NCBI GenBank assembly: GCA_902597515.1
Contig: CACJYB010000006.1
Coordinates: 1-44,454 of the forward strand
Origin: an uncultured Pelagibacteraceae bacterium
GTDB taxonomy: Bacteria; Pseudomonadota; Alphaproteobacteria; Pelagibacterales; Pelagibacteraceae
Direction of reading: 5' to 3'
DNA length: 44,454 nucleotides
Position 1 is the stretch's first letter. Every line of letters begins with the position of its first letter. The notes under the pieces were generated by a model, which had not been told where the DNA came from, ran no database searches, and saw only the letters and a program-made list of their open reading frames with translations. The translations under genes and the position numbers were made by a program. Positions 1-44,454 of the stretch are shown here, in pieces.

Positions 1-2
1 TA

Positions 3-518
3 GGTGCATCTGCATCTTTTTTGGGACAGGCGCTATTACAAAATTCAGAAGTGTTAAGAATTTCAGCCGGAATAATTATTATAATTTTTTCTCTTCAATT
101 AATTGGAATTATTAATATTCCATATTTAAATTTTGAAAAAAGATTTGATGCAAAAGAGTCAAGAAATATTCTTTTTCCATATGTGATTGGTGTTGCTTTT
201 GGTTTTGGCTGGACACCATGTATTGGTCCAATTTTAGGTTCAATTTTAGCTTTAGCATCTATTGAAGAAACTTTATCAAGAGCTGTGATCTTGTTAATTT
301 CTTATTCATTAGGTCTTGCTATTCCTTTTGTTTTGTCTGGATACTTGATTCAAAGATTTTTGTTATTTTCTAAAAATTTTAAGAAAAACATAAATTTAAT
401 TTCAAAAATTGGTGGAATAACTCTTTTAGTTACAGGTATTTTAATTTTAACTAATCAATTACAAGCTATTGGTTTTTATATCATTGAAATCTTTCCATTT
501 ATGCAAAAATTCGGATAA
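3..518 (+). CDS. ccdA: CcdA/DsbD-type cytochrome c biogenesis membrane protein, 3' part
   Basis: The reading frame is open from the first bases of the window, so this is the C-terminal 171 residues of a longer protein. A TTG at 21 lies inside the frame and is not a likely start. The visible part has about four to five hydrophobic helices and the family hallmark FGWTPCIGPIL, which holds the second of the two redox cysteines of CcdA/DsbD transmembrane domains. Such proteins carry reducing equivalents from cytoplasmic thioredoxin across the inner membrane to periplasmic thiol proteins, especially for cytochrome c maturation. The motif is seen; the role follows from the family. The first cysteine lies outside the window. 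Confidence 0.85.
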   Translation, partial: GASASFLGQALLQNSEVLRISAGIIIIIFSLQLIGIINIPYLNFEKRFDAKESRNILFPYVIGVAFGFGWTPCIGPILGSILALASIEETLSRAVILLISYSLGLAIPFVLSGYLIQRFLLFSKNFKKNINLISKIGGITLLVTGILILTNQLQAIGFYIIEIFPFMQKFG

Positions 519-527
519 AAAGTATTA

Positions 528-1115
528 ATGAAGATTTATCAAATAGACTCCAGTGCTAGAAAAAAAGGCTCTACCTCAAGAGCTTTAGCAAAAAAACTTT
601 TAGATAAAATTAAAAAACCAGAAGATGAAGTAATTTACAGAGATTTAGATGATGAGATGCTTTTTGTAAGTGGGCTTACAGAATCTGGAATGAATATTGA
701 TGAAAAAGACCAAACAGAAGAACATAAAAAAATGTTTGAGCTCTCTGACAAACTTGTAAAAGAATTAAAAGAGAGTGATGTCATTATAATTTCAGCTCCA
801 ATTTATAATTATGGACCACCAGCGACTCTTAAAGCTTGGTCGGATTTAGCTGCTCGTATAGGTGAAACTTTTAGATTTAAACCAAATGGAAGAAGAGAAG
901 GGTTATTAAAAAATAAACATGCATATCTAGTTATTACTTCTGGAGGAACAAAACTAAATAGTTCAGAAGATTTTTTAACTCCTTGGTTAAAATTTATTCT
1001 TAACTTTTTTGGTATAGAAAAAGTAGATATAATTAGTGCAGATCAAATGGCACTAGATTATGAAAAATCTATCAAAGAGGCTGAAGCGCAAATAGAAAAT
1101 CTGTTTAAAGATTAA
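528..1115 (+). CDS. azoR: FMN-dependent NADH-azoreductase-like flavoprotein
   Basis: This 195-residue protein has the flavodoxin-like fold of the AzoR/NQO family. The phosphate-binding segment SSARKKGSTSR is at residues 8-18, the flavin-contacting stretch SAPIYNYGPPATLKAW at 89-104, and a conserved TSGG at 137-140. Family members are cytoplasmic homodimers using FMN and NADH for two-electron reduction of quinones and azo compounds, mostly as protection against quinones. It begins 9 nt after the CcdA stop and its 3' end overlaps the convergent dioxygenase fragment by 11 nt. The family call is solid; the natural substrate is unknown. Confidence 0.85.
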   Translation: MKIYQIDSSARKKGSTSRALAKKLLDKIKKPEDEVIYRDLDDEMLFVSGLTESGMNIDEKDQTEEHKKMFELSDKLVKELKESDVIIISAPIYNYGPPATLKAWSDLAARIGETFRFKPNGRREGLLKNKHAYLVITSGGTKLNSSEDFLTPWLKFILNFFGIEKVDIISADQMALDYEKSIKEAEAQIENLFKD

Positions 1116-1659
1116 ACTTTCTTTTTAAGTGTCTAAGTTTTCCCTCAGTACTGTCGTAATCAATATAACAACCTTGTAAAAATCTTTCACCCTCTTTTGT
1201 CTCATAAGCCGTTCTTCCATGGAGCAGTCTATGATTATCCATCATCATTAAGTCTTTTGGCTCAAGTTTAAATTCAATTCTATACTTATCTGAATTATAC
1301 ATTTCAGATATTTTTTTCCTTGCTTGGTAGTAAAGATCTAATTTTTCTTTTTCTAAAATTGGAACATAGTCTAATCTAGGACTAAATCTTACCTGCTTGA
1401 AACTCTTATTTTCATTTAGTTCAATCAAAGGAGAAATAGTTTCTAAAATTACTTCTTTATCTATGAATCTAAATCTAACTTTTACTTCAGTTAAAATTTT
1501 ATAAAATTCTGGATATTGATTTTTTAAATCTTCAGTAACTGTATAACCATCTACTAAAGTCGATAATCCTCCTGAAACTTTACTTTCTATACAATGCAAA
1601 ATTTGAATACATGGAACAGGATTTCTATAAGGATTGTCAGTATGAGGTGCTAATGCCAT
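1105..1659 (-). pseudogene. TauD/gamma-butyrobetaine hydroxylase-type dioxygenase, N-terminally truncated
   Basis: The 184 residues match the C-terminal half of gamma-butyrobetaine/trimethyllysine 2-oxoglutarate dioxygenases, which are usually about 370-390 residues. The iron-binding HTD is at residues 6-8 (LALAPHTDNPYR), the distal ligand H147 sits in NHRLLHGRTAYE, and R159 is the likely 2-oxoglutarate anchor. Homology begins immediately at the first methionine, and an in-frame TAA lies directly upstream. The N-terminal domain and first core strands are therefore missing. The only available ATG overlaps head to head with the start of the next gene, leaving no promoter. I read it as a remnant of a carnitine/betaine-type hydroxylase, or one side of a chimeric join. 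Confidence 0.75.
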
Positions 1660-2363
1660 TTAAGATAACAAATAAGATGAAAGGCAAAGGTTACGATCCT
1701 GTAACAACATCTGACAAAGCATTTGAAAAATTCATAAGATCTAAAATTTCAAAAAAATTCCCAAATCACCAAATTATAGGTGAGGAATATGGTCACAAAA
1801 ATACAAAAAGTGAATTTTCTTGGGTGATTGATCCAATTGATGGAACTAGATCATACGTTGTAGGTAATCCTAGTTGGAGCAATCTTATTTCACTTAATTA
1901 TAATGGAGAGCCTGTTCTAGGACTGGCTAATTTTCCAAAAATGAAGAAATATTATTTAAACTTAAACAAAAACTCAGCATATGTTTTTGAGAATAATAAA
2001 AAAAGAAAATTAAAAATTAATACCAAACTAAATTTTACAAACGCAAAACTAGCAGCTGCATTTCATCATCACTTATCTTTAAAACAACAATTAAAAATTA
2101 AAAAATTTATAAAAAGAATGCAATTTCCTTGTTTTGATGCATTGACATATTGTCAATTGGCAGAGGGTAGAATTGAAATAGTTGCTCAATGTGCAAATAA
2201 AATTTGGGATATTCATCCATTGATACCAATTATAAGAGCAGCAGGAGCGATAATAACTACCTGGGATAATAAAAACCCTGTCTTAGGTGGAAATATACTT
2301 GTTTCTAACAACAAACAAAATCATCAAAAAGTTTTAAAATTATTAAAACCAGTAGCTAAATGA
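1653..2363 (+). CDS. Inositol-monophosphatase-family phosphatase, N-terminus missing
   Basis: This is a Mg-dependent phosphatase of the IMPase/HisN/CysQ superfamily. Using the ATG at 1653 (236 residues), the metal motifs are GEE (43-45), DPIDGT (60-65) and WD with D186. The motif spacing and the GKGYDPVTTSDKA segment resemble histidinol-phosphatase-type members. Members usually have 20-30 residues ahead of the point where homology starts here (LMPFKITNKM). The frame continues back to an ATG at 1611, but that part is antisense to the dioxygenase fragment and looks fortuitous. The active-site core is intact while the first helix is lost, so activity is uncertain. The gene overlaps DUF924 by 4 nt. 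Confidence 0.75.
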   Translation: MPFKITNKMKGKGYDPVTTSDKAFEKFIRSKISKKFPNHQIIGEEYGHKNTKSEFSWVIDPIDGTRSYVVGNPSWSNLISLNYNGEPVLGLANFPKMKKYYLNLNKNSAYVFENNKKRKLKINTKLNFTNAKLAAAFHHHLSLKQQLKIKKFIKRMQFPCFDALTYCQLAEGRIEIVAQCANKIWDIHPLIPIIRAAGAIITTWDNKNPVLGGNILVSNNKQNHQKVLKLLKPVAK

Positions 2364-2923
2364 TTCCAGAAAGAGCACAAGTAATTTTAGATTTCTGGTT
2401 TAAAGAAACTCCTTCCGAAATACGTTTTAAAAAAGATGAAAAGTTTGATCAAAAAATTAAAGATAATTTTTTAAAAGATTATGAACTTGCTTGTCAAAAT
2501 GAATATGATGATTGGCAAGATAACCCTATGAGTTGTTTGGCGTTAGTAATTTTATTTGATCAGTTTTCAAGAAATATGTTTAGAAATGACAAAAGGGCTT
2601 TTGCTCAAGATCAAAAAACTAGATTGATTGTAAACGATGCAGTTTATTCAGGTTATTTAGAAGCTATGAATGTAAATCAAAGATTATTTATGTTGTTGCC
2701 TTTAATTCATAGTGAGGAAATTAGTGATCATGAAATGGCCTATTACTTATTAAACAAATATTTAAGAGAACATGAAGGATACAATGAAATAAAAAAATTT
2801 TGGCAAGATCACACAAAAGCAATCAGACAATTTCATAGATATCCTCATAGAAATGAAATTTTAGGAAGAGAATCTACTGAGGAAGAAATAGAATTCTTAA
2901 AAGGTCCAAATTCTTCTTGGTGA
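2360..2923 (+). CDS. DUF924 family protein
   Basis: This 187-residue all-helical protein matches the DUF924 family: the opening AQVILDFWF, the central LALVILFDQFSRNMFR, and the late LIHSEEISDHE are typical. Members have a TPR-like alpha-solenoid fold and no established biochemical role. The start overlaps the phosphatase stop in an ATGA, so the two genes are probably translationally coupled. The small DUF952 gene follows after 1 nt. I see no signal peptide or membrane segment. Confidence 0.85.
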   Translation: MIPERAQVILDFWFKETPSEIRFKKDEKFDQKIKDNFLKDYELACQNEYDDWQDNPMSCLALVILFDQFSRNMFRNDKRAFAQDQKTRLIVNDAVYSGYLEAMNVNQRLFMLLPLIHSEEISDHEMAYYLLNKYLREHEGYNEIKKFWQDHTKAIRQFHRYPHRNEILGRESTEEEIEFLKGPNSSW

Positions 2924-2924
2924 A

Positions 2925-3296
2925 ATGAATTTAGAATTTATTTTCAAAGTTATAGACAAAGATGAGTGGCAAAAGGCCAAACAATCTGGAACTTATGGTG
3001 GGTCAGAAAAAGATATTAAAGATGGATATATTCACTTTTCAGAAGAGGATCAGGTAGAGGAAACTTTAAATAAACATTACCCCAAAAAAGAAAATCTAAT
3101 CTTGTTAAGAGTAAATGCTTTTAAGCTTGAACATTTACTATGGGAACAAGCATCCAATGGAGATATGTATCCTCATTTATATTCACCTTTAGATACTAGC
3201 ACGGTTGTTAACGAATATGAGTTACCATTAAATGAGGATGGAAGTCATAAGCTTCCAGAAATTTTAAAAAAGTATCAGTTCAGTCGTCCTAGATAA
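2925..3296 (+). CDS. DUF952 family protein
   Basis: This 123-residue protein has the DUF952 pattern: FKVIDKDEWQKAKQSG at the start, then DGYIHFSEEDQV, LILLRVNAFKL and a DMYPHLYSPL block. The family resembles a small ADP-ribosyltransferase-like fold, but no activity is established. It lies 1 nt behind the DUF924 gene and presumably shares its mRNA. Its 3' end overlaps the convergent SMR-like gene by 22 nt. Confidence 0.85.
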   Translation: MNLEFIFKVIDKDEWQKAKQSGTYGGSEKDIKDGYIHFSEEDQVEETLNKHYPKKENLILLRVNAFKLEHLLWEQASNGDMYPHLYSPLDTSTVVNEYELPLNEDGSHKLPEILKKYQFSRPR

Positions 3297-3610
3297 TTAA
3301 CCATTATTACACCAATAATAATTAAGATAATTCCAATTATTCCATATAGATTAGGAACTTGATTTAATTTTAATACAGCAAAAAGCACAACTCCAGTTAC
3401 TGTTAACCCACTATATGTTGCGTAAGCAAAACCAACAGGAAGAGCGTGCATAGCTTTTGCAATTGAAAACATAGTAATACACATAAACAAAATACATAAA
3501 ACTGATGGTGTAAGTTTGGTAAATCCCTCAGAAATTTTAGCTAGACTATTAGAAGCAATACCAAAAGAAATACCAATAGCTAAAAATAAATATCCTAAAA
3601 AAGGTTTCAT
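3275..3610 (-). CDS. SMR-family (EmrE/QacE-like) membrane protein lacking the TM1 glutamate
   Basis: This 111-residue protein has four hydrophobic helices and aligns with small multidrug resistance proteins: AKISEGFTKLTPS after TM1, VGFAYATYSGLTV in TM3 and IIGIILIIIGVIMVNYLG in TM4. When aligned on SEGF, the position of EmrE Glu14, the proton/substrate-binding carboxylate, is Gly17, and TM1 has no acidic residue. The EmrE Trp63 position is Tyr. It is therefore SMR-like in fold, but a canonical proton-coupled antiport mechanism is doubtful. It is the third gene of an SMR-DUF2798-SMR set, 2 nt from its neighbour. Confidence 0.85.
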   Translation of the reverse strand: MKPFLGYLFLAIGISFGIASNSLAKISEGFTKLTPSVLCILFMCITMFSIAKAMHALPVGFAYATYSGLTVTGVVLFAVLKLNQVPNLYGIIGIILIIIGVIMVNYLGRLN

Positions 3611-3612
3611 AA

Positions 3613-3840
3613 TTATTCTTTTGATGCAATTTTATTAACTAATGGTCTAATTAAAGGAGCTAAAGTAAATGCAGCAATCAATGCAACTGGAAATGCAAAC
3701 ATCCAAGAATAAAACCATCTACTTATAAAGCCATCTATAACTCCGGTGTTTACAGCAACTACAACGCCACTCATAATCACACTCATGCCAAAGGACATAA
3801 AAATCATGAATAATAGCTGAGCATATTTTTTATTAATCAT
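3613..3840 (-). CDS. DUF2798 family two-helix membrane protein
   Basis: This 75-residue protein has two transmembrane helices (about 8-30 and 43-65) separated by a short loop, with the sequence character of DUF2798 proteins (FMIFMSFGMSVIMSGVV and WMFAFPVALIAAFTLAPLIRP). The function of that family is not established. It sits between the two SMR-like genes with 1-2 nt gaps, so the three are almost certainly co-transcribed. A joint membrane complex is possible but is inference only. Confidence 0.75.
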   Translation of the reverse strand: MINKKYAQLLFMIFMSFGMSVIMSGVVVAVNTGVIDGFISRWFYSWMFAFPVALIAAFTLAPLIRPLVNKIASKE

Positions 3841-3841
3841 A

Positions 3842-4174
3842 TTAATTATTACCTAACAGGTTAACCATTAAAACACCAACAATAATAAAAGCTAAACCAA
3901 TTAATGAATATAAATTGGGTACTTGATTAAATCTAATTATACCCACAACAACAGTTGCTATAATTGTTAAGCCTGCAAAGGAAGCATAAGTAATTCCCAT
4001 TGGAATATTTTTCATTACTAATGAAAGTGCGTACATACATAATACAATTGTGATTGCTGTAATTATACTTGGAAAAAGAAGAGTAAAGCCTTCAGCACTT
4101 TTAGCAAAACTATTTGAGGTAACACCCAAAAAAACTGCAATGCCTAAAAATAAATATGAAGTTGCAAGACTCAT
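3842..4174 (-). CDS. SMR-family (EmrE/QacE-like) membrane protein lacking the TM1 glutamate
   Basis: This is a 110-residue four-helix paralogue of the SMR-like protein at 3275-3610. Both share SNSxAKxxEGFT at the end of TM1 and NQVPNLY before TM4. Aligned on EGF, the Glu14 position is again glycine (Gly17) and TM1 lacks any carboxylate. The Trp63 position is Phe (ITYASFAGLTI). The pair could form a heterodimer as in paired SMR systems, yet the usual coupling residue is absent from both partners. It is the first gene of the three-gene set. Confidence 0.85.
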   Translation of the reverse strand: MSLATSYLFLGIAVFLGVTSNSFAKSAEGFTLLFPSIITAITIVLCMYALSLVMKNIPMGITYASFAGLTIIATVVVGIIRFNQVPNLYSLIGLAFIIVGVLMVNLLGNN

Positions 4175-4212
4175 TTCGAGACTTTAAATGAATTTAAGGA
4201 GAATATATAGAA

Positions 4213-4803
4213 TTATTTAAGAGACCATTTAATAGCATCTTCCATTCTATCATCTCCCCAAAAGAGTTCATTTTTTATAATAAAAGATGGACTGCCAAAT
4301 ATTTTATTTTCACGAGCCAAGTTTGTGTTTTCTTTGTATTTTGTTTCTACATCTGATGATTTTGCTTCAGAGACAATTTCATCTTTATCAAGTTTTAATT
4401 CTGAGCAAACTTCCGAGATACTTGGTTCGATGGCTGGTTCTTTACCTTCTTGAAACCATTTTTTATAAGTAAGAATAACAAATTTTTCTCCCCAACCTTT
4501 TTCAAAACCAAGGATTGCAATTTGGTTTGCTAAATCAAATTCTGATAATGGATAGGGAACTGGCGTTTTAGCAAAAAAACCATAACCTTCAGCTCTTCTT
4601 TCAATATCTCTCCACATGTAATTAACTTTATTCATTTTATCCTTTGGAAATGGGATATTGTTCATTTCTTTCATGATTGCTCTTACTGAAAAAGGTTTCC
4701 AGTTAAATTTTACTTGATGTTGTTTTTCAACATCAAGTATTCTAGTTACGGATAGATAGGTATATGTGCTTCCTATCGAAAAATAAAAATCAATTTCACT
4801 CAC
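4213..4803 (-). CDS. DsbA-family 2-hydroxychromene-2-carboxylate isomerase-like protein
   Basis: This 196-residue thioredoxin-fold protein is of the HCCA-isomerase/kappa-GST type. The start IDFYFSIGSTYTYLSV carries serine where DsbA has its first cysteine, and the end has GSPSFIIKNELFWGDDR, the cis-proline and dimer-interface region. Characterised members use glutathione to isomerise aromatic-degradation intermediates, but many homologues sit outside such pathways and no aromatic genes are seen here. It starts directly after the stop of the NTF2-like gene (adjacent, no gap), so coupled translation is likely. Confidence 0.8.
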   Translation of the reverse strand: MSEIDFYFSIGSTYTYLSVTRILDVEKQHQVKFNWKPFSVRAIMKEMNNIPFPKDKMNKVNYMWRDIERRAEGYGFFAKTPVPYPLSEFDLANQIAILGFEKGWGEKFVILTYKKWFQEGKEPAIEPSISEVCSELKLDKDEIVSEAKSSDVETKYKENTNLARENKIFGSPSFIIKNELFWGDDRMEDAIKWSLK

Positions 4804-5124
4804 TTATTTTGGTATTGGTGTAGCACCAGTTTCTAAACTGACAATTTTTCCATTATCATATTTATAAACTGCCATTACCGCCTCAACATTACCATCATTA
4901 AATGTTACAAATGCATGGTGAATACCAACTTCGTTATTTTCATAAACAATTCTAACCTTATCTTGATTAATATCACCACTCATCGCCCATTTGATAACAT
5001 CACTTTTGGTTAAAACATTTCCTGACTTGTGCATTGTGAATTTAAAATCATCATGCAAAAGCTCATTCATTACTGCTTCATCTTTATTTTTCAAAGCAGC
5101 ACTATATTTCTCTAATATAGACAT
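4804..5124 (-). CDS. SnoaL/NTF2-like small protein
   Basis: This 106-residue protein has the alpha+beta cone pattern of SnoaL/NTF2-like proteins: an N-terminal helix (ILEKYSAALKNKDEAVMNELL), then HDDFKFTM, a central VIKWAMSG helix and late strands YKYDNGKIVSLET. Such domains act as small-molecule isomerases or hydratases or as binding modules, and sequence alone does not decide which. A weak AAGGAA Shine-Dalgarno precedes the ATG. It lies between the 94-residue protein and the DsbA-like isomerase on one apparent transcript. Confidence 0.65.
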   Translation of the reverse strand: MSILEKYSAALKNKDEAVMNELLHDDFKFTMHKSGNVLTKSDVIKWAMSGDINQDKVRIVYENNEVGIHHAFVTFNDGNVEAVMAVYKYDNGKIVSLETGATPIPK

Positions 5125-5135
5125 GTTATTCCTTT

Positions 5136-5420
5136 CTATTTAACCTTAGTTAAATCATATATTGAGTAACTGTCTAACACTTCATCCATTATTGGCTTTG
5201 ATACCTCGGTACCTTCTATAAACTTATGAAGTGCAGCTTCATCAGTACAAAATATTTTAAACATTACAGTACTTTTGTCTGGAGTTACAGTTCCAATTGT
5301 TTTTTCAACCACTGCAACTTTTGCTCTTTCAGCAAGTCCTTCAGGAGATTGCATAAATCCCATGAATTTTTCAAAAGTACCTTCTTTTAACTTTGCTACT
5401 ACTAACATTTCTTTTTCCAT
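5136..5420 (-). CDS. Small cytoplasmic protein, possibly dimeric alpha/beta barrel (DUF3764-like)
   Basis: This 94-residue protein has no signal or membrane segment. The beta-alpha-beta order (MLVVAKLKEGTFEKFMGFMQ ... VMFKIFCTDEAALHKFIEG ... LDSYSIYDL) looks like a ferredoxin-like dimeric alpha/beta barrel, and the arrangement reminds me of DUF3764 or monooxygenase-like small proteins. I cannot assign a family firmly. A GGAG-type Shine-Dalgarno stands ahead of the ATG. The next gene downstream begins 11 nt later. Confidence 0.5.
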   Translation of the reverse strand: MEKEMLVVAKLKEGTFEKFMGFMQSPEGLAERAKVAVVEKTIGTVTPDKSTVMFKIFCTDEAALHKFIEGTEVSKPIMDEVLDSYSIYDLTKVK

Positions 5421-5438
5421 TTTTTCTCCTTTTTTTTG

Positions 5439-5816
5439 TTAATATAGAGTTTGAACTACCTTTTTAACTCTATCTTCTCCATTAGGTATTGTTGAATTTA
5501 CAAAGTCATGACATGCATTAGTTTTAGATTCGTCAAATTTAGATCCATAATGCTTATCAACAGCTTTGTTTACGCCTTCATCCCATTCCTTTTCAGGAAT
5601 TCCTACTTCTAAAGCATAAGCTTTTAAAACTTTTACAGATGCCATAGATTTTTCTTTCATACTGTATTCAAATGTTTCACCTGAAGGTAAGAAATAGTTA
5701 GCCATGTAAATACCACTACATTCCCAAGCTCTATTCTTATCAGTATCATTCATATCAGCATAAGCTGATTTTATAAAAACAATGCTAAATAAAAAAGTTA
5801 TTATTATTTTTTTCAT
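5439..5816 (-). CDS. Hypothetical exported protein with Sec signal peptide
   Basis: The ATG at 5816 is chosen because GAGG lies about 5 nt ahead of it; a GTG at 5822 would add two residues. The 125-residue product starts MKKIIITFLFSIVFIKSAYA, a clear Sec signal peptide with an AYA cleavage site. The mature part is mostly helical and contains two cysteines (WECSGIY and NACHDF), which could form a periplasmic disulfide. I do not recognise a named family. It is on the same strand and 5-11 nt from another exported protein. Confidence 0.6.
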   Translation of the reverse strand: MKKIIITFLFSIVFIKSAYADMNDTDKNRAWECSGIYMANYFLPSGETFEYSMKEKSMASVKVLKAYALEVGIPEKEWDEGVNKAVDKHYGSKFDESKTNACHDFVNSTIPNGEDRVKKVVQTLY

Positions 5817-5827
5817 AAACACCTCTA

Positions 5828-6304
5828 TTAATAAGTATATTCACCACTCATTTGATTCATTGAGTGTGCCATACCAGATTTACCTCTAATATTCTGTCGA
5901 CTTGAATAACCACTTCCAGAAATATTTTCATATTTTCCAGTTCCACCAACAATAACAAAAGTACCTGTTCCACCTTGTCCGCCAGTTCCTTTACCTTTGT
6001 AATTTATGTAAACTTTTTCACCATCCATTAAATAAAAAGTACACATTCCAGTTTCATCATCAAATTTTCCAGCTACCAATGTTAACCCACCAATACAATG
6101 CATAGTGGATTTATCAAAAATACTTCCAGGTTCTTTGTCCATTAGTCCAGCATTACCATCGTAAGTAATACTCATATTTCCATTTCCAGCATCCATTGCA
6201 TTCAATGACCACGATCCTGCTCCAGCAGCATTAAATTTTCCTGATTCTGCTAATGAGTAATTTGAGATCGTTAAAAATATTATTAAAAATAAAATTTTCC
6301 TCAT
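5828..6304 (-). CDS. Hypothetical exported beta-barrel-like protein (allene-oxide-cyclase-like pattern)
   Basis: This 158-residue protein begins with a signal peptide (MRKILFLIIFLTISNYSLA, cleavage after SLA). The mature part is rich in glycine and short strands, including FVIVGGTGKYENISGSG, a pattern also found in allene-oxide-cyclase-barrel-like secreted proteins. Two cysteines (MHCIGG and GMCTFY) may pair. The start is supported by an AAGGAGGT Shine-Dalgarno at 6309-6316, unusually strong for this window, so high expression is plausible. Function is unknown. Confidence 0.6.
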   Translation of the reverse strand: MRKILFLIIFLTISNYSLAESGKFNAAGAGSWSLNAMDAGNGNMSITYDGNAGLMDKEPGSIFDKSTMHCIGGLTLVAGKFDDETGMCTFYLMDGEKVYINYKGKGTGGQGGTGTFVIVGGTGKYENISGSGYSSRQNIRGKSGMAHSMNQMSGEYTY

Positions 6305-6462
6305 TTTTACCTCCTTAAAGTTATTTAATTAAACAGAACACTGTTACATAATTGTTAAGGAGTCTCTTGTGTTTATAGCGCGCGACAGTTATGCAATTTC
6401 AGAGTATAAAAAATGTTGATTATGCTGTTTTATTTAACTTAAAAATTTGATAATATTTAATT

Positions 6463-6879
6463 ATGATCGAAAAATTTAATGGAATTGTTTATCTAATAAT
6501 TTTTATTGTTCATTTCCTTGTTTACGCTGTTTATGCTTTTAGAGCTATAGTTGGAACAAAGAGTTTCATGGATCAATATAACATCGATCATTCGGCAGCT
6601 GTGATTACAAGATTTTTTGGAGCTCCTTTTGTTGGATCTTTCTTAATGGCTCTTTATATTATGTTTGTTAGAGATGGTGGAGTAAATGGAACTTGGGCGT
6701 TCTTTAATTTAGTATTTGTTCAAAATTTAATGTACTTAATATTTGGTATTTATACCATTTACATAAATAAACTTGGACACACTGAAAAGACTAACAGTGA
6801 AGGTGTAATAGCTGCTGGAGTACTTACGATTTTAAGTGCTATTCTTACTTACGGATTAGCTGATAAAATTTATATTTAA
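6463..6879 (+). CDS. Hypothetical four-helix membrane protein
   Basis: This 138-residue protein has about four transmembrane helices (roughly 7-30, 50-72, 78-100 and 115-135), with short loops including MDQYNIDHSAAVITRFFGAP and GHTEKTNSEG. I recognise no family motif. It is divergent from the exported-protein operon, with 158 nt of intergenic DNA between them, and its 3' end overlaps the convergent cysteine synthase gene by 4 nt. It is probably a single-gene transcript. Confidence 0.6.
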   Translation: MIEKFNGIVYLIIFIVHFLVYAVYAFRAIVGTKSFMDQYNIDHSAAVITRFFGAPFVGSFLMALYIMFVRDGGVNGTWAFFNLVFVQNLMYLIFGIYTIYINKLGHTEKTNSEGVIAAGVLTILSAILTYGLADKIYI

Positions 6880-7877
6880 AACCAATTAGGTATCGGCAAA
6901 CCTTTTTCTTCTAAAAATTTTTTATTAAACATTTTAGTTGCGTATTTATCACTTCTATCACAAAGAATTGTTACAATAGTTTTACCAGGCCCTAATTCTT
7001 TACCCATTCTTATTGCTCCAGCGATATTGATACCACAACTAGTACCTAAGCTCAGGCCTTCATTTTGAATTAAATCATAAAGAATAGGTAATGCTTCATG
7101 ATCATCAATGGAGTATGCGTCATCAATTTTGGCTTCACCAAAGTTAGCAGTCACTCTACTTGAGCCAATACCTTCGGTAATTGAACCACCCTCCGATTTA
7201 AGTTCACCATTTTTAATGTAATTATAAAGAGCAGAACCTTTTGGATCAGATAGGTAAATTTTTATATTTTTGTTTTTTTCTTTAAGAGCATTACTTACAC
7301 CTGAAATAGTTCCTCCAGTTCCAGAAGAACATACAAAGCCATCAACCTTGCCTTCAGTTTGTTCCCAAATTTCTTGTCCAGTACCTTCGTAATGACCTTT
7401 AGCATTTGCTGTATTGTCAAACTGGTTAGCCCAAATTACACCGTTATTGTTTGTTGGTCTTAATTCATCCGCAAGTCTAGCTGCTACTTTAACAAAATTG
7501 TTATCATCTTTGTAAGGTTTAGGTGGCACTAATCTTAATTCAGCTCCAAGATTTCTAAGTAGATCTTTTTTCTCTTGGGTTTGATTATCATTCATTACAA
7601 TGATCGTTTTATAACCTAGAGAATTTCCTAAAAGGCCTAAACCAATTCCAGTGTTACCTGCTGTTCCTTCAACAACTGTTCCACCTTTAGCAATTAACTT
7701 TTTTTCTTGAGCATCTTTAATTAAGGCAAGTGCAGCTCTATCTTTAACAGAGCCTCCTGGATTTAAAAATTCTGCTTTTCCATAAATATTGCATCCAGTA
7801 ATTTCTGATGCTGCTCTTAATTTAATTAATGGGGTGTTTCCTATTCCTGAAATAAAATCGTTTTGTGTGTTATTCAT
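6876..7877 (-). CDS. cysK: Cysteine synthase (O-acetylserine sulfhydrylase)
   Basis: This is a PLP enzyme of fold type II, 333 residues from the ATG at 7877. The PLP lysine is K45 in GGSVKDRAA, and the substrate loop GTAGNTG is at 71-77. The glycine-rich phosphate cup is [10 protein letters not shown] and the SLGTSCGIN segment is also typical. The reaction is O-acetylserine plus sulfide to cysteine plus acetate. The ATG at 7877 sits inside the last codons of cysE (8-nt overlap), so the genes are translationally coupled; an upstream in-frame start at 7928 would lie deep inside cysE and is unlikely. A cystathionine-synthase-type substrate preference cannot be excluded. Confidence 0.9.
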
Positions 7878-8454
7878 TTTCTGATTTTTTATCACTATCA
7901 GGTGTAATTCCATAAGGTTTAAATTCACTATCAGCTATTCCAACACTTCTTGCTGGGATTCCAACCATAACAGCATTTTCTGCAACATCTTTAGTAATGA
8001 CTGCATTAGCTCCAATTCTTGCACCTTTGCCAACTACTACTGGGCCTAATACTTGTGCACCTGATCCAATTACTACATCTTCTTTTATAGTAGGATGTCT
8101 TTTCATATTACGTTGATCATTAGAGTTTATACTAGGTGCAATTCCACCTAATGTAACCATATGATAGATTGTAACATTGTCTCCAATGTCTGAAGTTTCG
8201 CCAATCACAACACCCATTCCATGATCGATAAATAAATTTTTTCCAATTTTAGCGTTTGGATGTATTTCGATACCAGTTAAGAATCTTGAAAATTGAGAAA
8301 TGATTCTTGCAATCAAATGAAATTTTGCAGTACTAAAAAAATTAGCTATTCTATGAAAGAATACTGCTTTAACACCTGGATAAGTTAATATTAAACTTAA
8401 TTTAGATTTTGCTGCTGGATCTCTATCAATTATTGATTGTAAAAAATCACTCAT
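7870..8454 (-). CDS. cysE: Serine O-acetyltransferase
   Basis: This 194-residue protein has the short (EpsC-like) CysE architecture: an N-terminal helical part ([20 protein letters not shown]) followed by left-handed beta-helix hexapeptide repeats ([39 protein letters not shown]). It makes O-acetylserine from serine and acetyl-CoA for the coupled cysteine synthase. The C-terminus ends ...DKKSENE rather than in the terminal isoleucine that docks CysE into the CysK active site in classic cysteine synthase complexes, so that complex may not form here. Confidence 0.93.
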
Positions 8455-8534
8455 ATTTCTTAAGTTTAGTTGCTGTTGATTAAAAAATTATATGCCTTAT
8501 ATAGTACTTAATCGCTCAATTTAAAGAGGTTTAT

Positions 8535-8945
8535 ATGTACAAAAACACCAATTGTTTTCATTTAGCTATCCCATGTGGAGACTTAGAGGTTGCAAAAAAA
8601 TTTTACAGTGAAACTTTAGGATGTAGGTTAGATAACTCTGCACAAGAGTGGGCAGATGTTGATTTTTGGGGCAATGAATTAACTTTGCATAAAAGCGAAC
8701 ATAAATTAGACAATGAGAGACATGATGTAGACATGGGAAATGTTTCTGTTCCTCATTTTGGTGTTCATTTATCCAGAAAAGACTTTGATGCTTTAAAACA
8801 AAGATTAAAAGATAGTGGAACTAAGTATTACGATGAACCTTATTTGAGATTTAAAGGAACAAAATACGAGCAAGAAACTTTCTTCGTTAAAGACCCAAAC
8901 GAAAATATTCTAGAAATCAAAACATTAACAGCAAATCCAGAGTAA
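8535..8945 (+). CDS. VOC (glyoxalase/bleomycin-resistance) family protein
   Basis: This 136-residue protein has paired beta-alpha-beta-beta-beta modules typical of the vicinal oxygen chelate fold: FHLAIPCGDLEVAKKFYSET at the start and VKDPNENILEIK at the end. Candidate metal ligands are the N-terminal His and the C-terminal Glu of LEIK. Members include glyoxalases, dioxygenases and resistance proteins, and the sequence does not choose among them. A GAGG-type Shine-Dalgarno lies 6-10 nt before the ATG. A hairpin follows its stop and runs into the next gene. Confidence 0.85.
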   Translation: MYKNTNCFHLAIPCGDLEVAKKFYSETLGCRLDNSAQEWADVDFWGNELTLHKSEHKLDNERHDVDMGNVSVPHFGVHLSRKDFDALKQRLKDSGTKYYDEPYLRFKGTKYEQETFFVKDPNENILEIKTLTANPE

Positions 8946-8950
8946 ACTTA

Positions 8951-8980
8951 AAGCCTAATGGAATACCTGGTATTAGGCTT
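8951..8980 (+). terminator. Hairpin spanning the start codon of the LysE-type gene
   Basis: AAGCCTAAT (8951-8959) pairs perfectly with ATTAGGCTT (8972-8980) across a 12-nt loop and is followed by a weak T tract (cTTT). It lies 5 nt after the VOC stop and contains the ATG (8958-8960) of the next gene. It may be a terminator for the VOC gene, a translational block on the LysE-type gene, or both. An alternative inner hairpin (AATACC/GGTATT) competes with it. Confidence 0.5.
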
Positions 8981-9563
8981 CTTTACTGGGATTAGCTTAA
9001 TCTTAGCTATAGGTGCCCAGAATATTTTTGTTATTGAGCAAGGTTTAAAAAAACAACACATATTTATTGTTTGCTTAATATGCTCAATATCAGATTTGAT
9101 ATTAATTTTTTTGGGTATTTTTCTTTTCCACTATTTTAATCAATATTTTAACTCTTTAATTGAATTAATTTTAAATTTATTTTTAATTTTATTTTTACTT
9201 CACTTTATTTTTAAAAAAATAAAATCTCATTATTCTGATATTAATTTTAGCACTGAGCCAAATAATATTTCAAAATTAAATATTGTATTTAAAACTTTAG
9301 GATTTACATATTTAAATCCACATGTTTATTCTGATACAGTTTTTTTTCTTGGAAATTTTTCAAAAAATTATTTACTTAACCAAAAAATTTTATTTGGGAT
9401 AGGTGCGTCTATAGCATCATTTTTATTTTTTTTTATATTAGGATATTTATCTAATTATTTATCGAAGTATGCAAATAGTAAAAAAATTTGGAAAGTAATT
9501 AATATTTTTATTATATGTTTTATGTTTATTTTAACTTTATTCATTATTAAGGAAATATTATGA
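8958..9563 (+). CDS. LysE/ArgO-family amino acid exporter
   Basis: This 201-residue protein has about six hydrophobic helices and the LysE superfamily signature ISLILAIGAQNIFVIEQGL in and after TM1, plus GFTYLNPHVYSDTVFFLG at the centre. LysE/ArgO proteins export basic amino acids by proton or sodium coupling, and the NPHVYxD segment is typical of the arginine/lysine branch. No Shine-Dalgarno is visible; the start codon is inside a hairpin. Its stop overlaps the ATG of the hydrolase by 4 nt. The exact substrate is inferred from family only. Confidence 0.85.
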   Translation: MEYLVLGFFTGISLILAIGAQNIFVIEQGLKKQHIFIVCLICSISDLILIFLGIFLFHYFNQYFNSLIELILNLFLILFLLHFIFKKIKSHYSDINFSTEPNNISKLNIVFKTLGFTYLNPHVYSDTVFFLGNFSKNYLLNQKILFGIGASIASFLFFFILGYLSNYLSKYANSKKIWKVINIFIICFMFILTLFIIKEIL

Positions 9564-10315
9564 GCAAGATTTACGTAGATGATTTAGGCGAAGGGTTTCC
9601 TTTTGTTTTAGTTCATGGTTATCTAGGCTCATCTGAAATGTGGACTTTTCAAAAAGAATTTTTTTCAAAAGATTATCGTGTAATTACCCCAGCTCTCCCA
9701 GGATTTGGAGAAAGTCATAATGTAAAATCTTTAGATTCTATTAATAAAATGGCTAAAGAAATTATAATTGTACTAGATCAAAAAAAGATTGATAAATTCA
9801 ATTTAATTGGTCATTCAATGGGAGGAATGATTGTTCAAGAAATTACAAAATTGATTGGGGATAGAGTTAATAAATTAATTTGTTTTGCAACAGGATCTAT
9901 TGGAGATATCCCGGGAAGATTTGAGACTATGGATGAAACAAGGGAAAAACTTAAACAAGAAGGTACACAACTCTCTTTTTCTAGAGTGCCTCTTAAGTGG
10001 TTTGTAAAAGGTGATAAGGACAAAAATTATTTCCTTTGTGAAAATGCTGTTAAAAATGTTTCATTAGAAGCTGCTGATAATGCATTACTAGCAATGAAAA
10101 ATTGGAGAGGTAAAGAAAATTTAAAAAATATAAAAAATGACACCCTTATAATATGGGGCGATAAAGATACTTCATATAATTTTGATCAAGTTGATACACT
10201 TAATAAAAACATTAAAAATAGCCGTTTAGAAATATTTAAAGATTGTGCTCATAATGTTCACTTAGAACAGCCTGATCAGTTTAATAATTTGGTAAAAGAA
10301 TTTATCTCAAAATAA
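9560..10315 (+). CDS. Alpha/beta-fold hydrolase
   Basis: This 251-residue protein has the alpha/beta hydrolase layout: oxyanion-hole segment VHGYLGSSEMW (18-28), nucleophile elbow GHSMGG with Ser86, acid loop IIWGDKDTSY, and catalytic His in DCAHNVHLEQP near the C-terminus. The full triad is present, so it should be an active esterase, lipase or C-C hydrolase, substrate unknown. No signal peptide, hence cytoplasmic. It overlaps the exporter gene (ATGA) and overlaps the convergent HAD-like gene by 14 nt. Confidence 0.85.
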   Translation: MSKIYVDDLGEGFPFVLVHGYLGSSEMWTFQKEFFSKDYRVITPALPGFGESHNVKSLDSINKMAKEIIIVLDQKKIDKFNLIGHSMGGMIVQEITKLIGDRVNKLICFATGSIGDIPGRFETMDETREKLKQEGTQLSFSRVPLKWFVKGDKDKNYFLCENAVKNVSLEAADNALLAMKNWRGKENLKNIKNDTLIIWGDKDTSYNFDQVDTLNKNIKNSRLEIFKDCAHNVHLEQPDQFNNLVKEFISK

Positions 10316-10964
10316 TATTTTTATTAAGCTGATAAACTTTTTTATAAGCTCCAATAAATTTTTTTGAAGAATGAAATTTTCCAGGAAAAATTATACATTT
10401 TATTTTAGCTCGTCTAGCTGAATTTAAACTTTCTTGAGAATCCTCAATTGCTAAACAATCATTAGCTTTAAGCTTAAGTTTTTTAAGTGCTAATAAGTAT
10501 ATATCTGGGTAGGGTTTGTATTTTTTTACTAATTTTGCATTCCCTATAAAGTTAAAATCTCTTTTATTAATTGAATTTCTTAAACAATATAAGATTGAAT
10601 TTATATTATTTGTAGAAGTAGATGAAACAAACGCAATTTTAATATTTTCTTTTTTGCATAAAGAAATTAAATTTTTTACACCTGGCCTTAATTTAAGCTG
10701 ATGTTTTTTAAGATAATTATTAAAGAATTTAGTCTTTAAATTTCTTAAATATACTGAATTAACTTCAATTTTTTTCTTTTTGGCATATCTTGATATTCTA
10801 TTTTTGCCACCTGATTTGCTTAATAAATTTTGATACTCACGTTTGGTCCAATTCCAATCGAGTCCATATTGTTTGAATGCTTTATTGAATGACTTTCTCT
10901 GAATTTCTGAAGTTTCAACAATAGATCCAATAGAACCAAAAAGTAATGCTTTATAATATTTCAA
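10302..10964 (-). CDS. HAD-like protein lacking the catalytic aspartates
   Basis: This 220-residue protein is colinear with HAD-IA (beta-phosphoglucomutase-like) hydrolases: helical cap, motif II FVSSTS, motif III lysine before KPYPDIYLLALKKL, and motif IV LAIEDSQESLNSA. Motif I, normally FDxDGT, reads FGSIGS (9-14), so the nucleophile Asp10 is Gly and the acid/base Asp12 is Ile. As a phosphatase or mutase it should be dead; a binding or regulatory role, or early decay, is possible. The frame is fully open and starts inside the permease stop (4-nt overlap), so it is the last gene of the transporter operon. Confidence 0.75.
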   Translation of the reverse strand: MKYYKALLFGSIGSIVETSEIQRKSFNKAFKQYGLDWNWTKREYQNLLSKSGGKNRISRYAKKKKIEVNSVYLRNLKTKFFNNYLKKHQLKLRPGVKNLISLCKKENIKIAFVSSTSTNNINSILYCLRNSINKRDFNFIGNAKLVKKYKPYPDIYLLALKKLKLKANDCLAIEDSQESLNSARRAKIKCIIFPGKFHSSKKFIGAYKKVYQLNKNIILR

Positions 10965-11842
10965 CCTTTCACAGCTCCAGCAGTTAAACCACTAATGACC
11001 TGTCTTTGGAAAAACATAACAAGCATAAATAAAGGTGCAGTAGCAGATACAACTGCAGAAACTGCCCACATTAAATTTCCTTCATGTTGATTAGTACCTA
11101 AATAACTTTGTATTTTTGGAACCATAGTGTGATTTTCTTGATTAAGAAGTAACGCTGTTACGGTAAAATCATTATAAGCTAACATTAAACTAAATAACCC
11201 TGCTGTAATTACTCCAGGCCACATCACAGGCATAATGATATGTCTAAAAGCTTGAAAATACGAACAACCATCTATTAAAGCACTTTCATCAAGTTCTTTA
11301 GGGACAGTTTTGAAAAATGAATAAAGCAGCCACAAAGTAAAAGGTTGATTTATAGCAACCAAAACAACAATCGTAGTAGGAAGAATTCCCCAAATCTGCA
11401 ATTCAAAGAAAGGAAAAAGATATCCTGATACTAAAGTTATATGTGGCATAGCTCTAAAAATTAAAGCTGCCATTAAAATCCAAAAAGCATATTTCTCAGT
11501 TGATCTTGAAAGAGCGTATGCTCCTAAAGTTCCTAAAAACAAAGAAATACTTACAACAAATACTGTAACTATAATTGTATTTTTTGATGCTTTCCAAAAT
11601 TCGCCTTCAGTCCAAGCCTGAGTATAAGCATTAGTTGTAAATTGTCCGCCTGTTTCAATTAAGGTATTAAATGCTGATATCGCATACCACCAATCAGATC
11701 TTGAAAAGAAATCAGCTCTTACTTTAAATGATCCCCAAAAAGTCCAAATAAAAGGGAAGCAAGCAATTAACAACCAAGTGATTATAAAAATAGTATTAAA
11801 AGTTTTTAAACGAGTTGATTTTGTATCTAGTCCATAATCCAT
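10961..11842 (-). CDS. Carbohydrate ABC transporter permease (MalG type), system 1
   Basis: This 293-residue inner-membrane protein has six predicted helices and the cytoplasmic EAA loop (ELDESALIDGCSYFQAFRHI) that docks on the ATPase. The C-terminal ISGLTAGAVKG is the usual MalG-type ending. It pairs with the MalF-type permease 2 nt upstream. Together with the binding protein at 12924-14144 it forms an importer of the carbohydrate uptake (CUT1) class, but there is no ATPase gene in this operon. Confidence 0.92.
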   Translation of the reverse strand: MDYGLDTKSTRLKTFNTIFIITWLLIACFPFIWTFWGSFKVRADFFSRSDWWYAISAFNTLIETGGQFTTNAYTQAWTEGEFWKASKNTIIVTVFVVSISLFLGTLGAYALSRSTEKYAFWILMAALIFRAMPHITLVSGYLFPFFELQIWGILPTTIVVLVAINQPFTLWLLYSFFKTVPKELDESALIDGCSYFQAFRHIIMPVMWPGVITAGLFSLMLAYNDFTVTALLLNQENHTMVPKIQSYLGTNQHEGNLMWAVSAVVSATAPLFMLVMFFQRQVISGLTAGAVKG

Positions 11843-11844
11843 AA

Positions 11845-12873
11845 TTATCTCGCTGTTTTAAATTCTTTCCAAGTTCTAATTAATACTGGTGCTAGCAGAA
11901 TAGCTATTCCAATAATTGTCATCATTGAAGTAGCTGCAGCGGAACCAAACAATATCACTTCCTCATTAACTAAATTGTCATAGATTAACCAAGATAAAGA
12001 TTGTGCACTTCCTTCAGCGCTAAAACCTATAATGGGCTCAAATACTCTAAAGTTATCCATTAAAGAAATCAAAGCAACAAATGTAACTACAGGATAAATA
12101 TGTGGTAAAACTATATGTTTAATTCTTTGAAATCTTGAGGCTCCATCTATAATTGCAGCTTCAATTGGTTCTTGAGGGACTGTTTGAAGTGCTGCGTAAA
12201 AAACTACAAAGGCAAAAGGGGAGTGATGCCATATTCCATAAATAATAATTGTTATCCAAGTTAATGTTTTTGATGATTTAAGTGATAAATAAGGATCATT
12301 CATCAAATTTTGAATATTTGCTCCAATTATACCTTGAGAATCTATCATCCAAAATAATACTAATGATCCAACCAACGGTGTAACAATCATCGGTAAAATT
12401 GTACCAAAGATTAAAGGTCCTCTAATTTTTCTAGCAACTGCATTTAAGCTTAATGCAATAATAAATCCTAAGAGGAGTACATTTGGTGTAACAAACAAAC
12501 AATAAGTTAAAGTAAATATTAGAGCTTTATAAAAGGGAAGATTAGTTACTTGGTCTACAAAAGCGCCAAAACTTTCAGTTTCATTCCAAAATTTTTTTAT
12601 TTCATCAACTGCTAAATGATTTCGATCAGTATAAGTACCAAAACCATTAAATTTTCCAAGAGGCTTTGCTTCCCTAATTTTTGAGGTTTCTTCGTTATCA
12701 ACTACAATTGAAACAGTACATCCAAAAGGATCACATTTTTTAACTTCTTTTACTACTTGATCATGTTGTGCATAAAAGGATTGAATGCCGGTAGATATAA
12801 TTGGTAACCCAATAAACAGGATCATTGCTAAGCCTGTTGGTAAGAAAAACCAAAAAAAAGTTTTATTAGGCAT
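11845..12873 (-). CDS. Carbohydrate ABC transporter permease (MalF type), system 1
   Basis: This 342-residue permease has an N-terminal helix, a roughly 80-residue external loop between TM1 and TM2 containing two cysteines (CDPFGC), then the core helices and EAA loop (EPIEAAIIDGASRFQRIKHI). It is MalF-like in position and length. The loop may contact the binding protein; a disulfide across CDPFGC is possible. It follows the binding-protein gene after a 50-nt spacer that carries a hairpin. Substrate not determined; CUT1-type sugars or glycosides by family. Confidence 0.9.
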   Translation of the reverse strand: MPNKTFFWFFLPTGLAMILFIGLPIISTGIQSFYAQHDQVVKEVKKCDPFGCTVSIVVDNEETSKIREAKPLGKFNGFGTYTDRNHLAVDEIKKFWNETESFGAFVDQVTNLPFYKALIFTLTYCLFVTPNVLLLGFIIALSLNAVARKIRGPLIFGTILPMIVTPLVGSLVLFWMIDSQGIIGANIQNLMNDPYLSLKSSKTLTWITIIIYGIWHHSPFAFVVFYAALQTVPQEPIEAAIIDGASRFQRIKHIVLPHIYPVVTFVALISLMDNFRVFEPIIGFSAEGSAQSLSWLIYDNLVNEEVILFGSAAATSMMTIIGIAILLAPVLIRTWKEFKTAR

Positions 12874-12885
12874 TTAAATTTTGAT

Positions 12886-12910
12886 TAAGTGGGGAGTAAA
12901 TCCCCACTTA
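12886..12910 (-). terminator. Intercistronic hairpin between binding protein and permease, system 1
   Basis: TAAGTGGGGA and TCCCCACTTA form a perfect 10-bp stem with a 5-nt loop, downstream of the binding-protein stop on the minus strand. There is no good T tract after it, so it is more likely an mRNA 3'-end stabiliser or processing barrier than a full terminator. It would favour binding-protein mRNA over permease mRNA. Confidence 0.6.
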
Positions 12911-12923
12911 TAAGTTTTAGATT

Positions 12924-14144
12924 TTATAGAAAGCCTTGTTCTTTAGCTTTACTAATGTAAGCAGCCTCAACATCTTTCAATGCTTGTTCAGCTGACTCTT
13001 TACCTTGTAAAAACTCAACAATCTCACTTCCTAATGCACCATGCATTAAACCCATTTGTGGTAACATTGGATATGGTTTTGCTCCCATTTTTACAGCTTC
13101 GATAACACCAATAGATTTTGGTCCTGGTACAAACCCTTCTACTAACCAAACGGCTTGATCAGCAGCGTCAGCAACCATCTTCTTATTTGATGCTGCATGC
13201 GCTAAAGATCTAAATGTTGCCTCAGCATCTGCATCAGATCTGTTTTTTGCAAGTGTGAAACCATCCCACCATAATGTAGCAGCTGGAATATTTCCTCCAC
13301 CTACAGTAGCAGGTCCAGTTAATTTAGTTGCCTTAGTAATGTTAGGATCACCTTCATCATCTAAAAGTGTTCCCGATCTAGATGCCCATAATGTCATCAA
13401 TGCAACATTACCAGATTCCCATTCCACTTTAATTGCTTCACTATCATGAGTTAAGTAATCAGGGTTACTCAATTCAGACAATTTTTTTAACATATTTAAA
13501 GTAGCAACGCCTTTAGCATTATTAATATTAGGCTCTGCACTTCCAGATTTAAAGAATTCACCACCGTGACCAATAAACATGTTCACAAATTCTTCTGCTA
13601 AATTCCAACCAGCTTTGTATGCAGCTGCGTAAGGATATTGCATTTTACCTGAGGCTCTAATTTTTTCAGATGCTGCAACTACTTCCTCATAAGTTTTTGG
13701 AATAGCTATACCAAGATCTTTCAAAACATCTTCTCTGTAATACAAATGTTGAGTATTAGCCATAAACGCTACAGCCATTACTTTTCCATCGATTGTAATT
13801 AATTGAGAATCTTGAATTCCTTTTCCATATTTTTTAACAAGATCATCTAATGGTCTAATTAAATCTTGGTTCATCAAAGGAACAATTGAACTATTAGCTG
13901 CAATTCTTGCTGAAAACTCAGATGGATTTGCGGTCAAAGCTGGCACAGCGATTTTATTATGCTCAGATGAGTGAGTCACTTTAAAATCAGCACTTCCCTT
14001 ACATTGTTTAGAAGTTTCAACGAAAGTTCTTAATGCAGGAAAATCATTAGCCAAAATATTTATCGAACCACTTTTTATGTTACAGTCTGCAAATGCAGAA
14101 GTTCCAAAAAGTAGAAACAATAAAGTAACTAGTATTTTTCTCAT
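12924..14144 (-). CDS. ABC transporter substrate-binding protein (family 1), system 1
   Basis: This 406-residue periplasmic protein has signal peptide MRKILVTLLFLLFGTSAFA and no lipobox. The mature protein follows the type I extracellular solute-binding fold: SINILANDFPALRTF strand-helix start, AVAFMANTQHLYYREDVLK central hinge segment, and GNVALMTLWASRSG and IPAATLWWDGFTLAK in the ligand-facing region. The several Trp/Tyr residues are usual for sugar stacking. It has its own TATAAT-like -10 (14172-14177) and a hairpin on each side, suggesting separate high expression. The ligand is unknown. Confidence 0.9.
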   Translation of the reverse strand: MRKILVTLLFLLFGTSAFADCNIKSGSINILANDFPALRTFVETSKQCKGSADFKVTHSSEHNKIAVPALTANPSEFSARIAANSSIVPLMNQDLIRPLDDLVKKYGKGIQDSQLITIDGKVMAVAFMANTQHLYYREDVLKDLGIAIPKTYEEVVAASEKIRASGKMQYPYAAAYKAGWNLAEEFVNMFIGHGGEFFKSGSAEPNINNAKGVATLNMLKKLSELSNPDYLTHDSEAIKVEWESGNVALMTLWASRSGTLLDDEGDPNITKATKLTGPATVGGGNIPAATLWWDGFTLAKNRSDADAEATFRSLAHAASNKKMVADAADQAVWLVEGFVPGPKSIGVIEAVKMGAKPYPMLPQMGLMHGALGSEIVEFLQGKESAEQALKDVEAAYISKAKEQGFL

Positions 14145-14171
14145 ATGTTTTCTCTCTATTTTGTTAGTTAA

Positions 14172-14177
14172 ATTATA
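14172..14177 (-). promoter_or_regulatory. Candidate -10 element of system 1 binding-protein gene
   Basis: A perfect TATAAT on the minus strand lies about 28 nt before the ATG at 14144 and downstream of the hairpin ending the MetE-like gene. The -35 region (AGATAT) is weak. It supports separate transcription of the binding-protein gene. Confidence 0.4.
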
Positions 14178-14216
14178 ATTTAAGCTAGAAAACTATATCT
14201 ACTCATGAAATAGAAT

Positions 14217-14240
14217 AAAAGTGATAATTAAATCACTTTT
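14217..14240 (-). terminator. Terminator-like hairpin at the end of the MetE-like gene
   Basis: On the minus strand AAAAGTGAT and ATCACTTTT form a 9-bp stem with a 6-nt loop that includes the TAA stop of the MetE-like gene, ending in a short T stretch. It could partly separate the cupin/SnoaL/MetE-like genes from the transporter genes downstream. Confidence 0.5.
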
Positions 14241-15355
14241 GACGCAAGTTCCGCTCCACTCACTAACGACTCCAGCTTTTTATAAACAATATTTTCATCT
14301 ACATTTCCAAATCCAGCAAAGGTGCTAAATCCACAGTCAGTCCCAGCTAATAATTGTTCAGCATCAATGACCTTAGAAAAGGTTAAAATTCTATTCTTTA
14401 CAACTTCGGGATGTTCTACAAAATTTGTTGTAGAATCTATTACACCTGGGGCAATTATTTTGTCTTTTGGAATATTTATATTTTGAAAAATTTGCCACTC
14501 ATGAGAATGTCTTGGATTAGATGACTCAATTAGATAAGTCTGTACATTAGCTTTCAACGCAATTGGCATTATCTTTTCTAACGAAATATCATGTAGATGG
14601 GGTCCTTCATAATTTCCCCAACAGATATGTAGTCTTATACTAGAGCTGTCGATATTTTTAATAGCATTATTTAGACATTCTATTTGTTTTTCAGCTCTAA
14701 TTAGAAATTCAGATTCAGATAAATCTTTAAAAGTCATGTGTCTAGCAAGAGCTAAATCTGGACAATCTAACTGAAGTTTTAATCCATTTGATGTAATTTC
14801 TTCATACTCATCTTTCATAAGTTTAGATAAGTTTTCTAAATACTCATCATCATTTTTATAATATTTATTTGGCAAGAAAGCAGAAATAACTCCAGGAGAG
14901 GCAGCGTTCATGAAACCATCTTTGTGATTATTTTTTTCTAATGCTTGTTTAAAATTATTAATATCTTTTGTTAGGGAAGTTTTATCTTTAATTTTTAATT
15001 CACTAGTACAACATGGTCTTGTATAAGTTGGAGTACCACCTGTTCTTGCAATTCTTTCTTTAAAAGAAGGAAAGTCATCTAAATCTTTAGGCGCTTTTCT
15101 CTCACTCTCTCCAGAAAATCCATCAATTCTATCCTTAACATAAGTAGCGTAACTAATCTTAGACATCTCACCATCGCTAATATAATCAATTCCAACCTCG
15201 ATTTGTTTTTTAACAATCTTGTTAACATCTTTTTGAACAACCTTATCAAATTGATTAAAATCTATTTGTTCTTTTTGATCTTTCTTAAACAAGAGTTCAG
15301 ATAATTCATTTGATCTAGGCAAACTACCCACATGTGTTGTTTTAATTTTTGTCAT
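14228..15355 (-). CDS. MetE C-terminal-like (cobalamin-independent methionine synthase II family) protein
   Basis: This 375-residue protein is a single TIM barrel of the MetE C-terminal/UROD superfamily, about half the length of true MetE, with the start THVGSLPRSNELSELLFK. Zinc ligands are visible as HIC in SIRLHICWGNYEGPH, a glutamate in TYLIESSNPRH and cysteine in LLAGTDCGFSTF. This stand-alone family includes corrinoid-dependent methyltransferases and epoxide:thiol transferases, so thiol alkylation or dealkylation is a fair guess, but the substrate is unknown. It is 3 nt from the tandem SnoaL gene, linking it to the cupin and ABC system. Confidence 0.75.
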   Translation of the reverse strand: MTKIKTTHVGSLPRSNELSELLFKKDQKEQIDFNQFDKVVQKDVNKIVKKQIEVGIDYISDGEMSKISYATYVKDRIDGFSGESERKAPKDLDDFPSFKERIARTGGTPTYTRPCCTSELKIKDKTSLTKDINNFKQALEKNNHKDGFMNAASPGVISAFLPNKYYKNDDEYLENLSKLMKDEYEEITSNGLKLQLDCPDLALARHMTFKDLSESEFLIRAEKQIECLNNAIKNIDSSSIRLHICWGNYEGPHLHDISLEKIMPIALKANVQTYLIESSNPRHSHEWQIFQNINIPKDKIIAPGVIDSTTNFVEHPEVVKNRILTFSKVIDAEQLLAGTDCGFSTFAGFGNVDENIVYKKLESLVSGAELASKVI

Positions 15356-15358
15356 AAT

Positions 15359-16321
15359 TTATTTAATTAAAATTTGTTTCCAAATTGCAACTTCATCAAA
15401 CAAAACCCACTCTCTTATAACATTTCCATCAACTATTTCTGCATGGTTTATCCCCATTATAAAAATATTTTTATTTGATTTTTCTCCAAAATCTAAACTG
15501 TCTTCAGAATGATTACCTTCTAAAAACCATCTTATTGACGCTTTGGGATTTTTATCTGGTTCTTCCAAATAACCAACATGCTCTATTGAAAACTTTATAT
15601 CACTCAAAGTATTTTTTAAATTATTCCAAAATTTTTTAATATCCTCTCTTCCATGTCCAATTTTATTTCCAGGCCAATAAATATTTGCAGCTCTTGCATA
15701 ATCAGAAAAATCATAGTTATTTTTAAAGATATTTTTCAATATTTTTGAGTATTTACCCCCAGCTGAGTCATCAGGCACAACGCTTTGTTTATAATCTGAT
15801 TTCATCTCAGAGCTTGAATTGAATAATTGTTGTGCTTTGTCAGCACCACCTTCTTTTTCAATAATCATTTGTGCAAATTCTTTTGGTGTAAATCCTATTT
15901 GTCTTACCATTGCACCTTGATCACGGACAATCCATTCATCATAGACTTGATTATTTTTGCATGCACAATCAGCAATGACTCTATAATAAATATCTTTATT
16001 AGTTGGTTTTCCATATGAACCATCTCCAAGATGTGTTCCTTTACTTAAAATTCTATGAGATGAATGATACCCCACATCATCATTTCCATTCCAGATCACA
16101 TCTTCACCAAGCAACTGTCTGTTAGGAAATTCTTTTAATGTTGTATAAGTTGCATCAATTACAGGTTTATTTCCATAAGTAACCCCAAAAGGTGATCTAA
16201 CAGGAATATTATCAGTGTAAAATTGAGCAATAGACTCAACATCTTTGTTTTCCCAAATTTGTTTAGTTATTTTAAGAATAAAATCAGGAAAGTTTTTATA
16301 TTTTTGATCAAATCCTTTCAT
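15359..16321 (-). CDS. Tandem SnoaL/NTF2-like domain protein (minus-strand copy)
   Basis: The 320-residue product from the ATG at 16321, which overlaps the cupin stop as TAATG, has two SnoaL-like domains. Domain 1 ends NQVYDEWIVRDQGAMVRQIG and domain 2 ends DGNVIREWVLFDEVAIWKQI, so the same terminal motif occurs twice. An upstream in-frame start at 16351 would extend into the cupin gene and is less likely. SnoaL-type domains are often ester cyclases, isomerases or hydratases; here the role is unknown. The divergent gene at 17316 has the same two-domain plan. Confidence 0.7.
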   Translation of the reverse strand: MKGFDQKYKNFPDFILKITKQIWENKDVESIAQFYTDNIPVRSPFGVTYGNKPVIDATYTTLKEFPNRQLLGEDVIWNGNDDVGYHSSHRILSKGTHLGDGSYGKPTNKDIYYRVIADCACKNNQVYDEWIVRDQGAMVRQIGFTPKEFAQMIIEKEGGADKAQQLFNSSSEMKSDYKQSVVPDDSAGGKYSKILKNIFKNNYDFSDYARAANIYWPGNKIGHGREDIKKFWNNLKNTLSDIKFSIEHVGYLEEPDKNPKASIRWFLEGNHSEDSLDFGEKSNKNIFIMGINHAEIVDGNVIREWVLFDEVAIWKQILIK

Positions 16322-17265
16322 TAGATTTGAGTTACACAATTTAAGTAACAATCCTCATTTTCGTTTATTTTTATACTAACGTTTGAGTTAATTGGGATAG
16401 AAATTGTATCTTTGGGATTTAAAATACATTGAAAATCATCAATCATAATTTCCCACTTACCAGTTCTTGAAAATAATATTGTAGGTTTTTCAAACTTTAA
16501 ATTATTTATTTGACCACTATTAGATTTTAAAATTGAAAGGTTAAATCCAGTATTTTGATTTATTAATGGAGCGTATTCTTTATTTTCAAATTTATTTCCA
16601 AGAATTTGAATTAAATTAACATTATCGTTTATCTTATTTACTTGTTTTGTATTTTCATTATATTTACATATAAATTTTTCTAGCTGATCAAGTTTGTAAT
16701 TATCAAATTTTTTTATTTCTTCTTTAGAAATTGGTTCTAGAATACTTTTTCCTTTTGGAATTTCATTTAAAGATAAATCAATTAATGAATTATCATTTAA
16801 AAGTGCCATACCTGTTTTCTTTGCTTTTTCTAAGACACTTGGAACCCAAGTTATTATTCCCGGATCATCTCCACCCAAAACAACAAAAATTAAACCTTCT
16901 TCATCACCCGCATTTTCAAATGCTCTAAACATATTTGTGGGCATAGAGATAATATCTCCAGTACTTAAAATCGTTTCATCTTTACCTTCTGCTCCCCAAT
17001 AAAATTTCCATTTGCCGGAATAAATAATGAAAACTTCTGCAGTTGTATGGCTATGTAAACCGGATCCATTTTTAGGCATAGCAGATACGGCACCTAGATT
17101 AAAAGTATGTGGCATTGGTATTTTAACAAATTGTTTACTATCTTCTGCGACACCTGGGCCTACAATAGAATAATTTTTTCTTTCTTTATGACCTTCAAGT
17201 TTGCCTTCAACAAATGGCAAAGTGCTTGGAACAAGATCTTCAAATTTAGCTAATCGATTATTCAT
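16321..17265 (-). CDS. Two-domain cupin protein
   Basis: This 314-residue bicupin has an N-terminal cupin with a plausible metal site (GLHSHTTAEVFIIYSGKW then DIISMPTNMFRAFENAG). A linker follows, then a C-terminal cupin (ILFSRTGKWEIMIDD ... PKDTISIPINS) in which the histidines are lost, so it is probably structural. Cupins of this sort are dioxygenases, isomerases or sugar-binding sensors. It is the first gene of the minus-strand operon, about 50 nt from the divergent SnoaL gene, and its stop overlaps the next start by one base. Function inferred only to family level. Confidence 0.75.
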   Translation of the reverse strand: MNNRLAKFEDLVPSTLPFVEGKLEGHKERKNYSIVGPGVAEDSKQFVKIPMPHTFNLGAVSAMPKNGSGLHSHTTAEVFIIYSGKWKFYWGAEGKDETILSTGDIISMPTNMFRAFENAGDEEGLIFVVLGGDDPGIITWVPSVLEKAKKTGMALLNDNSLIDLSLNEIPKGKSILEPISKEEIKKFDNYKLDQLEKFICKYNENTKQVNKINDNVNLIQILGNKFENKEYAPLINQNTGFNLSILKSNSGQINNLKFEKPTILFSRTGKWEIMIDDFQCILNPKDTISIPINSNVSIKINENEDCYLNCVTQI

Positions 17266-17315
17266 ATTTTTTTAAACTATATTTTGTGATAGTAAAATTA
17301 TCTAACAAAAAATAT

Positions 17316-18401
17316 ATGCAAATAGAACAATTTGATACAGGTCTTAAGGGTCAAGGAAAAGTAGAAAAAATAGTCATATCACCCGAAGAAAATTATAAGT
17401 ACAAACAAGTTGTCAGAAAATATTTAAATTCGATAGTAAATGATGGCATCTCTAAACTTGATCAAAATCTTAAAAATGCGTTCTCTCACGATATTAATGT
17501 TAATTGTTTTTATCCATTAAACGAGTTTGTAGGAGTTGATGATTTTAAGGAAAAATTTTGGAAACCTCTTTTTAATTCATTTCCTGATCTCGAAAGAAGA
17601 GAGCAAATAGTAATTAGTGGCGCTTTTAGAGATAAAATCCAAGTAGGTTCAATTTCTTCATTATCAGGAGTGTTTAAAAATACTTGGTTGGGCATTCAAC
17701 CTAATAACAAAATGGTAAATTTAAAGTGTTGTGAAATTCATCAGCTTAAAGATGGTAAAATTATTGAGAGTTATATTTTAATCGATTTAATAGATTTATT
17801 AATACAAACTGGAGCAAATCCAATTAACTCTTCAAGAGGATCTGAAGGAAATTGGTTAAATCCGATTAGCACAGATGGTGTAAATTTTTTTGAAAAAGAT
17901 ATGGAAATTTCTAAAGCAAGTTTAGAGCAATCACTTATCATGCAGAGAAGTTTAAATATAAAACCTGAATTAGAGGTTTCTTCTGATAAAGATCTTAAGG
18001 AAAGATTAATAAACCATCCACAAAAAGATTATTGGCATGAAAAAATGATTTGGTATGGACCAAGTGGTATTGGAACTGCCAGATCTTTAGAGGGATTTGT
18101 AGACAATCATCAGTTACCTTTTAGAAAAACTTTTAAGGAAAGAAATTATTGGAAACTTGGTCATTATTGTGAGTTAGGGGATGGAAAATTTTCTTTAACG
18201 GCAGGATGGAATAGTATTCAGGCAATATATGGAACTGAGGATTGGTTAGGATATAAATCTGAAAACCAAAAAGTAACTATGAGAGTTATGGATTTTTATC
18301 ACCATGATGAAGGAAAAATTCGTGAAAACTGGGTTCCAATTGATATAATCCACATATTAAAACAAATTGGAGTTGATGTTTTAGAAAGTATAAAAAAATA
18401 A
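17316..18401 (+). CDS. Tandem SnoaL/NTF2-like domain protein (plus-strand copy)
   Basis: The ATG at 17316 gives 361 residues; a GTG at 17286 would add ten residues and crowd the divergent cupin promoter. Two SnoaL-like domains are visible, each ending in the same motif: DGKIIESYILIDLIDLLIQTG and EGKIRENWVPIDIIHILKQIG. This is an internal duplication shared with the protein at 15359-16321, though the two are diverged. It is 1 nt ahead of the ABC ATPase gene, so it heads the plus-strand operon. A catalytic role on the imported compound is likely but not shown. Confidence 0.7.
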   Translation: MQIEQFDTGLKGQGKVEKIVISPEENYKYKQVVRKYLNSIVNDGISKLDQNLKNAFSHDINVNCFYPLNEFVGVDDFKEKFWKPLFNSFPDLERREQIVISGAFRDKIQVGSISSLSGVFKNTWLGIQPNNKMVNLKCCEIHQLKDGKIIESYILIDLIDLLIQTGANPINSSRGSEGNWLNPISTDGVNFFEKDMEISKASLEQSLIMQRSLNIKPELEVSSDKDLKERLINHPQKDYWHEKMIWYGPSGIGTARSLEGFVDNHQLPFRKTFKERNYWKLGHYCELGDGKFSLTAGWNSIQAIYGTEDWLGYKSENQKVTMRVMDFYHHDEGKIRENWVPIDIIHILKQIGVDVLESIKK

Positions 18402-18402
18402 A

Positions 18403-19458
18403 ATGGCTAACATAAAATTTACCGGAGTACACAAATCATTTGGATCTAATAAAATAATCACAGATTTTAATCTTTTAGGTAAAGAAGATGAGTTTCTTGT
18501 ATTAGTTGGACCATCTGGATGTGGAAAATCAACTCTTCTAAGAATGATTGCCGGATTAGAAAAAATAGACGAAGGTGAAATTTTTATTAATGATCAAAAA
18601 ATTAATGAACTTCATCCTTCGAAACGTCAAACTGCAATGGTTTTTCAATCTTACGCTCTTTATCCTCATATGAATGTTTATGAAAATATGTCTTTTGGTC
18701 TAAAAATTGAAAAAAGGCCAAAGGAAGAAATCAACACAAAAGTAATGCAAGCTGCAAAAATTTTAAAAATTGAAGAACTATTAGAGCGAAAACCAAAACA
18801 ATTATCTGGAGGTCAAAGACAAAGAGTGGCGATAGGAAGAGCTATTACAAGAAATCCAAAGATATTTTTATTTGATGAACCTTTATCTAACTTAGATGCA
18901 GCATTAAGAGCTGAAATGAGGGTTGAAATATCTAAATTACACAACCAGATCAAAACAAATATGATTTATGTGACTCATGACCAAGTTGAGGCTATGACCT
19001 TAGCAGACCGAATAGTTATTTTAAATCAGGGAAATATTGAACAGGTTGGCACTCCTGAGGAAATTTATAATGATCCAGCAAATATTTTTGTTGCACAATT
19101 TATAGGCACACCCAAAATGAATATTTTAGAGGTAAACGAGGAAAATGTTGTTTCAGAAAATACAATTAAATTGCTAGGTAACTACATTCAATTTAATAAT
19201 TTAAAATTAAAACAATCAAAACATTTTGTGGGTATTAGGCCTGAACATTTAAAAGCAATTCAGAATACAAAATTTACTTTTAATCCTGAAATTGAATTAA
19301 TTGAAAACCTTGGTAATGAAAAAATTGTATATATGAAAAAAGATGAACACCAATTAAGTGCAAAAATTCCAAGCAATGTTGAAATAGGAAGTTCCATAGG
19401 TTTTGATTTAAATGACATTTTTATTTTTGATGAAAATGGAAAAAGAGTAAAATCATAA
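18403..19458 (+). CDS. ugpC: Carbohydrate ABC transporter ATP-binding protein (UgpC/MsmK/MalK type)
   Basis: This 351-residue ATPase has Walker A GPSGCGKST (36-44), Q-loop in AMVFQSYALYPHM, signature LSGGQRQR (134-141), Walker B FLFDEP (155-160), D-loop SNLDAA and the H-loop in VTHDQVEAM. A C-terminal TOBE-type domain (VGIRPEHL) marks the MalK/UgpC class. It is the only ATPase gene among the two CUT1 permease sets in the cluster, so it probably energises both, as MsiK-type shared ATPases do elsewhere. That sharing is inference. Confidence 0.93.
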   Translation: MANIKFTGVHKSFGSNKIITDFNLLGKEDEFLVLVGPSGCGKSTLLRMIAGLEKIDEGEIFINDQKINELHPSKRQTAMVFQSYALYPHMNVYENMSFGLKIEKRPKEEINTKVMQAAKILKIEELLERKPKQLSGGQRQRVAIGRAITRNPKIFLFDEPLSNLDAALRAEMRVEISKLHNQIKTNMIYVTHDQVEAMTLADRIVILNQGNIEQVGTPEEIYNDPANIFVAQFIGTPKMNILEVNEENVVSENTIKLLGNYIQFNNLKLKQSKHFVGIRPEHLKAIQNTKFTFNPEIELIENLGNEKIVYMKKDEHQLSAKIPSNVEIGSSIGFDLNDIFIFDENGKRVKS

Positions 19459-19522
19459 CACAACCTATAATTGTCTAATTTCAAATTTTTACCATTTTTT
19501 TGAATAATTAACATGTATCAAG

Positions 19523-19539
19523 CACATACCTGATATGTG
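19523..19539. promoter_or_regulatory. Inverted repeat, candidate operator upstream of system 2 binding-protein gene
   Basis: CACATA (19523-19528) and TATGTG (19534-19539) form a perfect 6-bp inverted repeat with a 5-nt centre, just upstream of a candidate promoter. A looser dyad (ATGTATCA/TGATATGT) overlaps it. The position suits a regulator binding site; the regulator is unknown. Confidence 0.4.
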
Positions 19540-19545
19540 TCAGTC

Positions 19546-19574
19546 TTGTCTTTGCTAAATAGAATCATTTTAAT
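19546..19574 (+). promoter_or_regulatory. Candidate promoter of system 2 binding-protein gene
   Basis: TTGTCT (19546-19551) and TTTAAT (19569-19574) are spaced by 17 nt, 28 nt before the ATG at 19603. A strong AGGAGG Shine-Dalgarno (19593-19598) follows. This would give the binding-protein gene its own transcript. Confidence 0.45.
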
Positions 19575-19602
19575 ATAGTTTTAAATATTAATAGGAGGGG
19601 AA

Positions 19603-20934
19603 ATGAAAAATATAATAAAGATGTTTTGCGTAATTTCGTTTTTTATTTCGAATATTGTTTACGCAGACATAAAGTTTTGGACTACAGAAGTTCAGCCTGC
19701 CCGAATGGCTAAGCAAGAAGAAATGGCTAAAGCTTTTGAAGCTAAAACAGGTATTAAAGTAGATGTGATTCCAGTAGAAGAAAAAGATTTGGGAACTAGA
19801 GCTACAGCTGCAGCGGCAGCAGGTGACTTACCAGATGTGATTTATCATACTTTACAATATGTATTGCCATGGGCTGAAGCAGGAATATTAGATGTAGATG
19901 CCAATAACGATGTTGTGAAAGAACTTGGTAAAGATACATTTGCGCCAGGTGCACTTAACATGGCAAAAAAAGGTTCAAAAATTGCAGCTGTTCCAGTTGA
20001 TGGATGGACACAAATGGTTGTTTATAGAAAAGACCTTTTTGAAAATGCAGATTTAGCACCACCAACAAGCTATGCAAATATTGTAGCTGCTGTTGAGAAG
20101 CTATCAAAACAAAACGGAATGTTTGGTTTTGTTGCTGCAACTAAAACTGATGAAAATTTCATGAGTCAGGTTTTAGAACACGTCCTTTTAGCAAATGGGG
20201 TTAATATTGTTAAAAAGGGTGGTATCAAGAAACAAGGTAAAAAACTAAAAGAAGCATTAGAGTTTTATAAAGTAATTGCTAAAGCAAGTCCTCCAGGTGA
20301 ATTGTACTGGAAACAATCTAGAGCACTTTACTTTGCAGGGAAAACTCCAATGATTATTTGGTCTCCATTTATCATGGATGAGCTTGCAGGTTTAAGAGAC
20401 TCAGCTCCACCAACAATTAACAGTGATCCAACATCACCTGAGCTAGCTTCTAAAACTGGTTTCATTACTAATTTTAGTGGACCTAGTAATAAGAAAGGTG
20501 CTGCATGGGCAGATGTTAGATATTTTGGTATAACAGCTGATGCTGATACAGATGAAGCTAAACAATTTATCATGTACTCAATGGATGAAGGTTACACAAG
20601 CACTTTATCGATAGCTCCAGAAGGTAAATTTCCTGTAAGAAGAGGAAATTCGAGTGACCCTGAGGCTTTCACAAAAGCTTGGAGTAAACTACCTGTTGGA
20701 GTTGATAGAAAAGCTCCTTTATCAGATCTATATGACCCAGATGTTATTAACAACATTGTAGCTGGTTTAGATACTGCAAATAGATGGGGTGTTAAAGAAG
20801 GTGAATTATCAAGAGCATCAAAAGTCATAAATTCTCAATTTATAAATAGAATTACTAGACTTTATATTGATGATCAAATTGATGTCGATGAGGCTGTTGA
20901 TATGATTAACAAATCATTAGCTAAATTCAATTAA
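19603..20934 (+). CDS. ABC transporter substrate-binding protein (family 1), system 2
   Basis: This 443-residue periplasmic protein starts with signal peptide MKNIIKMFCVISFFISNIVY plus ADIK (cleavage likely after VYA). The mature protein shows the type I sugar-binding pattern: IKFWTTEVQPARMAKQEEMA, then AAAAAGDLPDVIYHTLQYVL, AVPVDGWTQMVVYRKDLF and a C-terminal APEGKFPVRRG. The strong Shine-Dalgarno, own promoter and terminator directly after the stop mark it as a highly expressed unit. Together with the GH63-like hydrolase in the same operon it suggests a glycoside osmolyte as ligand; this is inference. Confidence 0.9.
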   Translation: MKNIIKMFCVISFFISNIVYADIKFWTTEVQPARMAKQEEMAKAFEAKTGIKVDVIPVEEKDLGTRATAAAAAGDLPDVIYHTLQYVLPWAEAGILDVDANNDVVKELGKDTFAPGALNMAKKGSKIAAVPVDGWTQMVVYRKDLFENADLAPPTSYANIVAAVEKLSKQNGMFGFVAATKTDENFMSQVLEHVLLANGVNIVKKGGIKKQGKKLKEALEFYKVIAKASPPGELYWKQSRALYFAGKTPMIIWSPFIMDELAGLRDSAPPTINSDPTSPELASKTGFITNFSGPSNKKGAAWADVRYFGITADADTDEAKQFIMYSMDEGYTSTLSIAPEGKFPVRRGNSSDPEAFTKAWSKLPVGVDRKAPLSDLYDPDVINNIVAGLDTANRWGVKEGELSRASKVINSQFINRITRLYIDDQIDVDEAVDMINKSLAKFN

Positions 20935-20946
20935 TTTAAATTTTTT

Positions 20947-20981
20947 AAAAAAGCGGATAATATAAATTATCCGCTTTTTTT
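20947..20981 (+). terminator. Intrinsic terminator between binding protein and permease, system 2
   Basis: AAAAAAGCGGATAAT (20947-20961) pairs with ATTATCCGCTTTTTT (20966-20980): a perfect 15-bp stem, 4-nt loop, and a run of seven T. The ATG of the permease starts at 20982, immediately after the T run. It should end most transcripts after the binding-protein gene and also remove room for a ribosome binding site. Confidence 0.9.
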
Positions 20982-22241
20982 ATGAATGATACTTTAGCAA
21001 ATACAGAAAAAAAAACTGCATACATACTTACATTACCTGCAGTCCTTTTAGTATTTTCAATAATTTTATTTCCAATTTTTGCAAACATTTGGATTAGTTT
21101 TAAAGAGGTTGAATTAAAGGATATTAGAATTCCAGAACCAAGAGCAAAAAAAATTGTAAAATCTATTTCTGATGATCCTTCTAAAATTAAAATATTATAT
21201 AAGTTAAGAAATAGTTCATTAATTCAAGAAATAAGGGATGTTTCTTTTCAAGATAATTTTCCAAAAAATTTTGAAATTGAAAATTTAGATCCAAGATGTT
21301 CTTTTAAAAAGTATAACTTAAAATGTGAATTTGGAAATTGGCCAGCTAAATATAGGGAAAATTTTCAAGTAATATTTGCAACAAATGATGGATCCAAAAT
21401 AGATAAAAAAAAACTAAAATCAATTAAACCAAAATTAGACGGTAAATCTGATAATATATTGCTTAATACTAACTTTACTCTCAAAAATTTTAAAAAAGTT
21501 TTATTTGAAAATGAATTTGTAGATTTACTACTAACAACTTTTTATTACACATTTTTTGGAACTGTTGGCTCAATAGTATTCGGTATTTTAACCGCTCAGA
21601 TGGTTAATCAAAAATTTTATGGAAGAACATTTATGAGAAGTGTTCTACTTTTCCCATATGTTGCCCCAGTTGTTGCTTTAGCTTATACTTGGGAACTTTT
21701 GCTAGACCCCAATAGTGGCACTTTAAATAGTTTGTTATTAAATTATAAAATTATTGAAACTCCAATAAACCTTCTTGGACAAAAATATATTGAAATTAGT
21801 ATTTTAGGTTTTGATTTTAAATTAAGGTTAGCACTTACAACAGTTATAATGTTTGAAATTTGGAGGTATTTTCCTTTAGCCTTTTTATTTATTCTTGCAA
21901 GACTTCAAGCTATTCCAAAAGAATTATATGAGGCAGCTGATGTTGATGGGGCCAGTCCCTTTCAAAAATTTTTTAATATTACACTTCCCCAAATTACTGC
22001 AGTAATTTCGATTTTATTTATGATTAGATTTATCTGGAATTTTAATAAATTTGAGGACGTCTTTTTATTAACTGGAGGTGCATCAGGAACAAGAACTTTA
22101 CCAATAAATGTTTATCAACAAGGTTTTGCAATATCAGACATTGGAATGGGCTCAGCTGTTTCAATAGTAATCGTAGTATTACTTTTAATGTTTATGTTTT
22201 TTTATTTTAAACTTTTAGGAAAAAGAGTAGATGAGAACTAA
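20982..22241 (+). CDS. Carbohydrate ABC transporter permease (MalF type), system 2
   Basis: This 419-residue permease has an N-terminal helix (about 14-35), a large external loop of about 120 residues (to residue 165) containing two cysteines, then five to six core helices with EAA loop ELYEAADVDGASPFQKFFNI. No Shine-Dalgarno is possible, because the start abuts the T run of a terminator; initiation must be weak, leaderless-like, or from a later codon. It overlaps the second permease by 11 nt, so those two are coupled. Confidence 0.9.
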   Translation: MNDTLANTEKKTAYILTLPAVLLVFSIILFPIFANIWISFKEVELKDIRIPEPRAKKIVKSISDDPSKIKILYKLRNSSLIQEIRDVSFQDNFPKNFEIENLDPRCSFKKYNLKCEFGNWPAKYRENFQVIFATNDGSKIDKKKLKSIKPKLDGKSDNILLNTNFTLKNFKKVLFENEFVDLLLTTFYYTFFGTVGSIVFGILTAQMVNQKFYGRTFMRSVLLFPYVAPVVALAYTWELLLDPNSGTLNSLLLNYKIIETPINLLGQKYIEISILGFDFKLRLALTTVIMFEIWRYFPLAFLFILARLQAIPKELYEAADVDGASPFQKFFNITLPQITAVISILFMIRFIWNFNKFEDVFLLTGGASGTRTLPINVYQQGFAISDIGMGSAVSIVIVVLLLMFMFFYFKLLGKRVDEN

Positions 22242-23424
22242 AAACACAATACTATTTTCGTTGATATCTACTTTTTTCTTAATTTTTTTAATTTCGATTT
22301 GGAAGATATTAGCAACATTGCAAGGTTTAAGTATTAATAGTTTTAATATAGAAATAATTTTTACATTTGGTCTTTTAATATCATTAGCTCACTTAGGAAT
22401 AGGTGACATAATTAAATCAATTTATAAATCAATAATTTTTTCTGCCATATTCGTCTTTTGTGATGGTTACTTAATACAAAAATTACCAATTTGGTATAAT
22501 GTGGGCGTATTTTTAATATTATATTTTTTCACCAATAAAATTAGCAAATATACTTTTATAGGTTTAAAAGAAGAGCACTCTACTCAAGTAATTTTATTTG
22601 ATTTTTTAACTTTATTTGGAATTTTATTTTTTTCATTTGTAATACTTTTTCCATTTTACATGATGTTAGTAACAAGTTTTAAAACACAAATAGCATTGTT
22701 AGTGAATCCTTTAGATTTTAGTATCAATTTTGGACAAGATATAAAAGATTTGTTTAAATCTTATTTTGTAATTTTTAAATCTTATAAATTTGGAAAATAT
22801 ATTGTGACTAGTACAATTGTTTCTGTTGGTACCGTTATTATCACTCTTCTTTTTGCAATACCTGCTGCTTATGCAGTTGCAAGATTAAATTTCTTTGGAA
22901 AAACATTTTTGTCTACATCTATTCTTATAATATACATGTTCCCTGCAATCGTTCTTGTTATTCCCTTGTATACAATATTTAGTCAATTGGGTTTACGTAA
23001 TTCAATAGAGGGTTTATTAATTGTGTACACGGCAACAACACTCCCAGTAGCTATTTATATGTTACAAGGATACTTCAAAAGCATACCAAAAGAATTAGAA
23101 GAAGCTGCGATATTAGATAAATTAAGTTGGTTTGGAATAATTACAAAAATTATAATTCCACTAAGTATTCCAGCTATTTCATCTGTTGCTTTGTATGTTT
23201 TTATGATTGCTTGGAATGAATTTTTATTTTCTTTAATGTTTTTGGACAATCCAAATTCATTTACATTATCAAGAGCTATTCAATACTTAAGTGGAGATGC
23301 TGAAACACCAAGACAATATTTAATGGCAGGGTCAGTTGTAGTAACATTGCCTGTATTGTTTATATTTGTTTATTTTGAAAAATATTTAGTGAGTGGTTTG
23401 ACAGCAGGAAGCGTTAAAGGATAA
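22231..23424 (+). CDS. Carbohydrate ABC transporter permease (MalG type) with extra N-terminal helices, system 2
   Basis: The product is 397 residues, against about 270-300 for typical MalG-type permeases. The standard six-helix core begins near residue 125 (FDFLTLFGILFFSFVILFPF) and ends ISGLTAGS-like as VSGLTAGSVKG. The first 115 residues add about four hydrophobic helices (for example TILFSLISTFFLIFLISIW). The EAA loop reads ELEEAAILDKLSWFGIITKI, with K in place of the conserved G. It overlaps the GH63-like gene start by one base (TAATG). The extra helices are seen; their role is unknown. Confidence 0.88.
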   Translation: MRTKNTILFSLISTFFLIFLISIWKILATLQGLSINSFNIEIIFTFGLLISLAHLGIGDIIKSIYKSIIFSAIFVFCDGYLIQKLPIWYNVGVFLILYFFTNKISKYTFIGLKEEHSTQVILFDFLTLFGILFFSFVILFPFYMMLVTSFKTQIALLVNPLDFSINFGQDIKDLFKSYFVIFKSYKFGKYIVTSTIVSVGTVIITLLFAIPAAYAVARLNFFGKTFLSTSILIIYMFPAIVLVIPLYTIFSQLGLRNSIEGLLIVYTATTLPVAIYMLQGYFKSIPKELEEAAILDKLSWFGIITKIIIPLSIPAISSVALYVFMIAWNEFLFSLMFLDNPNSFTLSRAIQYLSGDAETPRQYLMAGSVVVTLPVLFIFVYFEKYLVSGLTAGSVKG

Positions 23425-24683
23425 TGAATAGGTTTATTAAAAATGCTCAAAAAATTTTAATTGGAAATAGAAAAAGAGGATATACCTTACCAACAAATAA
23501 CAAACTTTATCCTGCTCAATGGAACTGGGATTCAGCATTTATTGCATTAGGATATTCTTATTTTAATTTAAATTTTGCATTAAAAGAAATTAAGACACTT
23601 TTAGATGGGCAATGGAAAGACGGAATGGTTCCACATATATTGTTTCATAATACAAACACAAATTATTATCCTAACCATACGGCTTGGAATTGTGGAAACA
23701 AAGTTCGCTCGTCTGGGATAACTCAGCCACCAGTACTTGCAAGTATTTTAAAACAAATAATAGACAAAAACAAAATTTCTAAAAAACAAAAAAAAGAAAT
23801 TAAAAAATTTATAATAAAAATTAAAAAATCTCATGAGTGGTTTATTAAAAATAGAGATCCCAAAAAAACTGGTTTAGTTTCAATACTTCATCCTTGGGAA
23901 AGTGGTTATGATAACTCTTCGCTTTGGGATGGACCAATGAGTAAAGTTAAAATTGAAAAAAATATACAATACAAAAGAGCTGATAATAAAGTCATTAATC
24001 CAGAACATAGACCTTTAAATATTGACTATGATAGATATGTAACGATTAAAAACGATTTAAGAAAAAAAAAATATAATCCAAAAAAAATTTTCAATACTGC
24101 ATTATTCAATGTTGTTGATATTGGATTTAATTCTATATTTCTTAAAGCAAATAAAGATTTAATCATTCTTTTAAAAAAATTTAATCTAGATAGCTCAAAA
24201 ATTATTAATTATGTAAAATTTACTGAGAGAAATATTTTAAGATTTTTTGACAAAAAAAAAGGTGCTTTTTTCTCATTTGATTTAAGAAATAAAAAAAAAA
24301 TATCAGTCCCATCAATAACAAATTACTTAGTATTGTTTGCCGACATTAACAATCATGAGATAAATAATGTTTTAATCAAAAACTTAAAAAAACATAACTT
24401 AAAAGAAAAATATTTCTTTTCTTCAATAAAACCTAATCACAAAAGCTTTGAGGAAAAACGTTATTGGAGAGGTCCTGTGTGGGTTAATTGTAATTGGTTT
24501 ATATGCAAGGGTCTCATGAGTAAGGACGAAAAATATTCAAAAAAAATTAAACAAAGCACTATTAGATTGGTAGAAAAAAAAGGATTTCATGAATATTACA
24601 GTTGCAAGAATGGTAAACCTATGGGAGCAAATAATTTTTCTTGGTCTGCAGCGCTCTATTTAGATTTAAAATTAACCAATTAA
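23424..24683 (+). CDS. Cytoplasmic GH63-like glycoside hydrolase (glucosyl-/mannosylglycerate hydrolase type)
   Basis: This 419-residue protein has no signal peptide. It shows the (alpha/alpha)6-barrel landmarks of the GH63/trehalase-like clan: YPAQWNWDSAFIALGY near residue 30, QWKDGMVPHILFHN, SGITQPPVLASIL, LHPWESGYDNSSLWDG, RYWRGPVWVNCNWF and the C-terminal FHEYYSCKNGKPMGA with NFSWSAALYLDL. Bacterial enzymes with this set hydrolyse glucosylglycerate or mannosylglycerate, compatible solutes of marine microbes. It is coupled to the system 2 permease, so the imported glycoside is probably cut inside the cell. Substrate identity is inference. Confidence 0.75.
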   Translation: MNRFIKNAQKILIGNRKRGYTLPTNNKLYPAQWNWDSAFIALGYSYFNLNFALKEIKTLLDGQWKDGMVPHILFHNTNTNYYPNHTAWNCGNKVRSSGITQPPVLASILKQIIDKNKISKKQKKEIKKFIIKIKKSHEWFIKNRDPKKTGLVSILHPWESGYDNSSLWDGPMSKVKIEKNIQYKRADNKVINPEHRPLNIDYDRYVTIKNDLRKKKYNPKKIFNTALFNVVDIGFNSIFLKANKDLIILLKKFNLDSSKIINYVKFTERNILRFFDKKKGAFFSFDLRNKKKISVPSITNYLVLFADINNHEINNVLIKNLKKHNLKEKYFFSSIKPNHKSFEEKRYWRGPVWVNCNWFICKGLMSKDEKYSKKIKQSTIRLVEKKGFHEYYSCKNGKPMGANNFSWSAALYLDLKLTN

Positions 24684-24686
24684 TTA

Positions 24687-25973
24687 TTAATTAGAAAATC
24701 CGTATTTTCTTAATCTGACGTCACCTGTTCTAGCATGCGCTTCCATTCCTTCGTATCTAGAAATTCTTGCACAAGCAGCACCAACTTCTTTTGTTGCGGC
24801 CTTACTCATTCTTTGGAAACTTAATGTCTTAATAAATTTACCAACAAATAAACCCCCTGTGTATCTACCTGCACCTTTTGTTGGTAAAATATGATTTGTA
24901 CCTGAGCATTTATCTCCATAAGCAACAGTTGTTTCTTCACCAATGAATAAAGATCCATAATTTTTTAATCTGTCGTGGTACCATTGTAAATTTTTAGTCT
25001 GAACTTCTAAATGTTCTGGAGCGTATTCATCACTAACTTTAGCAATCTCTTCATCAGTGTCACAAAGAATCACTTCACCATAATCTCTCCATGCAGCACC
25101 TGAGTTTTCTCTTGGAAGATCTGGTAAATCTGCAATCAATTCTGGAACTCTCTCCATTACATAATCTGCAACTTTTTTACTTTTAGTAAACAACCAAGCT
25201 GGAGAATTGTAACCATGTTCTGCTTGTCCAACTAAATCATATGCAACCATTTCAGGATCTGCAGTTTCATCTGCAATAACCGCAATTTCTGTTGGACCTG
25301 CAAATAAATCTATACCAACTTTTCCAAATAAAATTCTTTTTGCTTCAGCAACAAATTGGTTACCTGGACCAACTAAAATATCTGCAGGGGCATTTCCAAA
25401 CAAACCATTAGTCATTGCTGCTATAGCTTGCACACCACCCAAATTCATTATTACATCAGCTCCGCATAAGTCAGCTGTATAAACAATTGATGGATGTACT
25501 CCAACTCCAGGTTTTGGTGAACTGCAAACTAAAATATTTTTAACCCCAGCAACTTTTGCTGTTGTTACACTCATTACAGCTGAAGCTATATGAGCATATC
25601 TCCCTGCTGGCACGTAGCAACCTGCTGTATTTACTGGAATAAGTTTTTGGCCAGCAAATAAACCATCAGATAATTCAACCTCAAAGTCCTGACCATAATT
25701 TTTTAATTGTGCTTCAGCAAATTTTCTCACTCTTTCATGAGAAAACTGAATATCATCTTTAGTTTTTTGATCTAAATTTTTTTTTATTTCTTCAATTTTT
25801 TCTTTTGAAACAATTACATCACCTTCATATTTATCAAATTTTTTTGAAAGCTCCTTACAACCTTCTTCTTTACTAGTCTCAATATCTTTTAAAATATTTT
25901 CCACTATTTCTCTTGTTTTTGTGTCATCAGTTGATGATGTTTTTGGTGATTTTTTTAAGTATGTAATTGCCAT
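24687..25973 (-). CDS. Histidinol-dehydrogenase-family enzyme, probably sulfopropanediol dehydrogenase (HpsN) type
   Basis: This 428-residue NAD-dependent dehydrogenase has the HisD fold with all key residues: zinc Gln/His in GQAEHGYNSPAWL, Asp in GDKCSGTNHILPTKG, catalytic Glu-His in YAPEHLE and the terminal His in EGMEAHARTGDVRLR. The GYNSPAWL stretch and the absence of any other histidine gene nearby favour the branch containing HpsN, which oxidises 2,3-dihydroxypropane-1-sulfonate to sulfolactate. I cannot exclude an orphan HisD. It is 59 nt downstream of the PTA-family gene on the same strand, with a GGAG ribosome site. Confidence 0.75.
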   Translation of the reverse strand: MAITYLKKSPKTSSTDDTKTREIVENILKDIETSKEEGCKELSKKFDKYEGDVIVSKEKIEEIKKNLDQKTKDDIQFSHERVRKFAEAQLKNYGQDFEVELSDGLFAGQKLIPVNTAGCYVPAGRYAHIASAVMSVTTAKVAGVKNILVCSSPKPGVGVHPSIVYTADLCGADVIMNLGGVQAIAAMTNGLFGNAPADILVGPGNQFVAEAKRILFGKVGIDLFAGPTEIAVIADETADPEMVAYDLVGQAEHGYNSPAWLFTKSKKVADYVMERVPELIADLPDLPRENSGAAWRDYGEVILCDTDEEIAKVSDEYAPEHLEVQTKNLQWYHDRLKNYGSLFIGEETTVAYGDKCSGTNHILPTKGAGRYTGGLFVGKFIKTLSFQRMSKAATKEVGAACARISRYEGMEAHARTGDVRLRKYGFSN

Positions 25974-26003
25974 TTCTCTCCTTTAAATTTCAGTTTATTT
26001 AAA

Positions 26004-26023
26004 TGAATTTCTTTTGAAATTCA
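26004..26023 (-). terminator. Hairpin between the PTA-family and HisD-family genes
   Basis: TGAATTTC and GAAATTCA pair over 8 bp around a TTTT loop (AAAA on the minus strand). No T run follows on the minus strand, so it is a weak terminator or a processing site rather than a full stop. Confidence 0.35.
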
Positions 26024-26032
26024 ATGAATCAT

Positions 26033-26944
26033 TTAGTCCAATGCAACAACTGCAGCTGCAATAGAAGCTAATCGTGCTTGAGCTTCATCAGATCTACTTG
26101 TTATAACGACTGGCACTTTTCCACCGACAACAACTCCTGCGGCACATGCTCCACTAAAATATATAAGCATTTTTACTAATGCATTTCCAGTTTCTACACT
26201 TGGCACTAACAATACATCTGCTTCTCCAGCAACTAAATTTTTAATTCCTTTTATTGCTGCTGATTTTTTTGAAATACTATTATCAAAAGCCAAAGGCCCA
26301 AATACGTCAGCATTTAAATTTTCTTCTTTAGCTAACTTTGTAATTTCTGCTGCTTCAATTGAACTTGGTACACTTTCTAAAACTTCCTCTGTTGCTGATA
26401 AAACAGATATTTTTGGTCTTTCTATTCCTATTCTGTGGGAAAAATTTATTACATTTTTCAAGATATGCATTTTAGTTTTTACATTGGGCAATACATTTAA
26501 TGCTCCATCAGTGATTATTAGAGGTTTATCATCTTTGCCAATACTCATATGCCAAATATGACTTAATCTTGTTTTTCCCAACAAATTATATTCACGTTTT
26601 AAAACCTCTTTCATAAGAACATCTGTATGAATGTGTCCTTTGACAATTATTTTAACCTTATCTTCACTTGCAAGTTTAGCAGCAATTTTAGCCGTATCAT
26701 TCTCTACAGGTTCATGGATAAGTTCATATTTAGAAATATCCCATTTGATATCTTCAGCGCATTTTTGAATTTCTACTTCATGACCAATAAATATTGGCTC
26801 AATTAAATTTTCGTTAACTGCGTCTTGAACAGATAACATCGGTAAAGGTTTACCAGCATTTACAACTGCAACTTTAACTCCTTTTTTTTTATGAGCTAAA
26901 TCTAATAAGTTGTTTGGACAGACAATTTCTTTGTTTGAAAGCAT
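26033..26944 (-). CDS. Phosphate acetyl/butyryltransferase family protein
   Basis: This 303-residue protein is of the PTA/PTB superfamily: KGHIHTDVLMKEVL and GKTRLSHIWHMSIG in the middle, ITDGALNVLPN, and the C-terminal AAGVVVGGKVPVVITSRSDEAQA. It is the short form without the DRTGG or MaoC domains. The reaction is acyl-CoA plus phosphate to acyl phosphate plus CoA. In sulfonate catabolism Pta converts the acetyl phosphate made by Xsc; no Xsc gene is in the window. It precedes the HisD-family gene on one strand and is divergent from the BASS transporter. Confidence 0.85.
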   Translation of the reverse strand: MLSNKEIVCPNNLLDLAHKKKGVKVAVVNAGKPLPMLSVQDAVNENLIEPIFIGHEVEIQKCAEDIKWDISKYELIHEPVENDTAKIAAKLASEDKVKIIVKGHIHTDVLMKEVLKREYNLLGKTRLSHIWHMSIGKDDKPLIITDGALNVLPNVKTKMHILKNVINFSHRIGIERPKISVLSATEEVLESVPSSIEAAEITKLAKEENLNADVFGPLAFDNSISKKSAAIKGIKNLVAGEADVLLVPSVETGNALVKMLIYFSGACAAGVVVGGKVPVVITSRSDEAQARLASIAAAVVALD

Positions 26945-27045
26945 TTTTTTCTACAAATAAGTGAAAAAACTGAACATGTATATAAAAAAAAATTCTTTAT
27001 ATAAATTTAACAAGTTTATATAATTGGTCTTGAGCGGGGGAGACT

Positions 27046-27897
27046 TTGGAAATTGTAACTAAAATTGCGCCAATTATTTTGGCCTTGATAATGTTAGGCT
27101 TAGGTCTAGGATTAAAACTAGAAGATTTTGGAAGAGTATTTAAAACACCAAAAGATTTTATAGTTGGTTTTGTTTCTCAATTAATAATTCTTCCAATTGT
27201 AGCATACATATTAATTTTAATTTTAAAAACACCACCAGAAATAGCAATAGGGGTTATGATCATAGCTGCAGCACCAGGAGGTGTAACCTCTAATGTAATG
27301 ACAAAATTTGCTGACGGTGATGTTGCATTATCAATATCTTTAACTGCTGTAATTAGTTTATTAAGTATAATTACAGTTCCTTTAATTATCTTTACTTCTG
27401 CAGACATGTTAGGGATAACGGAAGTTTCTCGAAATATTTCAATGACAGGAATAGCTTTAAAAATGTTTTTAGTGGTGACTGTACCTGTGATTTTAGGAAT
27501 GATTATCAGAAAATTTGCTGAAAATTTCATATCTTCTAAAGTTGAAATATTTAATAAACTTAACATAATTTTATTTGCTGTTTTTTTTGTAGCAGCTTTT
27601 TATTCAGAAAGAGAAAATATTCTAAGCTTTATAAAACAAGCTGGTTTAATTGCCCTAATTTTAAATATTTCAATGATGGTCATCGCATATTACATTGCAA
27701 AAGCTTTTGCTTCAGGTGTTAAACAAATGAAGTGTATTGCTTTAGAATGTGGATTGCAAAATGGTACGTTAGCGTTGTTTGTCTCTACGCAAATATTTGG
27801 TACTGATATATTATACGCATTACCAACAGGTGCTTATGCACTAATTATGTATATAACAGGATTTATTTTTATTTATTTTTTAAAAAAATCTAATTAA
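27046..27897 (+). CDS. Bile acid:sodium symporter (BASS) family transporter
   Basis: This 283-residue protein has eight to nine hydrophobic helices and the BASS-family signatures LALIMLGLGLGLKLEDF and AAAPGGVTSNVMTKFADGDV (the sodium-site crossing region), plus ALECGLQNGTLALFV in the C-terminal half. The start is a TTG at 27046 preceded by a G-rich GCGGGGGAG, an unusually strong site for this genome, though the spacing is short. BASS proteins import organic anions with sodium. Divergence from the PTA-family gene suggests a carboxylate or sulfonate substrate, but that is inference. Confidence 0.85.
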   Translation: MEIVTKIAPIILALIMLGLGLGLKLEDFGRVFKTPKDFIVGFVSQLIILPIVAYILILILKTPPEIAIGVMIIAAAPGGVTSNVMTKFADGDVALSISLTAVISLLSIITVPLIIFTSADMLGITEVSRNISMTGIALKMFLVVTVPVILGMIIRKFAENFISSKVEIFNKLNIILFAVFFVAAFYSERENILSFIKQAGLIALILNISMMVIAYYIAKAFASGVKQMKCIALECGLQNGTLALFVSTQIFGTDILYALPTGAYALIMYITGFIFIYFLKKSN

Positions 27898-28856
27898 GGA
27901 TTGATTATTCTTATTTGATTAAAAATTTTATAAATAAAATAGCTTAAGCTAAGCATATTTGCCTTTAATAATTTATCTGTCTTTTTTTTTCTTGAATATT
28001 CTTCATTATATGAAATTAATTTCTTTTCATTAATATGAAGAAATTTTCTTTCAATTAAATATTTTAATTTTCTAACAACCGTTGGTCTTGGTATACCAGT
28101 AATATCAGCAACAGACATAGCATTAACTCCTCTTTTATCTGATCCCATAATTTCTTTTCGATAAGTATTCATGTTTGATTTTTTTGGAGTAAATTCCTTA
28201 TTTTTAATTGCATTGATAAGTATAACCATGCCAATTGAAAAAACTTCTAAATCTTTCAACTCTTCTCTCCATCTCTTTACATAAATAAACCAGAATTTAT
28301 TAAACTGATACCAGCAATAAGAGAAATTTTCTTTCATTGCAGATACTATTTCATCAACTGAATAAACTTCAATTGCTAGTTTTTCTTTTTTTAAAATTTT
28401 ATTAAATTCATGTAATATAGTTGCAATCTCTGTCAGCGTATTAGTTGCTCTAACTGAGTAAAGTGTATCTCTAACAATAAATATTTTTTTACCAGATCTT
28501 TTAATTACTCCTAGTTTTTCTAATTCTAAAACTTTTCTCCTGATGCTCTCTTTGGGTACCCCTAGATCTTTTGAAATATCAGAAATGTTAATTTTATTAA
28601 TTTCGATTGAATTATCCTTGTAAAATGTATTGTAATCAATTTTTATCCCATTTTGTCTGAAATATATAAGGTCTTGATTTATCAAATATATAATGATGAT
28701 GAACTTATCTATATCTTTGTAATGGTCGTAAGCTCTTACAAACCAATTGCTGGCTAGAGTGTAAAAAGAGGGTGCCAGTGCGGCAAAATTATCTTCAATT
28801 ACTTTATTGATTACATTCTGATCTATGTGTTCGGAAATGCTAGGTAAAGTATTCAT
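27894..28856 (-). CDS. Transcriptional regulator with two winged-helix domains
   Basis: This 320-residue protein has two helix-turn-helix segments of winged type: INISDISKDLGVPKESIRRK (from residue 90, recognition helix followed by LEKLGVIKR wing) and MSVADITGIPRPTVVRKLKY (from 247, followed by IERKFLHI). The two halves look like an internal duplication separated by a helical region (150-230) rich in Trp/Tyr. I know no named family with exactly this layout. It overlaps the BASS gene end by 4 nt. Its targets are unknown; neighbouring sulfonate-type genes are candidates. Confidence 0.65.
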   Translation of the reverse strand: MNTLPSISEHIDQNVINKVIEDNFAALAPSFYTLASNWFVRAYDHYKDIDKFIIIIYLINQDLIYFRQNGIKIDYNTFYKDNSIEINKINISDISKDLGVPKESIRRKVLELEKLGVIKRSGKKIFIVRDTLYSVRATNTLTEIATILHEFNKILKKEKLAIEVYSVDEIVSAMKENFSYCWYQFNKFWFIYVKRWREELKDLEVFSIGMVILINAIKNKEFTPKKSNMNTYRKEIMGSDKRGVNAMSVADITGIPRPTVVRKLKYLIERKFLHINEKKLISYNEEYSRKKKTDKLLKANMLSLSYFIYKIFNQIRIINP

Positions 28857-28973
28857 GTTTGTGTAAAAAAACCCAATATGAACAAAAGTGAAATTAGAGT
28901 CAACCCATTTTGGACAACCCTAGTATGTAAAAATTAAACTAATAATGATTAAAATTAACATTATAAAACAAAT

Positions 28974-29171
28974 ATGAGTACAGAAAGCTTACATAGAACA
29001 TCCGAGATTGTAGAGACCCCCTCTCAACATGTCGAAACTCCAAAAAGGGTTAATGTGGATGTTCTAAAGCAAAGGCTTCTAGAAGAAAAGAAGAAGGAAA
29101 AAGTTAAACGAACAATAATTTTATCATCTGTTATCGTTTCTTTGGGTGCTCTAACGATGTTAACTTATTAA
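28974..29171 (+). CDS. Small tail-anchored membrane protein, family A
   Basis: This 65-residue protein has a polar Thr/Glu-rich N-terminus, then NVDVLKQRLLEEKKKEKVKR and a single C-terminal hydrophobic helix (TIILSSVIVSLGALTML). It resembles the protein at 39084-39293 in motif order and length. It is a lone gene on the plus strand between minus-strand genes and overlaps the convergent Ldh2 gene by 12 nt. No database family comes to mind. The coding call rests on the second copy in the window. Confidence 0.55.
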   Translation: MSTESLHRTSEIVETPSQHVETPKRVNVDVLKQRLLEEKKKEKVKRTIILSSVIVSLGALTMLTY

Positions 29172-30164
29172 GATTTCCAAATCTTTCTTTATTACATCCG
29201 GTATAGAAATTTCTTTTTTTGAGTTATTTTTATACCGGTTAAATTTGTTTTGTCCTGGATACATTATTTCCTTAACTCCTTTAATCTTAGGAAGTTTTTT
29301 TATTGTTTTAATATTATCTTTAATTCGTTGGTTATAATTTTTTTGAAATAAATTTGCTTTAAAAGTTATAAATAAATGTCCAATATTTTGTGGGCCTGAA
29401 AAATCATCAAATGGATCTTTAACTCTTCCTGCGTGATTTCCTCCTGTTAAAACTCCACTTAATATATCTACCATCCAAGCAAGTCCTGAGCCTCTAAAAC
29501 CTGCAATTGGTAATTGAACTCCCGCTAAAGCTTTTTTAGCATCTGTAGTTGGTTTACCAAACTTATCTAAAGCAACTCCCGCAGGAATTGATTGATTGTT
29601 TCTTGCTGCAACTCTAATTTTTCCTCTATTAATCATTGAGATTGATGTATCTAGAATAAATGGAATTTTAGAACCAGTAGGAGATCCAAAACAAATTGGA
29701 TTTGTTCCAAATAATGTTTTTAATGCACCATGTGGAGCAACTGCAGGTGGAGCATTTGTATATATCATAGTGATTAAATTTTTTTTTACTGCTTGTTCAG
29801 CGTAATAGCCTGATAAACCATAGTGACCGCTATTTTTAACAGCCACCATTCCTATTCCGGTTTTTTGTGCATGTTTAATTGCAGTTTTAATTCCTAGATC
29901 AGCAGCAACAAAACCAATACTATTATTTGCATCAATGTGAGAAATAGAAGAAGAAATTTTTTTAATTTTAATTTTTGGTTTTGGATTAATTACTTTTTTA
30001 GAAATTCGATCACAGTACATCTTAAGTCTTGATAAACCATGACCATATGCACCAACTAATTCTGCATTAATTAATGCATTAGTAGAAATTAAAGCATGAT
30101 CTCTACTTAGACCAAATTTTTGGAATATTTTAATGACTTGTTTTTTTAAAACTGGGGTATTCAT
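29160..30164 (-). CDS. Ldh2/MDH2-family NAD(P)-dependent dehydrogenase (malate/L-lactate/sulfolactate type)
   Basis: This 334-residue protein belongs to the malate/L-lactate dehydrogenase type 2 family: GHGLSRLKMYCDRI near residue 37, VKNSGHYGLSGYYAEQA (catalytic His region), APHGALKTLFGTNPICFGSP and the late GFRGSGLAWMVDILSGVLTGG. The family includes ureidoglycolate, malate, L-lactate and (R)-sulfolactate (ComC) dehydrogenases. It starts 16 nt after the TauC-like stop, so it is the fourth gene of the tauABC-type operon. With the HpsN-like gene nearby, sulfolactate is an attractive substrate but unproven. A short GGGG Shine-Dalgarno precedes the ATG. Confidence 0.85.
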   Translation of the reverse strand: MNTPVLKKQVIKIFQKFGLSRDHALISTNALINAELVGAYGHGLSRLKMYCDRISKKVINPKPKIKIKKISSSISHIDANNSIGFVAADLGIKTAIKHAQKTGIGMVAVKNSGHYGLSGYYAEQAVKKNLITMIYTNAPPAVAPHGALKTLFGTNPICFGSPTGSKIPFILDTSISMINRGKIRVAARNNQSIPAGVALDKFGKPTTDAKKALAGVQLPIAGFRGSGLAWMVDILSGVLTGGNHAGRVKDPFDDFSGPQNIGHLFITFKANLFQKNYNQRIKDNIKTIKKLPKIKGVKEIMYPGQNKFNRYKNNSKKEISIPDVIKKDLEILIS

Positions 30165-30180
30165 TTCATCCCCTTAACAT

Positions 30181-32106
30181 TTATCCTTTTCCACGCCAAG
30201 GAATAGTTTTATCTATTATTTTTCTTAATGTAATATCAAATAAAAGACCTAGTAGACCCATAATAAAAATTGTTATCCAAATTACCTCATATTGAAAGTA
30301 CTTTTTAGCAACGTTTTCAACAAAACCAATACCTGTTGTACCTGCTAAAAACTCAGCAGCAACAAGTGTTCCCCAACACATACCTACCGCTACTCTAATT
30401 CCTGTAAGAATTTCAGGTAGTGAATTTGGGAAAATTACGTGTCTTAATATTTGTTTTTTAGTAGCGCCTAATGAGTGGGCTGCATGGATTTTTGAAAGCT
30501 GTGTTCCAGAAGCACCAGCTCTTGCAGAAATAATCATAATCGATAAAGAAACCATAAATAATAAAAATACTTTTCCTGAGTTATCAATTCCAAGTACTGA
30601 AATAATTAAAGGTGCCCATGCTAAAGGAGGGACCGGTCGATAAAGTTCAATTAGTGGATCAAAGAAACCTTTGGCAAATCTGTTTAGACCCATAAATAAT
30701 CCTAGAGGTACACCAATTATGATACCAAAGATTAGTCCTAAAAATACTCTCATAAAAGAATCCCAGATATGTCCGTATGGAACAGGTACTTTAAATAATT
30801 TAAAGTCACCTGTTACAAATTTTAATACATTGCTTTTAAAGTTTTCTTTTACAATTCCATCTTTAGTATGTACTGGATATTCACCAGGCAATATATCTGC
30901 TATCCAATCTGGTAAAATAAACCCTATCATTTTACTTACATCAACCATTTCAATCCATAAAAGAGGAATATTTTTGTAGCCAACGCTTGGTTTTGACATC
31001 AGGATGAATTTATTAAAAGTATCAGATGGTTTTGGTAGCCATCTTCCCGATCCTTGTTCTGAGCATGTCGGTCCACTTGCTACAATTGTTCCAGCTGGAA
31101 ATAAAAGGATATCAATTAATCTTAATCCTCCTTGCTCTTTATTTTGCAATTCATCAAACTCAATTATTGCTGCTTGCATTTCATTTAATGCATTAGGAGG
31201 GTAGATACTTGCAAACTCTATTCTTCTTGCAATTTTAACAATATTTTTTGCATAATCTGATGCGATTTCCTGATTATCATCTAAACCTCTTCTGTAAGCT
31301 TTAATGTCATCTTTAAGTTGTTTAATTGCATTTTTAAACTGTGGATTATGATTTTTTAATTTGAAAAATTTGTCGTCAATTTTTTTTAGTTCTGCTGCAG
31401 CTGCATGAAATTTTAAGCCTTTATTAGTTTGAGGTGCAGTAGGTATTTCAATGGTATTTTCAATTGAACCACTCCCAGAATCTATTGTTGTAATTCCCCA
31501 ACCACCTTGTTCATCAATAAGTTTTTGTCTTTCAGTTTTCTGAGCATCTGTTTCAAAAGGATAATCTTTCTTTTGGAAATTTGAACTTAGAAGTTTTATT
31601 TCTTCTGTCATTTCCTTAAGTTTAATTTTAGTATCCATTTCCATTAATTCTTCACTTGTTAAAAAAGGAATTAATTTAGAAGTTCTATCAATGTAGCTAA
31701 CAAGGATTGTTTTTTGTTGATCATTTAGATCTGGAGATGCTTTTATTTCATTTGCAATTTTTAAAAGATTTTTATTTTCAATTTTAATAATAGATGTGCT
31801 TTTGAATTCTCTTTCTTCAATAGGAAATTGATATTTTAAACCTAATAATGACTCGTTAATTTTAGCAACTTGACATAATTCATTTGCTGATTTTGGATAA
31901 AAGCCTTTTGCTATATCCCATGAATAATAAAGCCATAACATGAGAATTGCGCTGGTTCCAACTATCACCCAGTGAGTTCCACCTTTTGCTCTTTCTGGAT
32001 TACCAAATACGGCATCAACTTTTTCAGTCCTAATTAATCTTCTTCCATAAAGAATACAGCCAATAACAGATACGATAATTAATATTGTTACAAATTGGGT
32101 TAACAT
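30181..32106 (-). CDS. tauC: TauC-like ABC permease with a large extra N-terminal/periplasmic domain
   Basis: The product has 641 residues, more than twice the usual 250-280. TM helices lie at about 5-21 and 46-62. A mostly helical, charged hydrophilic region of about 290 residues (65-355) follows. The family's LPxPS segment (RWLPKPSDTF) comes at 356-364 and the canonical permease core at about 446-641, with EAA-type loop AAHSLGATKKQILRHVIFP. The extra part matches nothing I know and would face the periplasm if the helices insert as predicted. The ATG overlaps the tauB stop by one base, so it is expressed with tauB. Confidence 0.85.
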   Translation of the reverse strand: MLTQFVTILIIVSVIGCILYGRRLIRTEKVDAVFGNPERAKGGTHWVIVGTSAILMLWLYYSWDIAKGFYPKSANELCQVAKINESLLGLKYQFPIEEREFKSTSIIKIENKNLLKIANEIKASPDLNDQQKTILVSYIDRTSKLIPFLTSEELMEMDTKIKLKEMTEEIKLLSSNFQKKDYPFETDAQKTERQKLIDEQGGWGITTIDSGSGSIENTIEIPTAPQTNKGLKFHAAAAELKKIDDKFFKLKNHNPQFKNAIKQLKDDIKAYRRGLDDNQEIASDYAKNIVKIARRIEFASIYPPNALNEMQAAIIEFDELQNKEQGGLRLIDILLFPAGTIVASGPTCSEQGSGRWLPKPSDTFNKFILMSKPSVGYKNIPLLWIEMVDVSKMIGFILPDWIADILPGEYPVHTKDGIVKENFKSNVLKFVTGDFKLFKVPVPYGHIWDSFMRVFLGLIFGIIIGVPLGLFMGLNRFAKGFFDPLIELYRPVPPLAWAPLIISVLGIDNSGKVFLLFMVSLSIMIISARAGASGTQLSKIHAAHSLGATKKQILRHVIFPNSLPEILTGIRVAVGMCWGTLVAAEFLAGTTGIGFVENVAKKYFQYEVIWITIFIMGLLGLLFDITLRKIIDKTIPWRGKG

Positions 32107-32903
32107 TAATTATCTTTCCCCATTATTTCTTCTTCCATATTCCAAATCATGGATAAAATTTCTTCTCTTGTAGATGAAAATTCTTTATTTTTTTTAATTT
32201 CTCTTAAATCTTGAGTAAGACCCATCTCTGCAAATGGAAGATTATACTCTTTATGTATACGCCCTGGTCTTGGTGCCATTACATATAATCTTTCTCCAAG
32301 CAACAATGCTTCTTCAACAGAGTGAGTAATTAAGATAATTGTTTTTCCAGTCTCTTTCCAAATCTTTAAAACTAATGATTGCATTTTTTCTCTAGTTAAT
32401 GCATCTAAAGCTCCTAATGGTTCATCCATTAAAATTAAATCAGGATCATTTATTAAACATCTTGCAAGAGCAACTCTTTGCTGCATACCTCCAGATAATT
32501 GATAAGTTGGAGTGTTACCAAAACCTTTAAGTCCAACTATATCTAACCACTCATCAACTTTCTTAGCTGTAACTTCAGGATCTTCTTTCTTCATCCTAAG
32601 CCCAAAATTTACATTCTCAGCTACCGTTAACCATTCAAACAAAGCACCTTGTTGAAATACCATTCCTCTTTCAACGCCAGGTCCATCAATTTCATTATTA
32701 TTAAGTGTTATTTTTCCAGAGGTAGGTCTTAAAAATCCTGCGGTAATATTTAATAAAGTTGTTTTTCCACAACCAGAAGGACCAAGTACTGTAAGCAATT
32801 CTCCTTTTTTTAAAGTAAAGCTTACATCTTTTAAAGCGTGAACTGTTTCTCCTTTAGGAGTTTTAAAAATCATATTCAGGTTTTGAGAAACGAGATCACT
32901 CAT
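32106..32903 (-). CDS. tauB: TauB-like ABC transporter ATP-binding protein
   Basis: This 265-residue ATPase of the taurine/nitrate/sulfonate class has Walker A GPSGCGKTT (41-49), Q-loop in GMVFQQGALFEWLTV, signature LSGGMQQRVALARCL, Walker B LILMDEPLGALD and H-loop in ILITHSVEEALLLGERL. FEWLTVAENV and the C-terminal PRPGRI segment are typical of the SsuB/TauB branch. It follows the binding-protein gene after an intrinsic terminator, and its stop overlaps the tauC start. Confidence 0.92.
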   Translation of the reverse strand: MSDLVSQNLNMIFKTPKGETVHALKDVSFTLKKGELLTVLGPSGCGKTTLLNITAGFLRPTSGKITLNNNEIDGPGVERGMVFQQGALFEWLTVAENVNFGLRMKKEDPEVTAKKVDEWLDIVGLKGFGNTPTYQLSGGMQQRVALARCLINDPDLILMDEPLGALDALTREKMQSLVLKIWKETGKTIILITHSVEEALLLGERLYVMAPRPGRIHKEYNLPFAEMGLTQDLREIKKNKEFSSTREEILSMIWNMEEEIMGKDN

Positions 32904-32928
32904 AAGTGCCTTATATTAGAAATTTTAT

Positions 32929-32967
32929 AAAAAAAATAGGCACCAATTATAAAATCAGTGCCTATTT
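32929..32967 (-). terminator. Intrinsic terminator between tauA and tauB
   Basis: AAATAGGCAC and GTGCCTATTT form a perfect 10-bp stem with a 14-nt loop; on the minus strand the stem is followed by a run of T (eight in total with the stem end). It lies between the tauA stop and the tauB start and should reduce downstream transcription. Confidence 0.85.
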
Positions 32968-32989
32968 AAAAAGTTTTAAACCCTTAAAA

Positions 32990-33931
32990 TTATAAAGGTA
33001 AGAAACTTGTATCTACAGCTCCTCCTGGAGTTCCCATTCCTTTTAGGAAACCATCAAGATTACCACTTTCCATAGATGCTTTTGTTTCTTCTGGAGTTAA
33101 GAATTTGAAACCACTTAAAGTGTCTTTCATATCCGCAACTGTCATTTCAGAAGCTTTCGCCATTGAATTCATGTCAGATTTACCAGCTTTGTATCTTGCA
33201 TTAGCTTCATGAGTAACTTCGATGAAAGTTCTTAACATACCTGGGTTTTCTTTCATGAATTTATCTGTAACAGAAGTGATATCTATACCTAAGATACCAG
33301 CTGCTCTAGCTTCATCTACAGTTAATAATCTTGATCCAACTGCAGTTGCTGCTTTGATAGAATTACCACCAAATAAACATGCCATTACAACATCACCGCT
33401 TACTAATGCAGCAGCACCTTCTTCTGGGTCCATTTGAATAATGTCCATTTTACCTCTGTCAGCACCAACAACTTTCATACTTTCATCAAAAACGTATTCA
33501 GCCATTGTTCCTAATGGAACAGCAACTTTTTTACCTTCTAATTCAGTAGCGTTTGCTTTTGTAATTCCAGAAGCGTTAGATGTAACACAAGTAGTTCCAC
33601 CCATTCCGTATTCCATAGCAATATCAACTAATTTGATAGGTGCATTAGATTTTACAGCATTGATAAAAGGTACTAATCCTTGTGAGTAAGAAATATCGAT
33701 ATCTCCTGCTAACATTGCATCAGTCATTGCTCCACCATTAGTGAAATTTGTCCATTTTACTGGAACACCAAGAGCTTTAGCAAAATTCTTTTTCTGCATG
33801 TCTTCTAAATTTGGGCTTGGCCATTCTAGAAAGTATGCAACTCTAACTTCATTTGCAGCTGAATTAGCAACTGAAATTGATAGGTTAAGTGCAAAAATAG
33901 ATCCTAGAATAAAACTTAGTATTTTTTTCAT
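32990..33931 (-). CDS. tauA: TauA-like ABC substrate-binding protein
   Basis: This 313-residue periplasmic protein starts MKKILSFILGSIFALNLSIS with cleavage near ANSA. The mature type II binding fold shows VRVAYFLEWPSPNLEDMQKK, GGAMTDAMLAGDIDISYSQG, GKKVAVPLGTMAEYVFDESM and IIQMDPEEGAAALVSGDVVM, matching TauA/SsuA/nitrate-type proteins. It is the first gene of the operon, divergent from the transaminase gene by 181 nt. Taurine is the leading ligand guess given the transaminase and alanine dehydrogenase opposite; other sulfonates or amines remain possible. Confidence 0.88.
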   Translation of the reverse strand: MKKILSFILGSIFALNLSISVANSAANEVRVAYFLEWPSPNLEDMQKKNFAKALGVPVKWTNFTNGGAMTDAMLAGDIDISYSQGLVPFINAVKSNAPIKLVDIAMEYGMGGTTCVTSNASGITKANATELEGKKVAVPLGTMAEYVFDESMKVVGADRGKMDIIQMDPEEGAAALVSGDVVMACLFGGNSIKAATAVGSRLLTVDEARAAGILGIDITSVTDKFMKENPGMLRTFIEVTHEANARYKAGKSDMNSMAKASEMTVADMKDTLSGFKFLTPEETKASMESGNLDGFLKGMGTPGGAVDTSFLPL

Positions 33932-34112
33932 TTATTCCCCTATGTTTAATTAATTAAATTCTGGATATTTAAATTCAAATTGTCTCCGAAGTAAAACAAA
34001 AAAGAAAGTTTATACAATCATTGGTTGTGTCAATAATGTGGTAGTTAATCCATTTATTTTAGTCTAAAGAGGCTTTAAGATTAAATTAAAATATTTTTAG
34101 AAAGAAATTTTT

Positions 34113-35459
34113 ATGAGCACACAAAATAAAACAGCAATTCCAAATTCTTTAAATGAACACTGGATGCCATTTACATCTAATAAAGACTTTAAAGAGAACC
34201 CAAGATTAATTGTTGAAGCAAAGGGTGTGTATTTAAAAAACCATCAAGGTCAAACACAGATTGATGCAAGCTCAGGATTATTTTGTAATCCTTTAGGTCA
34301 TGGTAGAGAAGAAATTATTGAAGCCATAACAAATCAATTGAAAACTTTAGATTATTGTCAACCTTTCCAACAAGGATTTGGTGGATCATTTGAATTAGCG
34401 ACTAGAATTTCAAAACATACTCCAGGAAACCTTAATAGAATGTTTTATACTATTTGTGGTTCAACTGCTGTTGAAACTGCAATTAAAATTGCAATCGCTT
34501 ATCACAGAGCAAGAGGAGATAGTCAAAGATTTAGATTTGTTGGTAGAGAAAGAGGTTACCATGGAATGAATATTGGTGCGACCTCTGTTGGAGGAATGGT
34601 TAATAACGTAAAAACTTTTGCAAGTGTTTTAATGCCAGGTGTTGTTCATATGAGACACACACACTTACCAGAACATAAATTTGTAAGTGGTCAACCTGAA
34701 ACAGGTGTTGAGTTAGCAGAAGATTTAGAAAGAATTTGTATGAACTTTGGAGCTGAAAATATAGCAGCTTGTATTGTTGAACCTATTGCAGGATCAACAG
34801 GTACTTTGGTTCCACCAAAAGGATACTTACAAAGATTAAGAGAAATTTGTGACAAACACGGAATACTTTTAATTTTTGATGAAGTAATCACTGGATGGGG
34901 AAGAACTGGATCTCCATTTGCATCTCAAGAGTATGGAGTAACTCCAGACATGATGACTATGGCAAAAGCTACTACAAACGGTATAAGTCCGATGGGAGTT
35001 GTTGCGTGTAAAGAAGATATTTATGATGCTATTGCAGAAAATGCTCCTAAAGGAACAATCGAATTGTTCCATGGATACACTTATTCAGGAATTCCAATTT
35101 CTGTAGCTGCCGGATTAGCTGTACAAGACATCATTGAAAAAGATGATATTTTCAATAGAGCTAAAAATTTAGCACCGTATTTCCAAGAGGGTTTAATGTC
35201 TTTAAAAGATATCGATGTTGTTGATAACATTAGAGGATACGGAATGATGGGTGGTATAGATATTGTTATGGACAAAAAACCAGGTGCAGCAGGATTTACT
35301 TGTTTCAAACACTGTTATGAAGCTGGAGTAAATTTCAAAGCTACAGGTGATTGTTTAATCATTGCTCCAATGTTTATTTGTGAAAAAAAACATATTGATG
35401 AGATTATTGAAAAACTTCGAACTGGAATAACAAATTACGCAAAAAGTAAAAAGAATTAA
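34113..35459 (+). CDS. tpa: Class III omega-amino acid/taurine:pyruvate aminotransferase
   Basis: This 448-residue fold-type I PLP enzyme has PLP lysine K285 in MMTMAKATTNGISPMG and the aspartate in LLIFDEVITGWGRTG (252-266). The N-terminal LNEHWMPFTSNKDF is characteristic of omega-amino acid:pyruvate transaminases. These convert taurine, beta-alanine or similar amines with pyruvate to an aldehyde plus alanine. The alanine dehydrogenase 9 nt downstream would regenerate pyruvate, and a TauABC-type importer is divergent, which together favour taurine. Sequence alone does not separate taurine from beta-alanine use, so the gene symbol is provisional. Confidence 0.8.
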   Translation: MSTQNKTAIPNSLNEHWMPFTSNKDFKENPRLIVEAKGVYLKNHQGQTQIDASSGLFCNPLGHGREEIIEAITNQLKTLDYCQPFQQGFGGSFELATRISKHTPGNLNRMFYTICGSTAVETAIKIAIAYHRARGDSQRFRFVGRERGYHGMNIGATSVGGMVNNVKTFASVLMPGVVHMRHTHLPEHKFVSGQPETGVELAEDLERICMNFGAENIAACIVEPIAGSTGTLVPPKGYLQRLREICDKHGILLIFDEVITGWGRTGSPFASQEYGVTPDMMTMAKATTNGISPMGVVACKEDIYDAIAENAPKGTIELFHGYTYSGIPISVAAGLAVQDIIEKDDIFNRAKNLAPYFQEGLMSLKDIDVVDNIRGYGMMGGIDIVMDKKPGAAGFTCFKHCYEAGVNFKATGDCLIIAPMFICEKKHIDEIIEKLRTGITNYAKSKKN

Positions 35460-35468
35460 TTTTCATTT

Positions 35469-36587
35469 ATGAAAATTGGAGTTCCGAAAGAAATAAAACC
35501 ACAAGAAAATAGAATTGGTTTAACACCAGATAGTGTCAAAACTTTAGTTTCAGAAGGTCATGAGGTTTTAGTTGAAAATAATGGTGGATTTGAAGCTGGT
35601 TTTGAGAATGATCAATATATAAAAGCTGGAGCTAAAATTGCTGATACCGCAGCTGATATTTTTAATGATGCAGAAATAATTGTTAAAGTTAAAGAACCTC
35701 AAAAAGTAGAAGTTGATATGATTAGAGAAAATCAGATTGTATATACCTATCTACATTTAGCAGCTGCGAAAGAATTAACTGAAGGATTAATTAAATCTAA
35801 AAGTATTAATATTGCTTACGAAACAGTTACCGATGATAATGGAAGATTGCCTTTGCTTGCACCTATGAGTGCAGTTGCAGGAAGAATGTCAGTGCAAGCT
35901 GGTGCTCATTGCTTGGAGAAAAATCAAAGTGGAAGAGGTTTGTTGCTAGGGGGTGCGCCAGGTGTAACAGGCGGAACAGTAGTTATATTGGGTGGAGGAG
36001 TTGTTGGAGAAAATGCTGCAGTGATTGCAACTGGTATGCAAGCAAAAGTTCATATTGTAGATAAATCTGAAGCTCGATTAAAACAACTTGTTGAAATGTT
36101 TGGAGATAAAATTATTCCTGAACAAAGTGATAAAACAGATTTAAATAAATTAGTTGCTGAGGCAGATTTATTAGTTGGCGGAGTATTAATTCCAGGTGCA
36201 GAAGCCCCAAAATTAATCACTAAAGAAATGATCAAAACGATGAAAAGAGGTTCTGTAATTGTTGATGTTGCTATAGATCAGGGAGGATGCGTAGAAACTA
36301 GTAAACCTACAACACACGGTGATCCAACTTATATAGTTGATGACGTAGTTCATTACTGTGTAGCAAATATGCCAGGTGGTGTACCTAGAACATCTACATT
36401 GGCATTGAATAATGCAACCTTACCTTTTTTAGTTAAACTAGCTAACAAAGGTTATCAAAAAGCATTAAGTGACGATAAAAACTTTTTAGCAGGGTTAAAT
36501 GTTCATAAAGGTCAAGTAACATACAAAGCTGTTGCTGATGTATTTGGACATAATTTCGTAGAACCTGGAGAAGCTATCAAACATTAG
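35469..36587 (+). CDS. ald: Alanine dehydrogenase
   Basis: This 372-residue protein has the full alanine dehydrogenase pattern: MKIGVPKEIKPQENRIGLTP at the start, TYLHLAAAKELT with the substrate-binding lysine/histidine region, the GGGVVGENAA dinucleotide loop, and MPGGVPRTSTLALNNATLPF near the end. It interconverts alanine and pyruvate plus ammonia with NAD. Placed 9 nt after the transaminase, it recycles pyruvate as amino acceptor and releases ammonium, the known partnership in taurine degradation. It leads into the FAD dehydrogenase after 2 nt. Confidence 0.95.
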   Translation: MKIGVPKEIKPQENRIGLTPDSVKTLVSEGHEVLVENNGGFEAGFENDQYIKAGAKIADTAADIFNDAEIIVKVKEPQKVEVDMIRENQIVYTYLHLAAAKELTEGLIKSKSINIAYETVTDDNGRLPLLAPMSAVAGRMSVQAGAHCLEKNQSGRGLLLGGAPGVTGGTVVILGGGVVGENAAVIATGMQAKVHIVDKSEARLKQLVEMFGDKIIPEQSDKTDLNKLVAEADLLVGGVLIPGAEAPKLITKEMIKTMKRGSVIVDVAIDQGGCVETSKPTTHGDPTYIVDDVVHYCVANMPGGVPRTSTLALNNATLPFLVKLANKGYQKALSDDKNFLAGLNVHKGQVTYKAVADVFGHNFVEPGEAIKH

Positions 36588-36589
36588 AA

Positions 36590-39034
36590 ATGGAAAAAAA
36601 CTATCCTTCAAGCGCAAAGGTAGTTGTAATAGGGGGTGGCGTTGCTGGCACTTCTTGTGCTTATCACTTAGCTAAATTTGGCTGGAAAGATGTTGTTTTA
36701 TTAGAAAGAGATCAATTAACATCAGGTACAACTTGGCATGCTGCAGGATTAATAGGTCAATTAGGAGCTACTTCTACTATAACTAAATTAAGAAAATATT
36801 CTTTAGATCTTTACAAAGAGTTAGAAAAAACAACAGGTTTATCAACTGGTCTTAAACAAAATGGAGCAATAACAGTTGCCTCATCTAAAGAAAGGATGCA
36901 GGAGTTGTTAAGGCAAGCTACAACTGCACAACTTTCTAATGTTGAGGTAGAAGTTTTAAACAAAGAAAGAATAAAAGAATTATATCCAGTAGTAAAAAAC
37001 GAAGATCTAGTTGGTGGTGTTTATATGCCTAAAGATGGTCAGGCAGATCCTGTTGGAGTTACCAATGTATTGGCTAAAGCGGCTAGAATGTTGGGTGTTC
37101 AAATATTTGAGAAGACAACAGTAAAAAAAATTTTATTAAAAAATAAACGAATATGTGGTGTTGAAATTTCTCAAGGAAAAATTGATTGTGAATATGTAGT
37201 TTTAGCTACAGGAATGTGGTCTAGACAAATTGGAGAAGATATTGATGTTAGTGTTCCGCTATATCCTAATGAGCACTTCTATGTGATTACGGAGCCAATG
37301 AAAGATCTTCCAAAAGATTTACCTGTTTTGAGGGATTACAATGCTTGTCTTTATTTAAAAGAAGATGCTGGAAAAATGTTAGTTGGAATTTTCGAACCTA
37401 ATGCAAAACCTGCTTTTAAAAATAGTGGAAGAGTTCCTGATGATTTTTCGTTTGGAGAATTTCCTGATGATTTTGATCATTTTGAACCTTACCTTGAGAA
37501 ATCTTTTTATAGACTCCCAATGTTAGAAAACGCAGGTATAAGAAAGTTTTTTTCAGGTCCTGAATCATTCACACCTGATACACAGTATTTACTTGGGGAA
37601 ACACCAGAAGTAAAAAACCTTTATACGTGTTGTGGTTTCAATAGTATTGGAATAGCAAGTTCTGGAGGAGCAGGAAGAGTAACAGCTGAATGGATGATTA
37701 ACGGTCATATAAATGAGGATTTATTTTCTTTAGATATAAAAAGATTTCAAAAGTTTCATTCATCTAAAAAATTTATCATGGATAGGGTTACTGAAACATT
37801 AGGGGATTTATATGGTATGCATTGGCCGTATAAACAACATACAACTTCAAGAAACGAAAAATTATTACCTTATCACGAAGAATTAAAAAAAGCTGGTGCA
37901 TGTTTTGGTGTAGCAGGAGGGTTTGAAAGACCTATGTGGTATTCTTTGAATGGACATAAACCAGATTACAAACATAGTTTTAACTATCAAAATTGGTATC
38001 CATCAGCAAAACATGAAACAATAAATGCTAGAAAAAATGTTGGACTTTTTGATTTTTCAACTTTTTCTAAATTTGATTTAAAAGGTGAGAAAGTTCATAG
38101 CTATTTACAAAAAATTTGCACAGCTAACATTAAAAATGAAATTGGCAAATCTACCTATACTCACATGTTAAATGAGGACGGTGGTATTGAAACAGATGTA
38201 ACAGTTGTTTGTATTCATAAAAACTATTTTAGAATAGTTAGTTCAGCAGCAACTAGAGAAAGAGATAAATTTCATATTTTAAAATATTTATCTGAAGATG
38301 TTAAATTTATTGATGTCACAGAAGAGATTTGCTGTCTTGGTTTATTTGGTCCTAAAAGTAGAGACATGATTCAAAAAATTAGTGACGAAGATTATTCACC
38401 AGAAAATTTTCAATTTGGATCAGGGAAAAATGTATTGATTAAGAGTATTAAAGTTTGGGCACAAAGAATATCTTATGTGGGTGAACTTGGCTTTGAATTA
38501 TATGTAAATAAAAACGATGCATTGGATTTATATAAAATTTTAACTAGTGAAGGCAAAAACTTTGGCTTATCTCATTGCGGTATGCATGCAATGGATATAA
38601 TGAGAATGGAAAGTGGTTTTTTACATTGGGGCCATGATATTTCACCAGAAGAAAATCAGTATCAAGCAGGTTTACAATTTGCAATTAGTTATAAAAAAAA
38701 TGTTAATTTTATAGGTAAAAATGCCTTGTTAAAAATTAAAGATAAACCATTAGATAAAAGAATAATAATGTTTACTCTTAAGGATAGCAAACCTGGAGCA
38801 CCTTTATTGCTACATGAAGAGCCTATTTATTTAGATGATAAAATCATTGGAAGAACAACTTCAGGAAATTATTCATTCTGCTTTGATAAAAATTTATCTT
38901 TTGGTTATGTTAATTCAGGAAATACAGTAGAAACACTTAGAGATAAAAATTTGTTCATAGAGGTTGAGAAGATCAAATACCCAATCGAAATTCTTTCAAA
39001 ACCACTAAATACAAAAGATTTTAGAAAAATTTAG
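36590..39034 (+). CDS. Dimethylglycine/sarcosine dehydrogenase-like FAD oxidoreductase with GcvT domain
   Basis: This 814-residue protein begins with a Rossmann FAD site VVVIGGGVAGTSCAYHL (11-27) and the TSGTTWHAAGL motif in which H50 is the covalent flavin histidine of dimethylglycine dehydrogenases. A DAO fold extends to about 390. An FAO linker and GcvT-like folate-binding domain follow (WAQRISYVGELGFELYV, HCGMHAMDIMRMESGFLHWG). It should oxidise an N-methyl group and pass the carbon to tetrahydrofolate. Next to a transaminase and TauABC importer, N-methyltaurine is a reasonable candidate besides dimethylglycine and sarcosine. Confidence 0.88.
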   Translation: MEKNYPSSAKVVVIGGGVAGTSCAYHLAKFGWKDVVLLERDQLTSGTTWHAAGLIGQLGATSTITKLRKYSLDLYKELEKTTGLSTGLKQNGAITVASSKERMQELLRQATTAQLSNVEVEVLNKERIKELYPVVKNEDLVGGVYMPKDGQADPVGVTNVLAKAARMLGVQIFEKTTVKKILLKNKRICGVEISQGKIDCEYVVLATGMWSRQIGEDIDVSVPLYPNEHFYVITEPMKDLPKDLPVLRDYNACLYLKEDAGKMLVGIFEPNAKPAFKNSGRVPDDFSFGEFPDDFDHFEPYLEKSFYRLPMLENAGIRKFFSGPESFTPDTQYLLGETPEVKNLYTCCGFNSIGIASSGGAGRVTAEWMINGHINEDLFSLDIKRFQKFHSSKKFIMDRVTETLGDLYGMHWPYKQHTTSRNEKLLPYHEELKKAGACFGVAGGFERPMWYSLNGHKPDYKHSFNYQNWYPSAKHETINARKNVGLFDFSTFSKFDLKGEKVHSYLQKICTANIKNEIGKSTYTHMLNEDGGIETDVTVVCIHKNYFRIVSSAATRERDKFHILKYLSEDVKFIDVTEEICCLGLFGPKSRDMIQKISDEDYSPENFQFGSGKNVLIKSIKVWAQRISYVGELGFELYVNKNDALDLYKILTSEGKNFGLSHCGMHAMDIMRMESGFLHWGHDISPEENQYQAGLQFAISYKKNVNFIGKNALLKIKDKPLDKRIIMFTLKDSKPGAPLLLHEEPIYLDDKIIGRTTSGNYSFCFDKNLSFGYVNSGNTVETLRDKNLFIEVEKIKYPIEILSKPLNTKDFRKI

Positions 39035-39083
39035 TTAATTTTAATTTTATTGTATTTAAGTTAATTAGCTGGTTAAATAAACT

Positions 39084-39293
39084 GTGAAAAAAAACGATCA
39101 AGATACATCATTATTTAATACTGATATTGCTAAAAATAAAGATTTTGAAGTAGATAAGATTAAAACTACTAATGTAAATATTTTACTAAACAGAGTTCGA
39201 TTAGATCAAAAAAAAACTCTAAAAAAAAGAATTGTTTTTTCAATTATTTTAGCTGGTTTAGTTAGCTCATTAGCTATTTATTTTATTATTTAG
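39084..39293 (+). CDS. Small tail-anchored membrane protein, paralogue of family A
   Basis: This 69-residue protein begins with GTG and has a polar N-terminus, then TNVNILLNRVRLDQKKTLKK and a C-terminal hydrophobic helix (RIVFSIILAGLVSSLAIYFI). The middle motif N-V-x-x-L-x-x-R followed by KK and KKR matches the protein at 28974-29171. It lies alone between the FAD dehydrogenase and tRNA-Met. Function unknown; the topology suggests the N-terminus is in the cytoplasm. Confidence 0.55.
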   Translation: MKKNDQDTSLFNTDIAKNKDFEVDKIKTTNVNILLNRVRLDQKKTLKKRIVFSIILAGLVSSLAIYFII

Positions 39294-39319
39294 TTTAGAA
39301 TTTGATTAAAAAAAGTTTA

Positions 39320-39347
39320 TTGAAACAATAAAGATTTATATTATAAA
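39320..39347 (+). promoter_or_regulatory. Candidate promoter of tRNA-Met
   Basis: TTGAAA (39320-39325) and TATAAA (39342-39347) are separated by 16 nt, and a transcript would begin about 8-10 nt before the tRNA. It may also serve the phosphoribosyltransferase gene 6 nt behind the tRNA. Confidence 0.45.
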
Positions 39348-39362
39348 CCATTTATCGATTTA

Positions 39363-39439
39363 GGCGGGGTAGCTCAGTTGGTTAGAGCGCGGGACTCATA
39401 AGCCCGAGGTCAGTGGTTCGATCCCACTTCCCGCTACCA
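39363..39439 (+). tRNA. tRNA-Met (elongator), anticodon CAT
   Basis: This 77-nt gene has encoded CCA. The D arm is GCTC/GAGC, the anticodon CAT is at 39397-39399 in loop CTCATAA, and the T arm is AGTGG/CCACT with TTCGATC. The acceptor stem GGCGGGG pairs with TCCCGCT and includes a G1-U72 and a G7-U66 wobble. It has a paired 1-72 position and starts GGCGGGGTAGC, as elongator tRNA-Met in alphaproteobacteria does, rather than the initiator. The anticodon stem has an A31-G39 mismatch next to the loop. Confidence 0.93.
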
Positions 39440-39445
39440 AAAATT

Positions 39446-39964
39446 ATGAAAGATATTTATATAACTTGGGAAGATTATCATAAAAAGATAGAGCAATTAG
39501 CTAAAAAAATTCATGATGATAATTTAAAATTTAATCAAATAATTTGTATTGCAAAAGGTGGATTAAGAGTTGGAGATATTTTTAGTAGACTTTTTAATGT
39601 CCCTCTAGCTATCTTATCTGTTGAGTCTTATCATGGTGATAGTGATGATATAAAAAATCAACAAGGACAGTTTACTTTTTCAAGAGATTTAGCAAAAACT
39701 ACTCCAAATTTGGGATCGCATGTTTTATTAGTTGATGATTTAGCTGATTCTGGAAAAACTTTAATAAAAAGTATTAAATGGTTAGAACATTTTTATGGTT
39801 TTTATTTTGATGAAAAAATTAAAACTGCAGTTTTATGGCATAAATCAACTTCAAAATTTAAACCTGATTATTCTGTAGATTACTTAAAAGATTCTCCTTG
39901 GATACATATGCCTTTTGAGAAATACGAAACTACAAATATTAAAGATTTTAAGTTTGAAAAATAA
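39446..39964 (+). CDS. Purine phosphoribosyltransferase (xanthine/hypoxanthine Gpt-like)
   Basis: This 172-residue type I phosphoribosyltransferase has the PRPP loop VLLVDDLADSGKTL near residue 98 and the early IICIAKGGLRVGDIFSRL pyrophosphate-loop strand. It would convert xanthine, hypoxanthine or guanine plus PRPP to the nucleotide. The ATG at 39446 is chosen because upstream in-frame codons lie inside the tRNA. The gene starts 6 nt after the tRNA and is convergent with guaC. The split among xanthine, hypoxanthine and guanine use is not decidable from the sequence. Confidence 0.8.
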   Translation: MKDIYITWEDYHKKIEQLAKKIHDDNLKFNQIICIAKGGLRVGDIFSRLFNVPLAILSVESYHGDSDDIKNQQGQFTFSRDLAKTTPNLGSHVLLVDDLADSGKTLIKSIKWLEHFYGFYFDEKIKTAVLWHKSTSKFKPDYSVDYLKDSPWIHMPFEKYETTNIKDFKFEK

Positions 39965-39965
39965 A

Positions 39966-41000
39966 TTATTTAATTAAACTATCATTAAATTGATTGGATA
40001 CTCTAACGAAAGTTGTGCATTTGCTTAATTGTTTAAGTGAAGGAGCGCCAACATAAGTGCAGCTACTTCTTACACCACCAAGAATATTTAAAATAGTATC
40101 GTTTATTTTACCTCTATATTTTACTCTTACTTTTCTTCCTTCACTACTTCGATAATCTGATAGACCACCATAGTGTTTTTTATTTGCAACTTCAGAACTA
40201 GATCCATAAAACTCTATATATTTTTCTCCATTAACTTTAACAATTTTACCATTTCCCTCATCATGTCCTGCAAGCATACCGCCAAGCATTACAAAATCTG
40301 CTCCACCTCCAAAACCTTTAGCAACATCACCAGGACAAGTACATCCACCATCTGCAATTACATGTGCACCAAGTCCATGAGCAGCATCAGCACATTCGAT
40401 TACTGCACTTAATTGCGGATAACCAACTCCAGTTTGAATTCTTGTAGTACAAACACTTCCAGGTCCAATACCAACTTTAACGATGTCTGCTCCACTTAGA
40501 ACTAATTCTTGAGTCATATCAGCTGTTACAACATTACCTGCGATTATTGTTTTAGTTGGGTATTTATCTCTTACTGATTTAATAAAATTGGTAAAATGTT
40601 CTGTGTACCCATTTGCAACATCAATACAAATAAATTTAAAAAAATTAAATTCTTTTAATACCTTATCTAAATTTTGAAAATCTTCTTTTTTGATACCAAC
40701 ACTAAGTGCGATATTAGGAAAGATTTTTTTAATATTTTTATTTTGTTTAAGTTTTTTAATATCATGTTGTTTTGTTAATGATGTAATCATTCCATATTCA
40801 TTTAATTTTTCAGCAACACCTAATTCTCCAACACCATCCATATTTGCTGCCATTATTGGAATACCTGACCATTCATTCTTGCTATATTTGAATCTATATG
40901 TTCGTAGAAGATTTACGTCCTTACGACTTTTTAATGTACTTCTTTTAGGTCTAAACAGTACATCTGAATAATCTAACTTAAGCTCTTCCTCAATTCTCAT
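39966..41000 (-). CDS. guaC: GMP reductase
   Basis: This 344-residue protein is of the IMPDH/GMPR superfamily without CBS domains. Landmarks are LDYSDVLFRPKRSTLKSR at the start, PIMAANMDGVG, the catalytic-cysteine loop GIGPGSVCTTR, VIADGGCTCPGDVAKGFGGG and the flap region YRSSEGRKV. Absence of CBS domains and the MAANMDGVG form favour GMP reductase (GMP to IMP with NADPH) over IMP dehydrogenase. A DnaA box and TATAAT lie in its upstream region. It works with the neighbouring phosphoribosyltransferases in purine interconversion. Confidence 0.88.
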   Translation of the reverse strand: MRIEEELKLDYSDVLFRPKRSTLKSRKDVNLLRTYRFKYSKNEWSGIPIMAANMDGVGELGVAEKLNEYGMITSLTKQHDIKKLKQNKNIKKIFPNIALSVGIKKEDFQNLDKVLKEFNFFKFICIDVANGYTEHFTNFIKSVRDKYPTKTIIAGNVVTADMTQELVLSGADIVKVGIGPGSVCTTRIQTGVGYPQLSAVIECADAAHGLGAHVIADGGCTCPGDVAKGFGGGADFVMLGGMLAGHDEGNGKIVKVNGEKYIEFYGSSSEVANKKHYGGLSDYRSSEGRKVRVKYRGKINDTILNILGGVRSSCTYVGAPSLKQLSKCTTFVRVSNQFNDSLIK

Positions 41001-41038
41001 CGGTTATTAAGTTATAATCATAAATATTAATTTCAAAC

Positions 41039-41058
41039 ATTATATGGCCTGTGGATAA
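41039..41058 (-). promoter_or_regulatory. guaC promoter region: consensus DnaA box next to a TATAAT -10
   Basis: On the minus strand TTATCCACA (41058-41050) matches the DnaA box consensus exactly and stands 5 nt upstream of TATAAT (41044-41039), about 40 nt before the guaC ATG. DnaA bound here would cover the promoter. A -35 element is not clear. Confidence 0.45.
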
Positions 41059-41070
41059 GTTTTTTGCTTT

Positions 41071-41598
41071 CTAATGCCCTGGAAATTCAATTAAATTCTC
41101 AACTTTATAATTATTTTTTAATAAATTATCTGATCCACCTAAATCAAAAAGGTTTATTACAAATACAAATGCTGCAACCTTACCTTTTGAAATTTCAACT
41201 AATTTTGCGGCTGCTTCAGCCGTACCTCCAGTTGCAATAAGATCATCAATTATTAAAACTTCATCTTCTTCATTTATAGAATCTTTGTGCACTTCTATTG
41301 TTGCTGTTCCATATTCAAGTTCAAAATCTACAGAGTGAACATCTGCTGGTAACTTATTTTTTTTTCTAAGCATAATAAACGGTTTTTTAAGAATATAGGA
41401 TACAGCGGAAGCAAATACAAAACCTCTAGACTCAATTGCTGCTATTTTTGTAAAATTATACTTTTTTGATCTTTCAATAATTTGATTAATTGTTTCTGCG
41501 AATGCATTTTTATCTTTGATTAAAGTAGTTATATCTCTAAATAAAATGCCTTTTTTTGGATAATCAGGAATAGATCTAATATAATCTTTTAAATTCAT
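41071..41598 (-). CDS. apt: Adenine phosphoribosyltransferase
   Basis: This 175-residue protein opens with NLKDYIRSIPDYPKKGILFR, the Apt-specific start, followed by RDITTLIKD and AAIESRGFVFASAVSYIL. The PRPP motif is VLIIDDLIATGGTAEAAAK. It makes AMP from adenine and PRPP. It is divergent (40 nt) from mtnP, whose reaction releases adenine from methylthioadenosine, so the pair forms a complete adenine salvage step. Confidence 0.95.
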   Translation of the reverse strand: MNLKDYIRSIPDYPKKGILFRDITTLIKDKNAFAETINQIIERSKKYNFTKIAAIESRGFVFASAVSYILKKPFIMLRKKNKLPADVHSVDFELEYGTATIEVHKDSINEEDEVLIIDDLIATGGTAEAAAKLVEISKGKVAAFVFVINLFDLGGSDNLLKNNYKVENLIEFPGH

Positions 41599-41638
41599 AA
41601 TAGTAAATATAAAAGTATAAATAAATAATTTTTTAATT

Positions 41639-42511
41639 ATGACAACAAATAAATTGGCAATAATTGGTGGTAGTGGTCTTTATGATGTTGAGGAATTCAA
41701 AGAAAGAGAATTGCTTGATTTACAAACACCCTGGGGAAAACCTTCTGATCAGATTTTAAAAACTATATATAATAGTAAGGAAGTTTATTTTTTACCAAGA
41801 CACGGAAGAGGGCATTTTGTTTCTCCTTCAAATATAAATTTTAGAGCAAATATAGATGCACTTAAACAGTTAGGGGTGACAGATATTGTCTCTGTGTCAG
41901 CTGTTGGTTCTCTTAAAGAAAATTTACCTCCTGGAAAATTTGTAATTGTAGATCAATTTATAGATAGGACTTTTGCAAGAAATAAAACTTTTTTTGACGA
42001 TGAGATAGTAGCTCATGTATCAATGGCTCATCCAACCTCAAATGGTTTAATGAATGCATGCGAAGAGGCAATTAGAACATCAAATATAGACTATCAAAGA
42101 AATGGAACTTATGTTGTTATGGAAGGACCTCAATTTTCTACATTAGCAGAGTCAAATTTATATAGATCTTGGAAAGCAGATGTAATTGGAATGACAAATA
42201 TGCCTGAGGCAAAATTAGCAAGAGAAGCAGAAATTAGATATGCATCTGTCTCTATGGTTACAGATTTTGATTGTTGGCATCCAGATCATGAAAATGTTGA
42301 TGTCCAGCAAGTTATTAAAGTTCTTTTAGGAAACGCAGAAAAAGCAAAAATTATGATTAAAAATTTGATTGATAATTTTGAGAGTTATGTTGATCCAAAT
42401 GATCCCACAAATAATTGTTTAGATGTAGCAATTATTACTGCTCCAGAAAAAAGAACAAAAAAAACTATAGAGAAATTAAAAAATGTGGCTGGTAGAGTTT
42501 TAAATAAATGA
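41639..42511 (+). CDS. mtnP: S-methyl-5'-thioadenosine phosphorylase
   Basis: This 290-residue purine-nucleoside phosphorylase family 2 protein has LAIIGGSGLYDV at the start with the phosphate-binding GGSG, LPRHGRGHFVSPSNINFRAN, MEGPQFSTLAESNLYRSW with VIGMTNMPEAKLAREAEI, and SMVTDFDCWH. It splits methylthioadenosine with phosphate into adenine and methylthioribose-1-phosphate. Its stop overlaps the mtnA start (ATGA). Confidence 0.94.
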   Translation: MTTNKLAIIGGSGLYDVEEFKERELLDLQTPWGKPSDQILKTIYNSKEVYFLPRHGRGHFVSPSNINFRANIDALKQLGVTDIVSVSAVGSLKENLPPGKFVIVDQFIDRTFARNKTFFDDEIVAHVSMAHPTSNGLMNACEEAIRTSNIDYQRNGTYVVMEGPQFSTLAESNLYRSWKADVIGMTNMPEAKLAREAEIRYASVSMVTDFDCWHPDHENVDVQQVIKVLLGNAEKAKIMIKNLIDNFESYVDPNDPTNNCLDVAIITAPEKRTKKTIEKLKNVAGRVLNK

Positions 42512-43578
42512 GAATAGAGGGAAAAGAGTACCGAACTATCTGGTTTGAAAATAATGTTGTTAAGATTATTGATCAAACAAAACTTCCTCACCAATTTTCA
42601 ATTAAAGAACTTAAAACCGTAAATGATGCAATAAATGCAATTAAAATAATGGAGGTAAGAGGTGCACCTCTAATTGGTGGTACAGCTGCTTATGGCCTAG
42701 CTTTGGCAGTTCAAGAAAATAATGATCTAGAATTTATAAAAAAAAGCGCGAAAGAATTAATTCAATCAAGACCTACTGCTATTAATTTAAAGTGGGCTGT
42801 AGACCGAATGATAAAAAAATTAACAGGAATTAATAGTGATCAACTATTAAATTTTGCTTTAAATGAAGCAAAAGAAATATGTGATGAAGATGAAAAGTTT
42901 TGTGAAAATATTGGTATTAATGGATTAAAAATAATTGAAGAAATTTATAATAAAAAGAAAGATACAGTAAACATATTAACACATTGTAATGCAGGTTGGT
43001 TAGCAACTATTAATTGGGGCACAGCAACATCACCTATTTACCATGCTCATAAAAAAGGAATACCAGTTCATGTATGGGTAGATGAAACAAGACCAAGAAA
43101 TCAAGGTGCAAACTTAACATCATACGAATTAAACGAAGAGGAAATTCCAAACACAATTATTGCTGATAATACAGGGGGTATTTTAATGCAGAGGGGTGAA
43201 GTTGATATGTGTATTGTAGGAACTGATAGGACTTTATCCAATGGAGACGTTTGTAATAAAATTGGAACTTATCTTAAAGCATTAGCTGCTAATGATAATA
43301 ACGTTCCTTTTTATGTAGCTCTTCCAAGCTCAACAATTGATTGGGATATTAAAGATGCAAAAGAAATTCCTATTGAAGAAAGAAATTCAGAGGAATTATC
43401 TCACGTTGAAGGTATAGATGAGAATAATGAAATTAAGAAAGTTTTGATATACCCAACTAAAAGTAAAGCTATGAATTTAGCTTTTGATGTAACGCCTGCA
43501 AAATATGTAACTGGATTAATAACTGAAAGAGGGATTTCAGAGGCTTCTTTAGATGGATTAAGAAAATTATTTAAATGA
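42508..43578 (+). CDS. mtnA: S-methyl-5-thioribose-1-phosphate isomerase
   Basis: This 356-residue member of the eIF2B-related family has IKIMEVRGAPLIGGTAAYGLAL, THCNAGWLATINWGTA with the catalytic Cys, VWVDETRPRNQGANLTSYEL, IVGTDRTLSNGDVCNKIGTY with the catalytic Asp, and PFYVALPSSTIDWD. It converts methylthioribose-1-phosphate into methylthioribulose-1-phosphate. It overlaps mtnP upstream and the aldolase gene downstream by 4 nt each, so the three are one translational unit. Confidence 0.95.
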   Translation: MRIEGKEYRTIWFENNVVKIIDQTKLPHQFSIKELKTVNDAINAIKIMEVRGAPLIGGTAAYGLALAVQENNDLEFIKKSAKELIQSRPTAINLKWAVDRMIKKLTGINSDQLLNFALNEAKEICDEDEKFCENIGINGLKIIEEIYNKKKDTVNILTHCNAGWLATINWGTATSPIYHAHKKGIPVHVWVDETRPRNQGANLTSYELNEEEIPNTIIADNTGGILMQRGEVDMCIVGTDRTLSNGDVCNKIGTYLKALAANDNNVPFYVALPSSTIDWDIKDAKEIPIEERNSEELSHVEGIDENNEIKKVLIYPTKSKAMNLAFDVTPAKYVTGLITERGISEASLDGLRKLFK

Positions 43579-44240
43579 AAAATTTAAAACAAAGAGAAGA
43601 GGTAATTGAGTATTCAATTAAACTGAATACAACTAATTTATCTCCTTTAAGATCAGGAAATATTTCTGTGAGAGGAATTGAAGATGGTATTGAGGGTTTT
43701 TTTATAACTCCATCTGGAAAGAAGTATGAATCTTTAAAACCAGAAGATATTGTTTTTTTATCTTTAACCGAAGAAAAAGACTTCTTATCTTGGTTTAATT
43801 CTGGAAAAAATCCATCATCAGAATGGCGTTTTCACCAAGATATTTATAAAAACAAGTGGGAAGCAAAAGCAATAGTCCATGCTCATTCACCTCATGCTAC
43901 AGCAGTATCTAGTCACGGGAAAACTATCCCACCATTTCATTACATGATTGCCCTTGCAGGTGGTGAAGATATTAGATGCTCTGAATATGCAACTTTTGGT
44001 ACCCATGAACTTTCAGTGAATATGATTAAAGCTTTAAAAGATAGGAAGGCATGTCTTATGGCAAACCATGGACAGGTTGCATTTGGAGAAAATTTATCTA
44101 AAGCTTTCGAGCTTGCTCAAGAGGTAGAAAATATTTGCCATCAATATATTATTGCTTTAAAGATGGGTGAACCTAAGAATCTTTCATTAGCTGAAATGAA
44201 AAAAATCTTAGAAAAAGTTAAAAATTATAAAAGCAGTTAG
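43575..44240 (+). CDS. Class II aldolase/adducin-family enzyme acting on methylthioribulose-1-phosphate
   Basis: This 221-residue zinc enzyme has LRSGNISVRG near residue 26, the metal ligands in IVHAHSPHATAVSSHG, PPFHYMIALAGGEDIRC, SEYATFGTHELSVNMIKAL and ACLMANHGQVAFGENL. It follows mtnA in an ATGA overlap. Two reactions fit: MtnB dehydration in the methionine salvage pathway, or retro-aldol cleavage to DHAP and methylthioacetaldehyde as for Ald2 in the DHAP shunt. The fuculose-aldolase-like HYMIALAGG/YATFGT segments lean to the aldolase; no mtnC or mtnD is seen in the window. Confidence 0.82.
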   Translation: MKNLKQREEVIEYSIKLNTTNLSPLRSGNISVRGIEDGIEGFFITPSGKKYESLKPEDIVFLSLTEEKDFLSWFNSGKNPSSEWRFHQDIYKNKWEAKAIVHAHSPHATAVSSHGKTIPPFHYMIALAGGEDIRCSEYATFGTHELSVNMIKALKDRKACLMANHGQVAFGENLSKAFELAQEVENICHQYIIALKMGEPKNLSLAEMKKILEKVKNYKSS

Positions 44241-44244
44241 TTAT

Positions 44245-44454
44245 ATGACTAAAGTTGGTGAGCATATTACTCTAGACATCATTGGAACAGCTAAAGAGTA
44301 TGATCCATCTGTATTTGAAAAAGTAATTCATGATATTGCAAAAGCTGCAAAAGTAACAATTTTAAATATTTCAAAATATAAATTTGAACCCCAAGGTTTT
44401 ACAATTCTTGCATTGTTAGCAGAAAGTCACATCAGTTTTCATACTTTTCCTGAA
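44245..44454 (+). CDS. speD: S-adenosylmethionine decarboxylase proenzyme, 5' part
   Basis: The frame starts at the ATG at 44245, 4 nt after the aldolase stop, and runs off the window end, giving 70 residues. It begins MTKVGEHITLDIIGTAKEYD and ends LLAESHISFHTFPE, the prokaryotic SpeD cleavage region; Ser61 would become the pyruvoyl cofactor. The product, decarboxylated SAM, donates aminopropyl groups for spermidine, releasing methylthioadenosine, which mtnP, mtnA and the aldolase then process. A spermidine synthase gene would be expected downstream, outside the window. Confidence 0.92.
   Translation, partial: MTKVGEHITLDIIGTAKEYDPSVFEKVIHDIAKAAKVTILNISKYKFEPQGFTILALLAESHISFHTFPE

Follow-up and report, generated by a model that had tools for sequence, protein, structure and literature searches.

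The window, that is, the whole 44,454-nucleotide stretch of DNA analysed, comes from a marine SAR11 bacterium (Pelagibacteraceae) and holds a divergent gene cluster whose members are all open reading frames at the positions given in Table 1. Pfam and NCBIfam matches bore out the gene families named in the preliminary description, and the interval it gave (10961-24683) agrees with the gene positions except that the HAD gene lies just outside. The start of SnoM was taken as 16318 (the mechanical ORF list has a TTG at 16351), and the permeases were identified as homologues of annotated sugar ABC permeases, without a family search. We refer to the bicupin, SnoM, SnoP, the MetE-like protein, importer 1, the shared ATPase and the pseudo-HAD as the core, and to the four genes for importer 2 and the GH63 enzyme as the cassette.

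Table 1. Genes of the cluster and the adjoining flank, with the evidence for each assignment.
Gene product	Positions	Strand	Evidence	Module
Pseudo-HAD, HAD-IA fold, FGSIG replacing the catalytic DxD	10302..10961 (about)	-	PF13419	core
Importer 1 permease 2	10961..11842	-	homology	core
Importer 1 permease 1	11845..12873	-	homology	core
SBPm, importer 1 solute-binding protein, CUT1-like	12924..14144	-	PF01547	core
MetE-like zinc protein, limited to the C-terminal MetE domain	14228..15355	-	PF01717	core
SnoM, tandem SnoaL protein	15359..16318	-	PF07366, two stretches	core
Bicupin, HxH...E triad in first domain	16321..17265	-	PF07883	core
SnoP, tandem SnoaL, second subfamily	17286..18401	+	PF07366, two stretches	core despite opposite strand
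ABC ATPase, UgpC/MalK type	18403..19458	+	NF008653	
SBPp, importer 2 solute-binding protein	19603..20934	+	SBP_bac family, plasmid homologues	cassette
Importer 2 permease 1	20982..22241	+	homology	cassette
Importer 2 permease 2	22231..23424	+	homology	cassette
GH63 glycosylglycerate hydrolase-like enzyme	23424..24683	+	PF22422	cassette
HpsN-type DHPS dehydrogenase	24687..25973	-	8v35 match, GRYAH motif	flank, outside module

The cluster is made up of two modules lying side by side, not of one pathway. Among 68 readable SAR11 loci, which were selected for an hpsN flank and all carry that gene for this reason, the cassette was complete in 29, absent from 39 in which the SnoaL and cupin genes are kept, and partial in none; since it is all-or-none and forms separate operons elsewhere, two modules have to be distinguished. 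As to conservation in other genomes, named earlier as a check, the gene order is conserved and so does not arise by chance. Unlinked halves in relatives, named earlier as grounds for refuting the single pathway, turned out to be true of importer 2 and the GH63 gene, but not of SnoP, present in all 68 spans, or of the ATPase, present in 59. The core occupies a variable site in SAR11, with a lysE-like gene on one side and hpsN on the other. In a complete relative the order is cysK-cysE-lysE-one ORF-hpsN-pta with the core absent (L136), and two others (L138 and L139) also lack it between lysE and hpsN. In 8 of 11 other carrier genomes the core adjoins hpsN on one contig, the remaining three being broken by contig ends.

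Both importers have the gene content of CUT1 systems, which may share an MsmX/UgpC-like ATPase: binding proteins of the SBP_bac_1/8 type, two permeases each and an ATPase of the UgpC/MalK type (NF008653, 464 bits against a cut-off of 432). They differ from other such systems in that two permease sets accompany a single local ATPase, or none in 9 of the 68 loci. A single ATPase accompanies the two permease pairs, as had been noted earlier, and probably serves both importers; it is retained in 30 of the 39 loci without importer 2. The cluster encodes two SBP_bac proteins according to Pfam. SBPm (PF01547, 3.9e-16) has as its closest solved relative the sugar ABC transporter protein 5iai (1.4e-10) and a median dN/dS of 0.024, and it was found together with both importer 1 permeases in all 51 loci read through that part. 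Similarity to sugar-binding proteins predicts a sugar or polyol as the importer ligand.

The GH63 protein matched PF22422 (MGH1-like GH) at 6.2e-83, with 279.7 bits against a cut-off of 27, and its closest solved relative is TTHA0978 (2z07; 1.5e-94). It shares with MhGgH and TTHA0978 the fold family, both catalytic acids (Asp163 and Glu390, equivalent to Asp182 and Glu419 of MhGgH) and all 11 substrate residues described as strictly conserved in MhGgH; the five direct glycerate contacts are all kept. Of 23 positions checked against MhGgH, 18 were identical and 5 differed, and the glucose contact Gln434 is replaced by Phe, as in TTHA0978. Further differences from MhGgH are the linkage to a CUT1-like importer and a score of 302 bits against NF047898, the NCBIfam glucosylglycerate hydrolase equivalog, whose cut-off is 550; the protein is therefore classed only as GH63 glycosylglycerate-hydrolase-like. 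No signal peptide was obvious by eye. A glucosylglycerate/mannosylglycerate hydrolase would be expected to act on these two compounds and not on glucosylglycerol. Since both catalytic acids and the residues in direct contact with glycerate are retained, the substrate of the cassette is likely to be glucosylglycerate or mannosylglycerate, and the osmolytes of the glucosylglycerate type suggested earlier thus look right for the cassette, but not for the core. SBPp shares 62-68% identity with proteins encoded on five plasmids of Alphaproteobacteria. Three named plasmids (Ruegeria, Maritalea, Thalassospira) carry the cassette as an operon that includes an ATPase of its own and in which a "hypothetical protein" is the GH63 homologue at 33-34% identity. 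These plasmid stretches gave no cupin or SnoaL match. One of the three adjoins a glycerate kinase gene. The two Pfam glycerate kinase families each had no match in 10 SAR11 genomes including that of the window, which, like the low NF047898 score and the Phe in place of Gln434, counts against the proposed function of the cassette.

Alphaproteobacteria other than SAR11 also carry the core families next to SnoM. Across 28 such neighbourhoods, spread over 26 genomes, we found a cupin in 26, a HisD-type dehydrogenase in 23, a second tandem SnoaL protein in 23, a MetE-like protein in 22, and homologues of importer 1 permeases 1 and 2 in 19 and 20, respectively. Neither the GH63 gene nor importer 2 occurred in any of the 28. 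This guild, whole or partial, is also found on named plasmids of Ruegeria, Octadecabacter, Marinovum, Paracoccus, Labrenzia, Ensifer, Sinorhizobium, Phaeobacter, Vibrio, Deinococcus and Halobellus. Some of the operons outside SAR11 contain or adjoin genes for LacI regulators, RraA, 3-oxo-tetronate kinase, an HpcH-type aldolase and SMP-30/gluconolactonase, which lends them a sugar-acid character. In the papers searched, no description of the core gene set and no pathway matching it was found, in keeping with the earlier remark that no standard pathway joins its SnoaL, cupin and MetE families. The HAD protein had been called a pseudoenzyme, and rightly so. It matched HAD_2 (PF13419) at 3.4e-23, but the catalytic motif of HAD phosphatases, DxD, is replaced by FG[SA]IG in all 66 SAR11 copies with a readable N-terminus. 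Its median dN/dS was 0.19 (35 pairs), and the same motif recurs in L150 (14729-15382), a guild locus from another family.

The 375-residue MetE-like protein matched Meth_synt_2 (PF01717, 3.2e-16). Its zinc ligands H243, C245, E277 and C341 are invariant in all 22 aligned homologues, as are Ser11, Glu63 and Asp197, which we take to be the positions where MetE binds homocysteine. The zinc site and the VGS...DGE...QLD pattern are common to this protein, core methionine synthases and epoxyalkane:CoM transferase. Unlike the other two groups, it lacks the N-terminal half, has the signatures HxCWGNYxGPH and NxRHxHE, lies in an uptake cluster and carries VIDSTT in place of YDIHSP, whose His is the folate-side proton donor in MetE. 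It reached no NCBIfam methionine synthase cut-off among the matches listed, and an identity as MetE was rejected on this ground and for the missing two-domain form with the YDIHSP His. Its features fit a thiol or methyl transfer step, and the intact zinc site is compatible with the earlier proposal of such a step. The protein might even be the key enzyme, demethylating an imported compound and handing the methyl group to homocysteine to give methionine. The invariant residues would suit this, the replaced His suggests that the donor is probably not methyl-THF, and Croceicoccus has a 45% identical relative within a THF/C1 cluster. The same residues could, however, suit another thiol acceptor, the Croceicoccus context agrees equally well with methyl-THF as the donor, and the gene is dispensable for the guild, since it is missing from several guild loci (6 of the 28 neighbourhoods, some of them incomplete at their ends, and 6 of 11 named plasmid loci); we consider this role unlikely.

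The flanking dehydrogenase is of the HpsN type by score (2.3e-160 to 8v35) and by its GRYAH motif; GRY[AS]H is the sulfonate-binding motif of HpsN (PMC11382572). A link of the core to the flanking HpsN, Pta, SlcC-like and Tau-like genes in sulfonate metabolism, with import of, for example, a DHPS conjugate, would agree with the hpsN flank of all 68 spans (by selection) and of 8 of the 11 further carriers, and with the sulfoquinovosyl-glycerol binding protein SmoF among the solved relatives of SBPm (1.8e-6, behind others). SAR11 HpsN is also described as catalytically promiscuous (PMC11131964). On the other hand, hpsN was detected in 44 of 101 searched genomes and the MetE-like core gene in only 12, so that most hpsN genomes are without a visible core, and hpsN also flanks core-free sites. 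The HisD of the guild, which directly follows SnoP in L150-L152, is a further subfamily that lacks the sulfonate-binding His, with GKFPM or GRYP[LMI] instead of GRY[AS]H in all nine aligned proteins, and none of the 28 non-SAR11 neighbourhoods had an hpsN-type best match. A sulfonate role of the core is thus improbable. In the 12 SAR11 carrier genomes searched no guild HisD was found, all HisD-family matches being HpsN (48-49% identity, 10 genomes) or HisD-like (30-34%, 11 genomes).

PF07366 matched two stretches in each of the tandem SnoaL proteins (2.1e-19 and 3.4e-20), which are 15% identical to each other; SnoP is 26-32% identical to SnoP-type proteins at other guild loci. The AlphaFold model of SnoM (pLDDT 77.8, pTM 0.80) matched SnoaL, SnoaL2, AknH, KSI and LEH with Z scores of 13-15 (up to 14.9), mostly through its second half, so that a fold is shared with SnoaL cyclases, ketosteroid isomerase and limonene epoxide hydrolase; the first half had one match among those listed (8r2e, residues 6-139, Z 13.5). 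The predicted structure of SnoP is weak, and its assignment comes from the two PF07366 stretches; the Pfam matches in both proteins and the SnoM model place each half in the SnoaL/NTF2 fold. D133 and D308 of SnoM are each kept in 35 of 36 homologues. Pfam recognised only the first half of the bicupin (Cupin_2, PF07883, 2.6e-10); the second half was assigned by eye. H71, H73, E77 and R114 are present in all 34 homologues, forming the HxH...E triad with Arg at the fourth-ligand position, usually a His in cupins. Polyketide cyclisation is the best-known role of SnoaL proteins, and cyclases of this kind are among the structural matches of SnoM, which would suit a biosynthetic or protective core that turns an imported precursor into a small cyclised product. 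Unlike the cyclases, however, these proteins have two fused domains each, occur as two paralogous subfamilies in 23 of the 28 neighbourhoods and stand alongside sugar-type importers, and operons elsewhere that include or adjoin genes for aldolases, gluconolactonase, 3-oxo-tetronate kinase and LacI-type regulators argue for catabolism, making a biosynthetic core very improbable.

We favour, at a probability of about 60%, a variable site with two independent catabolic modules, the core acting on a polyol- or sugar-acid-like compound and the cassette on glucosyl- or mannosylglycerate. Directly observed are the genes present, their division into two modules, the site of insertion, the recurring guild and the conserved residues. 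The cassette substrate is read from its protein families and the chemistry of the core more tentatively, its substrate class being taken from families that adjoin it elsewhere and are mostly absent from the SAR11 cluster. The nine loci that have no local ATPase and the guild loci that have no MetE-like gene also count against this reading. Importer 1 with the ATPase would import a small polyhydroxylated compound resembling a polyol or sugar acid, which the bicupin, SnoM and SnoP may isomerise or dehydrate in the cytoplasm, and the MetE-like zinc protein would transfer a methyl or alkyl group between a thiol and one of the pathway intermediates; as judged from these families, the core probably degrades its compound with such a thiol or methyl transfer. 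In other lineages the guild HisD-family NAD dehydrogenase, an SDR, a lactonase-like alpha/beta hydrolase and an RraA/HpcH aldolase would finish the oxidation and retro-aldol cleavage, and in SAR11 carriers without guild HisD, HpsN could possibly substitute as the dehydrogenase. Importer 2 would bring in glucosylglycerate or mannosylglycerate, to be split into hexose and glycerate by the cytoplasmic GH63 enzyme. The single pathway first proposed, in which an imported glycoside is cleaved by the GH63 enzyme and the aglycone passed to the SnoaL, cupin and MetE-like enzymes, agrees with the adjoining modules and their shared ATPase but is largely refuted by the many loci without the cassette, including all 28 outside SAR11, by the cassette operons with an ATPase of their own, and by glycerate, the expected aglycone, which should need no SnoaL chemistry. 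On one Ruegeria conchae plasmid only about 28 kb separate the cassette from the guild cluster, so that the two may travel together, which favours a single pathway and counts against independence. What stands of the earlier interpretation is the conserved, pathway-less gene set and the MetE-like transfer. A fuller version of the two-module reading, an undescribed route combining sugar-acid isomerisation or dehydration by tandem SnoaL proteins, demethylation onto homocysteine by the MetE-like protein, HpsN as a substitute in SAR11 and the dead HAD as a binding partner, is improbable as a whole. The reach of such a route would be the Alphaproteobacteria and, in part, Vibrio, Deinococcus and haloarchaea.

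Glucosylglycerate is an osmolyte of marine cyanobacteria, and through the cassette its consumption by some SAR11 bacteria can be tested directly. The core is a recurring set of unusual enzyme families across unrelated bacteria, and its substrate can be found without a SAR11 culture, as the guild is present in cultured Ruegeria, Phaeobacter and Sinorhizobium.

Each gene named in the preliminary description was an open frame, and the families of the non-permease ones were confirmed, so the set exists as described and is conserved. Median dN/dS was 0.02-0.19 in 10/10 genes tested (ungapped pairs of 80-99.5% protein identity, dS < 2.5), which indicates purifying selection throughout. The source is a SAR11 genome (G000) with a completeness of 69%, its 56 contigs totalling 906,634 bases. 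The relatives of the SnoaL gene among the best 80 of 265 all belonged to Pelagibacteraceae or Candidatus Pelagibacter, and the window genes were mapped onto these 80 SAR11 loci, a sample biased to close relatives because only the best 80 were taken.

Cassette genes were counted in the 68 of the 80 loci that hold both hpsN (the DHPS dehydrogenase gene right of the core) and the cupin gene, since there the stretch between the two is readable. The binding protein SBPp and permeases P1p and P2p of importer 2, together with the GH63 gene, were all present in 29 of these loci and all absent from 39, a partial set occurring in 0/68, while the plus-strand tandem SnoaL gene (SnoP) was found in 68/68. 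The ATPase gene accompanied the cassette in 29/29 loci and was kept in 30 of the 39 cassette-less ones, so that it probably serves importer 1 too; the other 9 had no ATPase gene at this place and include L052 and L053, in whose gene orders the ATPase sits elsewhere. For the core, scored in the 51 SAR11 loci with the cupin gene plus a lysE-like or alpha/beta hydrolase gene, the minus-strand tandem SnoaL protein (SnoM), the MetE-like protein, and SBPm, P1m, and P2m of importer 1 were encoded in 51/51, and the pseudo-HAD in 49. From these counts, the genes of the plus operon described earlier exist but form a mixed unit: SnoP and the ATPase belong with the minus operon, and importer 2 plus GH63 make up a separate cassette.

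Coordinates of features in the window and in compared loci
Feature	Sequence	Positions
Pseudo-HAD gene	window	10302-10961
GH63 gene	window	23424-24683
Sulfonate-island-like right flank	window	24687-36587
tRNA-Met	window	39363-39439
ORF with mechanically listed GTG start	window	39413-39964
Guild cluster, Ruegeria conchae unnamed1	L102	3464-19697
Gene row with actinobacterial MetE-like relative	L108	8989-13338
Gene row with actinobacterial MetE-like relative	L109	8989-13351
Gene row with sphingomonad MetE-like relative	L110	5966-10131
ORF (324 aa) in place of core	L136	8129-9103
Pseudo-HAD gene, guild locus of another family	L150	14729-15382
Cassette, Ruegeria conchae unnamed1	L170	7914-14086
SBPm-type importer with tandem SnoaL genes, Ruegeria conchae unnamed1	L173	10799-18432

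We then followed the core outside SAR11. SnoM relatives at 1e-30 were found in 28 other genomes among 385 sampled across the class, and 28 neighbourhoods from 26 genomes were examined (G174 and G184 were left out, and several neighbourhoods are cut by contig ends), presence being a best tblastn match that scored 60 bits or more (80 or more for LacI, SDR, and HAD, 150 or more for the ATPase). These held the cupin (26), a HisD-type dehydrogenase termed guild HisD (23), a SnoP-type tandem SnoaL protein (23, alongside the SnoM type), the MetE-like protein (22), LacI (20), SDR (19), importer binding protein and permeases (19-20), ATPase (16), alpha/beta hydrolase (15), and RraA (11). GH63, SBPp, and hpsN were best matches in 0/28. 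The importer 2 and GH63 genes are thus separable from the SnoaL/cupin core in other genomes, and the earlier reading of a single pathway, in which an imported glycoside is cleaved and its aglycone processed by the SnoaL, cupin, and MetE-like proteins, fails, the cassette being absent from 39/68 SAR11 loci and GH63 from all 28 neighbourhoods. In nine control loci not picked by SnoM (L108-L110, L136, L139, L170-L172, and L175), the cupin and SnoaL references gave no match and the MetE, HAD, and HpsN/HisD references matched only loci picked for such a gene or holding hpsN; some of the nine also matched generic references (ATPase, LacI, permeases, alpha/beta hydrolase, amidohydrolase), which lowers the weight of the counts for LacI, SDR, and permeases.

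Among 11 named plasmid loci, some selected via genes other than SnoM, SnoM-type genes occurred in 11, SnoP-type in 8, cupin in 8, guild HisD in 7, and MetE-like in 5. Gene order was broadly alike in Ruegeria conchae, Octadecabacter arcticus, Marinovum algicola, Ruegeria sp. THAF33, Ruegeria sp. SCSIO 43209, and Paracoccus alcaliphilus. Versions in Ensifer, Labrenzia, Sinorhizobium, and Deinococcus were reduced or divergent, as was that of Halobellus, a haloarchaeon, which has SnoaL genes and a MetE-like gene, and Vibrio pelagius had a reduced one with importer and tandem SnoaL only. The loci of Paracoccus, Labrenzia, Ensifer, Deinococcus, and Vibrio showed no MetE-like gene, and none is listed in the incomplete gene table of the Sinorhizobium locus. 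The small genomes of L150-L152 have the divergent cupin/SnoP arrangement of SAR11, and the next gene encodes a guild HisD that shares 73-74% identity with that of Ruegeria; L150 and L152 also have the SDR. No relevant description of the SnoaL/cupin/HisD/MetE combination was found in the literature searched, which lies mostly outside subscription papers, nor any mention of SnoaL in the main text of PMC9040609.

SnoM and SnoP represent two subfamilies, 15% identical. The SnoM model (pLDDT 77.8, pTM 0.80) matches SnoaL-fold structures, almost all listed matches covering the second half and one the first (8r2e, residues 6-139, Z 13.5); Pfam detects SnoaL in both halves, and a PDB sequence search gave no match at E 0.01. 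The SnoP model was poor (mean pLDDT 59.3). Towards the end of either half, at the position of the SnoaL catalytic Asp, both types keep an Asp (D133 and D308 in 35/36 SnoM-type proteins; D167 in 50/52 and D353 in 52/52 SnoP-type proteins). The cupin retains H71, H73, E77, and R114 in 34/34. In the MetE-like protein, four zinc ligands and three further residues, which we take to lie at the homocysteine site, are kept in 22/22, and the YDIHSP motif is lost; judged by sequence, its residues would fit thiol or methyl transfer without methyl-THF.

The remotely related MetE-like genes of Dietzia, Rhodococcus, and Croceicoccus lie in contexts other than the guild and do not fix the reaction. On plasmids, the actinobacterial relatives in L108 and L109 share a gene row with genes for a 2-oxoglutarate/iron oxygenase, a phytanoyl-CoA dioxygenase, and an HD-domain protein, a pairing reminiscent of enzymes of oxidative phosphonate cleavage. 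The sphingomonad relative belongs to a THF one-carbon cluster (MTHFR, purU, folD), with genes for aromatic degradation nearby. In the pseudo-HAD, FG[SA]IG replaces DxD, and the gene is under purifying selection alongside the core in SAR11; the L150 protein has the same FGSIG motif, and L155 provides the second HAD match among guild neighbourhoods (35%). The one neighbourhood inspected of HAD relatives on plasmids gave no functional lead.

The guild HisD was not found in 12/12 SAR11 carrier genomes, most of them incomplete; all HisD-family matches there were either HpsN (10 genomes, at 48-49%) or a protein resembling HisD (11 genomes, at 30-34%). HpsN may substitute for the absent dehydrogenase in SAR11. 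The sulfonate-binding His is missing from 9/9 guild HisDs, and the HpsN of the window has the GRYAH motif, which tells HpsN from HisD (PMC11382572). MetE-like matches occurred in 19/101 genomes, 7 of them distant (25-26%) and 12 close (counting G000, and with one truncated at a contig end), and hpsN in 44/101. The 12 carriers are a lower bound, since the core genes of G004 run up to a contig end and the cassette genes of G052 and G058 lie at one. The core adjoins hpsN on one contig in 8/11 other carriers, the remaining 3 being broken by contig ends.

The complete, core-less relative L136 reads cysK, cysE, lysE, one other ORF, hpsN, pta, slcC-like, tauCBA, tpa, ald, and in L138 and L139, too, the interval from lysE to hpsN is core-less. 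The site is therefore variable, and in the window it is filled by everything from the alpha/beta hydrolase through GH63. A single ORF occupies this site in L136. Given its distribution and the core-less sites, hpsN is best read as flank, and on these grounds and the motif, HpsN was rejected as a cluster member. The right flank, conserved beside the variable site, resembles a sulfonate island with hpsN, pta, and slcC-, tauABC-, tpa-, and ald-like genes; these last four labels, like cysK, cysE, and lysE, were assigned by eye, and the flanking genes searched by family were the HisD and Pta types only. Further right, the tRNA-Met overlaps the GTG start of an ORF, which therefore probably begins further downstream.

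Five alphaproteobacterial plasmids encode proteins with 62-68% identity to SBPp, and a sixth record has one with 41%. Three of these loci share a gene order, with the binding protein first, then the two permeases, a GH63 homologue (33-34%) annotated as "hypothetical protein", and a UgpC-type ATPase; in Maritalea a glycerate kinase gene comes after the operon. On the Ruegeria conchae plasmid unnamed1, the cassette lies ~28 kb from the guild cluster; the plasmid also has a second SBPm-type importer. A Ruegeria homologue of SBPm is WP_010443165.1. The window GH63 retains both catalytic residues and each of the 11 substrate residues that PMC6608630 describes as strictly conserved across MhGgH and MgH enzymes; that paper also reports no cleavage of glucosylglycerol by MhGgH. 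Together these points favour glucosyl- or mannosylglycerate as the predicted substrate. Of 23 positions checked, 18 were identical and 5 different; Gln434, a glucose contact of MhGgH, is Phe in both the window GH63 and TTHA0978. Against the glycosylglycerate reading, GH63 scores below the NCBIfam cut-off, and no glycerate kinase was recognised in the 10 SAR11 genomes searched. Offshore SAR11 genera are reported to have glucosylglycerate synthesis genes (PMC12636525), and the portions consulted of PMC6775983, PMC12636525, and PMC3686209 hold no report of glucosylglycerate uptake by SAR11. Two GH63 alleles, ~95% or ~76% identical to that of the window, occur in L029, L038, L039, L042, L044, and L055, where the neighbouring SBPp is 98-100% identical; this divergence beside a near-identical SBPp suggests allele replacement by recombination.

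The cassette is a putative osmolyte-use operon of an already known type, and the core represents a guild that is widely shared and uncharacterised. The core is not strange in type, but its enzymology is unusual and its SAR11 hosts are very abundant, and cultured relatives offer a clear route to an answer.
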